Below the pieces are notes generated by a model. The model had not been told where the DNA came from. It was given only the letters and a program-made list of their open reading frames with translations, and did not search any database. From assembly GCA_039720395.1 (NCBI GenBank), contig CM077823.1, forward strand, positions 37,616,536 through 37,680,535: a stretch of 64,000 bases of DNA, written 5' to 3'. A program made the position numbers and the translations under genes. Numbering within the stretch: position 1 is the first letter of the stretch; every line of letters begins with the position of its first letter. Shown piece by piece: positions 1-64,000 of the stretch. Source of the DNA: Liquidambar formosana. Taxonomy: Eukaryota > Streptophyta > Magnoliopsida > Saxifragales > Altingiaceae.

Positions 1-139
1 CGTCCAAAACGGCAACTCAAAGTTCATCCTCGAATGTTAAACGACACGTGTTTTGGTTTGTTCATCCACGAGGCAACAAAGCATAGAAGGCTTTTTACCT
101 GCGCGTGCTGAAGCCCCAGACCAATAAACGGACGTCGTT

Positions 140-374
140 TAAGAGTGGTTTTTGTTCCTTCCTTCACATCTGGTGCGCGGAAAGTGGAAGAGCAAGTGAC
201 CTGTTTCTCTGCAGTCTGCCCCCATCCTTCTTCTCTCGTCAAATCTAGCTCTCTCTCTTCTTCCACTTCACCACTGCTCTGTTCGCTCTCTCTTCTCACG
301 CTTCTTTCTATTGCTCTTTCTGCGATTGGAGGTTGGGTGTTCATGCTTCTCGGTTGGTTTGGGTTTATGCACAG
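140..374 (+). promoter_or_regulatory. Probable 5' leader exon of MED32
   Basis: A pyrimidine-rich stretch typical of plant 5' untranslated leaders ends at a possible donor (CAG|GTTCCG, GT at 375-376). The matching acceptor would be the TTGGCAG ending at 2235, 15 bases before the MED32 start codon, giving a leader intron of about 1.86 kb. No long reading frame in the stretch has a recognisable product. Both splice ends are inferred by eye; other donors in the T-rich sequence after 374 are possible. Confidence 0.4.
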
Positions 375-2235
375 GTTCCGTATTTTTTTTTTCCTGTGTT
401 TATATACAATTTCTGATCCATTTTTGTGTGCTGAGATTATATGTAAATTCTGATTTCTCTTTTGTTTGATTTTAGGGTTCTTTTTTTTGTTATTCCCTTT
501 TGTTTGCTATCCAAGTGTTGTCTCGCTCCTATTCTTGTTCTTCTTTCTTCTTACCAATTTCTCTTTTATTTCATTTTAGGGTTTTTGATTCTGACTGATT
601 TCTATTTTGTTTAATTTCAGTATCTATTTTGGGTGTGAAATAAGTTGTATATGATTTTGTGAATTGAAATTGAATGTGAGCTGCTTATGTTGGTGGGTTT
701 ACATCGAAACAATGAGCTGCATAGTTATTATTCATAAATTCTGTAGATTTTGACTATTAAGCAACCCCTAGGGAGTTACCCCTCAAGAAGCGGAAGGTCT
801 CAGGTTCAACTTGCCACTCCCTCTTTGGGCCTGCCACGAGCTGGGTTTATACTGAGCATTAACCGATGTGGAGGGATTGAGACCCTTTTCCCTGGCCATT
901 GTATCATGTGTGTTAGGGATGTGCAAAAAACCGTCCAATCCACCAATCCAAATCAATCTGCACCATTCCACACCAACCCAAGCGGTTTGAGAGATTAGGG
1001 AGCGCGGTTTGGGCGGATTGAGCAATAAAATTGGTAGTATGGTTTGGTTGGTGGTTTGATGTGGTTGGTGGGTTGAACTTTGGCAAACCGCCAATAAACC
1101 AAACCGCCCCGTCTTTAATAATATATGTATAAAATTATAAAAATAAAATGTCTCTAATTTCATAATAATGTATTATCTTATTAGTACTTGGTAAGATGTA
1201 TCACTAATTTCATCAACATTGATCAAGTGGTTTTTTATCATAAAATCATAATTTTCATATTTGGAATTAAAATACTATGTATGTATCAAGTTTCACTTAA
1301 CCACCTTAAATAATTATATTTTCTTGATTTATTAATTTATTTACAACATACTAATTAGCTAAGGCCCAACCTATTAGAAATGCCCCAACTAGAAATGAAG
1401 GGCATGATACAACCTGCCAAACCCGCCCAAACCGTTAATGACAAATCGCCTAAAAAACTAATTAACCTATTGGTATTTAGTACTTATGGTTTGGTGGCGG
1501 GTTGGAAAATTTGCAACCTGCTATGAGTGGGTTGCTTGATAATTTCTCTCTAAACCGCTCCAAACCGAACCACACACAACCCGAATGTGTGTCACTTAGG
1601 GCATAAGGCGGTGGACATGGGGCCTTACCTGTGTTCAGGCTATTAGTCAGGCTGAAGGTCTAGATTCCTTTATTAGCTGAAAGACTTAGAGCTGATAATT
1701 GTAGAATAGTATTCAATTTCACCATTTTTTTTTTTTTTTTTTTTTTTACAAAACAATTTTATGCAACAAAGTGATATTCACCATTTCAGCAGATAGATTC
1801 ATATTTTGTTTGCCCTTTTGACTAAAATTTTGAATTTGATAGTATTTAAGATTCAAATGAAAATTACACGATTCTTTTCAAATAAGGTATTCAGACTTGA
1901 GATAATTTGATTCAAATATTGTGATTTATGTCTTATGGTTCTAGTATTCGAATTGAAAATTGTATGACTTAGCCGAGCTGGCATTGTTTAATCACTAGCA
2001 GCTTTCTTTCTCATGATCCATATTTCAGAATAACTTCTTTAAACCTGAACCCTCTCTCAGTTATGCTGCGGCGAATGTCAAATCTTTCTTGGTTCAATTT
2101 GGAGGAAATGATTAGAAACCAATCACTCTATTTGAAAAGACCAACATTTTGATGTAGTAACTCACTTCGTAATTGTCATTTGCTCCTAATTATTGCAATT
2201 ATAAAAGTCTCAGAGTTTGTTCAATGCATTGGCAG
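375..2235 (+). other. Putative MED32 leader intron, with repeat debris
   Basis: No coding gene is visible. At about 740-905 there is a SINE-like piece with a pol III B-box-like GGTTCAACT near 803. At about 915-1600 there is an AT-rich block rich in GGTTTGG and its complement CCAAACC, resembling a diverged MITE, but without clear terminal repeats. A T-run lies near 1725-1747. The acceptor before the MED32 start closes the interval. Confidence 0.4.
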
Positions 2236-2250
2236 ATTAGGTACCCCACG

Positions 2251-2688
2251 ATGGACAACATTGTAGATACACTAAACAATGCGTATCAGGAGTTCATTGC
2301 TGCAGCAGCCGGCGTGCTTGAAGCAAAGGAGATTTCTGGTGGCCAAAAAACAGCATCCACCGATGCTGCTCTTGAAAACTTTAAGCAGCGATGGGAATTG
2401 TTCAGAGTGGCTTGCGATCAAGCTGAGGAGTTTGTGGAGTCTGTGAAGCAAAGGATAGGGTCGGAATGCCTGGTGGACGAGGCAACTGGCTCAGTGGCTG
2501 GGAAGTCAGGGCAGGCTGCCTCGACTGGTCTTCCACCCATCAGTGCAGTTCGATTGGAACAGATGAGTAAAGCCGTCCGATGGCTTGTGATTGAATTGCA
2601 ACAGGGTTCTGGAACTGCTGGTGGTTCATCGCAATCCCACCCTGCTGCTCCTTTTGATGCTAGATTCTCCGAGGATGCACCTCAATAG
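2251..2688 (+). CDS. MED32: Mediator complex subunit 32 (plant MED32)
   Basis: This single coding exon gives a 145-aa protein. It is the plant-specific Mediator subunit 32, a nuclear component of the Mediator coactivator bridging transcription factors and RNA polymerase II. Recognition rests on the start MDNIVDTLNNAY, the stretch WELFRVACDQAEEFVESVKQ, the block LPPISAVRLEQMSKAVRWLV and a low-complexity Ser/Gly/His tail, in the order and at the length (about 145-150 aa) I recall for Arabidopsis MED32. The upstream in-frame ATG at 2173 would add 26 residues unlike the family and lies before a probable acceptor at 2235, so the ATG at 2251 is preferred. The middle of the protein looks helical. 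LEW1 follows 6.1 kb downstream on the same strand. Confidence 0.93.
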   Translation: MDNIVDTLNNAYQEFIAAAAGVLEAKEISGGQKTASTDAALENFKQRWELFRVACDQAEEFVESVKQRIGSECLVDEATGSVAGKSGQAASTGLPPISAVRLEQMSKAVRWLVIELQQGSGTAGGSSQSHPAAPFDARFSEDAPQ

Positions 2689-3194
2689 GTATGCACATTG
2701 CACACTGACTATTAAGTTGTGCTTCCTCTGTTCTAAATTTTACTGGGTAATAAATGTGATGCTTACTGTACCACTAGAAGTAATAAGCTTGTATACTGCA
2801 AATTGACAGAATGAAAGAGATTATTTTTAACCTTGGGTTCAAGACTGATAATATGTTATTCTGATTACCCTTTTTTCATGACCGATTATCTGTGGTATAT
2901 CCCTAGAATCAATTAAATGGTAGGAAGTTATGTTCTCGACATCTCTTTGATGTGCATAGACTGAAACTTATGGTATGGGGTCCGTGTGCCGCAGCATTCT
3001 TTTAGCATTATGTCTTTTCCCATCAGAAAAGTAGGATTTGGCTTGCAATCTTACAGCTGCGGTTCTAAACACCCATTAAAAGTTTGTCTTTCTATTCAAT
3101 ATAGTTTTGCTTTTAAAGTTCTTGAACATTATCTGTTCAAATATATCAATTGCCTTTTCATGGACCTTCTTATGATAGGGTTAAATATATATAT

Positions 3195-3370
3195 TTAGTG
3201 TTCCTGATGCAACTTGCATCAGGTGATCTCAATCTCACTATTCATTCACCATTAAGTTTTGCCTTCTTCTAGCTGTTCAAGCGAATGAATGGTGAGATTG
3301 AGGTACACCTAATAAGATACAGGTGCACCGTATAGTAAAATGACGATATATATATATATATATATATATA
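3195..3370. mobile_element. Small foldback element inside a TA microsatellite (Micron-like)
   Basis: An imperfect inverted repeat, AATCTCACTATTCATTCACC near 3229 and GAATGAATGGTGAGATT near 3284, is flanked by TATATATA runs on both sides (about 3187-3197 and 3347-3371). Short non-coding foldback elements lodged in TA repeats are a known plant MITE pattern. Ends are approximate and there is no coding capacity. Confidence 0.45.
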
Positions 3371-3630
3371 ATTTTATTTTATTTTAATGGTTGGATTTCC
3401 GTGCCATAATTATTTGTATTGCTGACCCTTTGTAATGGTGAGTTCATGATTTATGGCTATTGGTTATATTTATGGAGCTTTTGTTCTTTGAATCTTGGGG
3501 TACTATTGTTAGTTGACTCACTACTTAAATAGTTGGAGAGATTCTATGACTGTTGTTGGCCTAGCAGAACACGCTGAATGGAAAAAGGGTCATTATAGCT
3601 TTTCAATGCATTCTGTTTCTTTTCCAGTAA

Positions 3631-4452
3631 GGGTCTGTTCGTTTTGCAAGAAATGAAACTCTTGAGACTTTGAAATTCTCGAGAGTTGAAACTCTCAAGA
3701 GTTACAATCCTGAGAGTTAGAATTTTGGTTGTTCAGTTAACAAAAGAATTTTCCAAAGGAATTTATGCTTTTTTTTTTCTTAAAAAAAAAAAAGACATTT
3801 AAAAAAAAAATGAAATCAGATTCAAAAAGTTACAGTTGTGAAGCAATATGACCTAGAGTTAATTGAAGTTTGCCGAAGAAGAAGAAAGTGGGTGATGTGG
3901 GTAATAGCAGGCAAAACATTGCTTGGGTATTAAAAAAAAATTTGAGTTCAAAATCAAAGACCGTGAATAATTTTATGAAAACACACACATATTGGGATAG
4001 AACAAGAGAAGATCAACCATGGTTATTGGATTGAGGTAGAACAAGAGGGGATCTTTTTTTTTTTTTTTTTTTTTTTGATCGGCAAAAGGATCAAGGCAAA
4101 ACAAGAGAAGATTTGATTTTTAGGGGTGATTTAGAGGGGTCTATGCCAGAACTCTTATCGGTATTCGACTTTGCTTTACTAATATTCTTACACACTCTGT
4201 TTTGTAAAGAGAAAAGAAGAAGATGCGGAGTGAAGTTCTAGAGAATGAGTTTGGGTTGCAGAGAATAATGTGTGGGAGTTTCTAATTCCTACGTATTTCG
4301 ACAGGATTTTCATCTCCCATGAATTACGAGAATTGAGATTTCACGAGAAATTAAAATCCTATGATTTAAGCGAAACAAACAACCCACTTTTTATTAATTC
4401 CTGAGAATCTGCAACTCTAACCTGCCAATTCCCAGTCAAACTGAACAAACCC
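3631..4452. mobile_element. Tourist-like (PIF/Harbinger) MITE
   Basis: The left end GGGTCTGTTCGTTTT pairs with the right end AAACTGAACAAACCC as an imperfect terminal inverted repeat of about 15-18 bp. It is flanked by the 3-bp duplication TAA (3628-3630 and 4453-4455), as expected for PIF/Harbinger elements. Subterminal CTCTCAAGAGTT-type repeats occur near the left end and related inverted versions near the right. At 822 bp with no long reading frame it is non-autonomous. Confidence 0.7.
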
Positions 4453-7400
4453 TAATAAGAGTTCAGAGACATAAAGAATAGTTCACTCAAACAAGCACAA
4501 GATGAGATTAAAAATTAGGTGCTCCAAATTTCTAAAATTTTAGAGGAAACCATTGTTAGCTTGCCCTTAGAGGGTCGATATGCTTTGTTTAGTTGTGTTT
4601 GTTTACCAGTCAAGTTTGCTATGTTTTGCTTTGGTTCTTTAGCATTTGCCTTGAAGTACTTTCCTGTTGTTCAATTGGACCTATTGTAGATTGCATTTAA
4701 TGGATTTGTTTGAGATATGCATTTTTTGGTCCAATCTCATAATATAACTATTTGTTTGTTATGATTTATATTGTCAGGTGGTTTTGATTAAATTTGCATT
4801 ATAATCAAGTGTAGGCGTCATTCTGATGATATTTTCTTTAGACAACTTGCTAGATTTCTACCTTGTTCTTTATGTGAGACCTATTTTAGCAATTTCAGTA
4901 ATTTTTTTTTTTTTTTTTTTTTTTTTGTGGGGGGGGGGGGGGGTGGAGAAAACCTTATATTGCCAATTTTCAGTTCATTTGTAAATAAACCATGAGTATT
5001 AGGTTGTGTTTAAGAACTGCACATGCTCGAGATTATGGGAGAAGTCATAGACTAAACAAGATGGAACAGAGCAATACAAAAATTGACTGCAATAACTGGT
5101 TAACACTATAAAATAATGTTTGGGATGGCACTTTAAGTTGGGATCACTTCCAAGATATGCAAGCACCAAGCACCATCTTCTCTGTAGAACTCCTTGCGAA
5201 GCTCTTCCTACAATACATCTTGATGCGGAAGTTCAAATCGTAAGAAGCTGTGCCAAGTGAAGCGTTAGTCAAAGTTGTTGGGATGAAGACGATAACATTC
5301 AGTTGGTGTGGTTCTAGGATTCCATTTAATCCAAGAGTATGGTTGACTGGACAGTCCACTTCTCTGAGTAAGTCTACCATGATTTTGTGAGAGCAAAATG
5401 TTGACCATCAATTTGCACCTGAAGATTTAAGTGAAATTGTTCGGCATCTATGAATAATTGTAATAACAAGGCAAATTAAGTAAAAAATAAAAAATGTCTG
5501 TAGAATACTAACAATTATGTGGTTCATCACATTACAACTTATATAGGTTGTCAACCAGACAAAGAATTTCATATTAACGTAATGGTCTCGTCCTGAGTTC
5601 TGGTATAAAGTAGTTCTACCACTTATATTTCAAGACATGTACATATATGTATATTTGTGTGTGTTTTTGTGCATCACCTATTTTTTCCATTAGATCAATT
5701 GATCATGTGTTTTTGATGTCGTGGAGTCAAATTAAGAAAATGAATCTGACCCTTTTGGTTTTTCTTCTATTGCTATTCAGAATGCCGGTGATTTAAGTTT
5801 CCATAGCAAGCCAGGGTCAGCATGCTGTGATATTGCTTGTCCATGACATGAAGAATGTGCATACAAGGTTGCAGGCCCCCTCGTTTGTTTGCTCACTTTA
5901 AAGTGTTTATCAGTTGATGTTTTCATTGGAGAGCTGCAAAAGGTGGGCAAGACTTGGTTCCTGCAAGGGGGAGGCTTATGAATGTTACCCATGTCTTCTT
6001 TCTTTTTTTTTTTTTTTTTTTTTTTCCCTATTGGCCATTTATATTCCTGTCCTGCCCATTAATCTACTGTAATGGTTATTGCTTGCCTCTTGGAAGGATG
6101 GGGATTGGCTTTGTAATTGGACCTACAGATTATATTAAAGCTTCTTTTGGTGTTTGCGAGAAGTACTAAATCCTGGAAATCTTCATAGAAACCAGTAAAC
6201 CACCATTTCCATGTTATTCAGCTCATGTTATGTTAATATTTCAATAATATGGTTTAGCAATATTATATTCTCATTGATGACTGATGAGCAAACCTCATCC
6301 ATTAGCATTATTAAATTTCTCTTCCTCAATTTTGTTTTACCAAAACGCAAAGGTTGCATGTACAAACTAAGTTTGTTGGTATAAATGGATGAAATTTGCG
6401 AATTGATTAGACTTGAGAAACTTTTGGTAAAACTTTTGCAGATGAAATGGTCACAACCTGCTCAATCATGCTGTTTTTGTTTATGTCCTTTTTTACCTGG
6501 GGCCTGCAATTAGATGGTTACTCAATTCTTGATCAAAATCATTGCATGATATGGTTGCAGATAATAGCACTCTGAGTCGCCATTGTGCGGCTGTTCTTTT
6601 AGCTTTGGCCTTTGTGTTTTTGTATTTGGTCTCTATTTCTAGGCAATATACTTGGTGGTCATATGACTGTTTGCTTGGATATAACCACCTGTGTAATTCC
6701 CCATATAGACACTAAAGACTTTCTGAGATAAGTCACCGGGTGTGGCATAAAATTGATCAACTACTAGGTGTGAGCTTAAATGAGGAAACGCTTGATAACC
6801 TAAGATCACTAGGCCAATCTTTTTCTCATACTCAGATTCATTCAGTCGATTTTCCTTCAATCTAATACCGCTATTGATAGTATTGCTCAAGTGTAAATAA
6901 TTTTCATTTAGGAAAATAGATAAATTGCCTAAGAAACTTTGGAGGATTGTTAGTGATAGATGGTTTGGGAAGTTGCGTTTTCTCATTAACATTGGACTCT
7001 TGATCACTACTTGCCTCCACCCTAGGACAAAGGAGCTCTTTCTCACCTCTACTCATTTTCTATCACATGTTATAAATATTTTAGAAAAATATGAAATTAA
7101 AAACATGAATAAACAGATACACGGATATGTATATGTAGATACGCATTTATGTTGACATAAATATGTAAAACACAAATATGGACTCACAAAAATGCTCACA
7201 AGTATATAAACATGGGAATACATGCAAACAATCAATTTTCCTTATTTATTTGGACAAGTAGCGAAATATGAGTGGGAGGCGGAAAAGAACTCTTCCACCC
7301 AAGTGTGGAGGTAAGTATTTTCCTCAATCGTGTGCTATGACACATAATAAAATGTGAGCGAGGATAAGGAGGAGCCTCCTCCGGTGTCCAATTCAACATC

Positions 7401-8206
7401 CTAAGCCAATACAATAATTTTACAAGATGTAAATCTTACAAAATGGATATGAATTTCAGAGAACAATTTATGTCAACTCGATAAAAATATTTCATTTGAG
7501 AAGTAAGAAAAAAAATTTCAAAAATTTTATTACGCAGTGTTTGTAACCACGGTAAATTAATAGTGAACTACCAATAAGGAAAATATATAATCTATTATAT
7601 TACCTAATATGTTGGACAATAAATTATTCCTGGACAAGATTTTCTTTAACTACCAAATCACCAAACTCAATGAATTAACATATCGCAATCTCTTTTCCGT
7701 ATCCAAATTATCGAAATAGAATTAGATCAAATTTCAATCCACTGACTGTTCCAAGGTTAATCAGCCTTTCTTTAACCGTGAAAATGATTTGGGTCGTGAA
7801 AAAGCAAAGGGGGAAAAAAAAACTCTAGTTGGAAAGGGTAAGCACTTTTCATAAAATCAATGAATTAGGTGAGAAAAGCTGTTGGAAGGGTTTTGAGTTC
7901 TTAACTACCAGCTGGGTCTGCCTATATCGAGAGTCCAAAGCCCATAGAGACTCTTTATCATGCTCACCAGTCACCAACACCTTACCGAATAGTACTCCCC
8001 TCCCTACTGTTGAGGACCATCATAGGGTTAGCTCCTAAGCTGGAGCCTCTCAATGGGGAAGCTAAAGACGGAGAGAAACCTAAAAAACCGTCCCAGTAAG
8101 GTTTTTTATTTATATAAATATGATTATATAGTAGTATATATTTTTGCAGTTGTTATACTCCATGTAGATTATAATTCACATTCTTCACATGCCCGATGAG
8201 TGAGAG

Positions 8207-8806
8207 AGGAAAACAGGTAAAAAGAATGTTTCAATTTTCCTCTTTTTCTGGTCCGTTTCAATTCATGCATAATCTTTTCTTCCTTTTTCCCGTTTTCCCC
8301 CCTTCTTCATTGATTGTTGTTAGATGATTTGGCTTTCCTTTCTGGGTATTTACTTGTTCTTTTATTTTTTATTTTTGGTTATTATTATTGTTGTTGTTGT
8401 GAGTTGCTTTGGGTTTTCTATGATTTTTTGCTAATTATATGCGCATCTGAAGAATGTCCCTATTAGATTGTTGCTTTTCTCCAAACCCCTTTTGCTTTGA
8501 GCGTCTTCCTAGATTAAAGAAGTTATAGCTTGATTTATCAGTTGAAATTTGGAGACCCACATGGCAGAATCAATTCGAGATTCTAAAGTCCACATTTTCT
8601 TTTCCTTTTCCATATTTTTGCTCACTTTTTTATGTTCTGGAATGTGTTATATTGTATTATCTATAAAAATATATGTATAATAGTAATGTGTGAACAAATT
8701 CTGCAATTTTTATCTGGATAATTTTTATTTTTTAATTATTTTTTGATTATGTACTACTTGGGTAGTTGAACTTGATGGGTTTCATTATTTTTTCCCCCAT
8801 AGATTG
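8207..8806 (+). other. Probable LEW1 5' leader and leader intron
   Basis: A plausible leader exon ends at GAAAACAG|GTAAAA (donor at 8217) and the intron ends at CCCCATAG (8802), four bases before the LEW1 start codon at 8807. The T-rich intron body and good consensus ends support this, but the transcription start was not located and the exon's 5' edge is a guess. Confidence 0.45.
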
Positions 8807-11800
8807 ATGGATTTAGAAGATGAAGTCAAGAAGGTGTATCGTTGGATTGCTAAAGTGAGTGGTTAAGCTCCTTTTTCTTTAATTATTTTTATTTTATTTT
8901 TTAAATCATTGACTTTTGGGTATCATATATATTTATGTATCATTGTGAAGTTTTAAAATATTCTTCTGTATTAAAAAAATGTGAAGTCTGAGCAGTAAAT
9001 TCTGCATGTTAGTGATCCAAATAGTAGAATGAATCAAGGAATTTAAGTGGCCTCTATTCGGTGATGTGAATGTTCCATTGTTCCTGACTCATCTACATAG
9101 TGTTTCCATCTAAGAGATTGTTGACTTGCTGTGGGAAGGTTTTGGCTTAGAAAATTTAGGAGTCCTTTGAATTTCCCGTGGAAGTGAAACAGTTTGATTG
9201 TATTTTCTGTAGCAATTAAAAGCACAATACAACTATTAGAATTTAGTCATAAACCAAAAAACATATGGATCCATTGCAAACTTCCAGTCATAGCCAAAAA
9301 GATAATGAAACATGTAGATGATGTCATTTTCAAAATCTCCCCCAACCCCCCCCCCCCCCCCCCAAAAAAAAAAAAGAAAGAAAAAAAAAAATCTATACTA
9401 TTTGTGATTTTGTCTCGTTTTTAATTCTGTAGAAAAAATGGAATGTATTGAAATGTTATAAATAACAATAAAATGACTTTATTTCCATGGGATGGTTGAA
9501 AAGCCTTATTTTAAAGGCTTTGGTAGCTAAAGGTGTAATTTTACAGATGAGGGGACAAGTAGATATGTATTTTCAAGGAGATATGTATTTTAGTCTTAAA
9601 AACATCTTTAACTCCAAGGTAAGGAAGAATTTACTATTTATTAAGCAAATTTTATTCAATCATGATGCCAGGGATCACATATTTTGAGCCATTCAGGAAA
9701 ATTATTTCAATGAAAGATCTCGTCTTCAATGCCAGTTTGAGGTGTAAGACTCTAGCCAAATGGGTTAACATAAATAAAGAGATGTCAGAGTTTTCATGTG
9801 AGGAACAGTATTGTTTGAACTTTGAAAGATCCCCCCTATGCAGTCATTGAAATGATACCCATTCTTGAATCAACTTATAAACTCTTGTATTTAGTAAAAA
9901 GACCCTGACAACATCATCTTTATGTGCTTATTTAAATCTCAATACATTGTACCGTCCTTGGCCTCTTGAAGCCAAGGAGACAGCGAGTGCAATCAGACAT
10001 TATCTATGCATTAACGTGGCTTATTGACATTCCTGTCATATGTTTTTCATAACATTTAAAGTAGACATTCATTTTTAGCTTCTAAGGCTTGTGCAGATAG
10101 GCAATCTTGGACTTCGAGTACTATGGTATATTCTACACTTTGTTGTCAGAATATGTTACTTTGCACATGGTACAGCTCGTGTGCTTGAAAGCTATCTTAT
10201 TTCTTGTGGACTATTGAAGAAGTACAAGGACCTTAATTTACGGAATCTCCAGTACCTGGCCATTGTTGTAGAAAGTGAGGAAGCTTACCAGACTCCAAAA
10301 GTTATTGAGCTTTTGCAGTGGCTGGCGACTATTGGTGTGAAGCATGTCTGCCTCTATGATATGGAAGGTAAAGTTGCCTGGTGAAACTGAGAAATGGGTA
10401 ATGTTGTTCTGCAATTGCCATGTAATAATGTAAAGATGTGTATCCCTTGTTATGCAACCAATATGTTTTTTTTGAACCCTTTATTTATTTATTTTTTTGG
10501 GGTTTTAGGAGTGCTGAAGAAATCAGAGGAAGCCATTTTGGAGAAATTGAGCAATGCAACATTATTTAAGGTGCCATCTTTTAACTTTACAGTAAACCAA
10601 GTTCCCAGTTCACCTTGACAGGATTTATTCATAGTCGGAGAGGATGTTAGTGTGATATGATCTCATGATCAATTAGCCCATGGAGGTTCATTTTCAAACC
10701 CTTTTTCTGTCAGAGCGGCAGATTGACTTCTGGTCTGAGCCAATGCTATATTTAGGCTTCCTATGCCAACAATTTGGATTACCTGTCTTGGCTTGACTTG
10801 GCCAGGCTTCATACAACGAGTATAGGTCCATAGGATGAAGTCTTGATATATCTTCATTTTTCTTGTTTTTAGTTGCTTTTTATACTTGTTAAACTTTACC
10901 ATTAATTTGCTAGCTGACACATATATATGTAAGAAAGTTGTTCCGTAAGTTTTGTTTTGATTTGATTTAATAATAATTAGTGTTATTATAAAATTTGTAG
11001 TTTACTCTTATGTCATTGGAATTTTGGCAGTGATGCCAGAGTTCTTACCAAACTTGACACCCATTCATGCAGGTAGCTGGCGAAAATGATTCATTACTTG
11101 ATAAAGAACATATTATCTTGGAGTTTGCTTCACTCACTGACGGTAAAGAAGCGGTTGCCAAAGCAGCCAACTTACTCTTTCTGAAGTATTTTAAATCGGG
11201 TAACTTGGGTGGAGATGAGGAGGAGCCAATCTTTACAGAACCTCGCGTGGCTGAGGCTATAGGAGCCATAGGTTAGTTTCATTCTCAGATCAACTGATTG
11301 TCTTACAGTAATGTTTTCCTTTTAATTTTGTATAATTAATGTTTTCAAGTATTGATGTTCTTGTAATATTAGGTTGCCCAGGGCCAGACCCTGACCTCCT
11401 ATTAGTTTATGGACCTGCAAGATGCCACCTAGGATTCCCTCCTTGGAGAATTCGATACACTGAGATAGTGTAAGTGTTCTTAACGGGGTGATAAAGTTAA
11501 TTTATATTTTTCTGAAATAATTTTTTTAATTGGCAATGTTTGTGGAAGCTTCTCAAGGGGGAGAAGTTCATCAAACACTACAATCTTTTGCTCAAATTAA
11601 AGCTTGAGGCAATCAAAGTCAACTTTTATGGTTATTGATCAAGGTTAGGAAACAAAAAATTAGGGAGATATAGATGGAAAAGAGAGAAAAAAAAATGATA
11701 AGCTGCTGTAATCAGTTTCTGTGTCTCTCTCACTTAAAAGCTTGTGTATACATTTAAAAGGGCTCACTTTGAATGTATAGAATATGGAATTTAACTATAG

Positions 11801-12735
11801 AAAACTCGGATGAAGGGTCAGCTTAGCTGTTTAAATTTAAAACCATCTCATATGTGTGAGACTATGGAGAAACTAACTACAGCATCTGTTTTTTCTCCCT
11901 AATTTCTTCTTTGTAACCTTGATCAATTACTCTGTAAAATTTGCGACTTTGATTTGGAATTGTAATGTTTGAGGAACTTCTCCCCATTGTAATGCACAAA
12001 TTTGCTTTATTGAAACTGAGTTATGACCTATCATTCTGTTACAGGCATATGGGACCATTGAAATCCATGAAATACGGTTCTTTAATAAAAGCCATTTATA
12101 AGTTCACAACAGTGCACCAAAACTATGGTAAGTGTTTTTCCTTTTAATCTGTAATCACCATTTTTTCCCTGTTATTATAATTTTGTGAAGAGAAGATGTC
12201 CCTATTAAAGTGAACTGGGGCCCAAATAAAAGCTATGCGCAGGTTCATAATGGTATGCCAAAAAGTGTGGTTCAGGTTTTGAATTTTCCATAACACCTAT
12301 GGAAGTGAACTATTGCTGGTTACAGACAAAGGGGAAAAAAAAATGCTTTATAAGACACGAATTAGATAATTTTACTTGCATGAACAGCTCCAAAGTTTTT
12401 ATTTGTCATCTTTTATTTTTAACTACTCTAGTTCGCCGGTAATGGCTTTGCCGACCGAAGATGAATAGTTATCTTTTATCATTTTATTTATTTATTTATT
12501 TTTCAATGGGCAATGCTTAGATGCTAGTGGGTTATTGCACCATGTTTTGAATCCAGGTCTCCAGACCACGCTGAGATGCTTTACCACTAGCATCCTCGAA
12601 GATGCCACTGAGAGTGGCATCTTCGAGGATGAATAGTTAATGATAAAAATAATGGTCAACCCAAATTTTGAAGAAGCTGGTTTGGAATTTTTTTTTTTTT
12701 AATAAGAAAATCTCCTGTCCCTGGCAGGTACATGA
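8807..12735 (+). CDS. LEW1: LEW1/NUS1, Nogo-B-receptor-like subunit of cis-prenyltransferase
   Basis: Seven coding exons: 8807-8854, 10097-10367, 10509-10570, 11073-11271, 11373-11469, 12045-12127 and 12728-12735. All junctions are GT-AG and in phase, giving 255 aa, close to Arabidopsis LEW1. The family is the non-catalytic partner of dehydrodolichyl diphosphate synthase, making dolichol for N-glycosylation at the ER. The N-terminus has a hydrophobic segment (about residues 20-42). The undecaprenyl-synthase-like fold follows, seen in [63 protein letters not shown] and [15 protein letters not shown]. The protein ends QNYGT; human NUS1 as I recall ends in an R-x-G motif, so the glycine is kept but Arg is Asn here. 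The last exon holds only five coding bases before TGA. CLPP6 lies convergent downstream. Confidence 0.92.
12472..12627 (-). mobile_element. SINE in the last LEW1 intron
   Basis: On the minus strand the order is a head, an A-box-like GCTAGTGGTAAAGC, a B-box-like CTGGATTCAAA and then an A-rich tail (seen as a T-rich run at 12472-12512 on the plus strand). The element is flanked by an exact 12-bp duplication, GATGAATAGTTA at 12460-12471 and 12628-12639. This is a complete SINE insertion signature. A perfect hairpin lies at the SINE head. Confidence 0.75.
12591..12631. repeat. Perfect 19-bp hairpin with a 3-nt loop
   Basis: Positions 12591-12609 are the exact reverse complement of 12613-12631, separated by GAG. 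The hairpin sits at the SINE head and overlaps its right target duplication, inside the last LEW1 intron about 95 bases before the final acceptor. Confidence 0.9.
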
Positions 12736-14376
12736 GCCATTATATTGGGAGAAGATTGGATTACAGGTGCCAAAATATGGATCAGATGGAGATGCTGAAA
12801 TGTCCAAAATCCGCCCATGAAGTTTATATACTCTTTTTTTTGCTCCATGTTTTATGTAAACAGGTTTTTTTTATGCTTATAATTAGGAAATTGAATCTTT
12901 TTTTGCATTAACGGTTTAATTGGGTTCATGATCAGCAAAGTTGGAAATATACAAGTCTGTCTATCTCTGTGTGCACGCGTGTGTGTGTGTGTTTCCATTT
13001 CCTTCTATTTATTTTATTTTGTCGGGGGTGGGTGTTGTAGATATATCCTGATTCGAGTGGTTGAATTAGCAGGCATTTTTGCTATCCGAGTTTGAATTGG
13101 AGGGGTTGAGGGTTAGTGTCCGAGTTGCTGAACTTTTATCTTTGGATACTTGAATTTTATCATTTTATTCTTCCAATTATACGGCAAAATTTCTAATGTC
13201 TGCCATTCTTTTTTTTTTTTTTTTTGTTGAAATACTAGGCTATGTTTGTTATGAGGGAACGAGGGAGGGAATGGAATGGTGATTCCATTCTTAAAAAAAA
13301 AAGTGAGTGTTTGGTTGCACAACGAAATGGAATGGCTATTCCCTTGTGGGGGTCTATTCCCTCTAATGAGAGAATAGCCATTCCTTCCCAAACCAAGAGG
13401 AATTGCCATTTCCCTCCTTTCAAGGAGTAAAAATCATTAAAAATGGGTTCCTCCTCTGCTTTTTCATTCCATTCCTACCCCTCACCAAACATTGAGATGG
13501 AATGTCTATTTTCATTCCATTCCCATTCTCATTCTCATTCTCATTTCCATTCTATTCCTACTCCCATTTTATTCTATTCCCTCAAACCAAACGCAACCTA
13601 AAGCTTTTGTCATTTCCATTTTTTAGCGGGAAATCTTCCATTTTGGCAAATATACTATATCGGTGAAATAGTTTCCCACAGAACATAACCTCTGTTTACA
13701 TATGGACACCTTGTTTGAATCTAAACTTGGCCTGGCAGAAGTATTCATTTAAAACAAGTTTTATTCGTAGGGTGTTCAATTTACCACTACAGGTTATGGA
13801 GCAGACGCTGCTTATTTTATGAAAATAAACACTCTTTTTTATTTTTAAAATTATTAATGATATTATTATTATTACTATTGGATCAAACACATTTTTGCCT
13901 TTTTTGGTTTGATATGATTCAGTTCATATTCATAACATTATTATTTGATCAAACACTCTCTCTCTCCCTCTCTCCTTTTCGCAGATACTTTAATTTTTTT
14001 TTTTCTTAAATTTTTTCGTCACTGCTCGAACTTTTTTAACCAGTAAAGGCAAACAGTCATTGCCACAATTTGGAAATATAGCTCCATGCAGAGTGAAAAA
14101 TTGGCCAAAAATCATGTTTTTGAAACTGGTACTCCGTATGAGGATAGTGGGGGTACAAATTGTTCTAACAATAATCTGATATATTAAAAAAAATAATAAT
14201 AATAATTCACTACGGTACTCATAGGAAAAGAATTAGCATTAAAAGTACATGGCACCAGCCATAGAACATCAATTTGAAATGTTACACATTCAAATCATCC
14301 CTGGAAGGGAACGCGGGAAGTATGTCTAAACCACAATCTGCAGAGCTTGGAATGATGTCCATGGATGAGCTAGAAC
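12736..14376. other. Convergent LEW1/CLPP6 intergenic region
   Basis: It holds both genes' 3' regions and one MITE-like element (13238-13598). There is also a GT microsatellite near 12974-12992 and CT runs near 13956-13975. No coding sequence is visible. Confidence 0.5.
13238..13598. mobile_element. MITE with imperfect terminal inverted repeats
   Basis: The left end GGCTATGTTTGTTATGAGG and the right end read in reverse, GGTTGCGTTTGGTTTGAGG, match at most positions. Internal sequence is rich in GGAATGG and its complement CCATTCC. Flanking bases CTA and TAA only loosely fit a 3-bp duplication. It is 361 bp and non-coding. The terminal GTTTG motif resembles Tourist-type elements. Confidence 0.6.
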
Positions 14377-17300
14377 TTAATATTCTGTTTCCAAGACGCC
14401 GTCAATGAGACCAAACTCCATGGCCTGTGACAAAATCAAAAGAGTAACACGGTTAGTTGTGGCAACAGTAGAGTTCCTATATACTTATGTATTGAAGCCA
14501 ATGATAAGCTGCTGGGAAAGTCAAGACATCAGTATGAACATCCAAATCAAAAGATGCAATGCAAGCAAATAAGCAGTGGATGCACAAGCAGTTGGGTTTT
14601 CAAATCTTTTGCAGACTGAAGGACTCCTCGAGACATTTTCCTAAGCAGTCTAATTTAATGTACCATATAATTTATCTCAACAACTTTGCTATCCTGAAAG
14701 CATGTGTTTGTGTGTGGGTGTACAGGAACCAAAGTTGCAAGGTTCCAAGCTAGGACATCTACTAGAACAGAAACGTACCTGATTTAATTCATAATAAGTC
14801 AATTACCTGACTATTTTAAATTTTTTTTCCTTTCCTTTGTCTTTTTTTTTTTTTTTTTTTTTAAAAGCCACCGTGCCCCCCACCCCAAGTCCCAAGAGAA
14901 AGAGAGAGAAAAGGGGGGGGGGGGGATGTTTGGAAGGAGGAGGGGGTTTTGATATGTTCTTCTAAAGAGCCAATAAGGCCAGGAGGTTTCTACCAAGCAG
15001 GCAAGCATAGAAACTGAGCACCATTACCTCATAATTATAAGAAAAACAGGAGTGAGCAACATTACCTCAGAAACAGACATGAAACGATCCCTCTCAGTAT
15101 ACTGTTGCACTTTCTCAAGAGGTTGGCCAGTAAAAGCAGCATACATTTGGTCAACTTTCTGCACCAATTATCAAAAAAATATGTCAGATCAGAAAGGAAA
15201 CTTAGATGTTTTATAAATTGAGCGGTTGCACATTTAGATCAAAAGTGACTCCCTCATTTACTTTTTGAATGCCAATTTCCAAGAAAAAGGCCAGTGACAC
15301 CTGCCTTGTTCATCTCATTTAACTCCAGTTCTTCAATAATATAGCTTACCAATGTAACGATCAAACACCCTCATTTCACAAGAAGAATGCATTCCTTTTC
15401 CTTAACTTTGTTTTCCTTTGGAATAGAGGGAGCCTCCACCTCCATTTTTCAACAGAAAATGAAATCTTGGACAAGAGTGTGTTTTCTTCTAATTGTAAGT
15501 TTGTAACAATAGTATGCTATGCCAGTGAAGCATTGTAACATAATAAGATAAAAAATTATGGAAACAGCCAGTCTAATCCCAACCAATAGCCCCTCATACT
15601 TTTAGGGGGAAAATGAACAAAGCCACCTTCCTTCATTTTCATTTTGGACTACCATAAAATTTATCATCAGTCAATTAATGATTTCATCATCCTACAAAGA
15701 TGATGGTAATGTGGGACATTTGACAGTTCCAACTTTCCCTGTTACCAAACAGAACCTTCATTCTCAGAGACAAGGTCTTTTGAACAGTCCAGCCCTGTAT
15801 GCTATTTAACCAAAATTGCAGTCTTACTGAATAGCCCCACAAAATGTTCAAAGCTCAGCATCAATTTAAAATGCTGGCTTGGTTTAATGTTGGACTCAAC
15901 CAAGTTGATAAGAATTTCTAAACACATTTGATTAGTTTGGTTTCAACTTGGAATTCAACCACACAAAACAAATAAATTACTTTGCATTTTAATAGTTCAG
16001 AAAGCATTTCTTATAAATAAATAAAAAATAGTCCACAGAGCATTCAGTGCGTGCAATTAGAGTAGGGAAGAGAGACTGACATGGCGAGTTTGAACTGCTT
16101 CGTTCACTTGGCGCCTCACATCCTCCACATGACCCTACAAGCAGACGAAACAAGATCAACCAATAGAGGAAGAACTGACAATTTGTGATGCTAGATTTAC
16201 CAGAATATGTTTGCAAACCAACATGATTAGATGATATAATATTAGTTTTTCTCTGTTGTTGCAAGTCATTATACATGTGTAGAGAGTTGACTCTTTCCTG
16301 AGTCATGTGCATTCTTATACTGTGACAGAAAAAACAGACTGATTATGAGAGAGGAAAGCAGTTTAGACTTTAGAAAGATAGGATTTCCAATCTTAGTTGT
16401 TTGTAATATTAAAAGGCAAATGGCTATTGTATTATTAGATCATCTATGCCTTAAAGGTTTACTTGTGGCCCACTGTGCAGTAAGCTCCAGAACTCTTAAA
16501 AGAGCACAAGTGAGACAGGTGCCAGAAACATAGCAATTCATATCCTCTCAAAAGAGTTTGATCTTTTGCCTCTAAACATAAAATGTTAATAATTTTTTGG
16601 TGGTCGAACTAATTAAATATTGGTAGCTTAACTGAAGAAGTCAACTAATGAACCCAATCTTAAGAATAAGGTCAGGCTCAATAAAAAATTAAAGGAAAAT
16701 GAAATAACATTAAAAAAAGACAAAGCAACCATGTCTTTTTTGATTTAATAAAAAATGTTCAAAGTTTAAACAGAAAAATAATAATGATGCATTTTCAGGA
16801 AATCACACTAGAAACAATGGAGATGGAGATTACTGATAAGATGGCAAGTTGGAAGCTATCATATTTTCATTTTGAATAACAAATAATAACAGTGATTATA
16901 ATAGTAATTTCCACAATTTATCAGCCTCACTTCCTAAATTATTGGAATCATGTTAAACTAAATAATATATAGAGTTTATTTTGATAGGAAACAAAATGTA
17001 GATTTATGTTAAGCATGGTAGGGATAAGGCTCTGTTCGAATTGCCAAACAAATGGCCAATTTGGACAATAACATTCCAATTTCTTAATTATTCATCCAAA
17101 TTTAACCGAATTTCTGAATTGTACATTCAATGTCAAATAATTATGAAAAAATAGAGCAGCCGAATAACTGAATATAGGACATACTAGTCCCTTATTTATT
17201 AAAGCTGGTGCCAACCCAAATCTGACTGACTAGTCGCTGAATTTTAAAACCATGATCAGGACACCTTTGCAAGGAAAAAAAAATTGGCACATTGATCTCA

Positions 17301-20300
17301 AGACCTTGCACACAAGTATAGCAAGAGGAAATGATGAATACTGGCTTTTCTATCTTTCCCCCCCATACAAAAACAATCTTCTTCCAGAAAATGTAAGACA
17401 TGATATTAAAAATTATTCATACCCCACATCCACTCTGTGGTTGATGTATCATAATACGGGCATTTGGCATTGCGTAGCGCATTCCCTTTTCTCCACCAGC
17501 AAGAAGAAGTGCTCCTTGGCTTGCAGCTACTCCAAAACATACTGTGCCAACCTTAGGCTTTATCTGAACAATTAAGGAGTTGGTAAGTGGTTTAAAAAAA
17601 TATAAATAAATAAAAAATAAAAGAAGATGAAACATAGAAATAATCCTTTTTTTTTGGGGGGGGGGGGGTGATTTTCATGTTTAATCCAGAGTGCAGATTG
17701 CAAACAGTTTGGAGATAAAGTTACATGTTCTAATAAAGTAACCAAGCAACATGTAATGCAATGAACTTTCAAACTACAAATGAGTTGGAAAAAAGAGGTC
17801 ATAATTTGATAGTTTTACACAGAACAGACTGGAAGATTCTTACATGGAGAGAGAGAGAGGGAGGGACTTTTTATATTATTATTATTATTTTCATCTAATC
17901 TCCTTCCTCTAGTTTTTCTCTCAATGTTCAAATTTTGTTCCCTTCAAGTTTGTATAATCTAGATGTACAAAAGTTCAAAATGGTTATTTAAAGAACACAA
18001 GGTCACAATCATCCTGAATAATGAGATATTCAGATTTCAGATATAGCATTTAAATATACTAATGTTTTATCCCATGAATCATACATTTATCAACTTATCC
18101 ACTAGCTCTCGAGATAAAAAGGCTTCCTGCTTGATTCCGCCCCACAAGTCCACAACTTTAGTAACTTACAGCCTATAAAATGCGTATCCCATGGGAGACT
18201 GTCCTATCATAAATAACTTAATCTATATACAGTGTTGCACACTCCCAATGAGGCAAATTCAACTCAAACAGAAGGGTCCAGCACTTGGGTCCATAAAATT
18301 ACAGCTCGTCAAGGAACATCATATCCTCATGGGAAAATCCAGTGGGAGGAAGCTTGAGAGAAATTGACACCCTCCATATATGAATGATGGGATCTTTGCA
18401 AATCACACCCTCCATTCCGCACACCCCTCCTCTCCTAAAATATAGACAAATAAAGTATAAAAAATTTCACATGAGAATACTTTCATCATATACAACTCAA
18501 AACTCACAATTCCACTGCCTCTTTGGAATATTATTGATCAACTATGTGCAATGTAAAGCAAAAGGAATCTTAAAATAAATCTTCCCAATCCAACCACATT
18601 TCCCACTTCAATAAAAACATCCTTTACAAAATTAACATTGTTACAGTTCACTTTCAACTTATATACCCTGTCCGCAAAGTAAAGCATATTCACCCGATTT
18701 ATTATACAAACAATAAAATAAATAAATGAAACAAAGGATCAAGTGAGTTCTATGCTTCAAGCTAGTTATCATCATATACTCTAAATACTAAAAATTGATG
18801 TATAAATTAATTGTTCACTCAAAGAAAATAGTTGATCCAATGAATTTCTGCAGTAAGAAATAATGTTCATAAGAAAGAAATGAGAGCATGCTTATAAAAC
18901 ACATCAAAAAGTACCACGTCAAGATTACTAATGTCATAATGTGTCTAAGATATGCAAGCAAAAATAAGAAAAAGAACACATAGCCAGACTTTACAAACTT
19001 ACCCAAGACATGCAATCATAGATAGCCAATACAGAGTAAGTACTTCCACCGGGGCAGTTCAGATACACCTGCACAAGGCATAGTCATAAACTGTATAAAA
19101 TCTGGCATCAATATTTTGGGTTTGTATACTCAATAATCTTCAAAAGTTAAAGAAACAATAAAACAAGGCAACAAAAAATAACCGCACCAGAATATCTGCA
19201 TTCTCATCAATTGTGGCCAGGGTCACAAGCTGTGATATAACACGCTGAGCCACCTGTGAGTTGACTGGCTGCCCAATGAAAATTATGCGATTTCTAAATA
19301 ATACAGATGAGAGATCCATAGGTCCTCCTGGAGTCATCACGGCAGGCATTACAGGTGGATTCCCCGTTTTGGCTTCAATTGCACCATAACTATACAAAAC
19401 TGAAACGCTATGAATTTATGATTCTTGTGCATAGGGACAACCATCAAGAAAAATATAATGAAATAGATTACACGTCAATTATTGAGGACCATAGAAAAAT
19501 CAACCTAACAAACAGAACATGGATGCATGGAAAATGTGTAGTGAGTTAGTGAAGATCGATGGATAAAATAAAAAAGGGAAAAAAAATGCTCCATAACTGC
19601 CATGCTTACCCCTGAACCTCATTTTGGTCCAATCATGTACTACACGGAGCACAATGATAATCACTCTTCGAAAAAGTCAATGTAATTTGTGTCAGACAAA
19701 TGTAATTATTTGTGGCAATGCCATAATCACACTTACATATAAGATACTCAAAATTAAGGAAGTAATTTAAAGAACTAATTTCGCTTGAAGGTCATAAAAT
19801 CTGTCAAGAGTCCAGAATCTAAGAAATGGCAGACTAGATTCTGACAGCCAACCCATGTAGTCTGGTAAAATATTAAATAATGATGGTCGTACTAAGCAAT
19901 GATCTCATTCTAAAGAAAAAAAAATATATCTAGATATGAATTTCTTTGAGAAGAATTACCACGCAGTAAGCTGCATATGTTCAACTATGACAAATTAACA
20001 ACTGGCAACATTCATAGATAACACACACACACACATATATATATATATAGATAGAGAGAGAGAGAGAAAGAGAGATAGAGAGAGAGAGAGAGGAAGGACT
20101 GATCAGGTTTGGGACGTCCCCATTGTCCTGGACAATTGATGACATGCGCGGATGGGTGTCATCCACGGATGGCCATGATCATCCTAGACATGTGGGACAT
20201 CCGGGATCTGATCAAAATCATATACACACACATAACATAACATATATATAATGTCGACAGTGTCACTAAAGAGTCCACAGAGCACTTTAATCAAAAGGTT

Positions 20301-20936
20301 TGAGGAACACACCTTGAATTAGCGGCTCGTAAATCCTTTTCATCAAGCTTTAGAGGTAACCCACAAGTTTTACTAGATAATCCTGCTAACAACATAATAT
20401 TCAACCCAAATAGTCAATCACTTCATATCTAACATGCATGACTGCATGCACACACACGCACACACCATTAATGCATCTATTTACATTATCCCAACAAATC
20501 ATCGGTATGCACCAAATACAGCAAATATGTGACTATTTCAAAATCGTGGGTATGATGAGTTATCAAGAAACTATGACGAGTTGACTCGGACTAAGACAAT
20601 GTTGGGTTAAATTAGGGGTATTGAACCCAAATAACTATATTTTAAACAATTGAGCCCAAATTGAACTGGGAGTCAGACTCAAAACGAGTTATAATCACTG
20701 AGTTCCAAGTTTTCGGAGTGCCAAAAAATTTTAATATTGAAAAATTAAATAAAAGTTCAAAAAAAAGAAAAGTAAATTGAAATTTATATATTTTGAAGTG
20801 GAAAAATACCAATTTTTGAAGAATCACTGTACGGTTTTGGCAAGGCGGAAACTACTGGTTTCTTTGAGTTTCTGCACAAGAGAAAAGGGTCAGAAATACT
20901 AATAACAGTTACTCAAAACGACAGTTCAATTCGGTT

Positions 20937-21014
<78 letters not shown>

Positions 21015-21122
21015 TTATATATGTATACATACACACCTGTAAGAGAAGAATGAAATGGACGAGGCTTTGCTGCGAGAAGCGATTGAGAAATTTGAAGGAG
21101 CTGAGATGGCTGATGCTACCAT
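14377..21122 (-). CDS. CLPP6: Plastid Clp protease proteolytic subunit ClpP6
   Basis: Nine coding exons in gene order: 21122-21037, 20871-20810, 20382-20313, 19389-19188, 19068-19003, 17563-17423, 16134-16081, 15158-15066 and 14424-14377. All are GT-AG and in phase, giving 273 aa. The product is a serine protease subunit of the stromal ClpPR core. The N-terminus [19 protein letters not shown] is Ser/Ala-rich and lacks acidic residues, as chloroplast transit peptides do. The catalytic triad is intact: Ser177 in [11 protein letters not shown], His202 in IMIHQPQSG and Asp251 in [10 protein letters not shown]. This makes it a ClpP and not an inactive Clp[16 protein letters not shown] is also typical of the family. 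Assignment to ClpP6 rests on overall resemblance, length and the conserved neighbours LEW1 and MED32. Introns carry CA/TA/GA microsatellites. Confidence 0.93.
20021..20092. repeat. Compound CA/TA/GA microsatellite in a CLPP6 intron
   Basis: Consecutive runs of AC, AT and AG dinucleotides lie in the intron between coding exons 3 and 4 of CLPP6. They are non-coding. Confidence 0.9.
20939..21008. repeat. Compound TA/GA microsatellite in CLPP6 intron 1
   Basis: A TA run passes directly into a GA run, just downstream (in gene sense) of CLPP6 coding exon 1. Antisense reading frames across it are artefacts of the repeat. Confidence 0.9.
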
Positions 21123-21843
21123 TTCGCAGAAGAGAGAGAGAGAGAGAGATGGAGCGGAGAAGGGGGTTTGTGCGGGATAGACGGTGCGTTTGGAGTGGGT
21201 CGATGGAACGGGCTGTGTTAAAAGGGATATGAATCAAGACGACGCCGTTTATAGAAGTTACTACTATAAATGTTTTAAAATCCTTCGTTTTGAGGAAGTG
21301 CACGCTTGATGATGTCAAGATTGTCAATCAAGGTAGTGCACACGAATATTGACACATATGCATCTTTCAAGTCCCATTCAATTTGATTTTTGACATATAT
21401 GAATTATATGTAATGGAAGCCTATTAAAAATTAAGTAATACAAATTTAGTGAGACATGAGTTGCAGTAAAAGTTATAAAAAATTATGTCAAAGCTTACGT
21501 TTCTTAATCTGAGTACTAATCACAATCATAATGCCACACGTTAATTATAATGCCACAATTGACTTATCGTATTTGTGATTAGTATCTTTCTCTGATACTA
21601 ACCCATCTCTTTTAATAGGACGATAATCTTATGACCAGTAAACTGCCCTTCAACTACAAGAGAAAAATATACTCTGTAATAATTAACTAGGAGAAAGCAT
21701 ATGTTATGGCCGGCATGTGTTGAGTTTAGGCTAAGCATTGTAATTATATATATATGTTAGGTAAAAAGCAAAAACTTCATTTAGAAAAGAGCAATAGGCA
21801 AGTTACAAAATATCAAGAATCCAAACAAGAAGGAAGAACCACA
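21123..21843. other. CLPP6 upstream region
   Basis: This interval contains the CLPP6 leader and promoter, read leftward, followed by AT-rich sequence up to the Helitron. No reading frame is credible and no TATA box could be assigned confidently. Confidence 0.4.
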
Positions 21844-23478
21844 TCTATATTATACTATAAAAGAGAGTTTTTTTGCTTACCTCAGCATATAGTGACGTGG
21901 CTTCTTAAGAGCCATTCCCTCCAAAATACAACATCCTCCTTATTTTTAGGCCCACACCACAAACTTCTGATGACGTCAATGTCTCTTCTCATTTTTTTAT
22001 TTTTTTTTTCCTTCCTTCCTATACGGTCTTCCTCTCTCTCTCTCTCTCCAATCTCCCCTGCTTTCCTCTCTAACTTATCAGATACATCGTCCCTCTCTCT
22101 GAAGCCCACTTTTTTTTTCCCTTCCTCTCTCCATATGACCCTCTTCTCCTCTTTTTCTCCCTTTCCCCTCTTTCCCCCTCTTATCAGATAATCAAATACT
22201 CTCTCTCTCTCTCTCTCTCTCACTTCAACTCTAACACCATTTTTACCGGCAATGAAGCAACCAAAAAAAGAAGAAGGAAGAATAGCCATATAATGAACAA
22301 AAGAGGGAAAAATTGACTCTTACCAATTTTTTTGGCGATGAAGCCAAAAAAAAAAAAAAAAAAATACAGCAAAGGCCACGAAGATTGAGATCGCAAACCA
22401 CCAAGCCGCAACAACACCAGATCTACTGACCTCAGCACCTTCGGTCTCCTCGCCTACACCTCCAGCAGCTCTATTGCAGTCGTTGACTCCCTACGCCTCC
22501 AGCCTCTTCATCGGGATCCAAGACCTATCGTGGATCCAAGCCCAACCTGACTCATTCCTCTTCGCTGCCATCAACGGCCCTTCCCTCATCTCCCTTTACA
22601 GCACTTCCACTGGCTGTTGCATCTTCAAATACCATGATCCCCATCCATTTTTGTGTAGGAGAAAAAAATGGCATGGGTTTGAGAGCAAATGAGATGCCCA
22701 AATAAGCAAATTAAAATTAGACGGCGACGACGATCGCGAGGGTTTGGAAGGAGAAGACAGAGGTGTGGGGCATGGAGGGAGAAGAACAGAGATAGGGGTG
22801 GATTGCAGATTGTTGGGAGAGGTGGAAGGAGAAGGACGGAGATGAGCTTCTAGAACAATTGCTTAAATAACCTTTACTCTAAACGATGTCGTTTTTTTTA
22901 TGAGACATTACAGTTATTTCACAGATTCCGTTAACACCATCTCTAATTTTTGTTCAACTCTGATGTTGGGTACCAAATTGACGCAATTAAAATTTGGAAC
23001 TTTCAAGTAAAATCTACTCCAAACTCTAGACCCTTAAATACAATTTACCCTAGAAACAATTATTGTGTTTTGATGGGTTTTTTAAAGTATATTTGACAAA
23101 AGTTCAGTAAATAATTAAATATTTTTCCTTCAACTTATATTCTTTTGGATTTTCGCTTTTGTTTAAATAAGTTGTCACGTTTTTACTAAGCATTTGAGTT
23201 GACGATATTTATTTGTGATTCCCACACATCACACGGGTCTTTGCTGATTAGAAAATTATATTATGGATTACTAGCATTTTCCTAAGATATTCATATTTTT
23301 TAACACATGAGTTGCCCTCATTTTTTTTTTTGCCAACAGGGTATAACTTTCACTTGGTATCAATTAACGCCCCAGATTAAACGTAACTAGCGATGGTCCT
23401 AATAGGGAGTGAGAAGTTAAACCTGTAACATTGTCCCAGAGTTTGCGATTCCTGCGCATCGCACGGGTTCCTTCTAGT
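21844..23478 (+). mobile_element. Non-autonomous Helitron with a captured gene fragment
   Basis: The 5' end TCTATATTATACTATAAAAG begins with TC after an A (21843). The 3' end has a degenerate GC-rich hairpin (CCTGCGCATCGCACGGG near 23452-23468), then CTAGT (23474-23478) followed by T. Insertion between A and T without duplication, TC start and CTRRT end after a short hairpin are the defining Helitron features. No Rep/helicase reading frame is present. Inside are a WDR11-like fragment (22395-22650), CT-rich sequence, and near 22960-23050 one end of the MITE family seen complete at 55291-55834. A second possible 3' end (CTGAT, 23244-23248) lies upstream. Confidence 0.8.
22395..22650 (+). pseudogene. 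Broken fragment of a WDR11-like WD40 gene inside the Helitron
   Basis: Two blocks in different frames resemble the N-terminus of plant WDR11-type WD40 proteins. Block one reads PPSRNN then STDLSTFGLLAYTSSSS and IAVVDS. Block two, after a frame change near 22510-22530, reads GIQDLSWIQAQPDS, FAAINGPSLISLYSTSTG and IFKYH. In intact plant WDR11, as I recall, the blocks are separated by further sequence, so there is an internal deletion. There is no start codon in context, the remaining WD40 repeats are missing and stops follow. Capture of host gene pieces is typical of Helitrons. The family match is from memory. Confidence 0.72.
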
Positions 23479-25233
23479 TATGACTATATATGATACATGA
23501 TTTGATGTTTAAGCTTTTGTTTGCATCTTCGAATCCACAGGGTAAAGACAATAAAATTATGGGAATTTTGTTTTTCCTTATTTAATTTCGTATATAGAAA
23601 ATGAGGGGAAAAAAATTTGGGTTAGAAAGATAAAGGAAAAACTATAATTTTTGTAAATACCAAATTTTTCTTTAAAAGGTTGGAAAAAGACTATCCCGAC
23701 AAAAATATTAGACTAAAATACACAAAATCCTCTAAACTATACAAAATTTCACAAAATTATTAAATTATGACATTTTGTCCCTGTCATTGAATTTAATATA
23801 TATTTTCATCAGATTTATGATTTATTATTGTAAATTTAATGTGTACACAATTTATAAAAGACTAGATTAATTTAGGGGAAATTAGCCAAAATTACATTTT
23901 CTTCCTAAACTTCCAGCCAGCCATCCAAACAATTTTCTGTTCATGCGTCAAGTCCACACCTAAACAAAGATGACCACGTTTTTTTTTTATTGCTTTTGGA
24001 AATCATTATGTCAAGAATACCATCAATGCCCTTATTGTCAATTATGGTAAGCAATTAGAGGATTTTTCGGACGGTTTTCGGATTTTCCTCCCCTCATCAA
24101 GGATCTAAATAATGGTTCCCATATTTGTGATGTCTTCCAATGATTTTTTCCACTTGTTCGAGTTTGATTTTGAAAAATATTCATGGTCCTGTTGCTTGGT
24201 GCAGACATGTTGTGAAGGATCCTAACATTCATCGCACATCATCTTCTTCATCGATTCCGGGCATACATGTTTTCCATTATTTACAACCCATCACTTTTCA
24301 ACTTTAAATTGCCCCCAAATTGTTACATTGTGGGAATAGTTACATGAACTGTTATGTGGAAGAGTTAACTATAATCAGTTACAACCTACCATTTTCATCG
24401 TTAAATCCCCAAAATGATGAACAACTAGTAATAGTTACATGTATTATGGACTATAATCACTTACGACCTTCAAGTAACTGATTAAAAAACACATGTAACT
24501 ATTCCTAATTGATTCAAATGCTTAAGCCACGGTTTTAATGTCAACTCAACTGTTTTCCCCTTTGTCGGAATTGCTCAATTACTATGAGCATGAAAGTTTC
24601 CGTTTCTTTTGAAAAAATCAGTCATGAAAACATAGGGAGATGGGGTGGAGATTTGCAGGATATTTTTGTGTAAATTTCGTTCCCATGTTTAATAGGGAAG
24701 CAGCTGTTGGCCATTTTGGATGATTTATGCTACCATGGGAGGGACTTTTTTGTCATCCTTGGTCAAAATAGACCCGGATGAGTTTTTAAATAGGTGTCTA
24801 TGGGTACACAAGTTCACCTTTTTGAACTTCAACTCAAACGCCCCATTAATTTATATATTAAATTGATTTAAAAACATCACTTTTTTTTTTTGGCTAAGAT
24901 TTAATAACATCACATAATGAGACCTAGTTGCGTCAAATTTCCTGACAGTAAAGAGAAGGAAGAGAACAAAGGGTAGTTTGTGAAACTCGTGGGGGGTCTC
25001 GTGTAATTTCCCAAAAAATATGGGGTGGGCGGAATTTTAATTTATTATTAAAAACACTATTCCCCTTGAAAACGGTGGGAAAGCGGAGAAAAACCATGGA
25101 ATGTTTTCTGTCGGGTTCTCTTGCAGTCTCTGTTTTCTCTCGGGAAAGTCGACCGTTAACTGAATTACTCCCCCTTCCGTCAACGTCCGATCGGCGGACA
25201 TCGCAGGCAACATCTCACTGACAAATAATATCC
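23479..25233. other. Intergenic region upstream of the repeat-protein gene
   Basis: AT-rich sequence without a recognisable gene or element. The last 200 bases, with higher GC, probably contain the promoter and leader of the gene starting at 25234. Confidence 0.4.
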
Positions 25234-28200
25234 ATGAATTCCGATCAGCCACCTTCGGCGACCTCCTCTGGTCCTCAGTCACCTCTTCCTATCATCGACT
25301 CTCAGTCTATTCCAACCGACGACCTTCAATCGGGAAGCTCTGAGCAGGTATTTTATGCCTCCATCCCTCTCTTTATACTCACGTTCTTCTCTAAATATTG
25401 ATACCCATTTTGTTCTACGCATGTGTTATTCATTTGGTATAAAAAAAAAAAAAAAAAAATTTTGAGGGTTTGGTTGATCATCTCTTCCATATTACAGTGT
25501 TTTACTGAATATTTTCCATTAACTTTGACCGACGATCGTGAGCCCATTTGGTTGTCCAGATGAGAATTGAACAATATTCATGAAGTGCTGCTATTTTAAA
25601 TTTCCCCTCTCATTTGTAATGATTGACATCATTTTTTTGATATATATATATCAAAAAATGTTTCTATTTGTAGAAGAAATGTTTCTATTTGTATTAGTTC
25701 TTTGAATTTAATTGTTGTGAAAATTTCTTGAGACTATTTGATAATATATGTCTATCTATATATACATAGCCTCAGACTAATGTTAATTAGCTAATTTTCC
25801 AAAAACCACCTGGAGAAGAGTTTGAAGAAGGAATTAGGATACACCACTAATAATTGGACTAAATAATGTCCTTAACGGGTTTCAAGTGATAGAGGAATCA
25901 GGGGATTTTGACCTGGGTTGGCCTCCTTCCAACTCACAACTAGACCGGAAGAAGTCTTTAATTGAATTTATTCTCTTGACTAAGTACCAGAAGATCAAGA
26001 TAAGCCCATAATATTCATTACCACAATTATGAAGAATGTAGTTCATCCATGAATCGGCATGGCTTGAGGGGTATATTGAATGGTGAATTGATCATTTGAC
26101 TGGTGATTTAATTTCTTATTACAGATACCAGTCACAGTCTATCAATTCACAAGCTTGGGGGTTCTATATTTTATGAGTAGTGTAGAATTTGTAAAAGAAA
26201 GACTCTAGAGTTTTTTTATCTGTGGAATAAGGCCAAAGGGTTGTCCAAGTGGGCATGTCTAATAAGTTGGGAGGGTAAACTTATTTCCATGTGTATGAAG
26301 TTACAAACTTTTCTGAGATTTTTTGTGTGTGTGTGTGTGAGAACTGATAATGCTGATTTTGGTAACCTTTAAATTGACATTTGATGGGATTTTGAGTGCT
26401 CTATGCCTGTATGCTATTTGCTATAGTTATGTTGGATTTCTTTTCATTAGTTATAGGATCCGTTATGCATGTAGAAGCAAAAAAAGTGCCTCTTTATGTG
26501 CGTATTAATGATGTGGAGTTGTCAATTTCCTATGGTCTTCTTCCCTATGAGTCTATGACCAAGCAATTGGTTCCTTTCATAATCTGGAACATCAATTTTG
26601 ACTTATCAGGGAAATCCAGGAAAGTGTTATGCTGTAATATGAGTTTGTAATTGAACAAGCACCTGACCTATCTGAAAGAAAAAGAAAAAAAAAAGCATCT
26701 GGGTAGATTTTTTTTATCAGTTTTGGTTCGATCTACTGCTGTTTCCCTAAGTCGTCTCTAGTAAGGTGATCGACACTGAGCTACCCTTGACCATTGATAA
26801 AATGAAAATGGCTGTTATTCTTATTGCGGTTTTTTGCTCTTATATATATCCAATTATAGAGCATTAAATCAGTGGCACCAGTGTATGTTCAGCCAATTTC
26901 TGAAAAGGGGAATGCGTTGTCAGCTTATTCAACAACTTGGCATGCAAGTAGGAAAAGAATACTAATGATAGAAGAAAATTTCAGTTTTTCTTTAATTTGT
27001 TTTCCATTTGAAGATGTTCCACTTCATTCTGTTCTATCATATACTCGAATTTTTTTATTTTATTTTTAGTTCTTTTAATAATGAAGGTGCTTCACTGATG
27101 TTTTATATTTTCCCCTCTATTTGCTTAATGGCAGGAAGAAGATTACCAGGTTCAACCACTGGGACAAGCTGCAAATGTTGAAGGAGGTGATTTGGACACT
27201 AAAAATGAAATAGATGGTGGCACTAAAATGGAGGAAGAGGTTGACCATGAAGAGCACCAGCGCAAAGAAGCCCTTGTGCAGACTTCTCCTTCACGATCCT
27301 ACCTCACAAGGAAAAGATTTGACATTGACATTGGTGGAGACACTTATGCGGACGCTTGTGCCGATGCCTATGCAGATGCATGCGCAGATGCCTATGCGGA
27401 CGCATGTGCTGATGCCTATGCCGACGCCTGTGCAGATGCCTACGCAGACGCCTGCGCTGACGCCTATGCAGACGCCTGTTGTGATGCCTACGCTGATGCT
27501 TGTGCTGATGCCTATGCGGATGCCTGTGCTGACGCCTACACTGGGTCATACACTGAGTCAGACTTAGCAGATAGATACACAGATGTTGACACTGGGACTG
27601 ATGCAGATGCATGCTCAGATGCTGCTGCGGATGTTGAAGGCAGTGATTTGGACCTTGAAAATGAAGCGAAGAATTATGCTGAAGCAGAGGATGAGGTTAA
27701 CAATGAAGAGCAACAGGCCAGAGAAGCCCGTGTGCATACTTCTCCTTCTTCGCGATCCTATCTCAAGAAGAAGAGAGGTGTCCTTGACGTTGATGCAGAC
27801 TACACGGATGCCTGCACCAATGCCAATGCAGATGCATACGTAAATGTTGATGATGATGACATGGATTCCTGCTCAGACGCCACTGCAGATGTTGAAGGCA
27901 CTGATTTGGAACCTAAAAATGAAGTAGATGATGACTTTAAAGTAGAGGATGGGATTGACGATACAGAGAACCAGCACAAACAAGCCAATGCGCAGTCTTC
28001 CCCTTCTTTGCAATCCTATCTCAAGAAGAAGAGAGTTGATCCTGATGCTAATTCCTACGCCTACTCCAACGCCTATTCCTACGCAAGCCGCTACGCAAAA
28101 GCCCGTGGGTTCACTTTTGCAGATGCCTATGCTGAAGCCTACGCAGATGCCCGCACAAATGCTTGCAAAGATACCTACGCAGATGCCTATGCAAATGCCC

Positions 28201-28430
28201 GAGCAAATGCTCGCAAAGATGCCTACGCGGATGCCTATGCGAATGCTGTTCGTGCAAACTCCCGTGTAGACAATGGCGACCCGAACGCCTCCATAGATGA
28301 TAATGCAACCACTTGTGCAGATGCCACCGCAAGCGCAAGCCCTATTGCAGACACCGGCGCAACCAATACTGCTGCAGTTGACACTGTTGATGATGACACA
28401 GTTGAGGGCATCTCGTCGAAGCCCCATTAA
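25234..28430 (+). CDS. Unrecognised three-module protein with an Ala-Asp-Ala-Tyr/Cys repeat array
   Basis: Two exons, 25234-25347 and 27135-28430, join in phase (CAG|GTATTT to GGCAG|GAAGAA) to give 469 aa. The N-terminus (1-52) is Ser/Pro/Gln-rich. Three diverged modules start near residues 53, 205 and 291. Each opens with VEG(G/S/T)DL and an acidic stretch with an NE pair. Each continues to a (T/S)SPS..SYL motif followed by a basic triplet or quartet (TRKR, KKKR, KKKR), then an Ala-rich repeat tract. In module 1 that tract (residues 107-170) is eight 24-bp units encoding DAYADACA-type octapeptides, so nearly every second residue is Ala. No signal peptide or membrane segment is seen; the basic clusters could be nuclear signals. 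I do not recognise the family and assign no function. The consistent frame over 1.3 kb with many synonymous Ala codons argues for real coding. Confidence 0.72.
27339..27530 (+). repeat. Coding 24-bp tandem array, eight units
   Basis: Eight 24-bp units follow the codon pattern GAY GCN TAY GCN GAY GCN TGY GCN with slight decay. Unit 1 has Thr in place of the first Ala and unit 6 ends in Cys instead of Ala. Third positions vary freely while the encoded pattern holds. A partial ninth unit follows before the pattern breaks at 27543. Confidence 0.92.
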
Positions 28431-29635
28431 AACAGCTTCTGGCCAGAAGGGACTCCTGTTTTCAAAATATGTTAAAGATATAAGATAAGTTTAAGAGCTA
28501 CTCATGCCTAGTGACACAGACAATGGCAAATGGTAAGTAAGAAATTAATAATTGCAATGAATCCTTCGTATCTTGAACTCTATAAGAAGCATTGTGAAAT
28601 CTGGTTAGCTGGGTAATAAGATACCTTGCAATACTCTTTTGTTTTATGATTGTAAATTGTTTTAAAAAGACTGTTTTGGATACTCCTTGCTTCTTGCTAT
28701 TCCAATGGCAGCTATATGTGCGTTGGTTAGCTTTCTGCAAGAGTTCAGTTTGGAAGAAAATAAAGCTGTTGAACAGACTTTTTATGCCCCTAGGGGTTTT
28801 TTCACTTCACTTATTTGCCCAAGAAACATGGGGTGTGAGCTATTTATGAATATATATAATGTAGATGTCAGGACGGGAACATTTTTATATAAAATTGTTT
28901 ATAGTTCGTTTCTTTCACATCCAACAGTAAGAAAATTAGTTAATTACTGTCTCAAAATTAGTTTATTTGGAGACTGTTGGATAGGAGAGAAACAATGGAT
29001 ATAAGAATTTTGTATAAAAATGTTGTCTCAAGATCCTCAATTGGTTGGAACTTGGTGGTGCAAATGTGCGATGTACATCTCTCTCTCTCTCTTTCGGAAG
29101 AATAAGTGTAGATTTTGTAGTGTGTATATAGGGTAAGAGTCGGGGAATACAATTTTTACTCTCAATTTTTTAGACAAGCAAGTCAGATAGTGAGTAAAGC
29201 TTGTACATGCTAACGATTTAAAAAATAAAAAATAAAAATAAAAATAAAAATTACTATTGGGTCTTGTGAATCTAATGGTTTATGAATTGTGTCAAAAATT
29301 ATGCACGGAAGTTGTGTCATTGGATTTTGATTTCAATACTCTTAATTATTTTTGTTTCCTGAGCTGAGAGATCCATGAATCGGGATCTAATGTGTATAAG
29401 GAAAAAAGAACAAAAAGAAGAAAAAAAAGAAGGATTGAGATGGTTTCGAATTCCATTGAGTTTTCTTACAAAACACATTTTTTCAAAATATTTTATTTTT
29501 AATTTCTATTGAAAGCATGTTTTCAATTTTGCTTTTTCAACTAATCTATTTAAGATAATTTTTTTTTCTTATATATGAAATTGTGGTTTGTAAACACATA
29601 GTTATACATTTGCTTTTTTCTTATTATTTTCTATA

Positions 29636-29896
29636 CCCTCTGTTCCTATTTAATTGGTCTCATTTCCTTTTTGGGATGTTCCAAAATTATTGTCACATTC
29701 AAAAAGTCAACTTATTTGATTTCTTAAACTACCCTTGAAAGGGTACTTGATCTATCTTTTTTCAATGTTTTGTACAATCGAGGGTAAAATTGGAATATTA
29801 AAACAAAAGTGTTGATACGAAAGCATTTAATAAAATCTTTTGAAAAAACATGTTTTTTTTTTTTCAAAGGGGATAGTTAATTAGGAATGGAGGGAG
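29636..29896. mobile_element. Stowaway-like (Tc1/Mariner) MITE
   Basis: The left end CCCTCTGTTCCTATTTAATTGG and the right end TTAATTAGGAATGGAGGGAG are imperfect inverted repeats. They are flanked by TA (29634-29635 and 29897-29898), the target of this superfamily. The CTCCCTCC.TTCC terminus is characteristic. It is 261 bp and non-coding. Confidence 0.78.
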
Positions 29897-30239
29897 TAAA
29901 ATTATATGTATACAAATTTTGTAGCTTGTCTTTCACATCATACACTTCAAGTGAAAATGTGTTTGCGGAGAACTTCTTCATTAGGTTTGGGAAATGAGTT
30001 ATAAAACATCTTAATTTCGGGAAAAAAAAATGGTGAATCAATTGGTTTAGGTAAAGATTACCAAAAAAATAAAAATAAAAAATTAAAAATAAAAAAAAAA
30101 AACTGGGTTTAAACCTAGGTTTGTTGTTCAATGTTTTTTCAATGCAATTGAGATGTTTTTCAAAACGTGCTTTCACTTGACAGACTAGGCGAAATAGGGT
30201 TACAAGAGCCATTAAAAAAAGAAAAATGAAAAAAGAAAA

Positions 30240-30490
30240 TATCCCGTCTAAAAGCGCTATTAATAATTGCGCTTTTAAAAGCGCTAGTAGTAAAAGCGCT
30301 TTCAATAGATGTATATATTTTATAAAAGAAAACAGAAAAAGAAAGGAAAGGGCTTGCTTGTAAAATTGGAAGCATCCCTTCACGTCATCAGCCCCTCTCT
30401 CTCCGGCGATTAGGGTTCTCGCACGCCGGTCTCCGCCCTCTGCAGTCGCCGTCCTCCGCCGTCAACAGGAAACAAACGTTCCGAGCTCCG
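30240..30490 (+). repeat. Leader-like segment with an AGCGCT array, copy 1
   Basis: A cluster of AAAAGCGC/GCGCTTTT inverted pairs (30250-30302) is followed by a GC-richer CT-rich stretch. That stretch contains ATTAGGGTT.TCGCACGCCG, TCTCCGC and a CGTCAACAG splice-like end (near 30468). The same order recurs at 48050-48310. The AGGGTT box and CT-rich character resemble a plant 5' leader, but no downstream coding frame was found. Confidence 0.55.
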
Positions 30491-31089
30491 GTGAGAGTCT
30501 TCACTCTCTCTTCCTTCTCAATTTTACCTTCTCTTTTCTTCTCTTCAATCCTTTCTCTTCTATCTCCTCTTTCTTCTCTCTTCCCAAGAGCAATGAGACC
30601 TTTCATGATCGAAACCACTTTCTGAAACAATTTTCTGTATGCAAACAGAAGCTTCTAAAATCTACTGCTTAAAGCTCTTGGCTTTTGAGGACGTTGCCAA
30701 ATCCAAATTCTGCTCGGTACATCCGTAAACCAAGTTTTATTTATTAATATTTATTTTGATTTTGATTTTTTTTTAAAAAATTCTCTTGTTACTATGTGGA
30801 GCTGAAGTTTGATACTTTTTTTAGAACAATGTCTAACTTGACATTAAAAAAAAAAAAAGAAAGTGTATATTGGCTGAAGGCATCTTTTTATTTTTTGTTT
30901 ATTGCTTGGCTCTGTGTGCTTATTGATCTCGTATTATGCATCTCTTCAGTAGTGATTGCCACACAAATGTAAGAGCGCAGAGGGAATATTCGTGGAACCA
31001 TTATTCTGGATGTGCTTTTTCGAATCACTAAACATAGGCTAAGTTGAAATGTAACACGTGAGTAGCATTAGTCATTTAATTGATCAGAC

Positions 31090-31580
31090 TTCTAGGATGT
31101 GTCTTTCAAAAGTCTTAAACAGAGAGGAGTGGGATGTTGGTTTTATCTGAAATTTCTATGATTAGAAATCGGAAAGAGTTGTCATCTTTCGAAAAGATTT
31201 ATTCGGTTAAGGTGGGATAGGATTACTTTGAAAGGTAAAGAAAATGGGATCTTCTTGGTTAAGTCGTTTTTATGAAGGTTTATATATCAAGTAATATGGA
31301 TAATGATTTAAAGTGCCTTCCACAGTGGGCATTATTTACATGGGCATTGGTATGGAACCCAAGGTTAATTATTGATAAATTAGGTCGAAGGAATTTTGTG
31401 ATGCCTAATTGGTGTATTATGTGCAAAGAGTTAGCTAGCTGATCATCTTCTAATACATTGGAAGGTGGCTTTGGTGGGCCTCCACAGCTCTACAATTGGT
31501 TGAGACTCTCTGGGTTTCCATTTTTCTGATGAAGCTATTATTAGTTCTTACCAAAAAAAAAAAAAAAAAAAAAAAAAAAT
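31090..31580 (+). mobile_element. 3' end of a decayed LINE (non-LTR retrotransposon)
   Basis: Near 31323-31440 the frame reads QWALFTWALVWNPRLI then DKLGRRNFVMPNWCIMCKE, and after a frame change DHLLIHWKVAL. This is the reverse-transcriptase-associated zinc-binding region (zf-RVT type: aromatic-rich helix, W-C-x2-C, then D-H-L-L-x-H) at the 3' end of plant LINEs. It ends in a 27-base poly-A run at 31553-31579. Stops and frame changes show it is dead. Confidence 0.72.
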
Positions 31581-31903
31581 TGTCATTCATTGATGGTACT
31601 TGATTGTTCCCTTAAGTGAAACTTGTAGAAGTTTTTATCCAAATCTCCAAATTAATCAGGCTATGTACTGGCTGAATGTACTGGCTATAGCTTCCTCATT
31701 TCTCTCATTAGGGCGTCATGTTAAGACTGGGAAATGGAGGTCATGAGTTCGACAACGCTAACTCTAAAATAGTAGAATTGTATGATGTTCTTGTTATATC
31801 ATATGAAGCAATAAGCAACACACTGATTAGAAACACAACCATGATTACATTACCATAACTAAGTGATAGACCTTTAATAGATGCATAAGGTCAATCAAAT
31901 TAT
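31581..31903. other. Short interval between the LINE relic and the BURP pseudogene
   Basis: A SINE-like piece may lie at about 31700-31800, with the B-box-like GGTCATGAGTTCGAC near 31737. Otherwise this is AT-rich sequence and the 3' flank of the BURP pseudogene. Confidence 0.35.
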
Positions 31904-33001
31904 TTAGATGGTAGGAGAGACAACCCAAAGAAGATGATTTGCAGGGAAGAAATGGCACACCGGAGAGGATCCCGGTTTGACGCCGAGCAATCGAAACGAA
32001 ATGTGGTCAGGGTTCCAGCCAGATGTGTCCATATGGCAAACAGCAAAAGCTTCCACCTCATCTCCATTCTCACCACCCAGTGAAGTCTTGAAAACCTTGT
32101 TCCCACTCTCTTGGCTATGGCAATAGGAAACTGCATAAGGATAAGGCATGGGATGACATGCTACAATCTTTGGAGCAAATACCTCTTTGGGAACTTCCAA
32201 GATAGTGTAATTATATTGAAGGGTGGGTGATTTTCTGAGGTGGGTAGTGGTTAAAACTTCGAAATGAGTCTCCAAGCTGAAGATGCCACGAATTAAATCG
32301 AGCATGGATTCAAGGGAGGTAGCACAGAATTTGGTCTCTCCTTTGATGGGTTTAGCTTCACATTGTGTGAGTGTTTCTTTTATGGCTTTGGCTTGGGGAG
32401 AATCTTTGAGAGATTGAGAAGAGGTGGAGAAGGTTTGGGAGTTCTTTCAAAGTGAAAGGAATGGAATCAGCTTCCTCACTAGGGCAAGAAATGAGGTGAA
32501 GAAGAAGGTTCTACGCTGGGGAAGTAGATGGGCAATGTTTTTCCTGCATATAGATCCTTCAAGGTGAAGAACCCCATCTTTGAAGCCTCCATGTGATCCA
32601 TGTGGGTTGATGGTTGTGCATGCTTATGATTTTTATTCATCATTGCTTCGTTGTTGACGAAATGTTGTCCTCCCACCGAGAATTTTGTTGTCGTCAAGGT
32701 TTTTCGTCTTCAGATGTTGACTTTTTTGCCAGTTATGTTCAGATCTCTGCCTGACTCCATTGCCATGGCCACACTGCATTCAAATTGACTTGTATGAGAA
32801 TTCACATATCAGAAACTGCAAGCTTTTTTTTTTTATTTTTTATTTTGGGTTACATAAATTGCGAGGTATCATAAATCTCAAATGTACCTAGCCTAGGATG
32901 GAATGGCACAAAACACAACTATACTTTGTTTAGTAGCTAGAGATTACCATTAAGAGCAACAGAGAAAAGAAGAAGATCCATCTAGTGCAGCCAAGAGCCA
33001 T
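31904..33001 (-). pseudogene. BURP-domain gene, broken by frameshifts
   Basis: Exon 1 (33001-32948) still encodes a good signal peptide (MALGCTRWIFFFSLLLLM) and has a proper donor. Exon 2 (from 32773) is broken in at least three places: a frame change in the variable region (about 32650-32720), a one-base insertion creating TAG near 32483, and another frame change near 32405. The last 130 codons are open and keep all four Cys-His pairs (CHPMPYPYAVSYCH, AVCHMDTS, SPVCHFFPA) and the following Trp. It closely resembles the intact BURP genes at 39074 and 49855. Decay looks recent since the domain is otherwise well conserved. Alternative splicing around the breaks cannot be excluded. Confidence 0.85.
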
Positions 33002-34647
33002 TCTCCTTCCCATCCTCTCAACCTCTTTGGTAAGGGAAGGAGATTTCATGAAGATCAGGTATTATAAGCAGGGGAAAGACTCCCCTGCACCTTCTTATGA
33101 ACCCCTTTAGTTTTACTAGTATTACCTAGCTTCTTCATTTTTTTATTTTATTTTTATTTATTTATTTATTTTCTCTCTTTTGGCTAACAGGTAATGCAAC
33201 CCTTCAGTCTGATTAAATCTCTAGAACATAGGTAAGGCCATTGCCCATGGTAGCTTGTAAGTTAATGTTCAAGATGAACCCGTCTGGGTTGTATGAAGTC
33301 TTGCATTATAAGTAGTTCATAATGTCAACATTTTCCCTTCTAAGAGTGAAGTAATTACTTTCAAATGATGGGAGTGTATATTTGTCTTTGAATAGCATGA
33401 AGGTTGAACTTGCCCTGCCCATGAGATTGTTTAAGATAATATTGACTTCCATTTCCCCCATTGGTTTCCAAATAGTTTCCACAAATTTCATAAGTTGAAC
33501 TTTTAACTATACATTTACATGACTTTCACACTAACTATAAGGCGCTTTAGGAAAAATACCAAGGATATGTGTGAATGTGTTCCGTATGAATTGACTTATC
33601 CCATCGTCTTTTACATACAATTTTTATATATACAAATTCATCATCATAAACTGGGCCATCACCATTATGGCAGCTATATATCCTCTCAATTAGGTGAAAA
33701 TTTGAGATGGTGCAATTTTAAGAAATACCAAAAATTGACATAAAATGTCATTTGTGGTTACAGATTTAATTTTTCTAATACGTCCAATTATAGATGATTT
33801 ATTTGTAGCTCTAATGCAACACAAACTTTAATCGAGTCATTCAAATTTTCATGGGACATTCAAATAAGCCCTAGTTTAAATCTCGGATTATTAGAAGGGT
33901 AGTGGTATTCTTGCTTCACTTTGACCTTCCCACCCTCCACATTGGGAGTGCAAGGAAAAATAATAAATACAAACGGGAGACTCCTATAAAAAACAGCATT
34001 GTTAGATACATCAACACTCTGTTGTAACTCTTATGCTTCAAACCATGCTGGCAATTGGATAGTGTGGCGAGCTTATCGGAGGATGTTGTTCTCAGCGGAT
34101 AAGGTTGAAGGGGATGGAAATATATGCACTTTCTTATCTTAATTTTTAATAGCGAATTGTTTATTAAAAAAAAAATACATGAGCCTATTTTATTTGTTTT
34201 TGTGTTTTTTAATTTAATTGTCCGCCTCATTCTCATATAAGTTGGGCCGAAAGGCTAAAAAATTGCCTATAGCATTTTTTCCCCACAAAAAGTATTCCAA
34301 AGATTGTAAAACGAACGAGGCACAAAATTACTTCAAAAAGATTTAGCTTTTGACGCTTAGAGAATTTTCTGGATAAGTCCTCTATTCCATTTTTTTCTTG
34401 GATCCAAAGAACTATCCAACAAAGACTGACTAGAAACACCACAAATTGAGTGGTCACGGTCCACCATTGAAGCACATTATAATGTGGTCGTCCACAACAG
34501 GGTTACGGGCCTATTGGTCGTCTGTCCTTTGGGAAAGCCCTTTTGCTAAGCTTCTTAAAGAGTCCAATAATACAAGACACATAATGTGTTCCATTATTGA
34601 ATTTTTTTTTTTTTAATGAATTTAATAAACCAACTTTGATCAATTCC

Positions 34648-34772
34648 AAGCCACAGGATTAGTCTAGTGGTAAGAGAAGGTGGGATAAATATTAGGATTG
34701 GAATAAATGAGGAGTACAAATCCCTTCTATTCAAGCCCTAAGAACAAAAAAATAAAACAAAACAAAACAAAA
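34648..34772 (+). mobile_element. SINE with A-rich tail
   Basis: An A-box-like TAGTCTAGTGGTAAG (near 34660) and B-box-like GTACAAATCCC (near 34716) are followed by an A-rich tail of AAAACA repeats. Flanks AACTTTGATCAATTCC (34632-34647) and AACTTTATTCAACTCC (34773-34788) look like a diverged target duplication. This is the layout of a tRNA-derived plant SINE. Confidence 0.65.
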
Positions 34773-34958
34773 AACTTTATTCAACTCCCCCCACCCCCTT
34801 CCCCCCTTCTCTTTATTTCTCACTATATGAAATAATGGGATCTAAAGAAGACCAGGGAAGCATAAAAGGTATGGAGCATGTTGGTGTTGGTTTCAGCAAT
34901 AATTGAGTGAGCCCAGCCTATGCGCCAAAATCCAGCGTGCAACACATGGTTCCTTCTA

Positions 34959-35657
34959 GGGGTGTTCGTGGTTCGGTTTGGTTTGGTTTTAGGTTAGATT
35001 TTAAACCAAACCATTATACTTCGGTTTTTGTTTTCTCAAACCGAAACCAAACCATACTATAAAAAAAACCAAACCAAACCAAACCAAACCAAGCCATAAA
35101 ATTTCGGTTTGGTTTGGTTCAGTTTCGGTTTTATACTATCAAATAGCAATAAATAATTAAAAATAGAAAAATAACAAGCCAAACTCTAAATAAAAACATT
35201 CTTAATAAAATCATTACATTAGCAACTAAAAAAAACATTAAACATTGTATCAAAATGGAAAAGTATTGATTTATGTCAATCCAAGTTCAAATCTTCAATT
35301 TAATATGTGCTAATATGTCATACAATAATAATAACTAGTTTAATACATGCCAATCTAATAAAGAAAAAACATTAAGAAAATTTATAATCTATTACCTATT
35401 ATGCCCTTATTAGAATAGAAAATTTACAAACTAAGTTTAATATATAATATATAAAATTATATATATTTATATTATATTTTTTCGGTTTTTCGGTTTAGTT
35501 TGGCTTTTTAAACATGAAAATCAAAACCAAACCAATTTAATTCGATTTTCTAAAATTAGAACCAAAATCAAACCTAAGAACAAAAAAACCAAACCAAACC
35601 GACCGATTTGATTTGATTCGGTTTGATTTTCGATTTTAACCTAAACCATGAACACCT
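34959..35657. mobile_element. TA-flanked MITE rich in GGTTTGG motifs
   Basis: The left end GGGGTGTTCGTGGTTCGG and the right end, read in reverse as AAGGTGTTCATGGTTTAGG, form an imperfect inverted repeat with TA on both outer sides. Subterminal sequence is built of CAAAC/GTTTG repeats. It is about 700 bp with no coding capacity. Confidence 0.65.
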
Positions 35658-36208
35658 TAGTTACTTCCTTCACCTTTTATTTCCCCTGGTTTTGTGTGTT
35701 ACCACGCTAGGATAGCACAGACCCAAAGTGGGAAAAACTTTATATATCCTCTTTAAGACTCAAGGGCCAGAGTAATTATGGATGGCTTTAAACTTAAAAA
35801 GAGTGGTATCAAATTGGGAATCCAAATCATTGTTTGGATAAAGTCAGGCAAACCATGTGACGACTTTATTTTTTTCTTTTTCCTTCCACCCCGGACCCCT
35901 CTTTTTTTTCGGTGGCAAAAAGTGATGTTATTGTGTCGCTTCTCCATAATGATAGAAAATTATCCAAGAACAAATAATTGTGCTTTTAGATCTTCCATGG
36001 ATACATATTGAGTTGAAAAAAAAAAAAGAAAAAAAAAAGAAGATATATTGACGGTATCAAAAATATTGATATCGATTTATATATATGATGTATATTATTA
36101 GTTAATTTACATATATGATAGATATTATGAGTTAAGTATGTAAAGTTTGTGTGAAACATTAAAAAATAATAAATTATAGACTAATAATAAATTTAAAATC
36201 AAAATATT

Positions 36209-36243
<35 letters not shown>

Positions 36244-36247
<4 letters not shown>

Positions 36248-36480
36248 GAAGTGTTTCATCCGTAAACTTACATTTCTTTTAATAAATAAAACTTTAATTT
36301 CGAGTACTTTATGGATGGCATAGCTCCTAATCTCTGATGAATTTGAAATTTGGTATACATGACGTGCATGATAAGAATATGTAATCTAATGGTTAGATTA
36401 GTGAAATGTGATTTTTATAAAAAGATATTAATAGGTGTAAGTGTAAAAAGTTTTATATTAGGTGTCAACCGAACCCTCCC
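36244..36480. mobile_element. Small element embedded in TA microsatellites (Micron-like)
   Basis: A unique block starting GGGGAAGTGTTTCATCC and ending CCGAACCCTCCC lies between two TA runs (36211-36243 and 36481-36499). The ends are loosely inverted (GGGGAAGTG versus GGGAGGGTT). No reading frame is present. Confidence 0.45.
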
Positions 36481-37290
36481 ATATATATATATATATATGA
36501 GATTAGTACGTATTATGTAATGTACAATGTTTGTCACATGTATATATATATATATACAAATTTATACACTAATTATCTATTTAAACACAAAATCCTACCC
36601 TGAATGTGTAAGGACATGCATATATAGTAATACAGGATATAGGCACAGAGAGTGTTATGTATATATAAAATTTTTGAACTTTATGTTGAGGATCTTCGGA
36701 TAAGAAGAAACTTCTTGAAGTAAAGTAATTGTAGCACCCAAAAAAAAAAAAAAAAGAAAAAAGAAAAAAAGGAAAAAAAAAAGAGGTAAGTTATGTTGTA
36801 ATGAAAAATTGTAAGTCTGGCATCTGGCAAATGCTTTTTTTTTTTTTTTTTTTTCAAAAAAATGGTGACCAGCCTATTAATTAGGGTTTAATGAGTCAAT
36901 TACATTGCTTTAAATCGCCCTGTAGTGGAGTTGATTTTAACCTAGATAATGTTTACCAAAAAAAAAAAACTAGATAATTAACCACCTGTCATTTTATTGT
37001 AGATTTTTGTAGGTATGACCCTAGCTTGTTGGATCATTTATCCAATAGTAAGGTGGATCCCAAAATAGAGAGAGCTCTTCACTACCCTTGGTGGTGTCAT
37101 CATTTAGAAAAAATGTCATTTGTATCAACTTTCTACACTAATTCGACAGGAATGGTGCTAATGGTGGTTTCTTTTTTTTTTTTTTTTTTATAACGAATTA
37201 ATGTGTCACATCCAGAAACACGTGAATTGGTGCATGTAACGCTACTTGTCCAATGAAACCATTAGAGTTTCAAATTTTTGATCGGTCTAT

Positions 37291-37300
37291 CTATAAATAA
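37291..37300 (+). promoter_or_regulatory. TATA box of the first DUF2775-type gene
   Basis: CTATAAATAA lies 61-70 bases upstream of the ATG at 37361. The same CTATAAAT core occurs at a similar distance before the other three family members, supporting a real core promoter. Confidence 0.75.
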
Positions 37301-37360
37301 TGAGCAAGGAAAGATCCTCCACACCACACAAATTAGAAAGTAGTAGGAGCTAACAAAGAA

Positions 37361-37883
37361 ATGAAAATTTTCCTAGCTTTCCTCACTCTCTCATCACTTC
37401 TCTTGGTAAGCATTTTCATTTAGCAGTCAGTGATAATAGTAAGAATTCTGAGAGTTCCATCGATCTTTCAAGCTATTGATTTTAATGAAATAAAGGGGAA
37501 TCAATGCTTGTAGGATGATATGAAAATTTTGGTCTTTTTTTTTATTTATTTTTATAATCTTTTTCTTTTTTGGGCAGTTTGCAGGCACCATAGATGCAAG
37601 AAAAGACCCTGCAGGGGAGTATTGGAACAGCATCATGAAAGACCAACCAATTCCAGAAGCAATCCAAGGCCTTATTCATCCAGAAACAAGCAAAGACGAC
37701 GAAGAAGGCCATTTGTTCAAAGAGAACCGTTTTGTTAAAAATTTCAATTCCGATGGCTTCCCTTTCTTTTATAGAGGATATGCTGATCAGCCTAAAGAAG
37801 AGAAGCCATCGGTTGGGAATGTCGAGCCAAGGCACTGTGATGATGCCAAACCAGCAGAAGGTGGTATTACATTTTCTAATTAA
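37361..37883 (+). CDS. Organ-specific protein (DUF2775-like), small secreted repeat protein 1
   Basis: Two exons, 37361-37405 and 37578-37883, join in phase to give 116 aa. Exon 1 plus the first codons of exon 2 encode a signal peptide (MKIFLAFLTLSSLLL then FAGTIDA). The family hallmark follows: ARKDPAGEYWNSIMKDQPIPEAIQGLIH. After it come one repeat-like unit (RFVKNFNSDGFPFFYRGY) and a decayed second unit lacking Tyr (EPRHCDDAK). The protein is secreted; its biochemical role in the family is not firmly known. A BURP gene lies convergent 1.2 kb downstream. I infer it may be a peptide precursor for that BURP protein, with the block around FPFFY as candidate core. Family call is confident, function is not. 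Confidence 0.88.
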
Positions 37884-38677
37884 AGGATTTTGAGCGTGGC
37901 CAAACTAATGTTCCACTCTTAATCTATGTATGAGGTAGAATGTTTTTTTTTCTTTGTTTTTTTTTTCTTCGCGTGTATGAGGTAGAGAGTCCACGTTGCA
38001 TTGAATGTACCTTCTTCTTTTTTTTTTTTTTTTTTTTTTTTGAATGTATAAATGGGAGGGGTGTGTACCCTTAGCCTATCCTTTAGCCCCTCTTCCTTCA
38101 TCACTAGACTAGCTCTAGTGGCTTGTATTGTAACTATTTATGCATGTGTGAAGATGAATCGATGGAAGCAATTGGTGATTTCCTTTATTTTGGCCTATAT
38201 ATAGTTTTATGCAAATTACATGCATTCCAATTCGTGCATTTGTACGGAATTACGAATCTACTGGTCTTAGACCTAGTATTTAAGCAATTTTAACTATTTT
38301 CCTTACCCTTTTTACTCATACTTTCTGAGATCGAAACAAAGCCCAACAGAATAACAAGATGTGTTTTTGTTCCCTTTTAGTTGTTCTTCTTTTGCTACTC
38401 TGGCACCCCAATTTGAGAATCTTTACGGATCTCTTCGTCTTAGGCCTCATTGCTTTCGTCATAAATCAGACCATAGGGTGTAGTTACTGTAGTATTAGCC
38501 AAAATACATGACAATGCCCTTTCGATTTTCTACGTATTCCAGAAATTCACTTCTTTTTTCTTTTCCGAAAGACCTTTTAGTTCGATCTGTTTGAATCTCA
38601 GAAAGATCGTGGGAAAGGAAAGTGTTAAAATTGGCTTAGAAATGGATTCCATTCCCCCCCCCCCTCTCTCTCTCTCT

Positions 38678-38712
<35 letters not shown>

Positions 38713-39073
38713 AAATTTAAAATTTTTCTTTGCTTTGCCGGAGTTTTCCAATATCCAAACAGAGGCTTCAAGATCACTTTAGATTTCGATTAATTTCATT
38801 CTCGAGACGAATGTGAATTAAGTTAAAAACTTCACTAAGTAATTTGAGAATTTTGTGGCAGTCTTTTTAACAAGGCATGATCCTATTGGTCTTAATTTTT
38901 TTTTATTGCTATTTTACAATGGGGACACAATAAAATCAAAGTACCTTCATACCCATACTAGCTACATATTTTAACATTACCACTCACTAGACATACAAGC
39001 ATGCATGATTAACTAGACTACTACAACCTATAGGATTAGAACCCTAATGTACATAACGATTACAATCACATTA
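37884..39073. other. Convergent spacer between DUF2775-type gene 1 and BURP gene 2
   Basis: 3' flanks of both genes plus long T-runs (about 38017-38041 and 38681-38711) and a CT run. Nothing else is visible. Confidence 0.5.
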
Positions 39074-40236
39074 TTAGATCAAAGCTGGCGATGGAACCCA
39101 AACGAGATTATCCGCCGGAAAGAAATGGCACACCGGAGAGCTTCCGGGCTGAATTGCGAGCACACGAAACGCTGCGTGATCATGGTCCCAATGGGAGGTA
39201 TCCATGTGGCATATTGCCACAGCTTCCACTCTCTCCCCATCCTCACCGCCTAATGAAACCTCAAACAGCTTGTTCTCACTCTCTTGGCAATGACAATAGA
39301 AAACTGCATAAGGGTAAGGCATGGCATGACATGCTACCATTTTGGGAGCCAAAATTTCTTTGGGCACTTCCAAAACGGTGTAGTTTTGTAAATTCTTGGC
39401 TGGCTTTGTGGGGATTTTAGTGGTTAGAACTTTAAGATGTGTGTCCAATCCTAAGACGCCACGTGTAAAATCGAGCATGGATTCTAAGGACGTAGCACAG
39501 AACTTGGTCTCCCCTTTGATAGCTTCAAGTCCGCATGAGTTGAGGGTGTCTTCCATGGCTTTGGCTTGATAAGAGCCTTGAGGGAAAGAGAAGAACTCAA
39601 GAAGGTATGAGAGGTGTGTCAATGAGAAAGGAATGGAGTCAGCTTCTTCTTTGGGCAACATATGAGGGGAGTTGGAAGGGTCTTTGTAGGGCAAGTAAAT
39701 GGGCATTATTTTCCCAACTTTGAGATCATTAATGGTGAAGAAAATTCTTGCTGAAGGGTCCATGTGATCCATGTGAGATGATGGGTGATCATGAACATGC
39801 TCTGCATGCATCCCTTGATGGCCATCATCAACAATATCATCTTGCTTAGCATAATTTCTTTGATGGTCATCTATGGGATTTTGTTGCAAAATTTGTACCT
39901 GCTTTTCTTCATGCTTTGCACCCATTGTTCGATGACCATGACCGCCTTGCTTTGCGTCGATCCATATCTGGTCATCCATGGCATGTTCTTGCAAATCATG
40001 TTCCTCTCTGCCTGCATCTATCCACTGTCCTTCAGCTAAATCCCTGGCGGCGATACTGCTTTGGACGCACTGAAATGAATCCAATAGTTACAATGGTTTC
40101 ATGAATTAATCATGAAATAAATGAGTGTAAAGTTAGGGAAAGAAGTACAGTTCAATGAAGATTTGAAGATAGAGATTACCAATAAAACAAGTGAAACTAG
40201 GAAGATGAGGCTCCAAGGAGCAAAACCAAGACCCAT
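39074..40236 (-). CDS. BURP-domain protein 2, candidate copper-dependent peptide cyclase
   Basis: Exon 1 (40236-40180, 19 codons) encodes a signal peptide, MGLGFAPWSLIFLVSLVLL. Exon 2 (40069-39074) follows in phase, for 350 aa. Residues 29-128 form a variable His/Asp/Gln-rich region with degenerate repeats of the type D-D-x-H-Q and two IDA motifs following Trp35 and Trp55. The BURP domain runs from about 129 to the end. It has the complete signature CH-x10-CH-x26-CH-x25-CH-x8-W, with Cys at 266, 278, 306 and 333 and Trp343. BURP proteins are secreted plant proteins; some members are autocatalytic or trans-acting copper-dependent peptide cyclases. The signature residues needed for that are present. 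Substrate is unknown; the convergent DUF2775-type gene 1 is the nearest candidate. Confidence 0.93.
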
Positions 40237-40479
40237 CTCTACTTCTCGTAAAACCTCAATCGCTTTACTAGCTATCAAAGGAGAAACTCTTATTCCTTTT
40301 TTATCGACTCAGGAGGAGCCTAGGATAGGCTTGAAAAGGCGAAAGAATGAATATTTTAACAAAGTAAATAAAAATTATTACTTCAAAACACTAATTTAAG
40401 TTATTAGTATAATTGAAATATTTATATAAATCAATACTAAAAGAGTAAGATGTGATAATTTTGACACAATAACAAGAAA

Positions 40480-40720
40480 ATGAATATTTCGATATTGTCG
40501 ATATAGTGAATATATTCGACATATCGATGATACCATGTGAAAGTAAGAAAATATTATGAATATATCGAGATATAGCGAGATTTTGTCAATAATATAAAAA
40601 ATATCGACAATATTGTAAAGATATTTTACAAAAAAGATATGTCAATTAGATATAGTATCGAGAGGTATGGATACACGGATATATCGTGGATATATCGAAG
40701 ATATCGTGAATATTTTAGTT
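40480..40720. repeat. ATATCG-rich low-complexity block
   Basis: ATATCGA, GATATCG and TATCGTG variants recur many times within 240 bases. No terminal repeats or unit length are clear. It is probably the core of a diverged repeat element. Confidence 0.5.
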
Positions 40721-42937
40721 CATGATTATAATAATGAAATATTCCATTAAAATGCACATGATGGGTGTTGCCTTGAATTATTGAGTAGAATAATTATTAG
40801 ATTAAATGTAGGTCAACGGGATTGGAAGGCATCCGAAACATGCATATACCTTAGGTACTAACTGGCCGGGCACTTTGGGCAGCCCTGAGCCATGTCGATC
40901 ATTTTGGCTCTAGTGTGGTTGGTGCCAAGCGAAAGATCGCATTGAAAAATCACTAGACTATATATACATTTATTATGTTTGCACATAATTAAATAAACAA
41001 ATTTAGCGGATCATTTTGAACTAACCACGGGTTGATTCGTTTTGTAATGGAGACCAAACTGGCCTAACCCAAATCGACTTGCATCCTTAGTTAAAAAATA
41101 GGGAGCATTAATCACATTTTCAATAGAAAAATTATAGAAGAGAAGACACCCAAATTGAGTTGCATCCTTGGTTCAATTCATTCCCAAGACGTTACGGCAT
41201 CTATGTAGAAATCAACGAAAAAAACCTACTAACAAAGAAAAGAAGGATTTAACTAATGCATGCTTAGTTGAATTCATTCCCAAAGAGGTTACATCTATGG
41301 ATAAATCAACGAAAGAAACCTACTAACGAAGAAAAACCACGTTATCTGATTAAAAATCCGAATTTTTTTTTTTCAGTATATCTATCAGTACTAATAGAAA
41401 AATCCTTAGGTCGACGTTGGAACATTATTAATCACTGATTCACAATCACCAACACCAAGGTCAAACCTAATCCAATCGACCTAGTGCTGACCTTCCTAAA
41501 GTGCTTACAATGATGGGAGTATAGTGAAAGCTACCACCATTAGTATACCACAAAGTATATATGCGATCACCAACCATTGTGATAAACCCAAATCAATCTT
41601 GTCACAGCACCCACCCAATAAATATTTGACTTTTTGTTTTCATCATCAGTTGTGATCTAGCTAAGACAACAAGAGTGGCTGAGAAAGAACCAACCCTCTT
41701 CTTTTCCAAGGGGTTACATCTTTCCACTCATTTCATTGGTCAAATATTAAGGCAACTTGACATCACAAAAATATGGAAGATCCAAATTAGAAACATCATT
41801 TTCGAATAAGCGCGCCACCTAAACATCCATAAAATAAACAGTCGTGTCTGTGCATCTTTTCTTTCACTAGGCCCGATAGCGATTCAAATCTTGGTGTACG
41901 TGGAATACAGCATCTGCATACTTTACGAAGCGACGTAGATGGTATCTTCATAAGACCTTTAAATTTAAAATAAAGAGATTGTGCATACACCAAAAGAAAA
42001 CAAAAAGCTACAACTAGACATATGCATCATTATTAGGCCTCATCAACTTGACTTTTGCTAAAAAATATATACAGCCAACATATATGGTGTGCTCATGAGG
42101 CTACAGAATTTAAACTATACATTATTAATGTTCTTTTCTACATATATTGTCTTGGGAGAATTATGGATTGGTCCTGCTATGGGCGAATAATTATATATCT
42201 ATACAAATGACTACTAACTTCATAGTAGATAACTACTGACTGAACTAATAATGACTACTAATTTTTATTGATATGTAATTATTTGCCTGTAGTTGGATCA
42301 ATATGTTCTGTCGGCAAGCCCACAAATTAAGCTTATTATATTTGCTTGGTAGTCAGCTGCTTGGTAATCAAAATATATATTCATTCATTGATAATATCTT
42401 GGAAAGCTTTGAACTTGGCAAGGTTTATTATATTTGATTAGCGAATTAAAATAATGGGATAATGCAAAACATACGTGTACGATAAGTCTGAAAATTTTGT
42501 GGGAACCAATGAATTGTGGCGTGGCATTTTCCTCATGAGGAATTAGGACCAGATGAAATGTCTCTTGATAAATGAAATTGAAAGGTCAACTTCCTCATTG
42601 AAAATATGATGGTTCATACTTCTTTAATAATGGGCATATTTAACATGACTATAGCTAGGTGAGACTAATTTCAAACAATCTTCTTTGTGCGTGTTTATTT
42701 ATTTAATTTTTTTTTAGTATTATTTGCATGGGTAATATGCGCGAATGATTTTATTTTATTTTCTATTTTCAAAAATTAAAAATGTGCGAAGCTGCACCTA
42801 TTGGTCAATGTCTTATCAAGGCCAAAATTGGCTCCAACTCATGGCTCCACTAGGCTAAGTTTCAAGACCACCATTAAAAAAGGAATCGAACTTGGGAAAA
42901 ATTATTTTCTTTGGTGGTTCCACTCCCACTCGTAGTG

Positions 42938-43063
42938 AACATATAGTATCTGGTACACGGAATAATTTCTACCAATATATTTTGACCTATAAGGTGTAGT
43001 GATCATATAGTATCTGGTACACGAAATAATTTCTACCAATATATTTTGACCCATAAGGTGTGT
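42938..43063. repeat. Two-copy direct tandem duplication of about 63 bp
   Basis: Both copies contain CATATAGTATCTGGTACACG then AATAATTTCTACCAATATA, and end with ATAAGGTGT. They differ at a few positions only, so this is a fairly recent duplication. Confidence 0.88.
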
Positions 43064-43104
43064 ACGTTTCGTAATGAAATGTTCGTTTTTAGTCCCTTTT
43101 GTTA

Positions 43105-43298
43105 TGTTTGAGCTTAGGGTTACCATGGGCCTAATGCCTAGGTGGTACTTTTCCCCCTATTTAGGAAGTTGTGATTCTAATCTTGACTCTACTTTCTTAA
43201 AAATTGGGTTGGAAAACTATCCTATATGGGATGGGATGTAGAATTGCCTGATATTCTTGATTGTAATAAAAAATAAAATAAAATAAAGAAATAAATAA
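43105..43298 (+). mobile_element. SINE-like element with A-rich tail
   Basis: A tRNA-like head (CCTAGGTGGTAC near 43136) and a B-box-like GTGATTCTAATC (near 43169) precede a body ending TTCTTGATTGTAATAAAAAA and an AAATAAAATA tail. A similar body and end (ATGTTCTTGATTGTACCAAG) occur after the DUF2775-type genes at 57240-57395 and 61680-61835, so this SINE family has several copies here. Confidence 0.55.
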
Positions 43299-43939
43299 AC
43301 TACTTGGGTGCCCCTTATAGGTCTCTGGCCAATTTTTGAACTAATTCTCAGTAATTTGGCCAACCAATCCTTTTTTAATTTGGCCTACTAATTTAAATAA
43401 AGCATGTGTCCATTGACCATATCACATATTAAAGGAAATTATGTTGCAAGTCAACATATGTCTCATGTGAATTTTTTTTTCTTTTTTTTAAAAATGAAGA
43501 TATGTCTCATGATTTTTATTTATTTATTTATTTTTTATAAATTGATTTTCTCATCAATCTGGGACGGAGATATACTGCCCCTTAATCATTCCTTTTTTAT
43601 ATAGTTGGGTCTCATCATCACCAAAATATAATTAGGATTTATCAAACAATAGACCTTAGTTAATGCATTATATCCTCAAAAAATTAGCCTCTCGAATGAT
43701 CTTAACTATTCGATTTGATGTAGGACAAGGAGCCCGACAAACTTACAAGTGTTGGATGAATTTTTATTATTAGTTTAGGTTGTACTTTTATAAATTTAAA
43801 GAAAGAATTATTAAAAAAACAAAGGGGGATCTAGTGCATGTGTTTAAGGACGCATAGATGGAGGGACAGAGGATCTCCCTTCATGGATTTGTATGTCCCT
43901 TACAAATTCATTAATCTAGCCGGCCTTCCATTACTTGAA

Positions 43940-44339
43940 GGGGAACGGCTATTGCAACCCCCCATTCTTATAAGCCCACCCCTTTCCTTTTGGTTTTTAA
44001 GATTTCATGAAAAATATAAAAGGTTTTTGCAAAAACCAATCACTTGGTTCACTAGAAAACATCATTTTGAACAACTTTGCAGAAGAAAGTTTTTCCAAAA
44101 TCTATCGTTTAGGTAGACTTTTTGGCAAAAAATGAAATAAAGGTTATAAATGACTAAAAAGTATATTTAAACGATAGATTTAGGAAAAACTTTCTTCTAC
44201 AAAGTTGTTCAAACTGATGTTTTCTAGTGGACATCACGGCCGGTTTTCATAAAAACATTTTATATTTTGCATAAAACCTTAAAAACCTAAAGGATGGGGG
44301 GTGAGATAATAAGAATGGGGGGTTGCAATAGCCGTTCCC
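43940..44339. mobile_element. Foldback MITE with 9-bp target duplication (Mutator-like)
   Basis: Long terminal inverted repeats start GGGGAACGGCTATTGCAACC and end GGTTGCAATAGCCGTTCCC, and most of the 400 bp can fold back on itself. Exact 9-bp flanks TTACTTGAA (43931-43939 and 44340-44348) match the duplication size of Mutator-like elements. It is non-coding. A related element is at 51832-52527. Confidence 0.82.
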
Positions 44340-44716
44340 TTACTTGAATAAGCCACCACATCAGTCATGGGTTCTGCCAGCCCTGACTGCATGATTTTAT
44401 TTATATCAAGTGGCCATGAAGGCGTCAGTGATAACATGAAGTGCCCTAACCCCAGTTATCTCAAAGATTTGAAAGTCCTAATTATTAATTAAGACAGTGG
44501 TTCAGTGCTCTTACTTTTTTGAATTTTAATCGGAGTAGATAAGATTATGAGTGCTGTAGTACTATTGCATTTGACGTACAAACATCTAGCTTGGGCAAAG
44601 ACCAACTTGGACAATTGCCTCAAGTTGTTTCATTTTTCTTTCTTGAAATGAAGACTATGCATGTGATGAGTGTGGGTGCAGGTATCTACACATGTATGGG
44701 GAATTAGTTCCACTTG

Positions 44717-44940
44717 CCATAAGGACACATTTGTAGTGTAAAAGATTAAACAGAAGGGAAAAAAAAAAAAAAATGAAACCGACTTGTGATAAGGACACAT
44801 TTGTAATAGGGACACATTTGTAATGTAAAAGATTAAACAGAAGGTAAAAAAAAAAAAAATGAAACCGACTTGTGATAAGGACATATTTGTAATGTAAAAT
44901 ATTTAAACAGAATGGAAAAAAAAATGAAACCGACTTGTGA
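44717..44940. repeat. Three-copy minisatellite of about 70 bp
   Basis: Three copies share GATAAGGACACATTTGTA, GTAAAAGATTAAACAGAA, an A-run and ATGAAACCGACTTGTGAT. Copy two has an extra short internal repeat of GGACACATTTGTAAT. The open antisense frame across it is an artefact of the repeat. Confidence 0.85.
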
Positions 44941-45064
44941 TTGCATCAAGATATAACTGGTAGCATCTCTATCCTCTTACAAGGAAGAGATTTTGGGTTC
45001 TGAGTATTGAGTTCATAAAAAATAAGAGTAAGAAGGACCCATCCTATCATCCTATTAGATGTGC

Positions 45065-45300
45065 AGGGGTCTTTTATTTATTTATTTATTTTTATTTTTA
45101 TTTTTTGGCTTGACGGTCAGGGTGTCCGGGTCAACTTGCACGCACCTCGACTAAATCCCTCCTTAGGCGATCTTAAGAGTGCACTCCCTCACATCAGCCT
45201 AGTGCATTCATGAATTAATTCCTGAAGTACTCCCTAGAGAAATCGAACCCATGTTGATAGAATAGAGGGGCTCTTCTAATTGGACTAACTCTCTTGAATT
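45065..45300 (-). mobile_element. SINE in minus orientation
   Basis: The left side is a T-rich run (tail on the minus strand), followed by GACGGTCAGGGTGTCCGGGT and CTTGCACGCACCTCGACT, a sequence I associate with plant SINEs. Near 45239-45251 the minus strand reads CATGGGTTCGATT, a good B box, and an A-box-like region follows toward 45300. Confidence 0.6.
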
Positions 45301-45856
45301 ATCCGCAAGGTTTTGACCAAAGAAAAAAACTGGTAACACTAACCAATCTTAAATTGCAAAAAACTTAGATAGGGTAGAACCAAACCCATGGGTTATAATG
45401 CAGGGTTATACTATTACCAAAAAAGAGAAATTAAAAATTGGGGTTCATTAGTCAAAAGGACTAACATTGGCTTATGGAGATTCCAAGCTTTGTCCTAGCT
45501 CGTTGACATCTCTCTCTCTCATTTTTTTTTTTTTTTGAAGAAAATGAAAATCAGCACCAACCTTTACAGTGTCTTCCACTAATATCTTGCTATAATATGG
45601 AGCTAGATAGCTCCTTGGCATTTCTAGAAGGGAAACTTTATAAAAAGGCTAGCTAGGGTTCAAGGTTTCTCATCAGATAGTGCCCACCATGAGATCATCA
45701 CTTTTTTTTTTTTTTTTTTGATAAAGGTTAAATGAGATCATCACTTTAAAACGTCAACATGTTTCTTGAACTTTATTGGGGGTGACAAGTTGCTTATATT
45801 AAAAAAAAAATATTATGTGAAGAAATATAAATTATTTTATTTTCCTTGTCAATGGT

Positions 45857-45865
45857 CTATAAATG
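45857..45865 (+). promoter_or_regulatory. TATA box of DUF2775-type gene 2
   Basis: CTATAAATG lies about 80 bases before the ATG at 45943, in the same context as in the other family members. Confidence 0.68.
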
Positions 45866-45942
45866 GAAAGAGCCACAATTTCAAGAGCCCACCACTAAAA
45901 GTACAAGCAAATCTAAGGGTGCTTCAAAAAGTTTGCGAAGAC

Positions 45943-46670
45943 ATGAAATCCCTCTTTGCTTTCTTCACCCTCTTCTCACTTATTCTGTTGGTAAGCATTT
46001 TCTTAATAACTAGCATGCATAGCTCATTTCTTCCATATATCATCACTACCCTATGATTTATTTTCTCTTAATTTTTTCCTCTTCTTTTTTTTTTTCTTTG
46101 GGTAATCAAATAAACAATACCATAAATTTTGTCTTAGAACTCGAAACTTGATCTGATTGACCATACTCAGCCAATTTTCAAGTTAATTTGTTTAAATTAT
46201 TGAATAAAATTCAAGTTGGTATTGCGAAGCTACTCATAATTCCACTTCAAAAAAAAAAAAAAAAAAAAACCTTAGAGACTGTTCAAGTATGTCATTAATT
46301 AGTCCTCGTATTTATTATCTTAATTTGTACACTCCATATATATTTCTCTTGTACTAATTCTTCTTCTTGGGTGCAGTTTGCCAACCTCAGCGATGCGAGA
46401 AAAGACTTGGAGGCCTATTGGAAGACCATAATGAAAGACCAACCCATGCCAGAAGCAGTCAAGAATCTTGTTCATGAAGATCCAGAGTTCCACATGAACG
46501 AAAAAAACATCCACAAATCTTCCATGGCGATTGAAAAGGATCATTTTCTTAAGGATTTCGATACGGGGTCTAATAAAATAATATACCACACCCATGGTGA
46601 GCCTCAAAAGCCAAGGCATAACGATGAGACGAAAGAAGAGAAATCCTTTGTGAAAAATATCAAGCCTTAG
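45943..46670 (+). CDS. Organ-specific protein (DUF2775-like), small secreted repeat protein 2
   Basis: Exons 45943-45990 and 46377-46670 join in phase to give 113 aa. The signal peptide is MKSLFAFFTLFSLILL plus FANLSDA. The conserved block reads ARKDLEAYWKTIMKDQPMPEAVKNLVH. A single clear repeat unit follows (HFLKDFDTGSNKIIYHTHG), and the C-terminus restarts the unit consensus (EEKSFVKNIKP) then stops. This is the most divergent of the four copies and lacks the usual Gly before Tyr-Trp. It pairs convergently with BURP gene 3, 3.2 kb downstream. The NKIIY segment is in the same position as FPFFY in gene 1 and DVTIY in gene 3, so it is the inferred core if these are peptide precursors. Confidence 0.87.
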
Positions 46671-49600
46671 ATGCATGTTCCTGCGTATAATCAGGAACAA
46701 AGAATGCGGATATATGCGCTGTTTGATTAGAAAAAAGTACGAAGCGAAGGGATCATGTTTTTGTACATCATCCAGTGGTAGTGTGTTTGTGATTAGTGTT
46801 TTTGGAATTTCTTCTTATAGGAGAATATAAGTAGAATCATAAGAATAATGTAATTGAGATATACCAAAAGTGATTTGGTTTGGTGTATCTTAATTCCAAT
46901 ATTTAAGATTGGGTTAAGGTGAATATTTGATTAAATCTAGATTACTTCCTTTCCATAATCTTCCGCACTTCATCATCTGTTGTTGAAAATTTCAATTGTG
47001 TTTTTTTTTGTTTTTTGTTTTTTGTGTTTGTTCTTAAGCTACTTTGAATGTTTGCTCATCAAGACTTGCACTTGATAAAAAAAAAAAAAAATACTTAGAA
47101 AGTTGACGTCAATGTTTACCTGCAGAAAAGTTAAGCTACTGGAGCTACATAAGCAATCTGTTTTTTTCTTTTTTTTTTAAAATACCCAGCTTCGTTCTGA
47201 TCATCAAGTCCTGTACTTGGAAAGTTGAAAAGCACCATCATTTTTCATGTTCAATGTCTCTGAGTTTTAGGAATGTCAAGGCTTTTCTTTCCTTAATGGA
47301 GGGTAAAAATGGTCAAAGAAGGATTTTTCTAATTAAGAGATGTGAAGTATGTAATTAACCAGAGAAGATGATCTGTCTTTATAATCATGCCTCTTTCTAT
47401 GCCTTTGCCGTATAATTGGACCTTATCATCATAAAAATATTTTTGGGACCCACCGAACTATAGGTCTTACCAAATATATATTTGTTTTCTAAAAAATCGG
47501 CTCCACTGAATGGTCTAAGCCATTTAATTTTAATGAAGTTATTTGAATAATAGTGAAATTTCGATAATGTTTCGTAAAGAAAATAGTTTCAATTAAATGG
47601 TTAAAATCATTCAAATGAATTGATCTTTTGAAGACAAGACTCATAGTTTGATCGGTCCAATTGTGATATTTATGGTGCTGCCAAGGCTTAATCAAGCAAA
47701 AGAGGCATAAAAGAGGAGGAAAGGAATCTCTGCTAGTCTAAAACAAATCACTCTTCAAAGATGTTTTCTATGCTACCTTTGCTAGCTTAATGCTCAAAAC
47801 TTCCACTATTTTTTTAAAAATATTTTTGAGAGAGAGATAGATCGAGAGACCAAGAATTTAACTATAAATTCTTTTTTTTTTCCTTTTTATGTTGGGTTAT
47901 GGAGTGGGTTAAGGCCCAACTACAAAACAATGCCAGTAAGGGGATCCTTGCTAATTGAGCTATCCCTTAAAGTTCAATGATACGCTTTTTCTCTACTTAA
48001 AAATGCAAAATATGGAAATAGGGGTTTCAAGAAGCATATTTTTTTAATGAAAATAAAAAACTTAAAAGCGGTGTTACTAATGCCGCTTTTAATTATTCTG
48101 AAAGCGCTGTTACCAACACTTCCTTTACTTATACTGAAAGAGGCGTTAATAACGCCACTTTTATTGTAAGTATTTGTCAAGGCCTGTCACTGAAATTCGA
48201 AGCATTCACACCAACAGCCGCCTCTCCTGCTATTAGGGTTGTCGCACGCCGTTCTCCGCACTCGTCGATTCGCCGGTATCCGCCCCCACCGTCCTCCGTC
48301 GTCAACAGGTAACACACTTGAGTGAGTTTATAATTCTTTCAAGTCTACATTTTCAATTTTTATTGAGGGTTTAGTGTGCCAATTCTGGTATTTTTCTGTA
48401 GAAGACCACCATGTGGTGCTTAACAGTGTGTGGAAAATGTGGGTTATATTCTTTTGTTTCAGACTTCTAGTATATCTGACTCTCTTAGCTATGGTTGCCC
48501 TTTCAGGGTTTTGTTCTCTGATGTGATGGAAGATGTGGGTTTTTTTTTTTCGTCTTTGATTCTGAAGGTTTCAATTTATTTTGAATTTGATTGTTGGGTT
48601 TAGTTTCTAGTTATCTATTATTGCAGGAGCTACAGTTCAGTGGCTCAGAGACAGTCTTGGGATAATTAGTAGTGAAAGTGAGATTGAGGAAGCATTCCCA
48701 GCCAAATCTCCTTGAATCAACAGCGGCCCATTGACACTTCAATTGGCTAACCAATCAGCACATGAGTTAGTCTCTTTGAAAATATGATGAGAGGGTCTCT
48801 CCAAGCCCATGACCCAGGCAAGTAAAACTGTAATAGCCCGTAACCCATTCATTAATCCCTTCTTGGGTTTCCTTTGGAACACTCACCATCACTACTAATT
48901 TTGACCCACCCTCTAGTGGTTTGCCATTGAATGAAAAAAATGTGGCAACAAAAGCTGGCATGAAAAGGGTTTAAATTGTCTTCTTTTTACTTGCTTTGAA
49001 TCGATCTCTATGCAGTTCTAACAGAACATGAAATCCCAAATTTAACGTTATTCGACGAATTTAAAAGATTTAAATTTATTTTAAAACCTTGGTGATAGGT
49101 TAACCATTTAGAAATTATCATGGTTACAAAGATGGATGCTGATTTGCATGCTGAATTTTGAATGGAGACCCACGTTGGTAGGATCAAGTGGAAAAAAATT
49201 CCTGTAGTAGAGACTTAAGACTGAAATTTTTCCTGTCTTGTGTTGGACAGTGGACACACAAAAGTATTGCTCCGTAGGTTATGGTGGAAAGGTTCCTAGA
49301 CCAGTGGTTCTAATTTCGGGTCTAACATTTAGATAGAGTATGAAAGGGCATTCCCAATTGAAGGCATAAAAACTAGAGAATCATATAGCGCTGTTATAGT
49401 CATAAAATGGTGCACGATAAAGGAATTTATTCCAGACTCTGAGGAAAAAGAATCAAGAGAAGCTTTTCATTTTATTTTTTTCAAAAAAAAAAAAAAAATC
49501 CAATATATTGTTATATAATTTCAAAAAACCATTAAAATATTAATCACAAACTACTCTGCATGACCGATACGGCAATATGGGAGGAATTCATCATGCCAAC

Positions 49601-49854
49601 AAGGCACAGCAATGTGATTTCTACACTGGTCGAAAACACACTGTAAATAGTAGAACCGTATTTACATCAAATAGCCATGTTTTACATTTATTATCACTTT
49701 AATAAAGGCACAAGTAGTAGCAGCATATTTTCTCCTAATCCAGCCCCCAAACACCCAAAAAAAAAAAGAAGAAAAAAGTGCACAGCTCACAAACAAATAA
49801 ACAAACAGAGCAAAAATAGTAGCAATAGGACTCAATAATTACATAACAGTCACA
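46671..49854. other. Convergent spacer between DUF2775-type gene 2 and BURP gene 3
   Basis: It holds the second copy of the AGCGCT/leader-like repeat (48050-48310) and otherwise AT-rich sequence with A/T runs. No coding gene is supported. Confidence 0.5.
48050..48310 (+). repeat. Leader-like segment with an AGCGCT array, copy 2
   Basis: AAAAGCGGTG, GCCGCTTTT, AAAGCGCTGTT and GGCGTTAATAACGCC pairs (48062-48162) precede a stretch with ATTAGGGTTGTCGCACGCCG, TCTCCGC and CGTCAACAG|GTAAC (donor near 48310). The order matches copy 1 at 30240-30490. Each copy lies about 1.5 kb from the stop codon of a BURP gene, so copy and BURP gene were probably duplicated together. Confidence 0.6.
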
Positions 49855-51145
49855 TTAGTACCAATCCAAAGTAGGTGTTGGAACCCATATGAAATTATCT
49901 GCATGGAAGAAATGACACACAGGGGAGGTCCCTGGCTCGACCCCAAGCACACGAAACGACGCATGATTACGGCTCCAATGAGAAGTATCCATGTGACAAA
50001 CAGCAACAGCTTCCACCCTATCTCCATTTTCACCACCTAGTGAAACCTTGAACACCTTGTTCTCACTCTCTTGGCAATGACAATAGAAAACTGCATAAGG
50101 GTAAGGCAGGGTATGACATGCCACCATATTGGAAGCTAATACCCTTTTAGGCACATCCAAGACAGTATAGTTTTGGAAAAGGGTAGTTGATTTTGTGAGA
50201 TGGGTAGTGGTTATAGCTTTGAATTGGGAGTCCAATCCGAAGATGCCACGCGTGAAATCGAGCATGGACTCTAAGGAGGTAGCACAGAATTTGGTCTCCC
50301 CTTTGATGGGTTTAAGCTCACATTGTCTAAGGGTGTCTTCCATGGCTTTTGCTTGTGGGGAGGATTGAGAGAAGGAGAAGAGTTGAAGAAGGTGTGGGAG
50401 TGCTTTTGATGAAAAGGGAATGGAATCAGCCTCTTCTCTAGGCAACAAATGAGGAGAATTTGTTGGGTCTGTCTTGCGAAAATAGATGGCCATTTTTTTC
50501 CCTACCTTTAGGTCATTCATGGTGAAGAACACTAGGGCTGAAGGGTCTATGTGATCCATGTGGGATGATGGATGATTATGGACATGATTTGTATGCGTCT
50601 CTTGATGGGCATCATCATCTTGCTCAACATGAATCTTTTGATGGCCATCCATGTCATGTTGGGAATTATATATGCCTTTATGCACATCGGTATCACCCTC
50701 ATTTTTGCCATCCATGCTATGAAGCCGCAAGACATTAGTCCCTTTGACATCTTGCATCTCTGTATGCTTGTTTTCAGGATTATGATGTTCTTTGGTCATT
50801 TCCATCGCTCCATCTCCATGAGTACACTGCACCCAAAAAAAAAAAAAAAAAAGAAGCATAAACTTGGATATCGATCGAGATGGAATAACACACTAATATC
50901 CAAAATTCAAGCTTGTGTGAATCATAAACTAAATGGACCAACAAGTGATGAATGATAATGATCATCATCAACAACATCATGAAGTACATAAGATCAAGAA
51001 TTCCAAGATTTATATGTGTACATATATGTACATATATGTATATGATAGCCTACTTTCTTAATTAATTATAGAGTATATATAGTTTGGAGATTACCGTCAC
51101 AAGCAGATAGAGGAGGATAGCCCAAGAAGCAAATCTAATACCCAT
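49855..51145 (-). CDS. BURP-domain protein 3, candidate copper-dependent peptide cyclase
   Basis: Exon 1 (51145-51095, 17 codons) encodes MGIRFASWAILLYLLVT, a signal peptide. Exon 2 (50826-49855) follows in phase after a GTGCAG acceptor, for 340 aa. The variable region (18 to about 118) is rich in His, Met, Asp and Gln, with repeats such as MDGHQKIHVEQDD and AHQETHTNHVHN. The BURP domain has the full signature CH-x10-CH-x26-CH-x25-CH-x8-W, with Cys at 254, 266, 294 and 321 and Trp331, the same spacings as BURP gene 2. It differs by a C-terminal DWY extension. It is convergent with DUF2775-type gene 2. An ATG inside the exon 2 frame at 50859 lies in the intron and is not the start. Cyclase function is inferred from family knowledge. 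Confidence 0.93.
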
Positions 51146-51831
51146 CTTACTTCTTTGTTATATTGAAGCTCCTTCTGGAAAGAGAGAACAAAGATATCGG
51201 CCAAAATCAGTTTAGCAATGACTCATATCACATAAGGGAAATGCCTTTTTTTTTCCTTCAGAAAGAAAAAAAAAAGGGCAAAAGTACTGTAAACTTAAAT
51301 GGAGTGTGGGGAATCCAAGGATGTTTTTGATATTCAAGGAGATTTAAATGGTAGTTTTGTGACTAGAAGATTGTGTCACTGTAAATGAGTAGATTTTACT
51401 GTTGAATATTTTGTTAGAAGACCATTAAATTTAATATTTCATAGTCCACACTTTGATTTTTTATTTTCTTTTTAATTAAACATATGTTACCCTACCATTC
51501 ATACAGTTTTGTCCTTTCTTTTCATTTGTCTTCTTTGCGTTTTCATGTGCAAAATGATAAAATGGGCAGTAAGGGTGTATCTAGAAGCAACTTTAAAAAA
51601 GAATGGCTTGTAATAAACTTATGGGGGAATTACAGATAGGTCCGGCTATAATTCCCTCATTACTGCCATTACTGGAAGTCTGGAAGAGTGGAAGATTAGT
51701 TGAACCCTTCATCCTAGATGCATCTAGTACTGATCAAATCGACCTGAATACATCTAGAAGGCTTAGACCTAGGTACTTTCCATTGGGCTGGCCTAAAAAC
51801 AGCCTTTACAGAACCCAACGACACATGATCA

Positions 51832-52527
51832 GTGGCTATTGCAACCCCTTAACTTTATGTACACGTACACTCCATTTATTTTTAAGTTTTTCAAGATTTT
51901 ATGAAAAATATAACTCTCCGTTCCACAAAGATAGGCCATTTTTGTCATTTTTTTTGTCCCAAAATGTTTGTCCATTTTGAAAAGTCAAATCATAATTGTT
52001 TTAAATTGCCTCCACTACCCTTTGTTATTTCAATATTTACTTTCAATATAAAACCCAATACAAAAACGGAGATGGTATTTTTGGAAAGATGGATCTTAAT
52101 AAATGATACGTCAATCCAATGATAACATTTTCTTAAACTCCGTGTTTTGTCAAACATGGCCTATCTTTATGGGACGGATGGAGTAAAAGATTTTCATAAA
52201 AATTGGTCGCATTATCTTCTAGAAAACATTATCTTGAATAACTTTGTAGGAGAAAGTTTTTCCAAAATCTATTGTTTAAGTGGATTTTTTCGCCATTTAT
52301 AATTTTCGTTTGTGTAAAAATGAAATAAAAACTATAATGACCAAAAAGTCATCTTAAACGATAAATTTTGAAAAAATTTTCTTCTACAACACTGTTCAAA
52401 ATAATGTAATTTTCTAGTGAACATGATGCTAGTTTTCATAAAAACTTTTTATATTTTTCATAAAACCTTGAAAGTAAAAAGAAAAAAAGAGATTTACAAA
52501 TAAAGATGAAGGGTTGCACTAGCCGCC
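51832..52527. mobile_element. Foldback MITE interrupted by a second MITE
   Basis: The ends AGTGGCTATTGCAACCCCTT and AAGGGTTGCACTAGCCGCC, and internal blocks such as GAAAGTTTTTCCAAAATCTA and TTTTCATAAAAACTTTTTATA, match the element at 43940-44339. Its left arm is interrupted by a Stowaway-like element (51913-52183). Confidence 0.72.
51913..52183. mobile_element. Stowaway-like MITE nested in a foldback MITE
   Basis: The left end ACTCTCCGTTCCACAAAGAT and right end ATCTTTATGGGACGGATGGAG are inverted repeats. TA flanks the element at 51911-51912 and 52184-52185. It is 271 bp and non-coding. The surrounding foldback element is continuous once it is removed. Confidence 0.75.
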
Positions 52528-52589
52528 CTCCATGATTAATTCCTTGCAAACCAATGTGAAACTCACATGTAAATGATCTTCGTGGATTG

Positions 52590-53035
52590 GGATGGTGTCA
52601 CCCTCTTAGAAGATATGGAAATATTAAGGATATTATAAAATAAAAGGAGGACACAAAAAGAAGGGACATTTGCCTTGAGTTTTATATGCTAGAAAACAAA
52701 ACGATTATGGAACACTTACCTTTCATCATTTTCCATTGCAATGATCTCATGGACATAATCATTTTTGTTGAATAAACTATAGAATAATTGGAGTGGTTGA
52801 GAGAGCTCCTGTTACCATGTGAAAAAAATGTGTTGCACCCCTAATTAAAATATCATTTTTGCAACATGCAATCGAAAGTAAATTTGGACCCTTCCCCTGG
52901 ATTGGTTTGTTGTCACCCTCCTAAAATATATGGAAAATATTGACACAATAAAATAAAAGATTGACATAGATATGGGGGACGTGCCATGATTAGTGTGTGC
53001 TAGAAAACAAAACAATTATATATAGAACACCTAGT
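52590..53035. repeat. A-B repeat module, copy 1
   Basis: Block A (about 52590-52730) contains GTCACCCTCTTA, AGAAGGGACAT and TGCCTTGAGTTTTATATG. Block B (about 52905-53035) contains GTCACCCTCCTA, GTGCCATGATTAGTGTGTG and AACAATTATATATAGAACAC. The link between them carries CCATGTGAAAAAAATG and GTTGCACCCCTAATTAAAA. Related pairs occur at 53655-54720 and 59450-59880, with a further A block at 63850. Confidence 0.75.
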
Positions 53036-53654
53036 GGATGTTTTTCTTTTTTGAAAATTCGATAAGTGGTCCAATCCTCTCGGCCCTTTGCTATATCCTT
53101 TTTCAAATTTAAAAAAAAAAAACTCTCAGTAGGTTTTGGAAATGGCGAGTTAAATGCCTTGTTTTCTTGATGAAGCTTAGTAATCATATAGGATAGATTA
53201 GTGGTCTTCCACATACCAAGCAATAATTAAATGAAATCATGCAGTTGGCCAGATTTTCATGTTTTGGCTATTTGTAAATCTTGCTCGGAATATCTCGTGA
53301 TATTAAGGATATAGTATTTAGTTAGGACCTACTATTTGGTGGGTCATAATAATATTTTGGTAATAATGGATCCCTTTTAGATGGAGGAGGAATGATTGAA
53401 GGGGTGGGGGATGTCCTTTACATTCGAGAAACATCTAATGATCTAGCTAGTATTAATCAAGCAAGGCAAGGCCAATAGTTCTTCGGCCCAAACCTGGTCC
53501 AAATGGTTGTAGAAGTAAAGCAAAATGGTAAAATTGGAAAGTAAAATTTAGTGAGTCACATGACAATGTATTAAATAACTCACCATGCCCTAATCACCTT
53601 AATATGCATGCTCAAACAATTTGGGAGAGAGAGTAACAATCACATAGGATTCGG

Positions 53655-54720
53655 ATCTTGCCACCCTCTTACAGGCTAGTTATGGAAATATTAAGATATA
53701 ATAGAATAAAAGATGGACACAAAAAGAAGGGACATGCCTTGAGTTTATTATATGCCACAAAACAAAACAATTATGAATTTCTCAAGCACTTATCATTTTG
53801 TTGAATTAACTATAGTATAGTTGGATCATTTTGTTGAATTAACTATAGCGTAGTTGGAGTAGTTGGGTGTCCCTATTGCCATGCGAAAAAATTGGTTGCA
53901 CCTCCAATTAAAATCTCTATTTTGCAGTTTGTATCATGCAATAGAAGTAAATTTGGTATAAGAATTATTGGTGAAGTTTCAAAACTTGTAACTTATGAGG
54001 CTTTTAATTTGGGAATTAACACATATGACTGTTGGACTGTTACAAGCCCAATTAATTTGGCTGTTATAACTTTATTGCACTAGCCGTTAGGGCATTAAAA
54101 CCCAAGACTTAGATGCCTATATAAAGACACACACCAAGAGACCTAAAACATATTAGACACACATACGTTCTTCTCTTCTCTTGTCTCTACATTATATTTT
54201 TTTTTCTATATCTTTTTCACATATTTTGAGGCAACTAATCGAGGACGGTTCAAATTTCTCTTCCTGTGAACGTACTCATAGAATAGCTAGCTGCGAGCTT
54301 CTGGGGTTGTATCTTGGAGGTGTTGTCGTCCGCCAGATCTTGTACGTAGGGAGGTGATAACTCCTTTAGGACAGTGTGAGCACACGTGCCTTCCCACAGG
54401 CCAACTATTCTAACTTTATCTCTTTAATTTTCTCTCATGTTATTATACTTTATAATTTTAATTGTTATTACTTGTGTGATTCGATATTTTATATTGTGAA
54501 ATTTTTCAATTTTTATTAATTATTTGAACATTTAGATCAATTACACAGAAATTTCCCCAACATTTGAATCCTCCCACTGATATGTAATTATGTATGCTAT
54601 ATGTCACCCTCTTACAAGATATGGATATATTAAGATATGATAAAATCAAAGATGGATAGATCGAGAAATGGGGAACATGCCATGATTTTTATGTGCTAAA
54701 AAAACAATTATAGAACACTT
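53655..54720. repeat. A-B repeat module, copy 2 (interrupted)
   Basis: Block A (53655-53800) and block B (54598-54720) match copy 1 and copy 3. Between AAGTAAATTTGG (ending 53953) and AATCCTCCCACTGATATG (starting near 54567) there are about 610 bases absent from copy 3, which include the solo LTR. Confidence 0.75.
54030..54562 (+). mobile_element. Probable solo LTR (Copia-type)
   Basis: The segment begins TGTTGGACTG and ends CCCCAACA, the TG..CA inverted ends of an LTR. It has a TATA-like CTATATAAAG at about 54117 and a pyrimidine-rich stretch downstream, as an LTR promoter would. The paralogous segment at 59.7 kb lacks it. No clean 5-bp target duplication was found and about 76 bases to its left are also extra, so the ends are uncertain. 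Confidence 0.55.
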
Positions 54721-55290
54721 TGGACGTGGGATTCGGAAAGATGGTCCGGGGTCCATTCCCTTAATGCAATACTTACATAAATAAATAAATAAATAAAAAC
54801 ATAGGGGAAAAAAAAAATCAACTTTTTGACTGGACTGGAAAAAGGTTTAATGCCATGTGTTTGTGGATGAATCTTAGCAATTTATTTATTATTATTTTTT
54901 TTTAAACAAAGAATAGAGCTAAAAGCATTAAAGGATAGCAGATAATCCAAACTAGGTTAGAACCCTAAGAACTCACCATCGTTTGCCATCAGCTCCAAAT
55001 GTTGTTATAAATGAAAGAAAAGAAAATGAAAGAAAACTTATAACGGGATAATGAAATAGAAAAAGAAACCTATTTGGTCTTGATGGTTTACAATGCCATG
55101 ATTCAACTCACAAAGATAGATATTAAGAAAGAATAAAATAAAATAAAATAACAAATAACCTATAAAACGAACTGATATTCGATCAAAATGTTCTGCAATT
55201 GGTTGAATTTTTATGTTTCTCAAACAGTCCCTTACTCTCATCATTTACGGATTTACCATCTCATGCAATTGTTGTTTCATAGAATTAAAT

Positions 55291-55834
55291 GTAAATTGCA
55301 CTTAAGGGTCTAAAGTTTGGATCAAGTTTCACTTTAGGGTCCAAAATTTAAATTGCGTCAATTCAGTACCTAAATTATTAATTGAGTTGCAATTTGGGGC
55401 TGTTGTCAAATTTTTTTATATTTTTCCTACTTTACCTCTTTTATGGATTTGAAAATCCTATTTTACCCCTATCAACAACTAATATATTTTTATATTTTAA
55501 CAAGATTTAAATCAGTCTTATCTTCTTTCTCTCTCTATATTACCTCTATCAATATCTAATAAACATTTATATTTTTCATTTACAAAACACAAATCTGACG
55601 ATAGAGTGATTCAGATCTGGTTAAAATATAAAAGTTTATTAAATGTTGATAGGGGTATAATAGGGTTTTCAAATCCATAAAAATGGCAAAGTAGGGATAA
55701 TAAATAAAATTTTGAGGGCAGACCCCAAATTGTAACTCAACTAATAATTTGGGTACTCAATTGACACGATTTAAACTTTGAACTCTAAAGTGAAACTTGA
55801 CCCGAACTTGGGACCCTTAAGTGCAATTTACCCT
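55291..55834. mobile_element. Mutator-like MITE with long terminal inverted repeats
   Basis: The left end GTAAATTGCACTTAAGGGTC and the right end, reversed, give inverted repeats of roughly 80 bp that share TCAAGTTTCACTTTAG. AGAATTAAAT flanks both sides (55281-55290 and 55835-55844), a 9-10-bp duplication. The paralogous segment near 60440-60455 has no insertion. One end of the same family lies in the Helitron near 22960-23050. Confidence 0.8.
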
Positions 55835-56086
55835 AGAATTAAATATAGAGTAATAGGAGTGATTGTGTATTTGGGTTCCATGTGCCCCTATCGACCAAGT
55901 GAAGAGATAGTAGCATCTAATGAATCTCTCTTTTGTATCATGCAATAAAAGTAAAATTGGATCCCCCCCAGGCCCCAACCCCACCACATTACAAAAAATA
56001 GACCACCGAAATTATTGTCCTAAATGTGTAATTAGTTGCCCATGTAAAACTCGTGTTTCGGAACTGTTAAGAAAATGTGTTTTCCC

Positions 56087-56094
56087 TATAAATA
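56087..56094 (+). promoter_or_regulatory. TATA box of DUF2775-type gene 3
   Basis: TATAAATA in the context CCCTATAAATAGAATGATGG lies 83-90 bases before the ATG at 56177. The duplicate at 60707-60714 is identical in the core. Confidence 0.75.
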
Positions 56095-56176
56095 GAATGA
56101 TGGAGGTTCCATGGGAATTAAGAAAAAAAAAAAAAAAAAAGGAGAGCATAGGAGTTTTTCTAGAGTTGGTGAAGAA

Positions 56177-57146
56177 ATGGAGTCTCATCTTGCTTTGTTC
56201 ACTCTTCTCTCACTTCTATTGGTAAACATCTCTCTTAAATAAACAAGCGATCCTTATATTATTCCCTCTATGTCTTAATTCGCACTAAATTTTTTTTTTA
56301 CAATATAATTTTGTCAACTCAAAATTCACAAGAGTCAACTGTTTTTTGTTTTTTGTTTTTATCAGCACAAGAGTTGGCTTCATTCTGCCAATTTGTAAAA
56401 CAAGTGAGGATCTAAGAAAACTACGTTGATTTTGAAAAATGATTCCAAACTTTTGACGTCAGCTAGATAGATTTGAACCATGTAGTTCGCTCCATAGTGG
56501 CCAAAAAAATTGTATTAGGCTTTAGTTGAGTGGATTTTTTTTTCTTTTTTTTCTTTTTTCCCTCATGTACGTGATTGATAATGATAATTCTAAGATTCAA
56601 TCCATTTTATTTCTTTCCTTTTCCTTCACCTTCTCAGCAACCAAACAAAGAATATATTAGATGATTTATAAGTTTTGACCCTTTTTTTCTCTTCTTGAGC
56701 AGTTTGCTACCACTGTGGGTGCAAGAAAAGACCCAGGAGAATACTGGATAGCTGTTATGAAAGATCAGCCCATGCCAGAAGCAATCCAAGGCCTTATTCA
56801 TCATAGTTCATCGCAATCTCTTTCCAACGACAACACTGACTGTCATGAAGAGAAACCTTTTGCTAAGGACATTGAACCAAGACCCGATGTCACAATTTAT
56901 GTCACAATTTATCCAGGTTATATCAAATCAACAGATGAGAAATCCATTGTTAAGCATTTTGAACCAAGACCCGATGTCACAATTTATCCAGGTTTTATCA
57001 AATCAACAGATGAGAAATCCATTGTTAAGGACATTGAGCCAAGGCCTAATGCCTCAGTTTACCACGATGATGTTGATCCTAAAGAAGATAAGTCATTTGC
57101 AAAAGATTTTGAATCACCTCCTGATGTTACTTTTTATCAGGGGTAA
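56177..57146 (+). CDS. Organ-specific protein (DUF2775-like), secreted protein with four repeat units
   Basis: Exons 56177-56221 and 56703-57146 join in phase to give 162 aa. The signal peptide is MESHLALFTLLSLLL plus FATTVGA, followed by the conserved block ARKDPGEYWIAVMKDQPMPEAIQGLIHH. Four tandem units of about 20-30 residues follow. Each has a lead of the type E/DKS(I/F)(V/A)KD(F/I)E, then P-R-P or P-P, then a short block ending in Tyr: DVTIY (followed by VTIY), DVTIY, NASVY and DVTFY. A spacer such as PGYIKSTDE or HDDVDPKED follows. The repeats are the family's hallmark; strong conservation of the frame and variable residues before Tyr would suit a multi-core peptide precursor, which is inference. 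No BURP gene is seen on its 3' side. Confidence 0.9.
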
Positions 57147-57671
57147 GGGAGAGAGAAGTCATGCAATAATGTATGGAAATCATATAAACTATGTACAAAC
57201 TAGGTGCTTCTTGTTTGTCTAATGTAAGGTGTGAGGTATGGATCGGCCTTGTAACGTAGGTGGTATCTTTTCTTTTCTTTGATGGACGTTGGGATTTCAA
57301 ATATTGACCCTAATTTCTTAAAAAGTGGGTTTGGGAGGATCCATCCTATGGAGAAGGGTATACGGTTTTATGTTCTTGATTGTACCAAGGGGGGGAAAAA
57401 GTGTGAGGTATGTGATAACGCTTGCTTAAATAAAGAAGCTTGTGATGATGATTGAATAAAAGTACCAACTTTGGTTTATCCTAAGCTCTTGATATTGTAA
57501 TTTTGAATTTTTTTTTAGCAATTGGAGCATTCTCATGGGGTTAAGTATTTTTTTTTTTTAATCTATTTTGGAGAATTTGATATGAGCTCATTCTTATTTA
57601 TTTAAGGGAGCCAAGAGAGCTCTCCAACGGGATTAGTTAAAATACAAAATTCGTTCTTCAAGTCAGAGTTC

Positions 57672-57750
57672 CAACAGAATAAGCTATTTTTTCCTTATAT
57701 TTCCTCTATTTTAGAATAAGCTATTTTTTCCTTATATTTCCTCTATTTTA
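57672..57750. repeat. Two-copy direct duplication present in only one paralogous segment
   Basis: AGAATAAGCTATTTTTTCC followed by TTATATTTCCTCTATTTT occurs twice in tandem here, but once at the corresponding place near 62113-62155. Confidence 0.88.
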
Positions 57751-58499
57751 GCTAAAAGAGTCAAAAGGGCTAGCTACATCTGAAGAGCCTCAAAGGGCCT
57801 AACTATTTTAAAGAACTAGATAGTTTGCCTATTAGAGATACTGCTACTCTCTACTTTAGCAAAAAGTTAAAATAGATAGTCTCTCAAAGATGCTCTTAGC
57901 CAACCAAAAAAAAAAAAAGAAAGAAGATAAAAAGTTTTTTAGCACCTATTGTCATAATTAAAACATAATTGGAAATTATAAGATGTTCAAATTTAGGTAC
58001 TGTTTTAGCTTCAACATTTTTGTTTCTAGGGATTAGCACTATGGCTTGAGTTTGAACTGGGTTTAGACATATGCCCAGTGCATGGAACAATCTCTCAACA
58101 ACAACGATGCCACCATGCTAGGATGATTTAATTTTCTTTCTTTTTTTCCTCTGGATTGATATGAAATGTTCACAAAAATTCACTGTCAAAAGGTTCAAAT
58201 GCCCAACCCAACCAAATGCTGCTGTAAAATTTAAATTAGGAACAAGACTTATGATTTGTTACTATATATGATTTTCTTGAAGCAAATTGGATTACTCAAC
58301 GACTACAACCTATCTCCACCTCCACCCAAACCAAGCAACGCCATTCCTCTCTCTCAAGCTTTCTCTGTGTTCTTTCAATCTCCACTTTCAATTGCAAACA
58401 TCTGTGCAAAAATCACATCTGAATCAAAAGCCCTCAAATTTATCATAATTACGTCACTATCCAGTTGATAGAATAAAATTCAAACTATGCTTTGAACAT

Positions 58500-58900
58500 A
58501 TAATAAGGAAGGTTATACATATGGCTACATAGAAATGAGAAAAGCTCCAGTGATGTAGTCCACCACCAATGAAAGTCAGTATGATAGAGCCAAAGATTTT
58601 CACACTTGTCTGCAATGCAATTGCCTTCTCTAAAATGTGAGAACATTGAAATTTTATAGATTTTGAGTGAAATTGAACAATTGTTGTTGAATTTGATTCC
58701 AACCAAAGTTTGTGCCAATCATTCTACCATGCACATTCAACACCAATCAAAGTAGCTAGAAGCTCTGCATAAAATAATGTTTGAAGTAAAACCACCTTTA
58801 ACAATTCCCCGGCAAGATCGAAATATTCTCGCTGCCAGCACAAGGCCCGGATTACCAACTTTACACTTCCCATGGGAAGGATGTGCACAGGTTTTGAAAA
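58500..58900 (-). pseudogene. RNase H-like relic of a non-LTR retroelement, copy A
   Basis: On the minus strand the frames read FYAELLATLIGVECAW, then NDWHKLWLESNSTTIVQ after a stop codon. In another frame comes HFREGNCIADKCENLWLYH and TDFHWWWTT. These match the RNase H-like domain found at plant LINE ends (AELLA.L.G...AW, then W.E.DS, then H..REGN..AD). In-frame stops and a frame change show it is inactive. The copy at 62890-63390 retains a segment missing here. Confidence 0.7.
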
Positions 58901-59449
58901 ATCACCATCATTATGACTAGAAGAATGGAAAATAATTAGATAGATTAAATCATGAACCATCCACCTTCACTATTTGCACTTAGCCATATGCATCTCATCT
59001 GGTATCAGATCTAAAACTTCTACTAGAACATATATTGCTGGCACAGAAAAAAATATATAAAATTAAATTAAAATCAGACCATTCATGCTGAATTATTGAA
59101 GACAACTTGCACACAATTGACGCACTGAAGATGTGAAAATAAACCCATTTTGAAATTTTAAAGAAGGTAATGCCTCTAATTGCAGCAAACGTTTCAACAG
59201 TGCAATGTAGGAGTAAAAAAAATTTAAAACTCCGTTCATAAATACTCCATATGATCTATTTGTATGATATAGTCAAAACACGCAGATATAAGCTTCTAGT
59301 GGCACTTTAATAAAGCAAAATCGTAAAATTGGAAAGTGAAAACTAATAAGTCATATCACAATGCATTAACTAGCTCACTTTAAAATGCGTGTCCTAATCA
59401 AAGTGGCTCACAAATTTAGGATGGAGGGAATAATAATCACACAAGATTG

Positions 59450-59880
59450 AGATCTTGTCACCCTCTTACATGATATGGAAATATTAAGATATAATAGAAT
59501 AAAAGATGGTCACAAAAAGAAGGGACATGCCTTGAGTTTATTATATGCTACAAAACAAAACAATTAATTATGAATATCTCAACCACTTATTGTTGAATTA
59601 ACTATATATAGTATAGTTGGAGTACTAGCTGGTTGGGTGTCACTATTGCCATGCGAAAGAAATGGTTGCACCTCCAATTAAAATCTCTATTTTGCAGCTT
59701 ATACTGTGCAATAGAAGTAAATTTGGACCCCTCCCCACTGGACTGATATGCTATCACCCTCTTACCAGCAATGGATATATTGATTAAGATATGATAAAAT
59801 AAAAGATGGATAGAGAAATGAGGGACATGCCATGATTTTTATGTGCTAAAATACAAAACAATTATAGAACACTTTGGTCA
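59450..59880. repeat. A-B repeat module, copy 3
   Basis: Block A (59450-59590) and block B (59745-59880) match copies 1 and 2 and lack the LTR found in copy 2. It lies about 0.9 kb upstream of the fourth DUF2775-type copy. Confidence 0.78.
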
Positions 59881-60706
59881 TGGAATTTCGGAATTGTCGT
59901 CCAGGTCCATTCCCTTAATGCAATATTTACATAAATAAATAATAAGTAAATAAAAAAAACATAGGAAAAATAAAAAACAAAAAACCAACTTTGACTGGGT
60001 TGGAAAAAGGTTTAATGCCATGTCTTTGTGGATGACTCATAGCATTTTTTTTTTTTTTAGACAAAGAATAGAGCTAAAAGCATCAAAGGATAGCAAATAA
60101 TCCAAATCAGTTTAGGACCCTAAGAATTCATCATATATCATTTGCCATCAGCTCCAAATGTTGTTATAAATGAAGGAAAAGAAAATGAAAGAAAACTTAT
60201 AGCGAGATAATGAAACAGAAAAATAACCCCATTTGGTCATGATGGCTTACAATGCCATGATTCAGCTCACAAAGACAGATATTAATTAGAAAGAAAAAAA
60301 GAATAACAAATGACAAATGACAAATAACCTATGAAACAAACCCGTATTTGATCAAAATCGTCCGCAGTTAATTGAATTTTTATGTTTTTCAAACAGTCCC
60401 TTACTCTCATCATTTACCATCTCATGCAATTGCCGTTTCGTATGACTAAATATAGAGTAATAGGAGTGATTGGGTAGCTGGGTTCCCTGTGCCCCTATCG
60501 ACCAAGTGAATTAAGAGATAGTTGCATCTAATGAATATATCTCTCTTTTGTACCATGCAATAAGAGTAAAATTGGATCCCCCAGGCCCCAACCCCACCAC
60601 ATTACAAAAAATAGACACCGATCGAAATTATTGTCCTAAATGTGTAATTAATTGTCCACGCAAACCTCGTGTTTCGGAATTAACTGTTAAGAAAATTTGT
60701 TTTCTC

Positions 60707-60714
60707 TATAAATA
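60707..60714 (+). promoter_or_regulatory. TATA box of the DUF2775-type pseudogene
   Basis: TATAAATA is conserved with the gene at 56177, so the promoter core survives although the coding region is broken. Confidence 0.68.
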
Positions 60715-60793
60715 GAATGATGGAGCTTCCATGGGAATTTAAAAAAAAAAAAAAAAAAAAGAGTATAGGAGTTTTTTTAGAGTTGGTGAAGAA

Positions 60794-61587
60794 ATGGGGT
60801 CTCATCTTGCTTTGTTCACTCTTTAAATAAAGAAGTGATCCTTATATTATTCCCTCTACGCTTTAATTATCACTTGAAATTGTTTTTACAATATAATTTA
60901 TTCTGCCAATTTGTAAAACAAGTAAGGACCTAAGAAAACTACATTGATTTTGAAAATATTTGAACGTATTTGAAAAATGATTCCAAACTTTTGATGTCAG
61001 CTAGATAGATTTGAACCATGTAGTTCGTTCCATTGTGGCCAAAAAAATTGTATTAGGCTTAGTTGAGTGGATTTTTTCTCTTTTCTTTTTTCCTCATGTG
61101 ATAGATAATGATAATTCCAAGATTCAATTCATTTTATTTCTTTCCTTTTCCTTCACCTTCTCAGCAACCAAACAAAGAATATATTAGATGATTTATAAGT
61201 TTTGACCGCTTTTTTCTCTTCTTGTGCAGTTTGCTAGTACTGTGGGTGCAAGAAAAGACCCAGGAGAATACTGGATAGCTGTTATGAAAGATCAGCCCAT
61301 ACCAAAAGCAATTCAAGGCCTTATTCATCATAGTTCATCCCAATCTCTTTTCAAAGACAACACTGACTGTCATGAATAGAAACCTTTTTGCTAAGGACAT
61401 TGAACCAAGACCCGATGCCACAATTTATCCAGATTATATCAAATCAACAGATGAGAAATCCATTGTTAAGGACTTTGAGCCAAGGCCTGATGCCTCGGTT
61501 TACCACGATGATGTTGATCCTAAAGAAGATAAGTCATTTGCAAAAGATTTTGAATCAGCTCCAGATGTTACTTTTTATCAGGGGTAA
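60794..61587 (+). pseudogene. DUF2775-like copy 4, broken
   Basis: This is a recent duplicate of the gene at 56177. Exon 1 now reads MGSHLALFTL then TAA: about 30 bases are missing between CACTCT and TAAATAAA, removing the rest of the signal peptide and the splice donor. Exon 2 (from 61230, acceptor TGTGCAG) keeps ARKDPGEYWIAVMKDQP. It then has GAG changed to TAG at 61377-61379 and a one-base insertion in the following T-run. Three repeat units (with DATIY, DASVY, DVTFY) remain open in a shifted frame to 61587. One unit found in gene 3 is absent. The product would not be made normally. Confidence 0.88.
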
Positions 61588-62889
61588 GGGAGAGAGAAAT
61601 AATGCAATAATGTATGGAAATCATATAAGCTATGTACAAAGTAGATGCTTCTAGTTTGTCTAATTTAAGGTGCGGGGTATGTACCAGCCTTGTAACGTAG
61701 GTGGTATCTTTTCCTCTCTTTGATGGACATTGGCATTTCAAATATTGACTCCAATTTATTAAAAAGTGGGTTTGGGAGGATCCATCCTATGGAGAAGGAT
61801 ATACGGTTTTAGGTTCTTGATTGTACCAAGGGGGGGAAAAAGTGTGAGGTATGTGATAATTCTTGCTTAAATAAAGAAGCTTGTGATGATGATTGAATAA
61901 AAGTACCAACTTTGGTTTATCCTAAGCTCTTGATATTGTAATTTTGAATTTTTTTTTATAGCACTTAGAGCATTTCAATAGGGTTAAGAATTTTTTTTTT
62001 ATCTATTTTGGAGAATTTGATAAGAGCTCATTCTTATTTATTTAAGGGAGCCAAGAGAGCTCTCCAACAAGATTAGTTAAAATACAGAATTCGTTCTTCA
62101 AGTGAGAGTTCCAACAGAATAAGCTATTTTTTCCTCATATTTCCTCTATTTTAGCTAAAAGAATCAAAAGGGCTAGCTACATCTGAAGAGCCTCAAAGGG
62201 CCTAACTATTTTAAAGAACTAGATGGTTTGCCTATTAGAGATACTGTTACTCTCCACTTTAGCAAAAAGGTTAAAATAGATAGTCTCTTGAAGATGCTCT
62301 TAGCCAACCAAAAAAAAAGAAGATAAAAAGTTTTTTAGCACCTATTGTCATAATTAAAACATAATTGGAAATTATAAGATTTTCAAATTTAGGAACTGTT
62401 CAACTTCAGCATTTTTGTTTCTAGGGATTAGTACTATGGCTTGAGTTTGAACTGGGTTTAGACATATGCCCAGTGCATGGAACAATCTCTCAACAAGAAC
62501 GATGCCACCATGCTAGGATGATTTAATTTTCATTTTTTATTTTCCTCTGGATTGATATGAAATGTTCACAAAAATTCACTGCCAAAAGGTTCAAATGCCC
62601 AACCCAACCAAATGCTGCTGTAAAATTTAAGTTAGGAACAAGACTTATGATTTGTTACTATATATGATCTTCTTGAAGCAAATTGGATTACTCAACGACT
62701 ACAACCTATCTCCACCTCCACCCAAACCAAGCAACGCCATTCCTCTCTCTCAAGCTCTCTCTGTGTTCTTCTTTCAATCTCTACTTTCAATTGCAAACAT
62801 CCGTGCAAAAATCACATCTGAATCAAAAGCTCTCAAATTTATCATAATTACGTCATTATCCAGTTGATAGAATAAAAGTCAAACCATAC

Positions 62890-63390
62890 TTTAAACCTAT
62901 AATAAAGAAGGTTATACATACCGCTGCTGAGAAATGAGAAAAGCTCATGTGGTGCAGTCCACCACCAATGAAAGCCAGTATGATAGAGCTAAAGATTTTC
63001 ACATTTGTTTGCAATGCAATTACCTTCTCTAAAATGTGAGAACATTGAAATTCTATAGATTTTAAGTAAAATTGACAATTAAGCCATTGGTTTCTTAAGC
63101 TCCGAGGAATATATGAGTAATTTTGTAGATAGTGAACAATTGTTGTTGAATCTGATTCTAACCAAAGTTTGTGCCAATCATTCTACCATGCGTACTCAAC
63201 ACCAATCAAAGCAGCTAGAAGCTCTACATAAAATGATGTTTGGACCCCCAAGTTTGAAGTAAAACCACCTTTAACAAATCCCCAGCAAGATCGAAATATT
63301 CTCTCTGATAGCACAAGGCTCGGATTACCAACTTTACACTTCCCATGGGAAGGCTGTGCACAGGGGTTTTGAAAAATGACCATCATTATG
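62890..63390 (-). pseudogene. RNase H-like relic of a non-LTR retroelement, copy B
   Basis: The minus strand reads GFVKGGFTSNLGVQTSFYVE, then LLAALIGVEYAW, a stop, then NDWHKLWLESDSTTIVHYLQ and RSLRNQWLNC. It is the paralogue of 58500-58900 and is more complete, keeping a stretch lost there. The same stop after GVE.AW is shared, so the relic was already dead before the segment duplicated. Confidence 0.72.
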
Positions 63391-63714
63391 ACTGGAAGAA
63401 TGGAAAATAATTAGATAGATTAAATCATGAACCATCCACCTTCACTATTTGCACTTAGCCGTATGAATCTCATCTGGTATCAGATCTAAAACTTCTACTA
63501 GAACATATATTGCTGGCAAAGAAAAAAAAATATAAAATTAAATTAAAATCAGACCATTCATGCTCTATTATTGAAGACAACTTGCACACAATTGACGCAC
63601 TGAAGATGCGAAAATAAACCCATTTTGAAATTTTAAAGAAGGTAATGCCTCTAATTGAGCAAACGTTTGTGCAGTGCAATGTAGGAGTCAAAGAAGTATA
63701 AAATTCCATTCATA

Positions 63715-64000
63715 AATACTCCATATGATCTATTTGTATCGTATAGCTAGTCACATGACAATGCATTAACTAGCTCACCTTAAAATGCGTGCCCTAATCA
63801 AAGTGGCTCACAAATTTAGGACAGAACGAGTAATAATCACACAGGATTGGGATCTTGTCACCCTCTTACATGATATGAAAATGTTAAGATATAAGAAATA
63901 CTCCATATGATCTATTTGTATAGTCTAAAATCGTAAAATTGGAAAGTGAAAACTAATAAGTCACATGACAATGCATTAACTAGCTCACCTTAAAATGCGT
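63715..64000. repeat. Direct duplication at the right window edge (about 180-bp period)
   Basis: ATACTCCATATGATCTATTTG and AATGCATTAACTAGCTCACC occur at 63715-63780 and again at 63898-63990. Part of the same sequence is present once at 59245-59395. The second copy runs off the window. Confidence 0.8.

Follow-up and report, generated by a model that had tools for sequence, protein, structure and literature searches.

The region 31904-61587 of the analysed window, a stretch of 64,000 nucleotides of Liquidambar formosana DNA, is probably a split-burpitide locus, in which DUF2775 precursor proteins would be cyclised by stand-alone BURP proteins into cyclopeptide-alkaloid-type rings. It holds two intact and one broken BURP gene together with three intact and one broken DUF2775 (PF10950) gene, and intact genes of the two families form two convergent pairs. 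In the proposed mechanism, the precursors OSP-A, OSP-B and OSP-C would enter the secretory route, and either BURP2 or BURP3, stand-alone BURP proteins secreted along with them, would bind the anchor residue of each unit. The copper centre of the BURP protein would then oxidatively link the phenol oxygen of Tyr with the side chain of a residue located two or three positions upstream, after which proteases would release a small cyclopeptide-alkaloid-type ring. The putative ring sources are FPFFY (or PFFY) in OSP-A, NKIIY (or KIIY) in OSP-B, and Ser/Thr-type cores in OSP-C. As this split-burpitide reading is the one already published for the BURP-DUF2775 pairing (PMC11991032, PMC12186524, PMC12871766), the locus adds another example of a known system. 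What the locus adds is the presence of three core classes in one place, of two intact BURPs that appear to belong to two old lineages, and of an anchor-to-Tyr spacing of 9, the arrangement itself being known from other plants.

Gene content and gene state

The spliced models reproduce exactly the two convergent pairs that the sequence-only reading had placed at 37361-40236 and 45943-51145. In the first pair, OSP-A on the forward strand consists of a signal-peptide-like exon 1 (37361..37405) joined through GT/AG sites in phase 0 to an exon 2 (37578..37883) coding for an SST-like DUF2775 protein with a single core (PF10950, 40.5 bits against a cut-off of 22.5). It faces BURP2 on the reverse strand (signal-peptide-like exon 1, 40180..40236; exon 2, 39074..40069; PF03181, 271.6 bits), whose spliced protein is identical to L. 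formosana P0104. In the second pair, OSP-B on the forward strand (signal-peptide-like exon 1, 45943..45990; exon 2, 46377..46670) codes for an SST-type, single-core DUF2775 protein (PF10950, 42.9 bits), and faces BURP3 on the reverse strand (signal-peptide-like exon 1, 51095..51145; exon 2, 49855..50826; PF03181, 277.9 bits), whose spliced protein is identical to L. formosana P0085. The stop-to-stop difference is 1191 bp for OSP-A/BURP2 and 3185 bp for OSP-B/BURP3. The third intact DUF2775 gene, OSP-C (forward strand; signal-peptide-like exon 1, 56177..56221; exon 2, 56703..57146), codes in its spliced model for an ST-type repeat protein of four units (PF10950, 153.6 bits). The Pfam matches to PF03181 and PF10950 lie well over their cut-offs, and the signal peptides or remnants noticed earlier correspond to hydrophobic N-termini, a character judged by eye.

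Seven working genes can nevertheless not be counted at the locus, BURP1 and OSP-D being broken. PF03181 was found in all three of the BURP genes proposed on the reverse strand, but only BURP2 and BURP3 are intact; likewise, PF10950 was found in OSP-A, OSP-B and OSP-C, but the fourth DUF2775 gene proposed on the forward strand, OSP-D, is a broken copy. BURP1 (31904 to about 32640, reverse strand) retains an open 3' half (31904-32305) that matches PF03181 positions 91-215 with 146 bits, while its upstream part is scattered over three frames, with stops. OSP-D (60794..61587, forward strand), which is related to OSP-C, lacks the end of exon 1 with the splice donor present in OSP-C, and its exon-2 frame is broken at CHE*. 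Since OSP-D sits in a tandem block (59747-63894) related to the OSP-C region (54593-59494), with collinear pieces of more than 140 bases that are 81-92% identical, the two copies do not constitute independent evidence of pairing.

As to other features, Rfam gave no match on 28000-64000, a tRNA scan of the window returned none, and a non-exhaustive scan of the window recognised no tailoring gene. No telling promoter word was shared within the 500 bases upstream of the intact genes, where one low-complexity 8-mer occurs in at least four of the five.

BURP proteins as candidate cyclases

A split burpitide cyclase is expected to have a PF03181 domain carrying CHx10CHx25-27CHx25-26CH. BURP2 and BURP3 possess four CH motifs with a spacing of 10/26/25 and a Trp at +9, in agreement with the CH spacing of split burpitide cyclases, as does the fragment of the broken BURP1; the CH-x10-CH-x26-CH-x25-CH-x8-W signature reported from the letters alone is indeed found in all three. 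Besides, a search with one pattern detected no core unit upstream of the BURP domain in BURP2 or BURP3, the single match in BURP2 lying inside the domain. Because no anchor-core unit precedes the domain, the two proteins are considered as stand-alone, and a fused, autocatalytic pathway was rejected for them.

The predicted model of BURP3 (mean pLDDT 75.1, pTM 0.65) was compared with known structures using Foldseek, and at E <= 0.001 it matched only the peanut BURP peptide cyclase (PDB 8sy2/8sy3), in all four of its chains, with E-values of 2e-11 to 8e-11, a probability of 1.00, TM-scores of 0.62-0.66 by target and an rmsd of 6.2-7.5. By query length the TM-scores are 0.39-0.40, and these low values, like the rmsd, are due to the N-terminal part being disordered in the model. 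The four CH pairs of BURP3 also align in sequence with 8sy2/8sy3. The copper cyclase fold is therefore predicted at this locus for BURP3 only. Regarding substrate binding, the residues given for the Phe pocket of ArbB2 are Met160 and Pro242, the latter at five residues after the first His of HH-A (PMC12186524). The equivalent of Pro242 is a Pro in BURP2 and BURP3, as well as in 101 of the 117 matches with the signature among the 120 listed of 893. A Met also lies at His-76, to be compared with -77 for Met160 of ArbB2 by published numbering rather than by alignment with the ArbB2 sequence.

In the tree, BURP2 and BURP3 are separated by a branch supported at 98/97, and forcing them together lowers lnL by 38.9 with a p-AU of 0.028, a value that comes with a bootstrap that had not settled and that is optimistic, since the pair was chosen for the test after the first tree had been seen. 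On the basis of this branch and this test, the hypothesis of a recent tandem copy was rejected with reserve, and the two intact BURPs would belong to two old lineages. The low dN/dS of BURP2 versus BURP3 (0.21) is uninformative, as the broken BURP1 fragment scores low too (0.33 and 0.25).

Predicted precursor cores and the anchor-to-Tyr register

The units of OSP-A, OSP-B and OSP-C share one anatomy, in which an anchor residue is followed by a linker of four residues and then by a core of five, the last of them Tyr; the anchor is Phe except in two OSP-C units, where it is Ile. Three core classes are found in one locus: the hydrophobic FPFFY of OSP-A (37758..37772, in the unit VKNF-NSDG-FPFFY), the SST core NKIIY of OSP-B (46572..46586), and the S/T-x-Y units of OSP-C (56886-56900, 56973-56987, 57048-57062 and 57123-57137), which read in order DVTIY (then a second VTIY), DVTIY, NASVY and DVTFY; these predicted cores are all on the forward strand, with coordinates reckoned from the gene models. 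At the motif level, the three proteins look like precursors, that is, putatively secreted proteins with a recognition sequence and a Tyr/Trp core. OSP-C carries the tandem EFEPRPxxxxY-like repeats of ST proteins. The SST consensus Rx5-7YWxxxMxxxPxPxxIxxLL...FxxxFxxxxxIIYH, with a single core (PMC11991032), is fitted by eye by OSP-B (FxxxF...IIYHxH) apart from three differences: the Ile after PxP is replaced by Val, LL reads LV, and the stretch between the second F and IIY is longer by one residue, which matches the spacing of 9 in the motif DFDxxPxxxxY described in the same paper (PMC11991032). The [IV][IL]YHxH motif of OSP-B is common to proteins of Diospyros, Carya, Macadamia, Corymbia and Protea. 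OSP-A has FPFFYR instead of IIYH and LI for LL, the rest of the consensus being kept; FPFFY was absent from the 94 retrieved DUF2775 proteins in a direct sequence search, and this core looks unusual.

Each of the six units in the window has its Tyr at a distance of 9 from the anchor, which in OSP-A is a Phe, whereas the four verified split substrates that were compared, all 20-mers, have an anchor-to-Tyr spacing of 11, a distance that none of the six units shows. At a distance of 11 from their core Tyr, both OSP-A and OSP-B have a Lys, which could not serve as the anchor. Among the 94 retrieved family members, the spacing is 9 at 150 of the 160 anchors that are followed by a Tyr within 14 residues and 11 at none, these anchors excluding those followed by fewer than 14 residues, and the strict unit pattern yielding no unit in 13 of the 94 proteins, some plainly with cores (Rosa P0077 and P0083). 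Pfam gave no match on the four verified 20-mers, which are too short for membership of the verified precursors in PF10950 to be demonstrable.

DUF2775 proteins are published candidate precursors (PMC11991032), which answers the doubt expressed earlier on this point, while S/T-x-Y precursors are widespread in plants and yet without known product (PMC11250218; PMC11991032). The proposal that the repeat proteins are precursors and the BURPs their cyclases gains from this candidacy and from the recurrence of the pairing, but mainly because of the spacing of 9 versus 11, and also because two genes are broken, we infer the enzyme-substrate step at this locus, in which these BURPs would cyclise these cores. 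It is also conceivable, although rather doubtful, that cyclopeptides of three kinds arise from this single locus by the action of two BURPs that diverged long ago: FPFFY (OSP-A/BURP2), x-I-I-Y (OSP-B/BURP3) and Ser/Thr rings (OSP-C), the ST and SST proteins being read in a shorter register, 9 and not 11. If true, the FPFFY cyclopeptide would be one not seen elsewhere, the x-I-I-Y cyclopeptide would represent the widely conserved SST type, and the 9-residue register would mean a cross-link geometry not yet known; the lack of a known product for the S/T-x-Y precursors, common as they are, would thereby be accounted for. By combining three sorts of precursor (S/T, conserved SST and hydrophobic-core) with two candidate cyclases that are both intact, the locus offers a compact test bed for asking whether enzyme, core or 9-residue register decides ring formation, and its predicted cores give concrete masses to seek in sweetgum. 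For the cores less two hydrogens, the [M+H]+ values work out at 718.3235 for FPFFY, 571.2551 for PFFY, 648.3715 for NKIIY, 534.3286 for KIIY, 608.2926 for DVTIY, 551.2460 for NASVY and 642.2770 for DVTFY, and would be lower by 46.0055 with a C-terminal styrylamine.

Recurrence of the pairing, alternative explanations and known systems

The presence of the pairing in other genomes had been named beforehand as a check, with a lack of enrichment as the refuting outcome; the pairing does recur elsewhere, so that this outcome did not arise. In a partial survey of these two families alone, both were found on one contig in 15 of the 22 bins having rows on both sides. For DUF2775 the survey used 81 of 94 rows, and for BURP 84 of the 120 listed out of 893 found, rows without contig or usable species name being dropped and equal size within one species being taken as the same contig; it favours ST-type precursors because the first search used an ST protein. 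In five of the six other species with positional gene tags, the two genes are at most three tags apart: neighbouring tags occur in Nyssa, Pterospermum, Corymbia and Reevesia, and in Diplodiscus six consecutive tags are ordered BURP, OSP, OSP, BURP, OSP, OSP. Small contigs carrying both families were found in Corchorus (60.5 kb) and Ilex (1.07 Mb), plus another of 25 kb. The usual, but not obligatory, proximity of a precursor gene to a stand-alone BURP gene is seen for OSP-A/BURP2 and OSP-B/BURP3, and such pairing is published for Arabidopsis, Medicago, coffee and jujube (PMC11991032, PMC12186524, PMC12871766).

In the light of these data, it is very improbable that two unrelated tandem families came to adjoin by chance, an explanation already disfavoured. 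Tandem copying is active at the locus, as seen in the OSP-C/OSP-D block, and 7 of the 22 bins have no shared contig, but the neighbouring tags in five other species, the small shared contigs and the published pairs all argue against it. The original argument from repeated pairing in one locus cannot draw on OSP-C and OSP-D as independent cases, as they are tandem copies, but the pairing does recur in other plants. It is also quite unlikely that BURP and DUF2775 proteins cooperate otherwise than as enzyme and substrate, for instance in protein storage or cell-wall assembly, their linkage reflecting co-regulation. For AtUSPL1 a connection with protein storage vacuoles is reported, and for SST1-GFP one with the ER and vacuole (PMC11991032), and the burpitide accounts cited here, as far as they cover the point, report no activity for any DUF2775 ST/SST-BURP pair. 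Against this, BURP2 and BURP3 retain all four CH pairs, BURP3 retains the cyclase fold in its predicted model, and the position of the Tyr relative to the anchor is the same in 150 of 160 family units, a constancy that a recognised core would be expected to show.

Somewhat unlikely, too, is a division of roles in which cyclisation would be confined to the precursors without S/T cores (OSP-A and perhaps OSP-B), ST repeat proteins such as OSP-C serving some different purpose, be it in the vacuole, in the cell wall or in stress or vascular tissue, and being linked by shared cluster ancestry. Precursors with S/T cores are indeed common, yet no molecule derived from such a core is known (PMC11250218), and the verified cores compared are hydrophobic (PMC12186524). 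However, the spacing of 9 is common to OSP-A, OSP-B and OSP-C, and in many species an ST-type precursor gene is found on the same contig as a BURP gene, in a search that started from an ST protein.

The preferred reading, cyclisation of DUF2775 precursors by stand-alone BURPs, has its closest counterparts among published split systems, of which ArbA2/ArbB2, CamA/CamB1 and ZjuPrec/ZjuBURP are reported to work (PMC12186524, PMC12871766). In Arabidopsis, a single-core DUF2775 gene, SST1 (At1g49310), stands beside a stand-alone BURP gene, USPL1 (At1g49320), as in sweetgum; the two genes adjoin and are co-expressed, and the SST consensus with its FxxxF and IIYH recurs in OSP-B (PMC11991032). Arabidopsis, however, has one pair only, and Brassicaceae are described as being without ST proteins (PMC11991032), whereas in sweetgum ST, SST and FPFFY-type proteins occur alongside two BURP paralogues that are both intact. 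The MtSST2/MtST3/MtST2 region of Medicago truncatula likewise has ST and SST genes near several BURPs (three there), but belongs to another plant family; the likeness is one of gene content (PMC11991032). The ArbA/ArbB arabipeptin locus of Coffea arabica resembles the present one in that several precursors accompany three BURP genes, of which one is truncated, as well as by a secreted precursor, a Phe-anchored recognition sequence, a Tyr-ended five-residue core and a stand-alone cyclase; there the anchor-to-Tyr spacing is 11, against 9 in sweetgum, and the system is biochemically proven (PMC12186524). Finally, in Ziziphus jujuba a BNM2-type BURP (ZjuBURP) adjoins the FPIY precursor, and the ZjuPrec cores FPIY and FIPFY are hydrophobic and Pro/Phe-bearing, somewhat like the FPFFY of OSP-A, although ZjuPrec-FPIY has fourteen predicted cores and a proven product whereas OSP-A has one predicted core (PMC12871766).

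Intact and broken genes of the locus

The sequence-only reading had described three BURP-domain genes (PF03181; minus strand) interleaved with four DUF2775 genes (PF10950, Organ_specific; plus strand), and five of these seven proved intact, namely BURP2 (39074-40069 and 40180-40236), BURP3 (49855-50826 and 51095-51145), OSP-A (37361-37883), OSP-B (45943-46670) and OSP-C (56177-57146). In each of these three DUF2775 genes a phase-0 intron separates a short signal-peptide-like exon from a single main exon, and each passes the Pfam cut-off for PF10950. The remaining two are broken: BURP1 (31904 to about 32640) and OSP-D (60794-61587), a copy within a tandem block. The two complete convergent pairs of the same reading stand with all four genes intact, OSP-A/BURP2 being separated by 1191 bp from stop to stop and OSP-B/BURP3 by 3185 bp. 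Searches of the window with all five intact proteins (E up to 1) gave no additional convincing BURP or DUF2775 copy, the weak matches at 27-28 kb lying in a low-complexity frame. A 433-aa open frame at 27129-28430 (plus strand) carries acidic Tyr/Ala/Asp repeats (YADACADA...) and three similar SPSxxSYLKKKR-like blocks, has no Pfam match at E 1, and may represent either a further precursor-like repeat protein or simply low-complexity sequence.

At 43941-44339 (with a relative at 52184-52525) and at 55291-55831 the window has long imperfect palindromes, self-complementary at about 80%, which are probably inverted-repeat transposable elements. The flanks hold two Clp protease exons and a frame resembling Mediator subunit 29 that stays below the Pfam cut-off (2173-2688, 17417-17674 and 19140-19415), together with a stretch at 10079-10384 which, by eye, we take to resemble NUS1/LEW1.

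In the public annotation of Formosan sweetgum (Altingiaceae, Saxifragales), the spliced BURP2 and BURP3 proteins are letter-identical to P0104 (L1049_014968) and P0085 (L1049_015867), respectively, both annotated on a 44.35 Mb contig; in these genes the window thus matches Formosan sweetgum or a source that cannot be told apart from it. Among the 94 DUF2775 proteins retrieved (84 plus 10 more), OSP-A and OSP-C have no Liquidambar counterpart, and the sole Liquidambar entry, P0214 (L1049_015662; 46494-48666, plus strand), in which a piece of OSP-B (46494-46598) is joined to pieces at 48163-48309 and 48625-48666, looks like a mis-joined gene model. The candidate precursors are therefore easily overlooked in public annotation.

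Recurrence of the pairing and two BURP lineages

Following the call of the sequence-only reading for an enrichment survey, the pairing was looked for in other genomes using the species and contig size of 81 of the 94 DUF2775 entries and 84 of the 120 listed BURP entries. Among the matches listed, 15 of the 22 bins with entries on both sides share a contig (13 of 20 after removal of L. formosana and the mixed bin 'jgi'), the seven others being Camellia lanceoleosa, Camellia sinensis, Carya, Craigia, a Juglans hybrid, Lycium barbarum and Parasponia. The chromosome-size shared contigs of Cornus, Rosa, Dovyalis, Dillenia, Durio and Quillaja carry little weight; small ones were found in Corchorus (60.5 kb) and Ilex (1.07 Mb), with one further contig of 25 kb. 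Close linkage is seen from the gene tags of Nyssa (F0562_020590/020591), Pterospermum (Ptkin10aG0143000/0142900), Corymbia (BT93_D1267/D1268) and Reevesia (Repub04eG0060700/0061000), and Diplodiscus shows the order BURP, OSP, OSP, BURP, OSP, OSP (Ditri08aG0120600 to 0121100). Six other species have positional tags from one annotation on both sides, a count that omits Carya because its entries come from different annotations; in five of them BURP and DUF2775 genes lie within three tags, the exception being Craigia. Two genes drawn at random from tens of thousands would rarely be so close. The pairing recurs in other plants, in a survey that covered these two families alone.

In a 33-row tree, a 98/97 branch joins BURP2 to proteins of Malania and Cephalotus, to Rhamnella RR22695, and to a single protein from each of Nyssa, Cornus, Ilex and Olea. 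BURP3 falls on the opposite side. Of the 15 other BURPs whose contig also holds a DUF2775 gene, 14 are found there with it; the exception, a second Ilex protein, falls with BURP2. The same two-way split is recovered in a 58-row quick tree. The two lineages are found together on the one Ilex contig and again within Rhamnella tags RR22685-22695, so that a cluster of both may have an old origin. The dN/dS ratio between BURP2 and BURP3 is 0.21 (last 235 aligned codons), and that of the broken BURP1 fragment is also low (0.33 and 0.25 against BURP2/BURP3), so that this ratio does not separate working from broken genes.

Predicted core peptides of the DUF2775 proteins

A strict pattern of anchor residue, linker and five-residue core ending in Tyr yields 188 units in 81 of the 94 DUF2775 proteins, with Ser or Thr two residues before the Tyr in 175 units; OSP-C holds four units of this S/T type. 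OSP-B carries the core NKIIY followed by HTH, and similar IIYHxH or ILYHxH motifs are found in proteins of Diospyros, Carya, Macadamia, Protea and Corymbia. This conservation is not new, as such a motif already belongs to the published consensus of the single-core (SST) proteins (PMC11991032).

OSP-A keeps the SST framework (FxxxF), with FPFFY followed by Arg. Neither FPFFY nor PFFY occurs in the 94 DUF2775 proteins when searched directly, and the word FPFFY was not found in the literature searched. Rare hydrophobic cores are also present in repeat-type (ST) proteins of Populus: P0001, P0005, P0010 and P0018 bear QLFLY cores amid S/T cores, which constitute another candidate for a detectable cyclopeptide.

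Candidate cyclases, register and known split systems

At E <= 0.001, the sole match of the BURP3 model among solved structures is the peanut BURP peptide cyclase, with which all four Cys-His pairs of BURP3 align. According to the available text of PMC12186524, copper is held by His residues of the peanut enzyme and, in published split systems, the anchor Phe of the recognition sequence fills a pocket containing Pro242. BURP2 and BURP3 both have Pro at the equivalent place. Taken together, the fold match and Cys-His alignment of BURP3 and the pocket Pro of both proteins support a cyclase role.

The weak point of this cyclase reading is the register, i.e., the spacing from anchor to Tyr. If the pattern leaves this distance free, 150 of 160 anchors in the 94 DUF2775 proteins are followed by their first Tyr at 9, and not one at 11; the ST/SST family thus has a register of 9, whereas it is 11 in ArbA2, two CamA1 peptides and CamA2. 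No comment on this difference was found in the available text of the split-burpitide literature, a search outside which the 2023 class-defining paper falls, and the difference may already be known.

Split burpitide pairs, in which the precursor and a stand-alone BURP cyclase are encoded by separate genes, have already been proposed or proven, as far as the available text of these sources goes (PMC11991032, PMC12186524, PMC12871766, PMC11250218, PMC11253845), and stand-alone BURP proteins are reported there in 89% of eudicots, often beside candidate precursors (PMC12186524). Among the papers listed on BURP or cyclic peptides in Liquidambar or Altingiaceae, judged by title (PMC8707630 by passages), none deals with such genes. 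The sweetgum locus is therefore a further case of a known pairing, in which one core is unusual and the register raises a sharp question.
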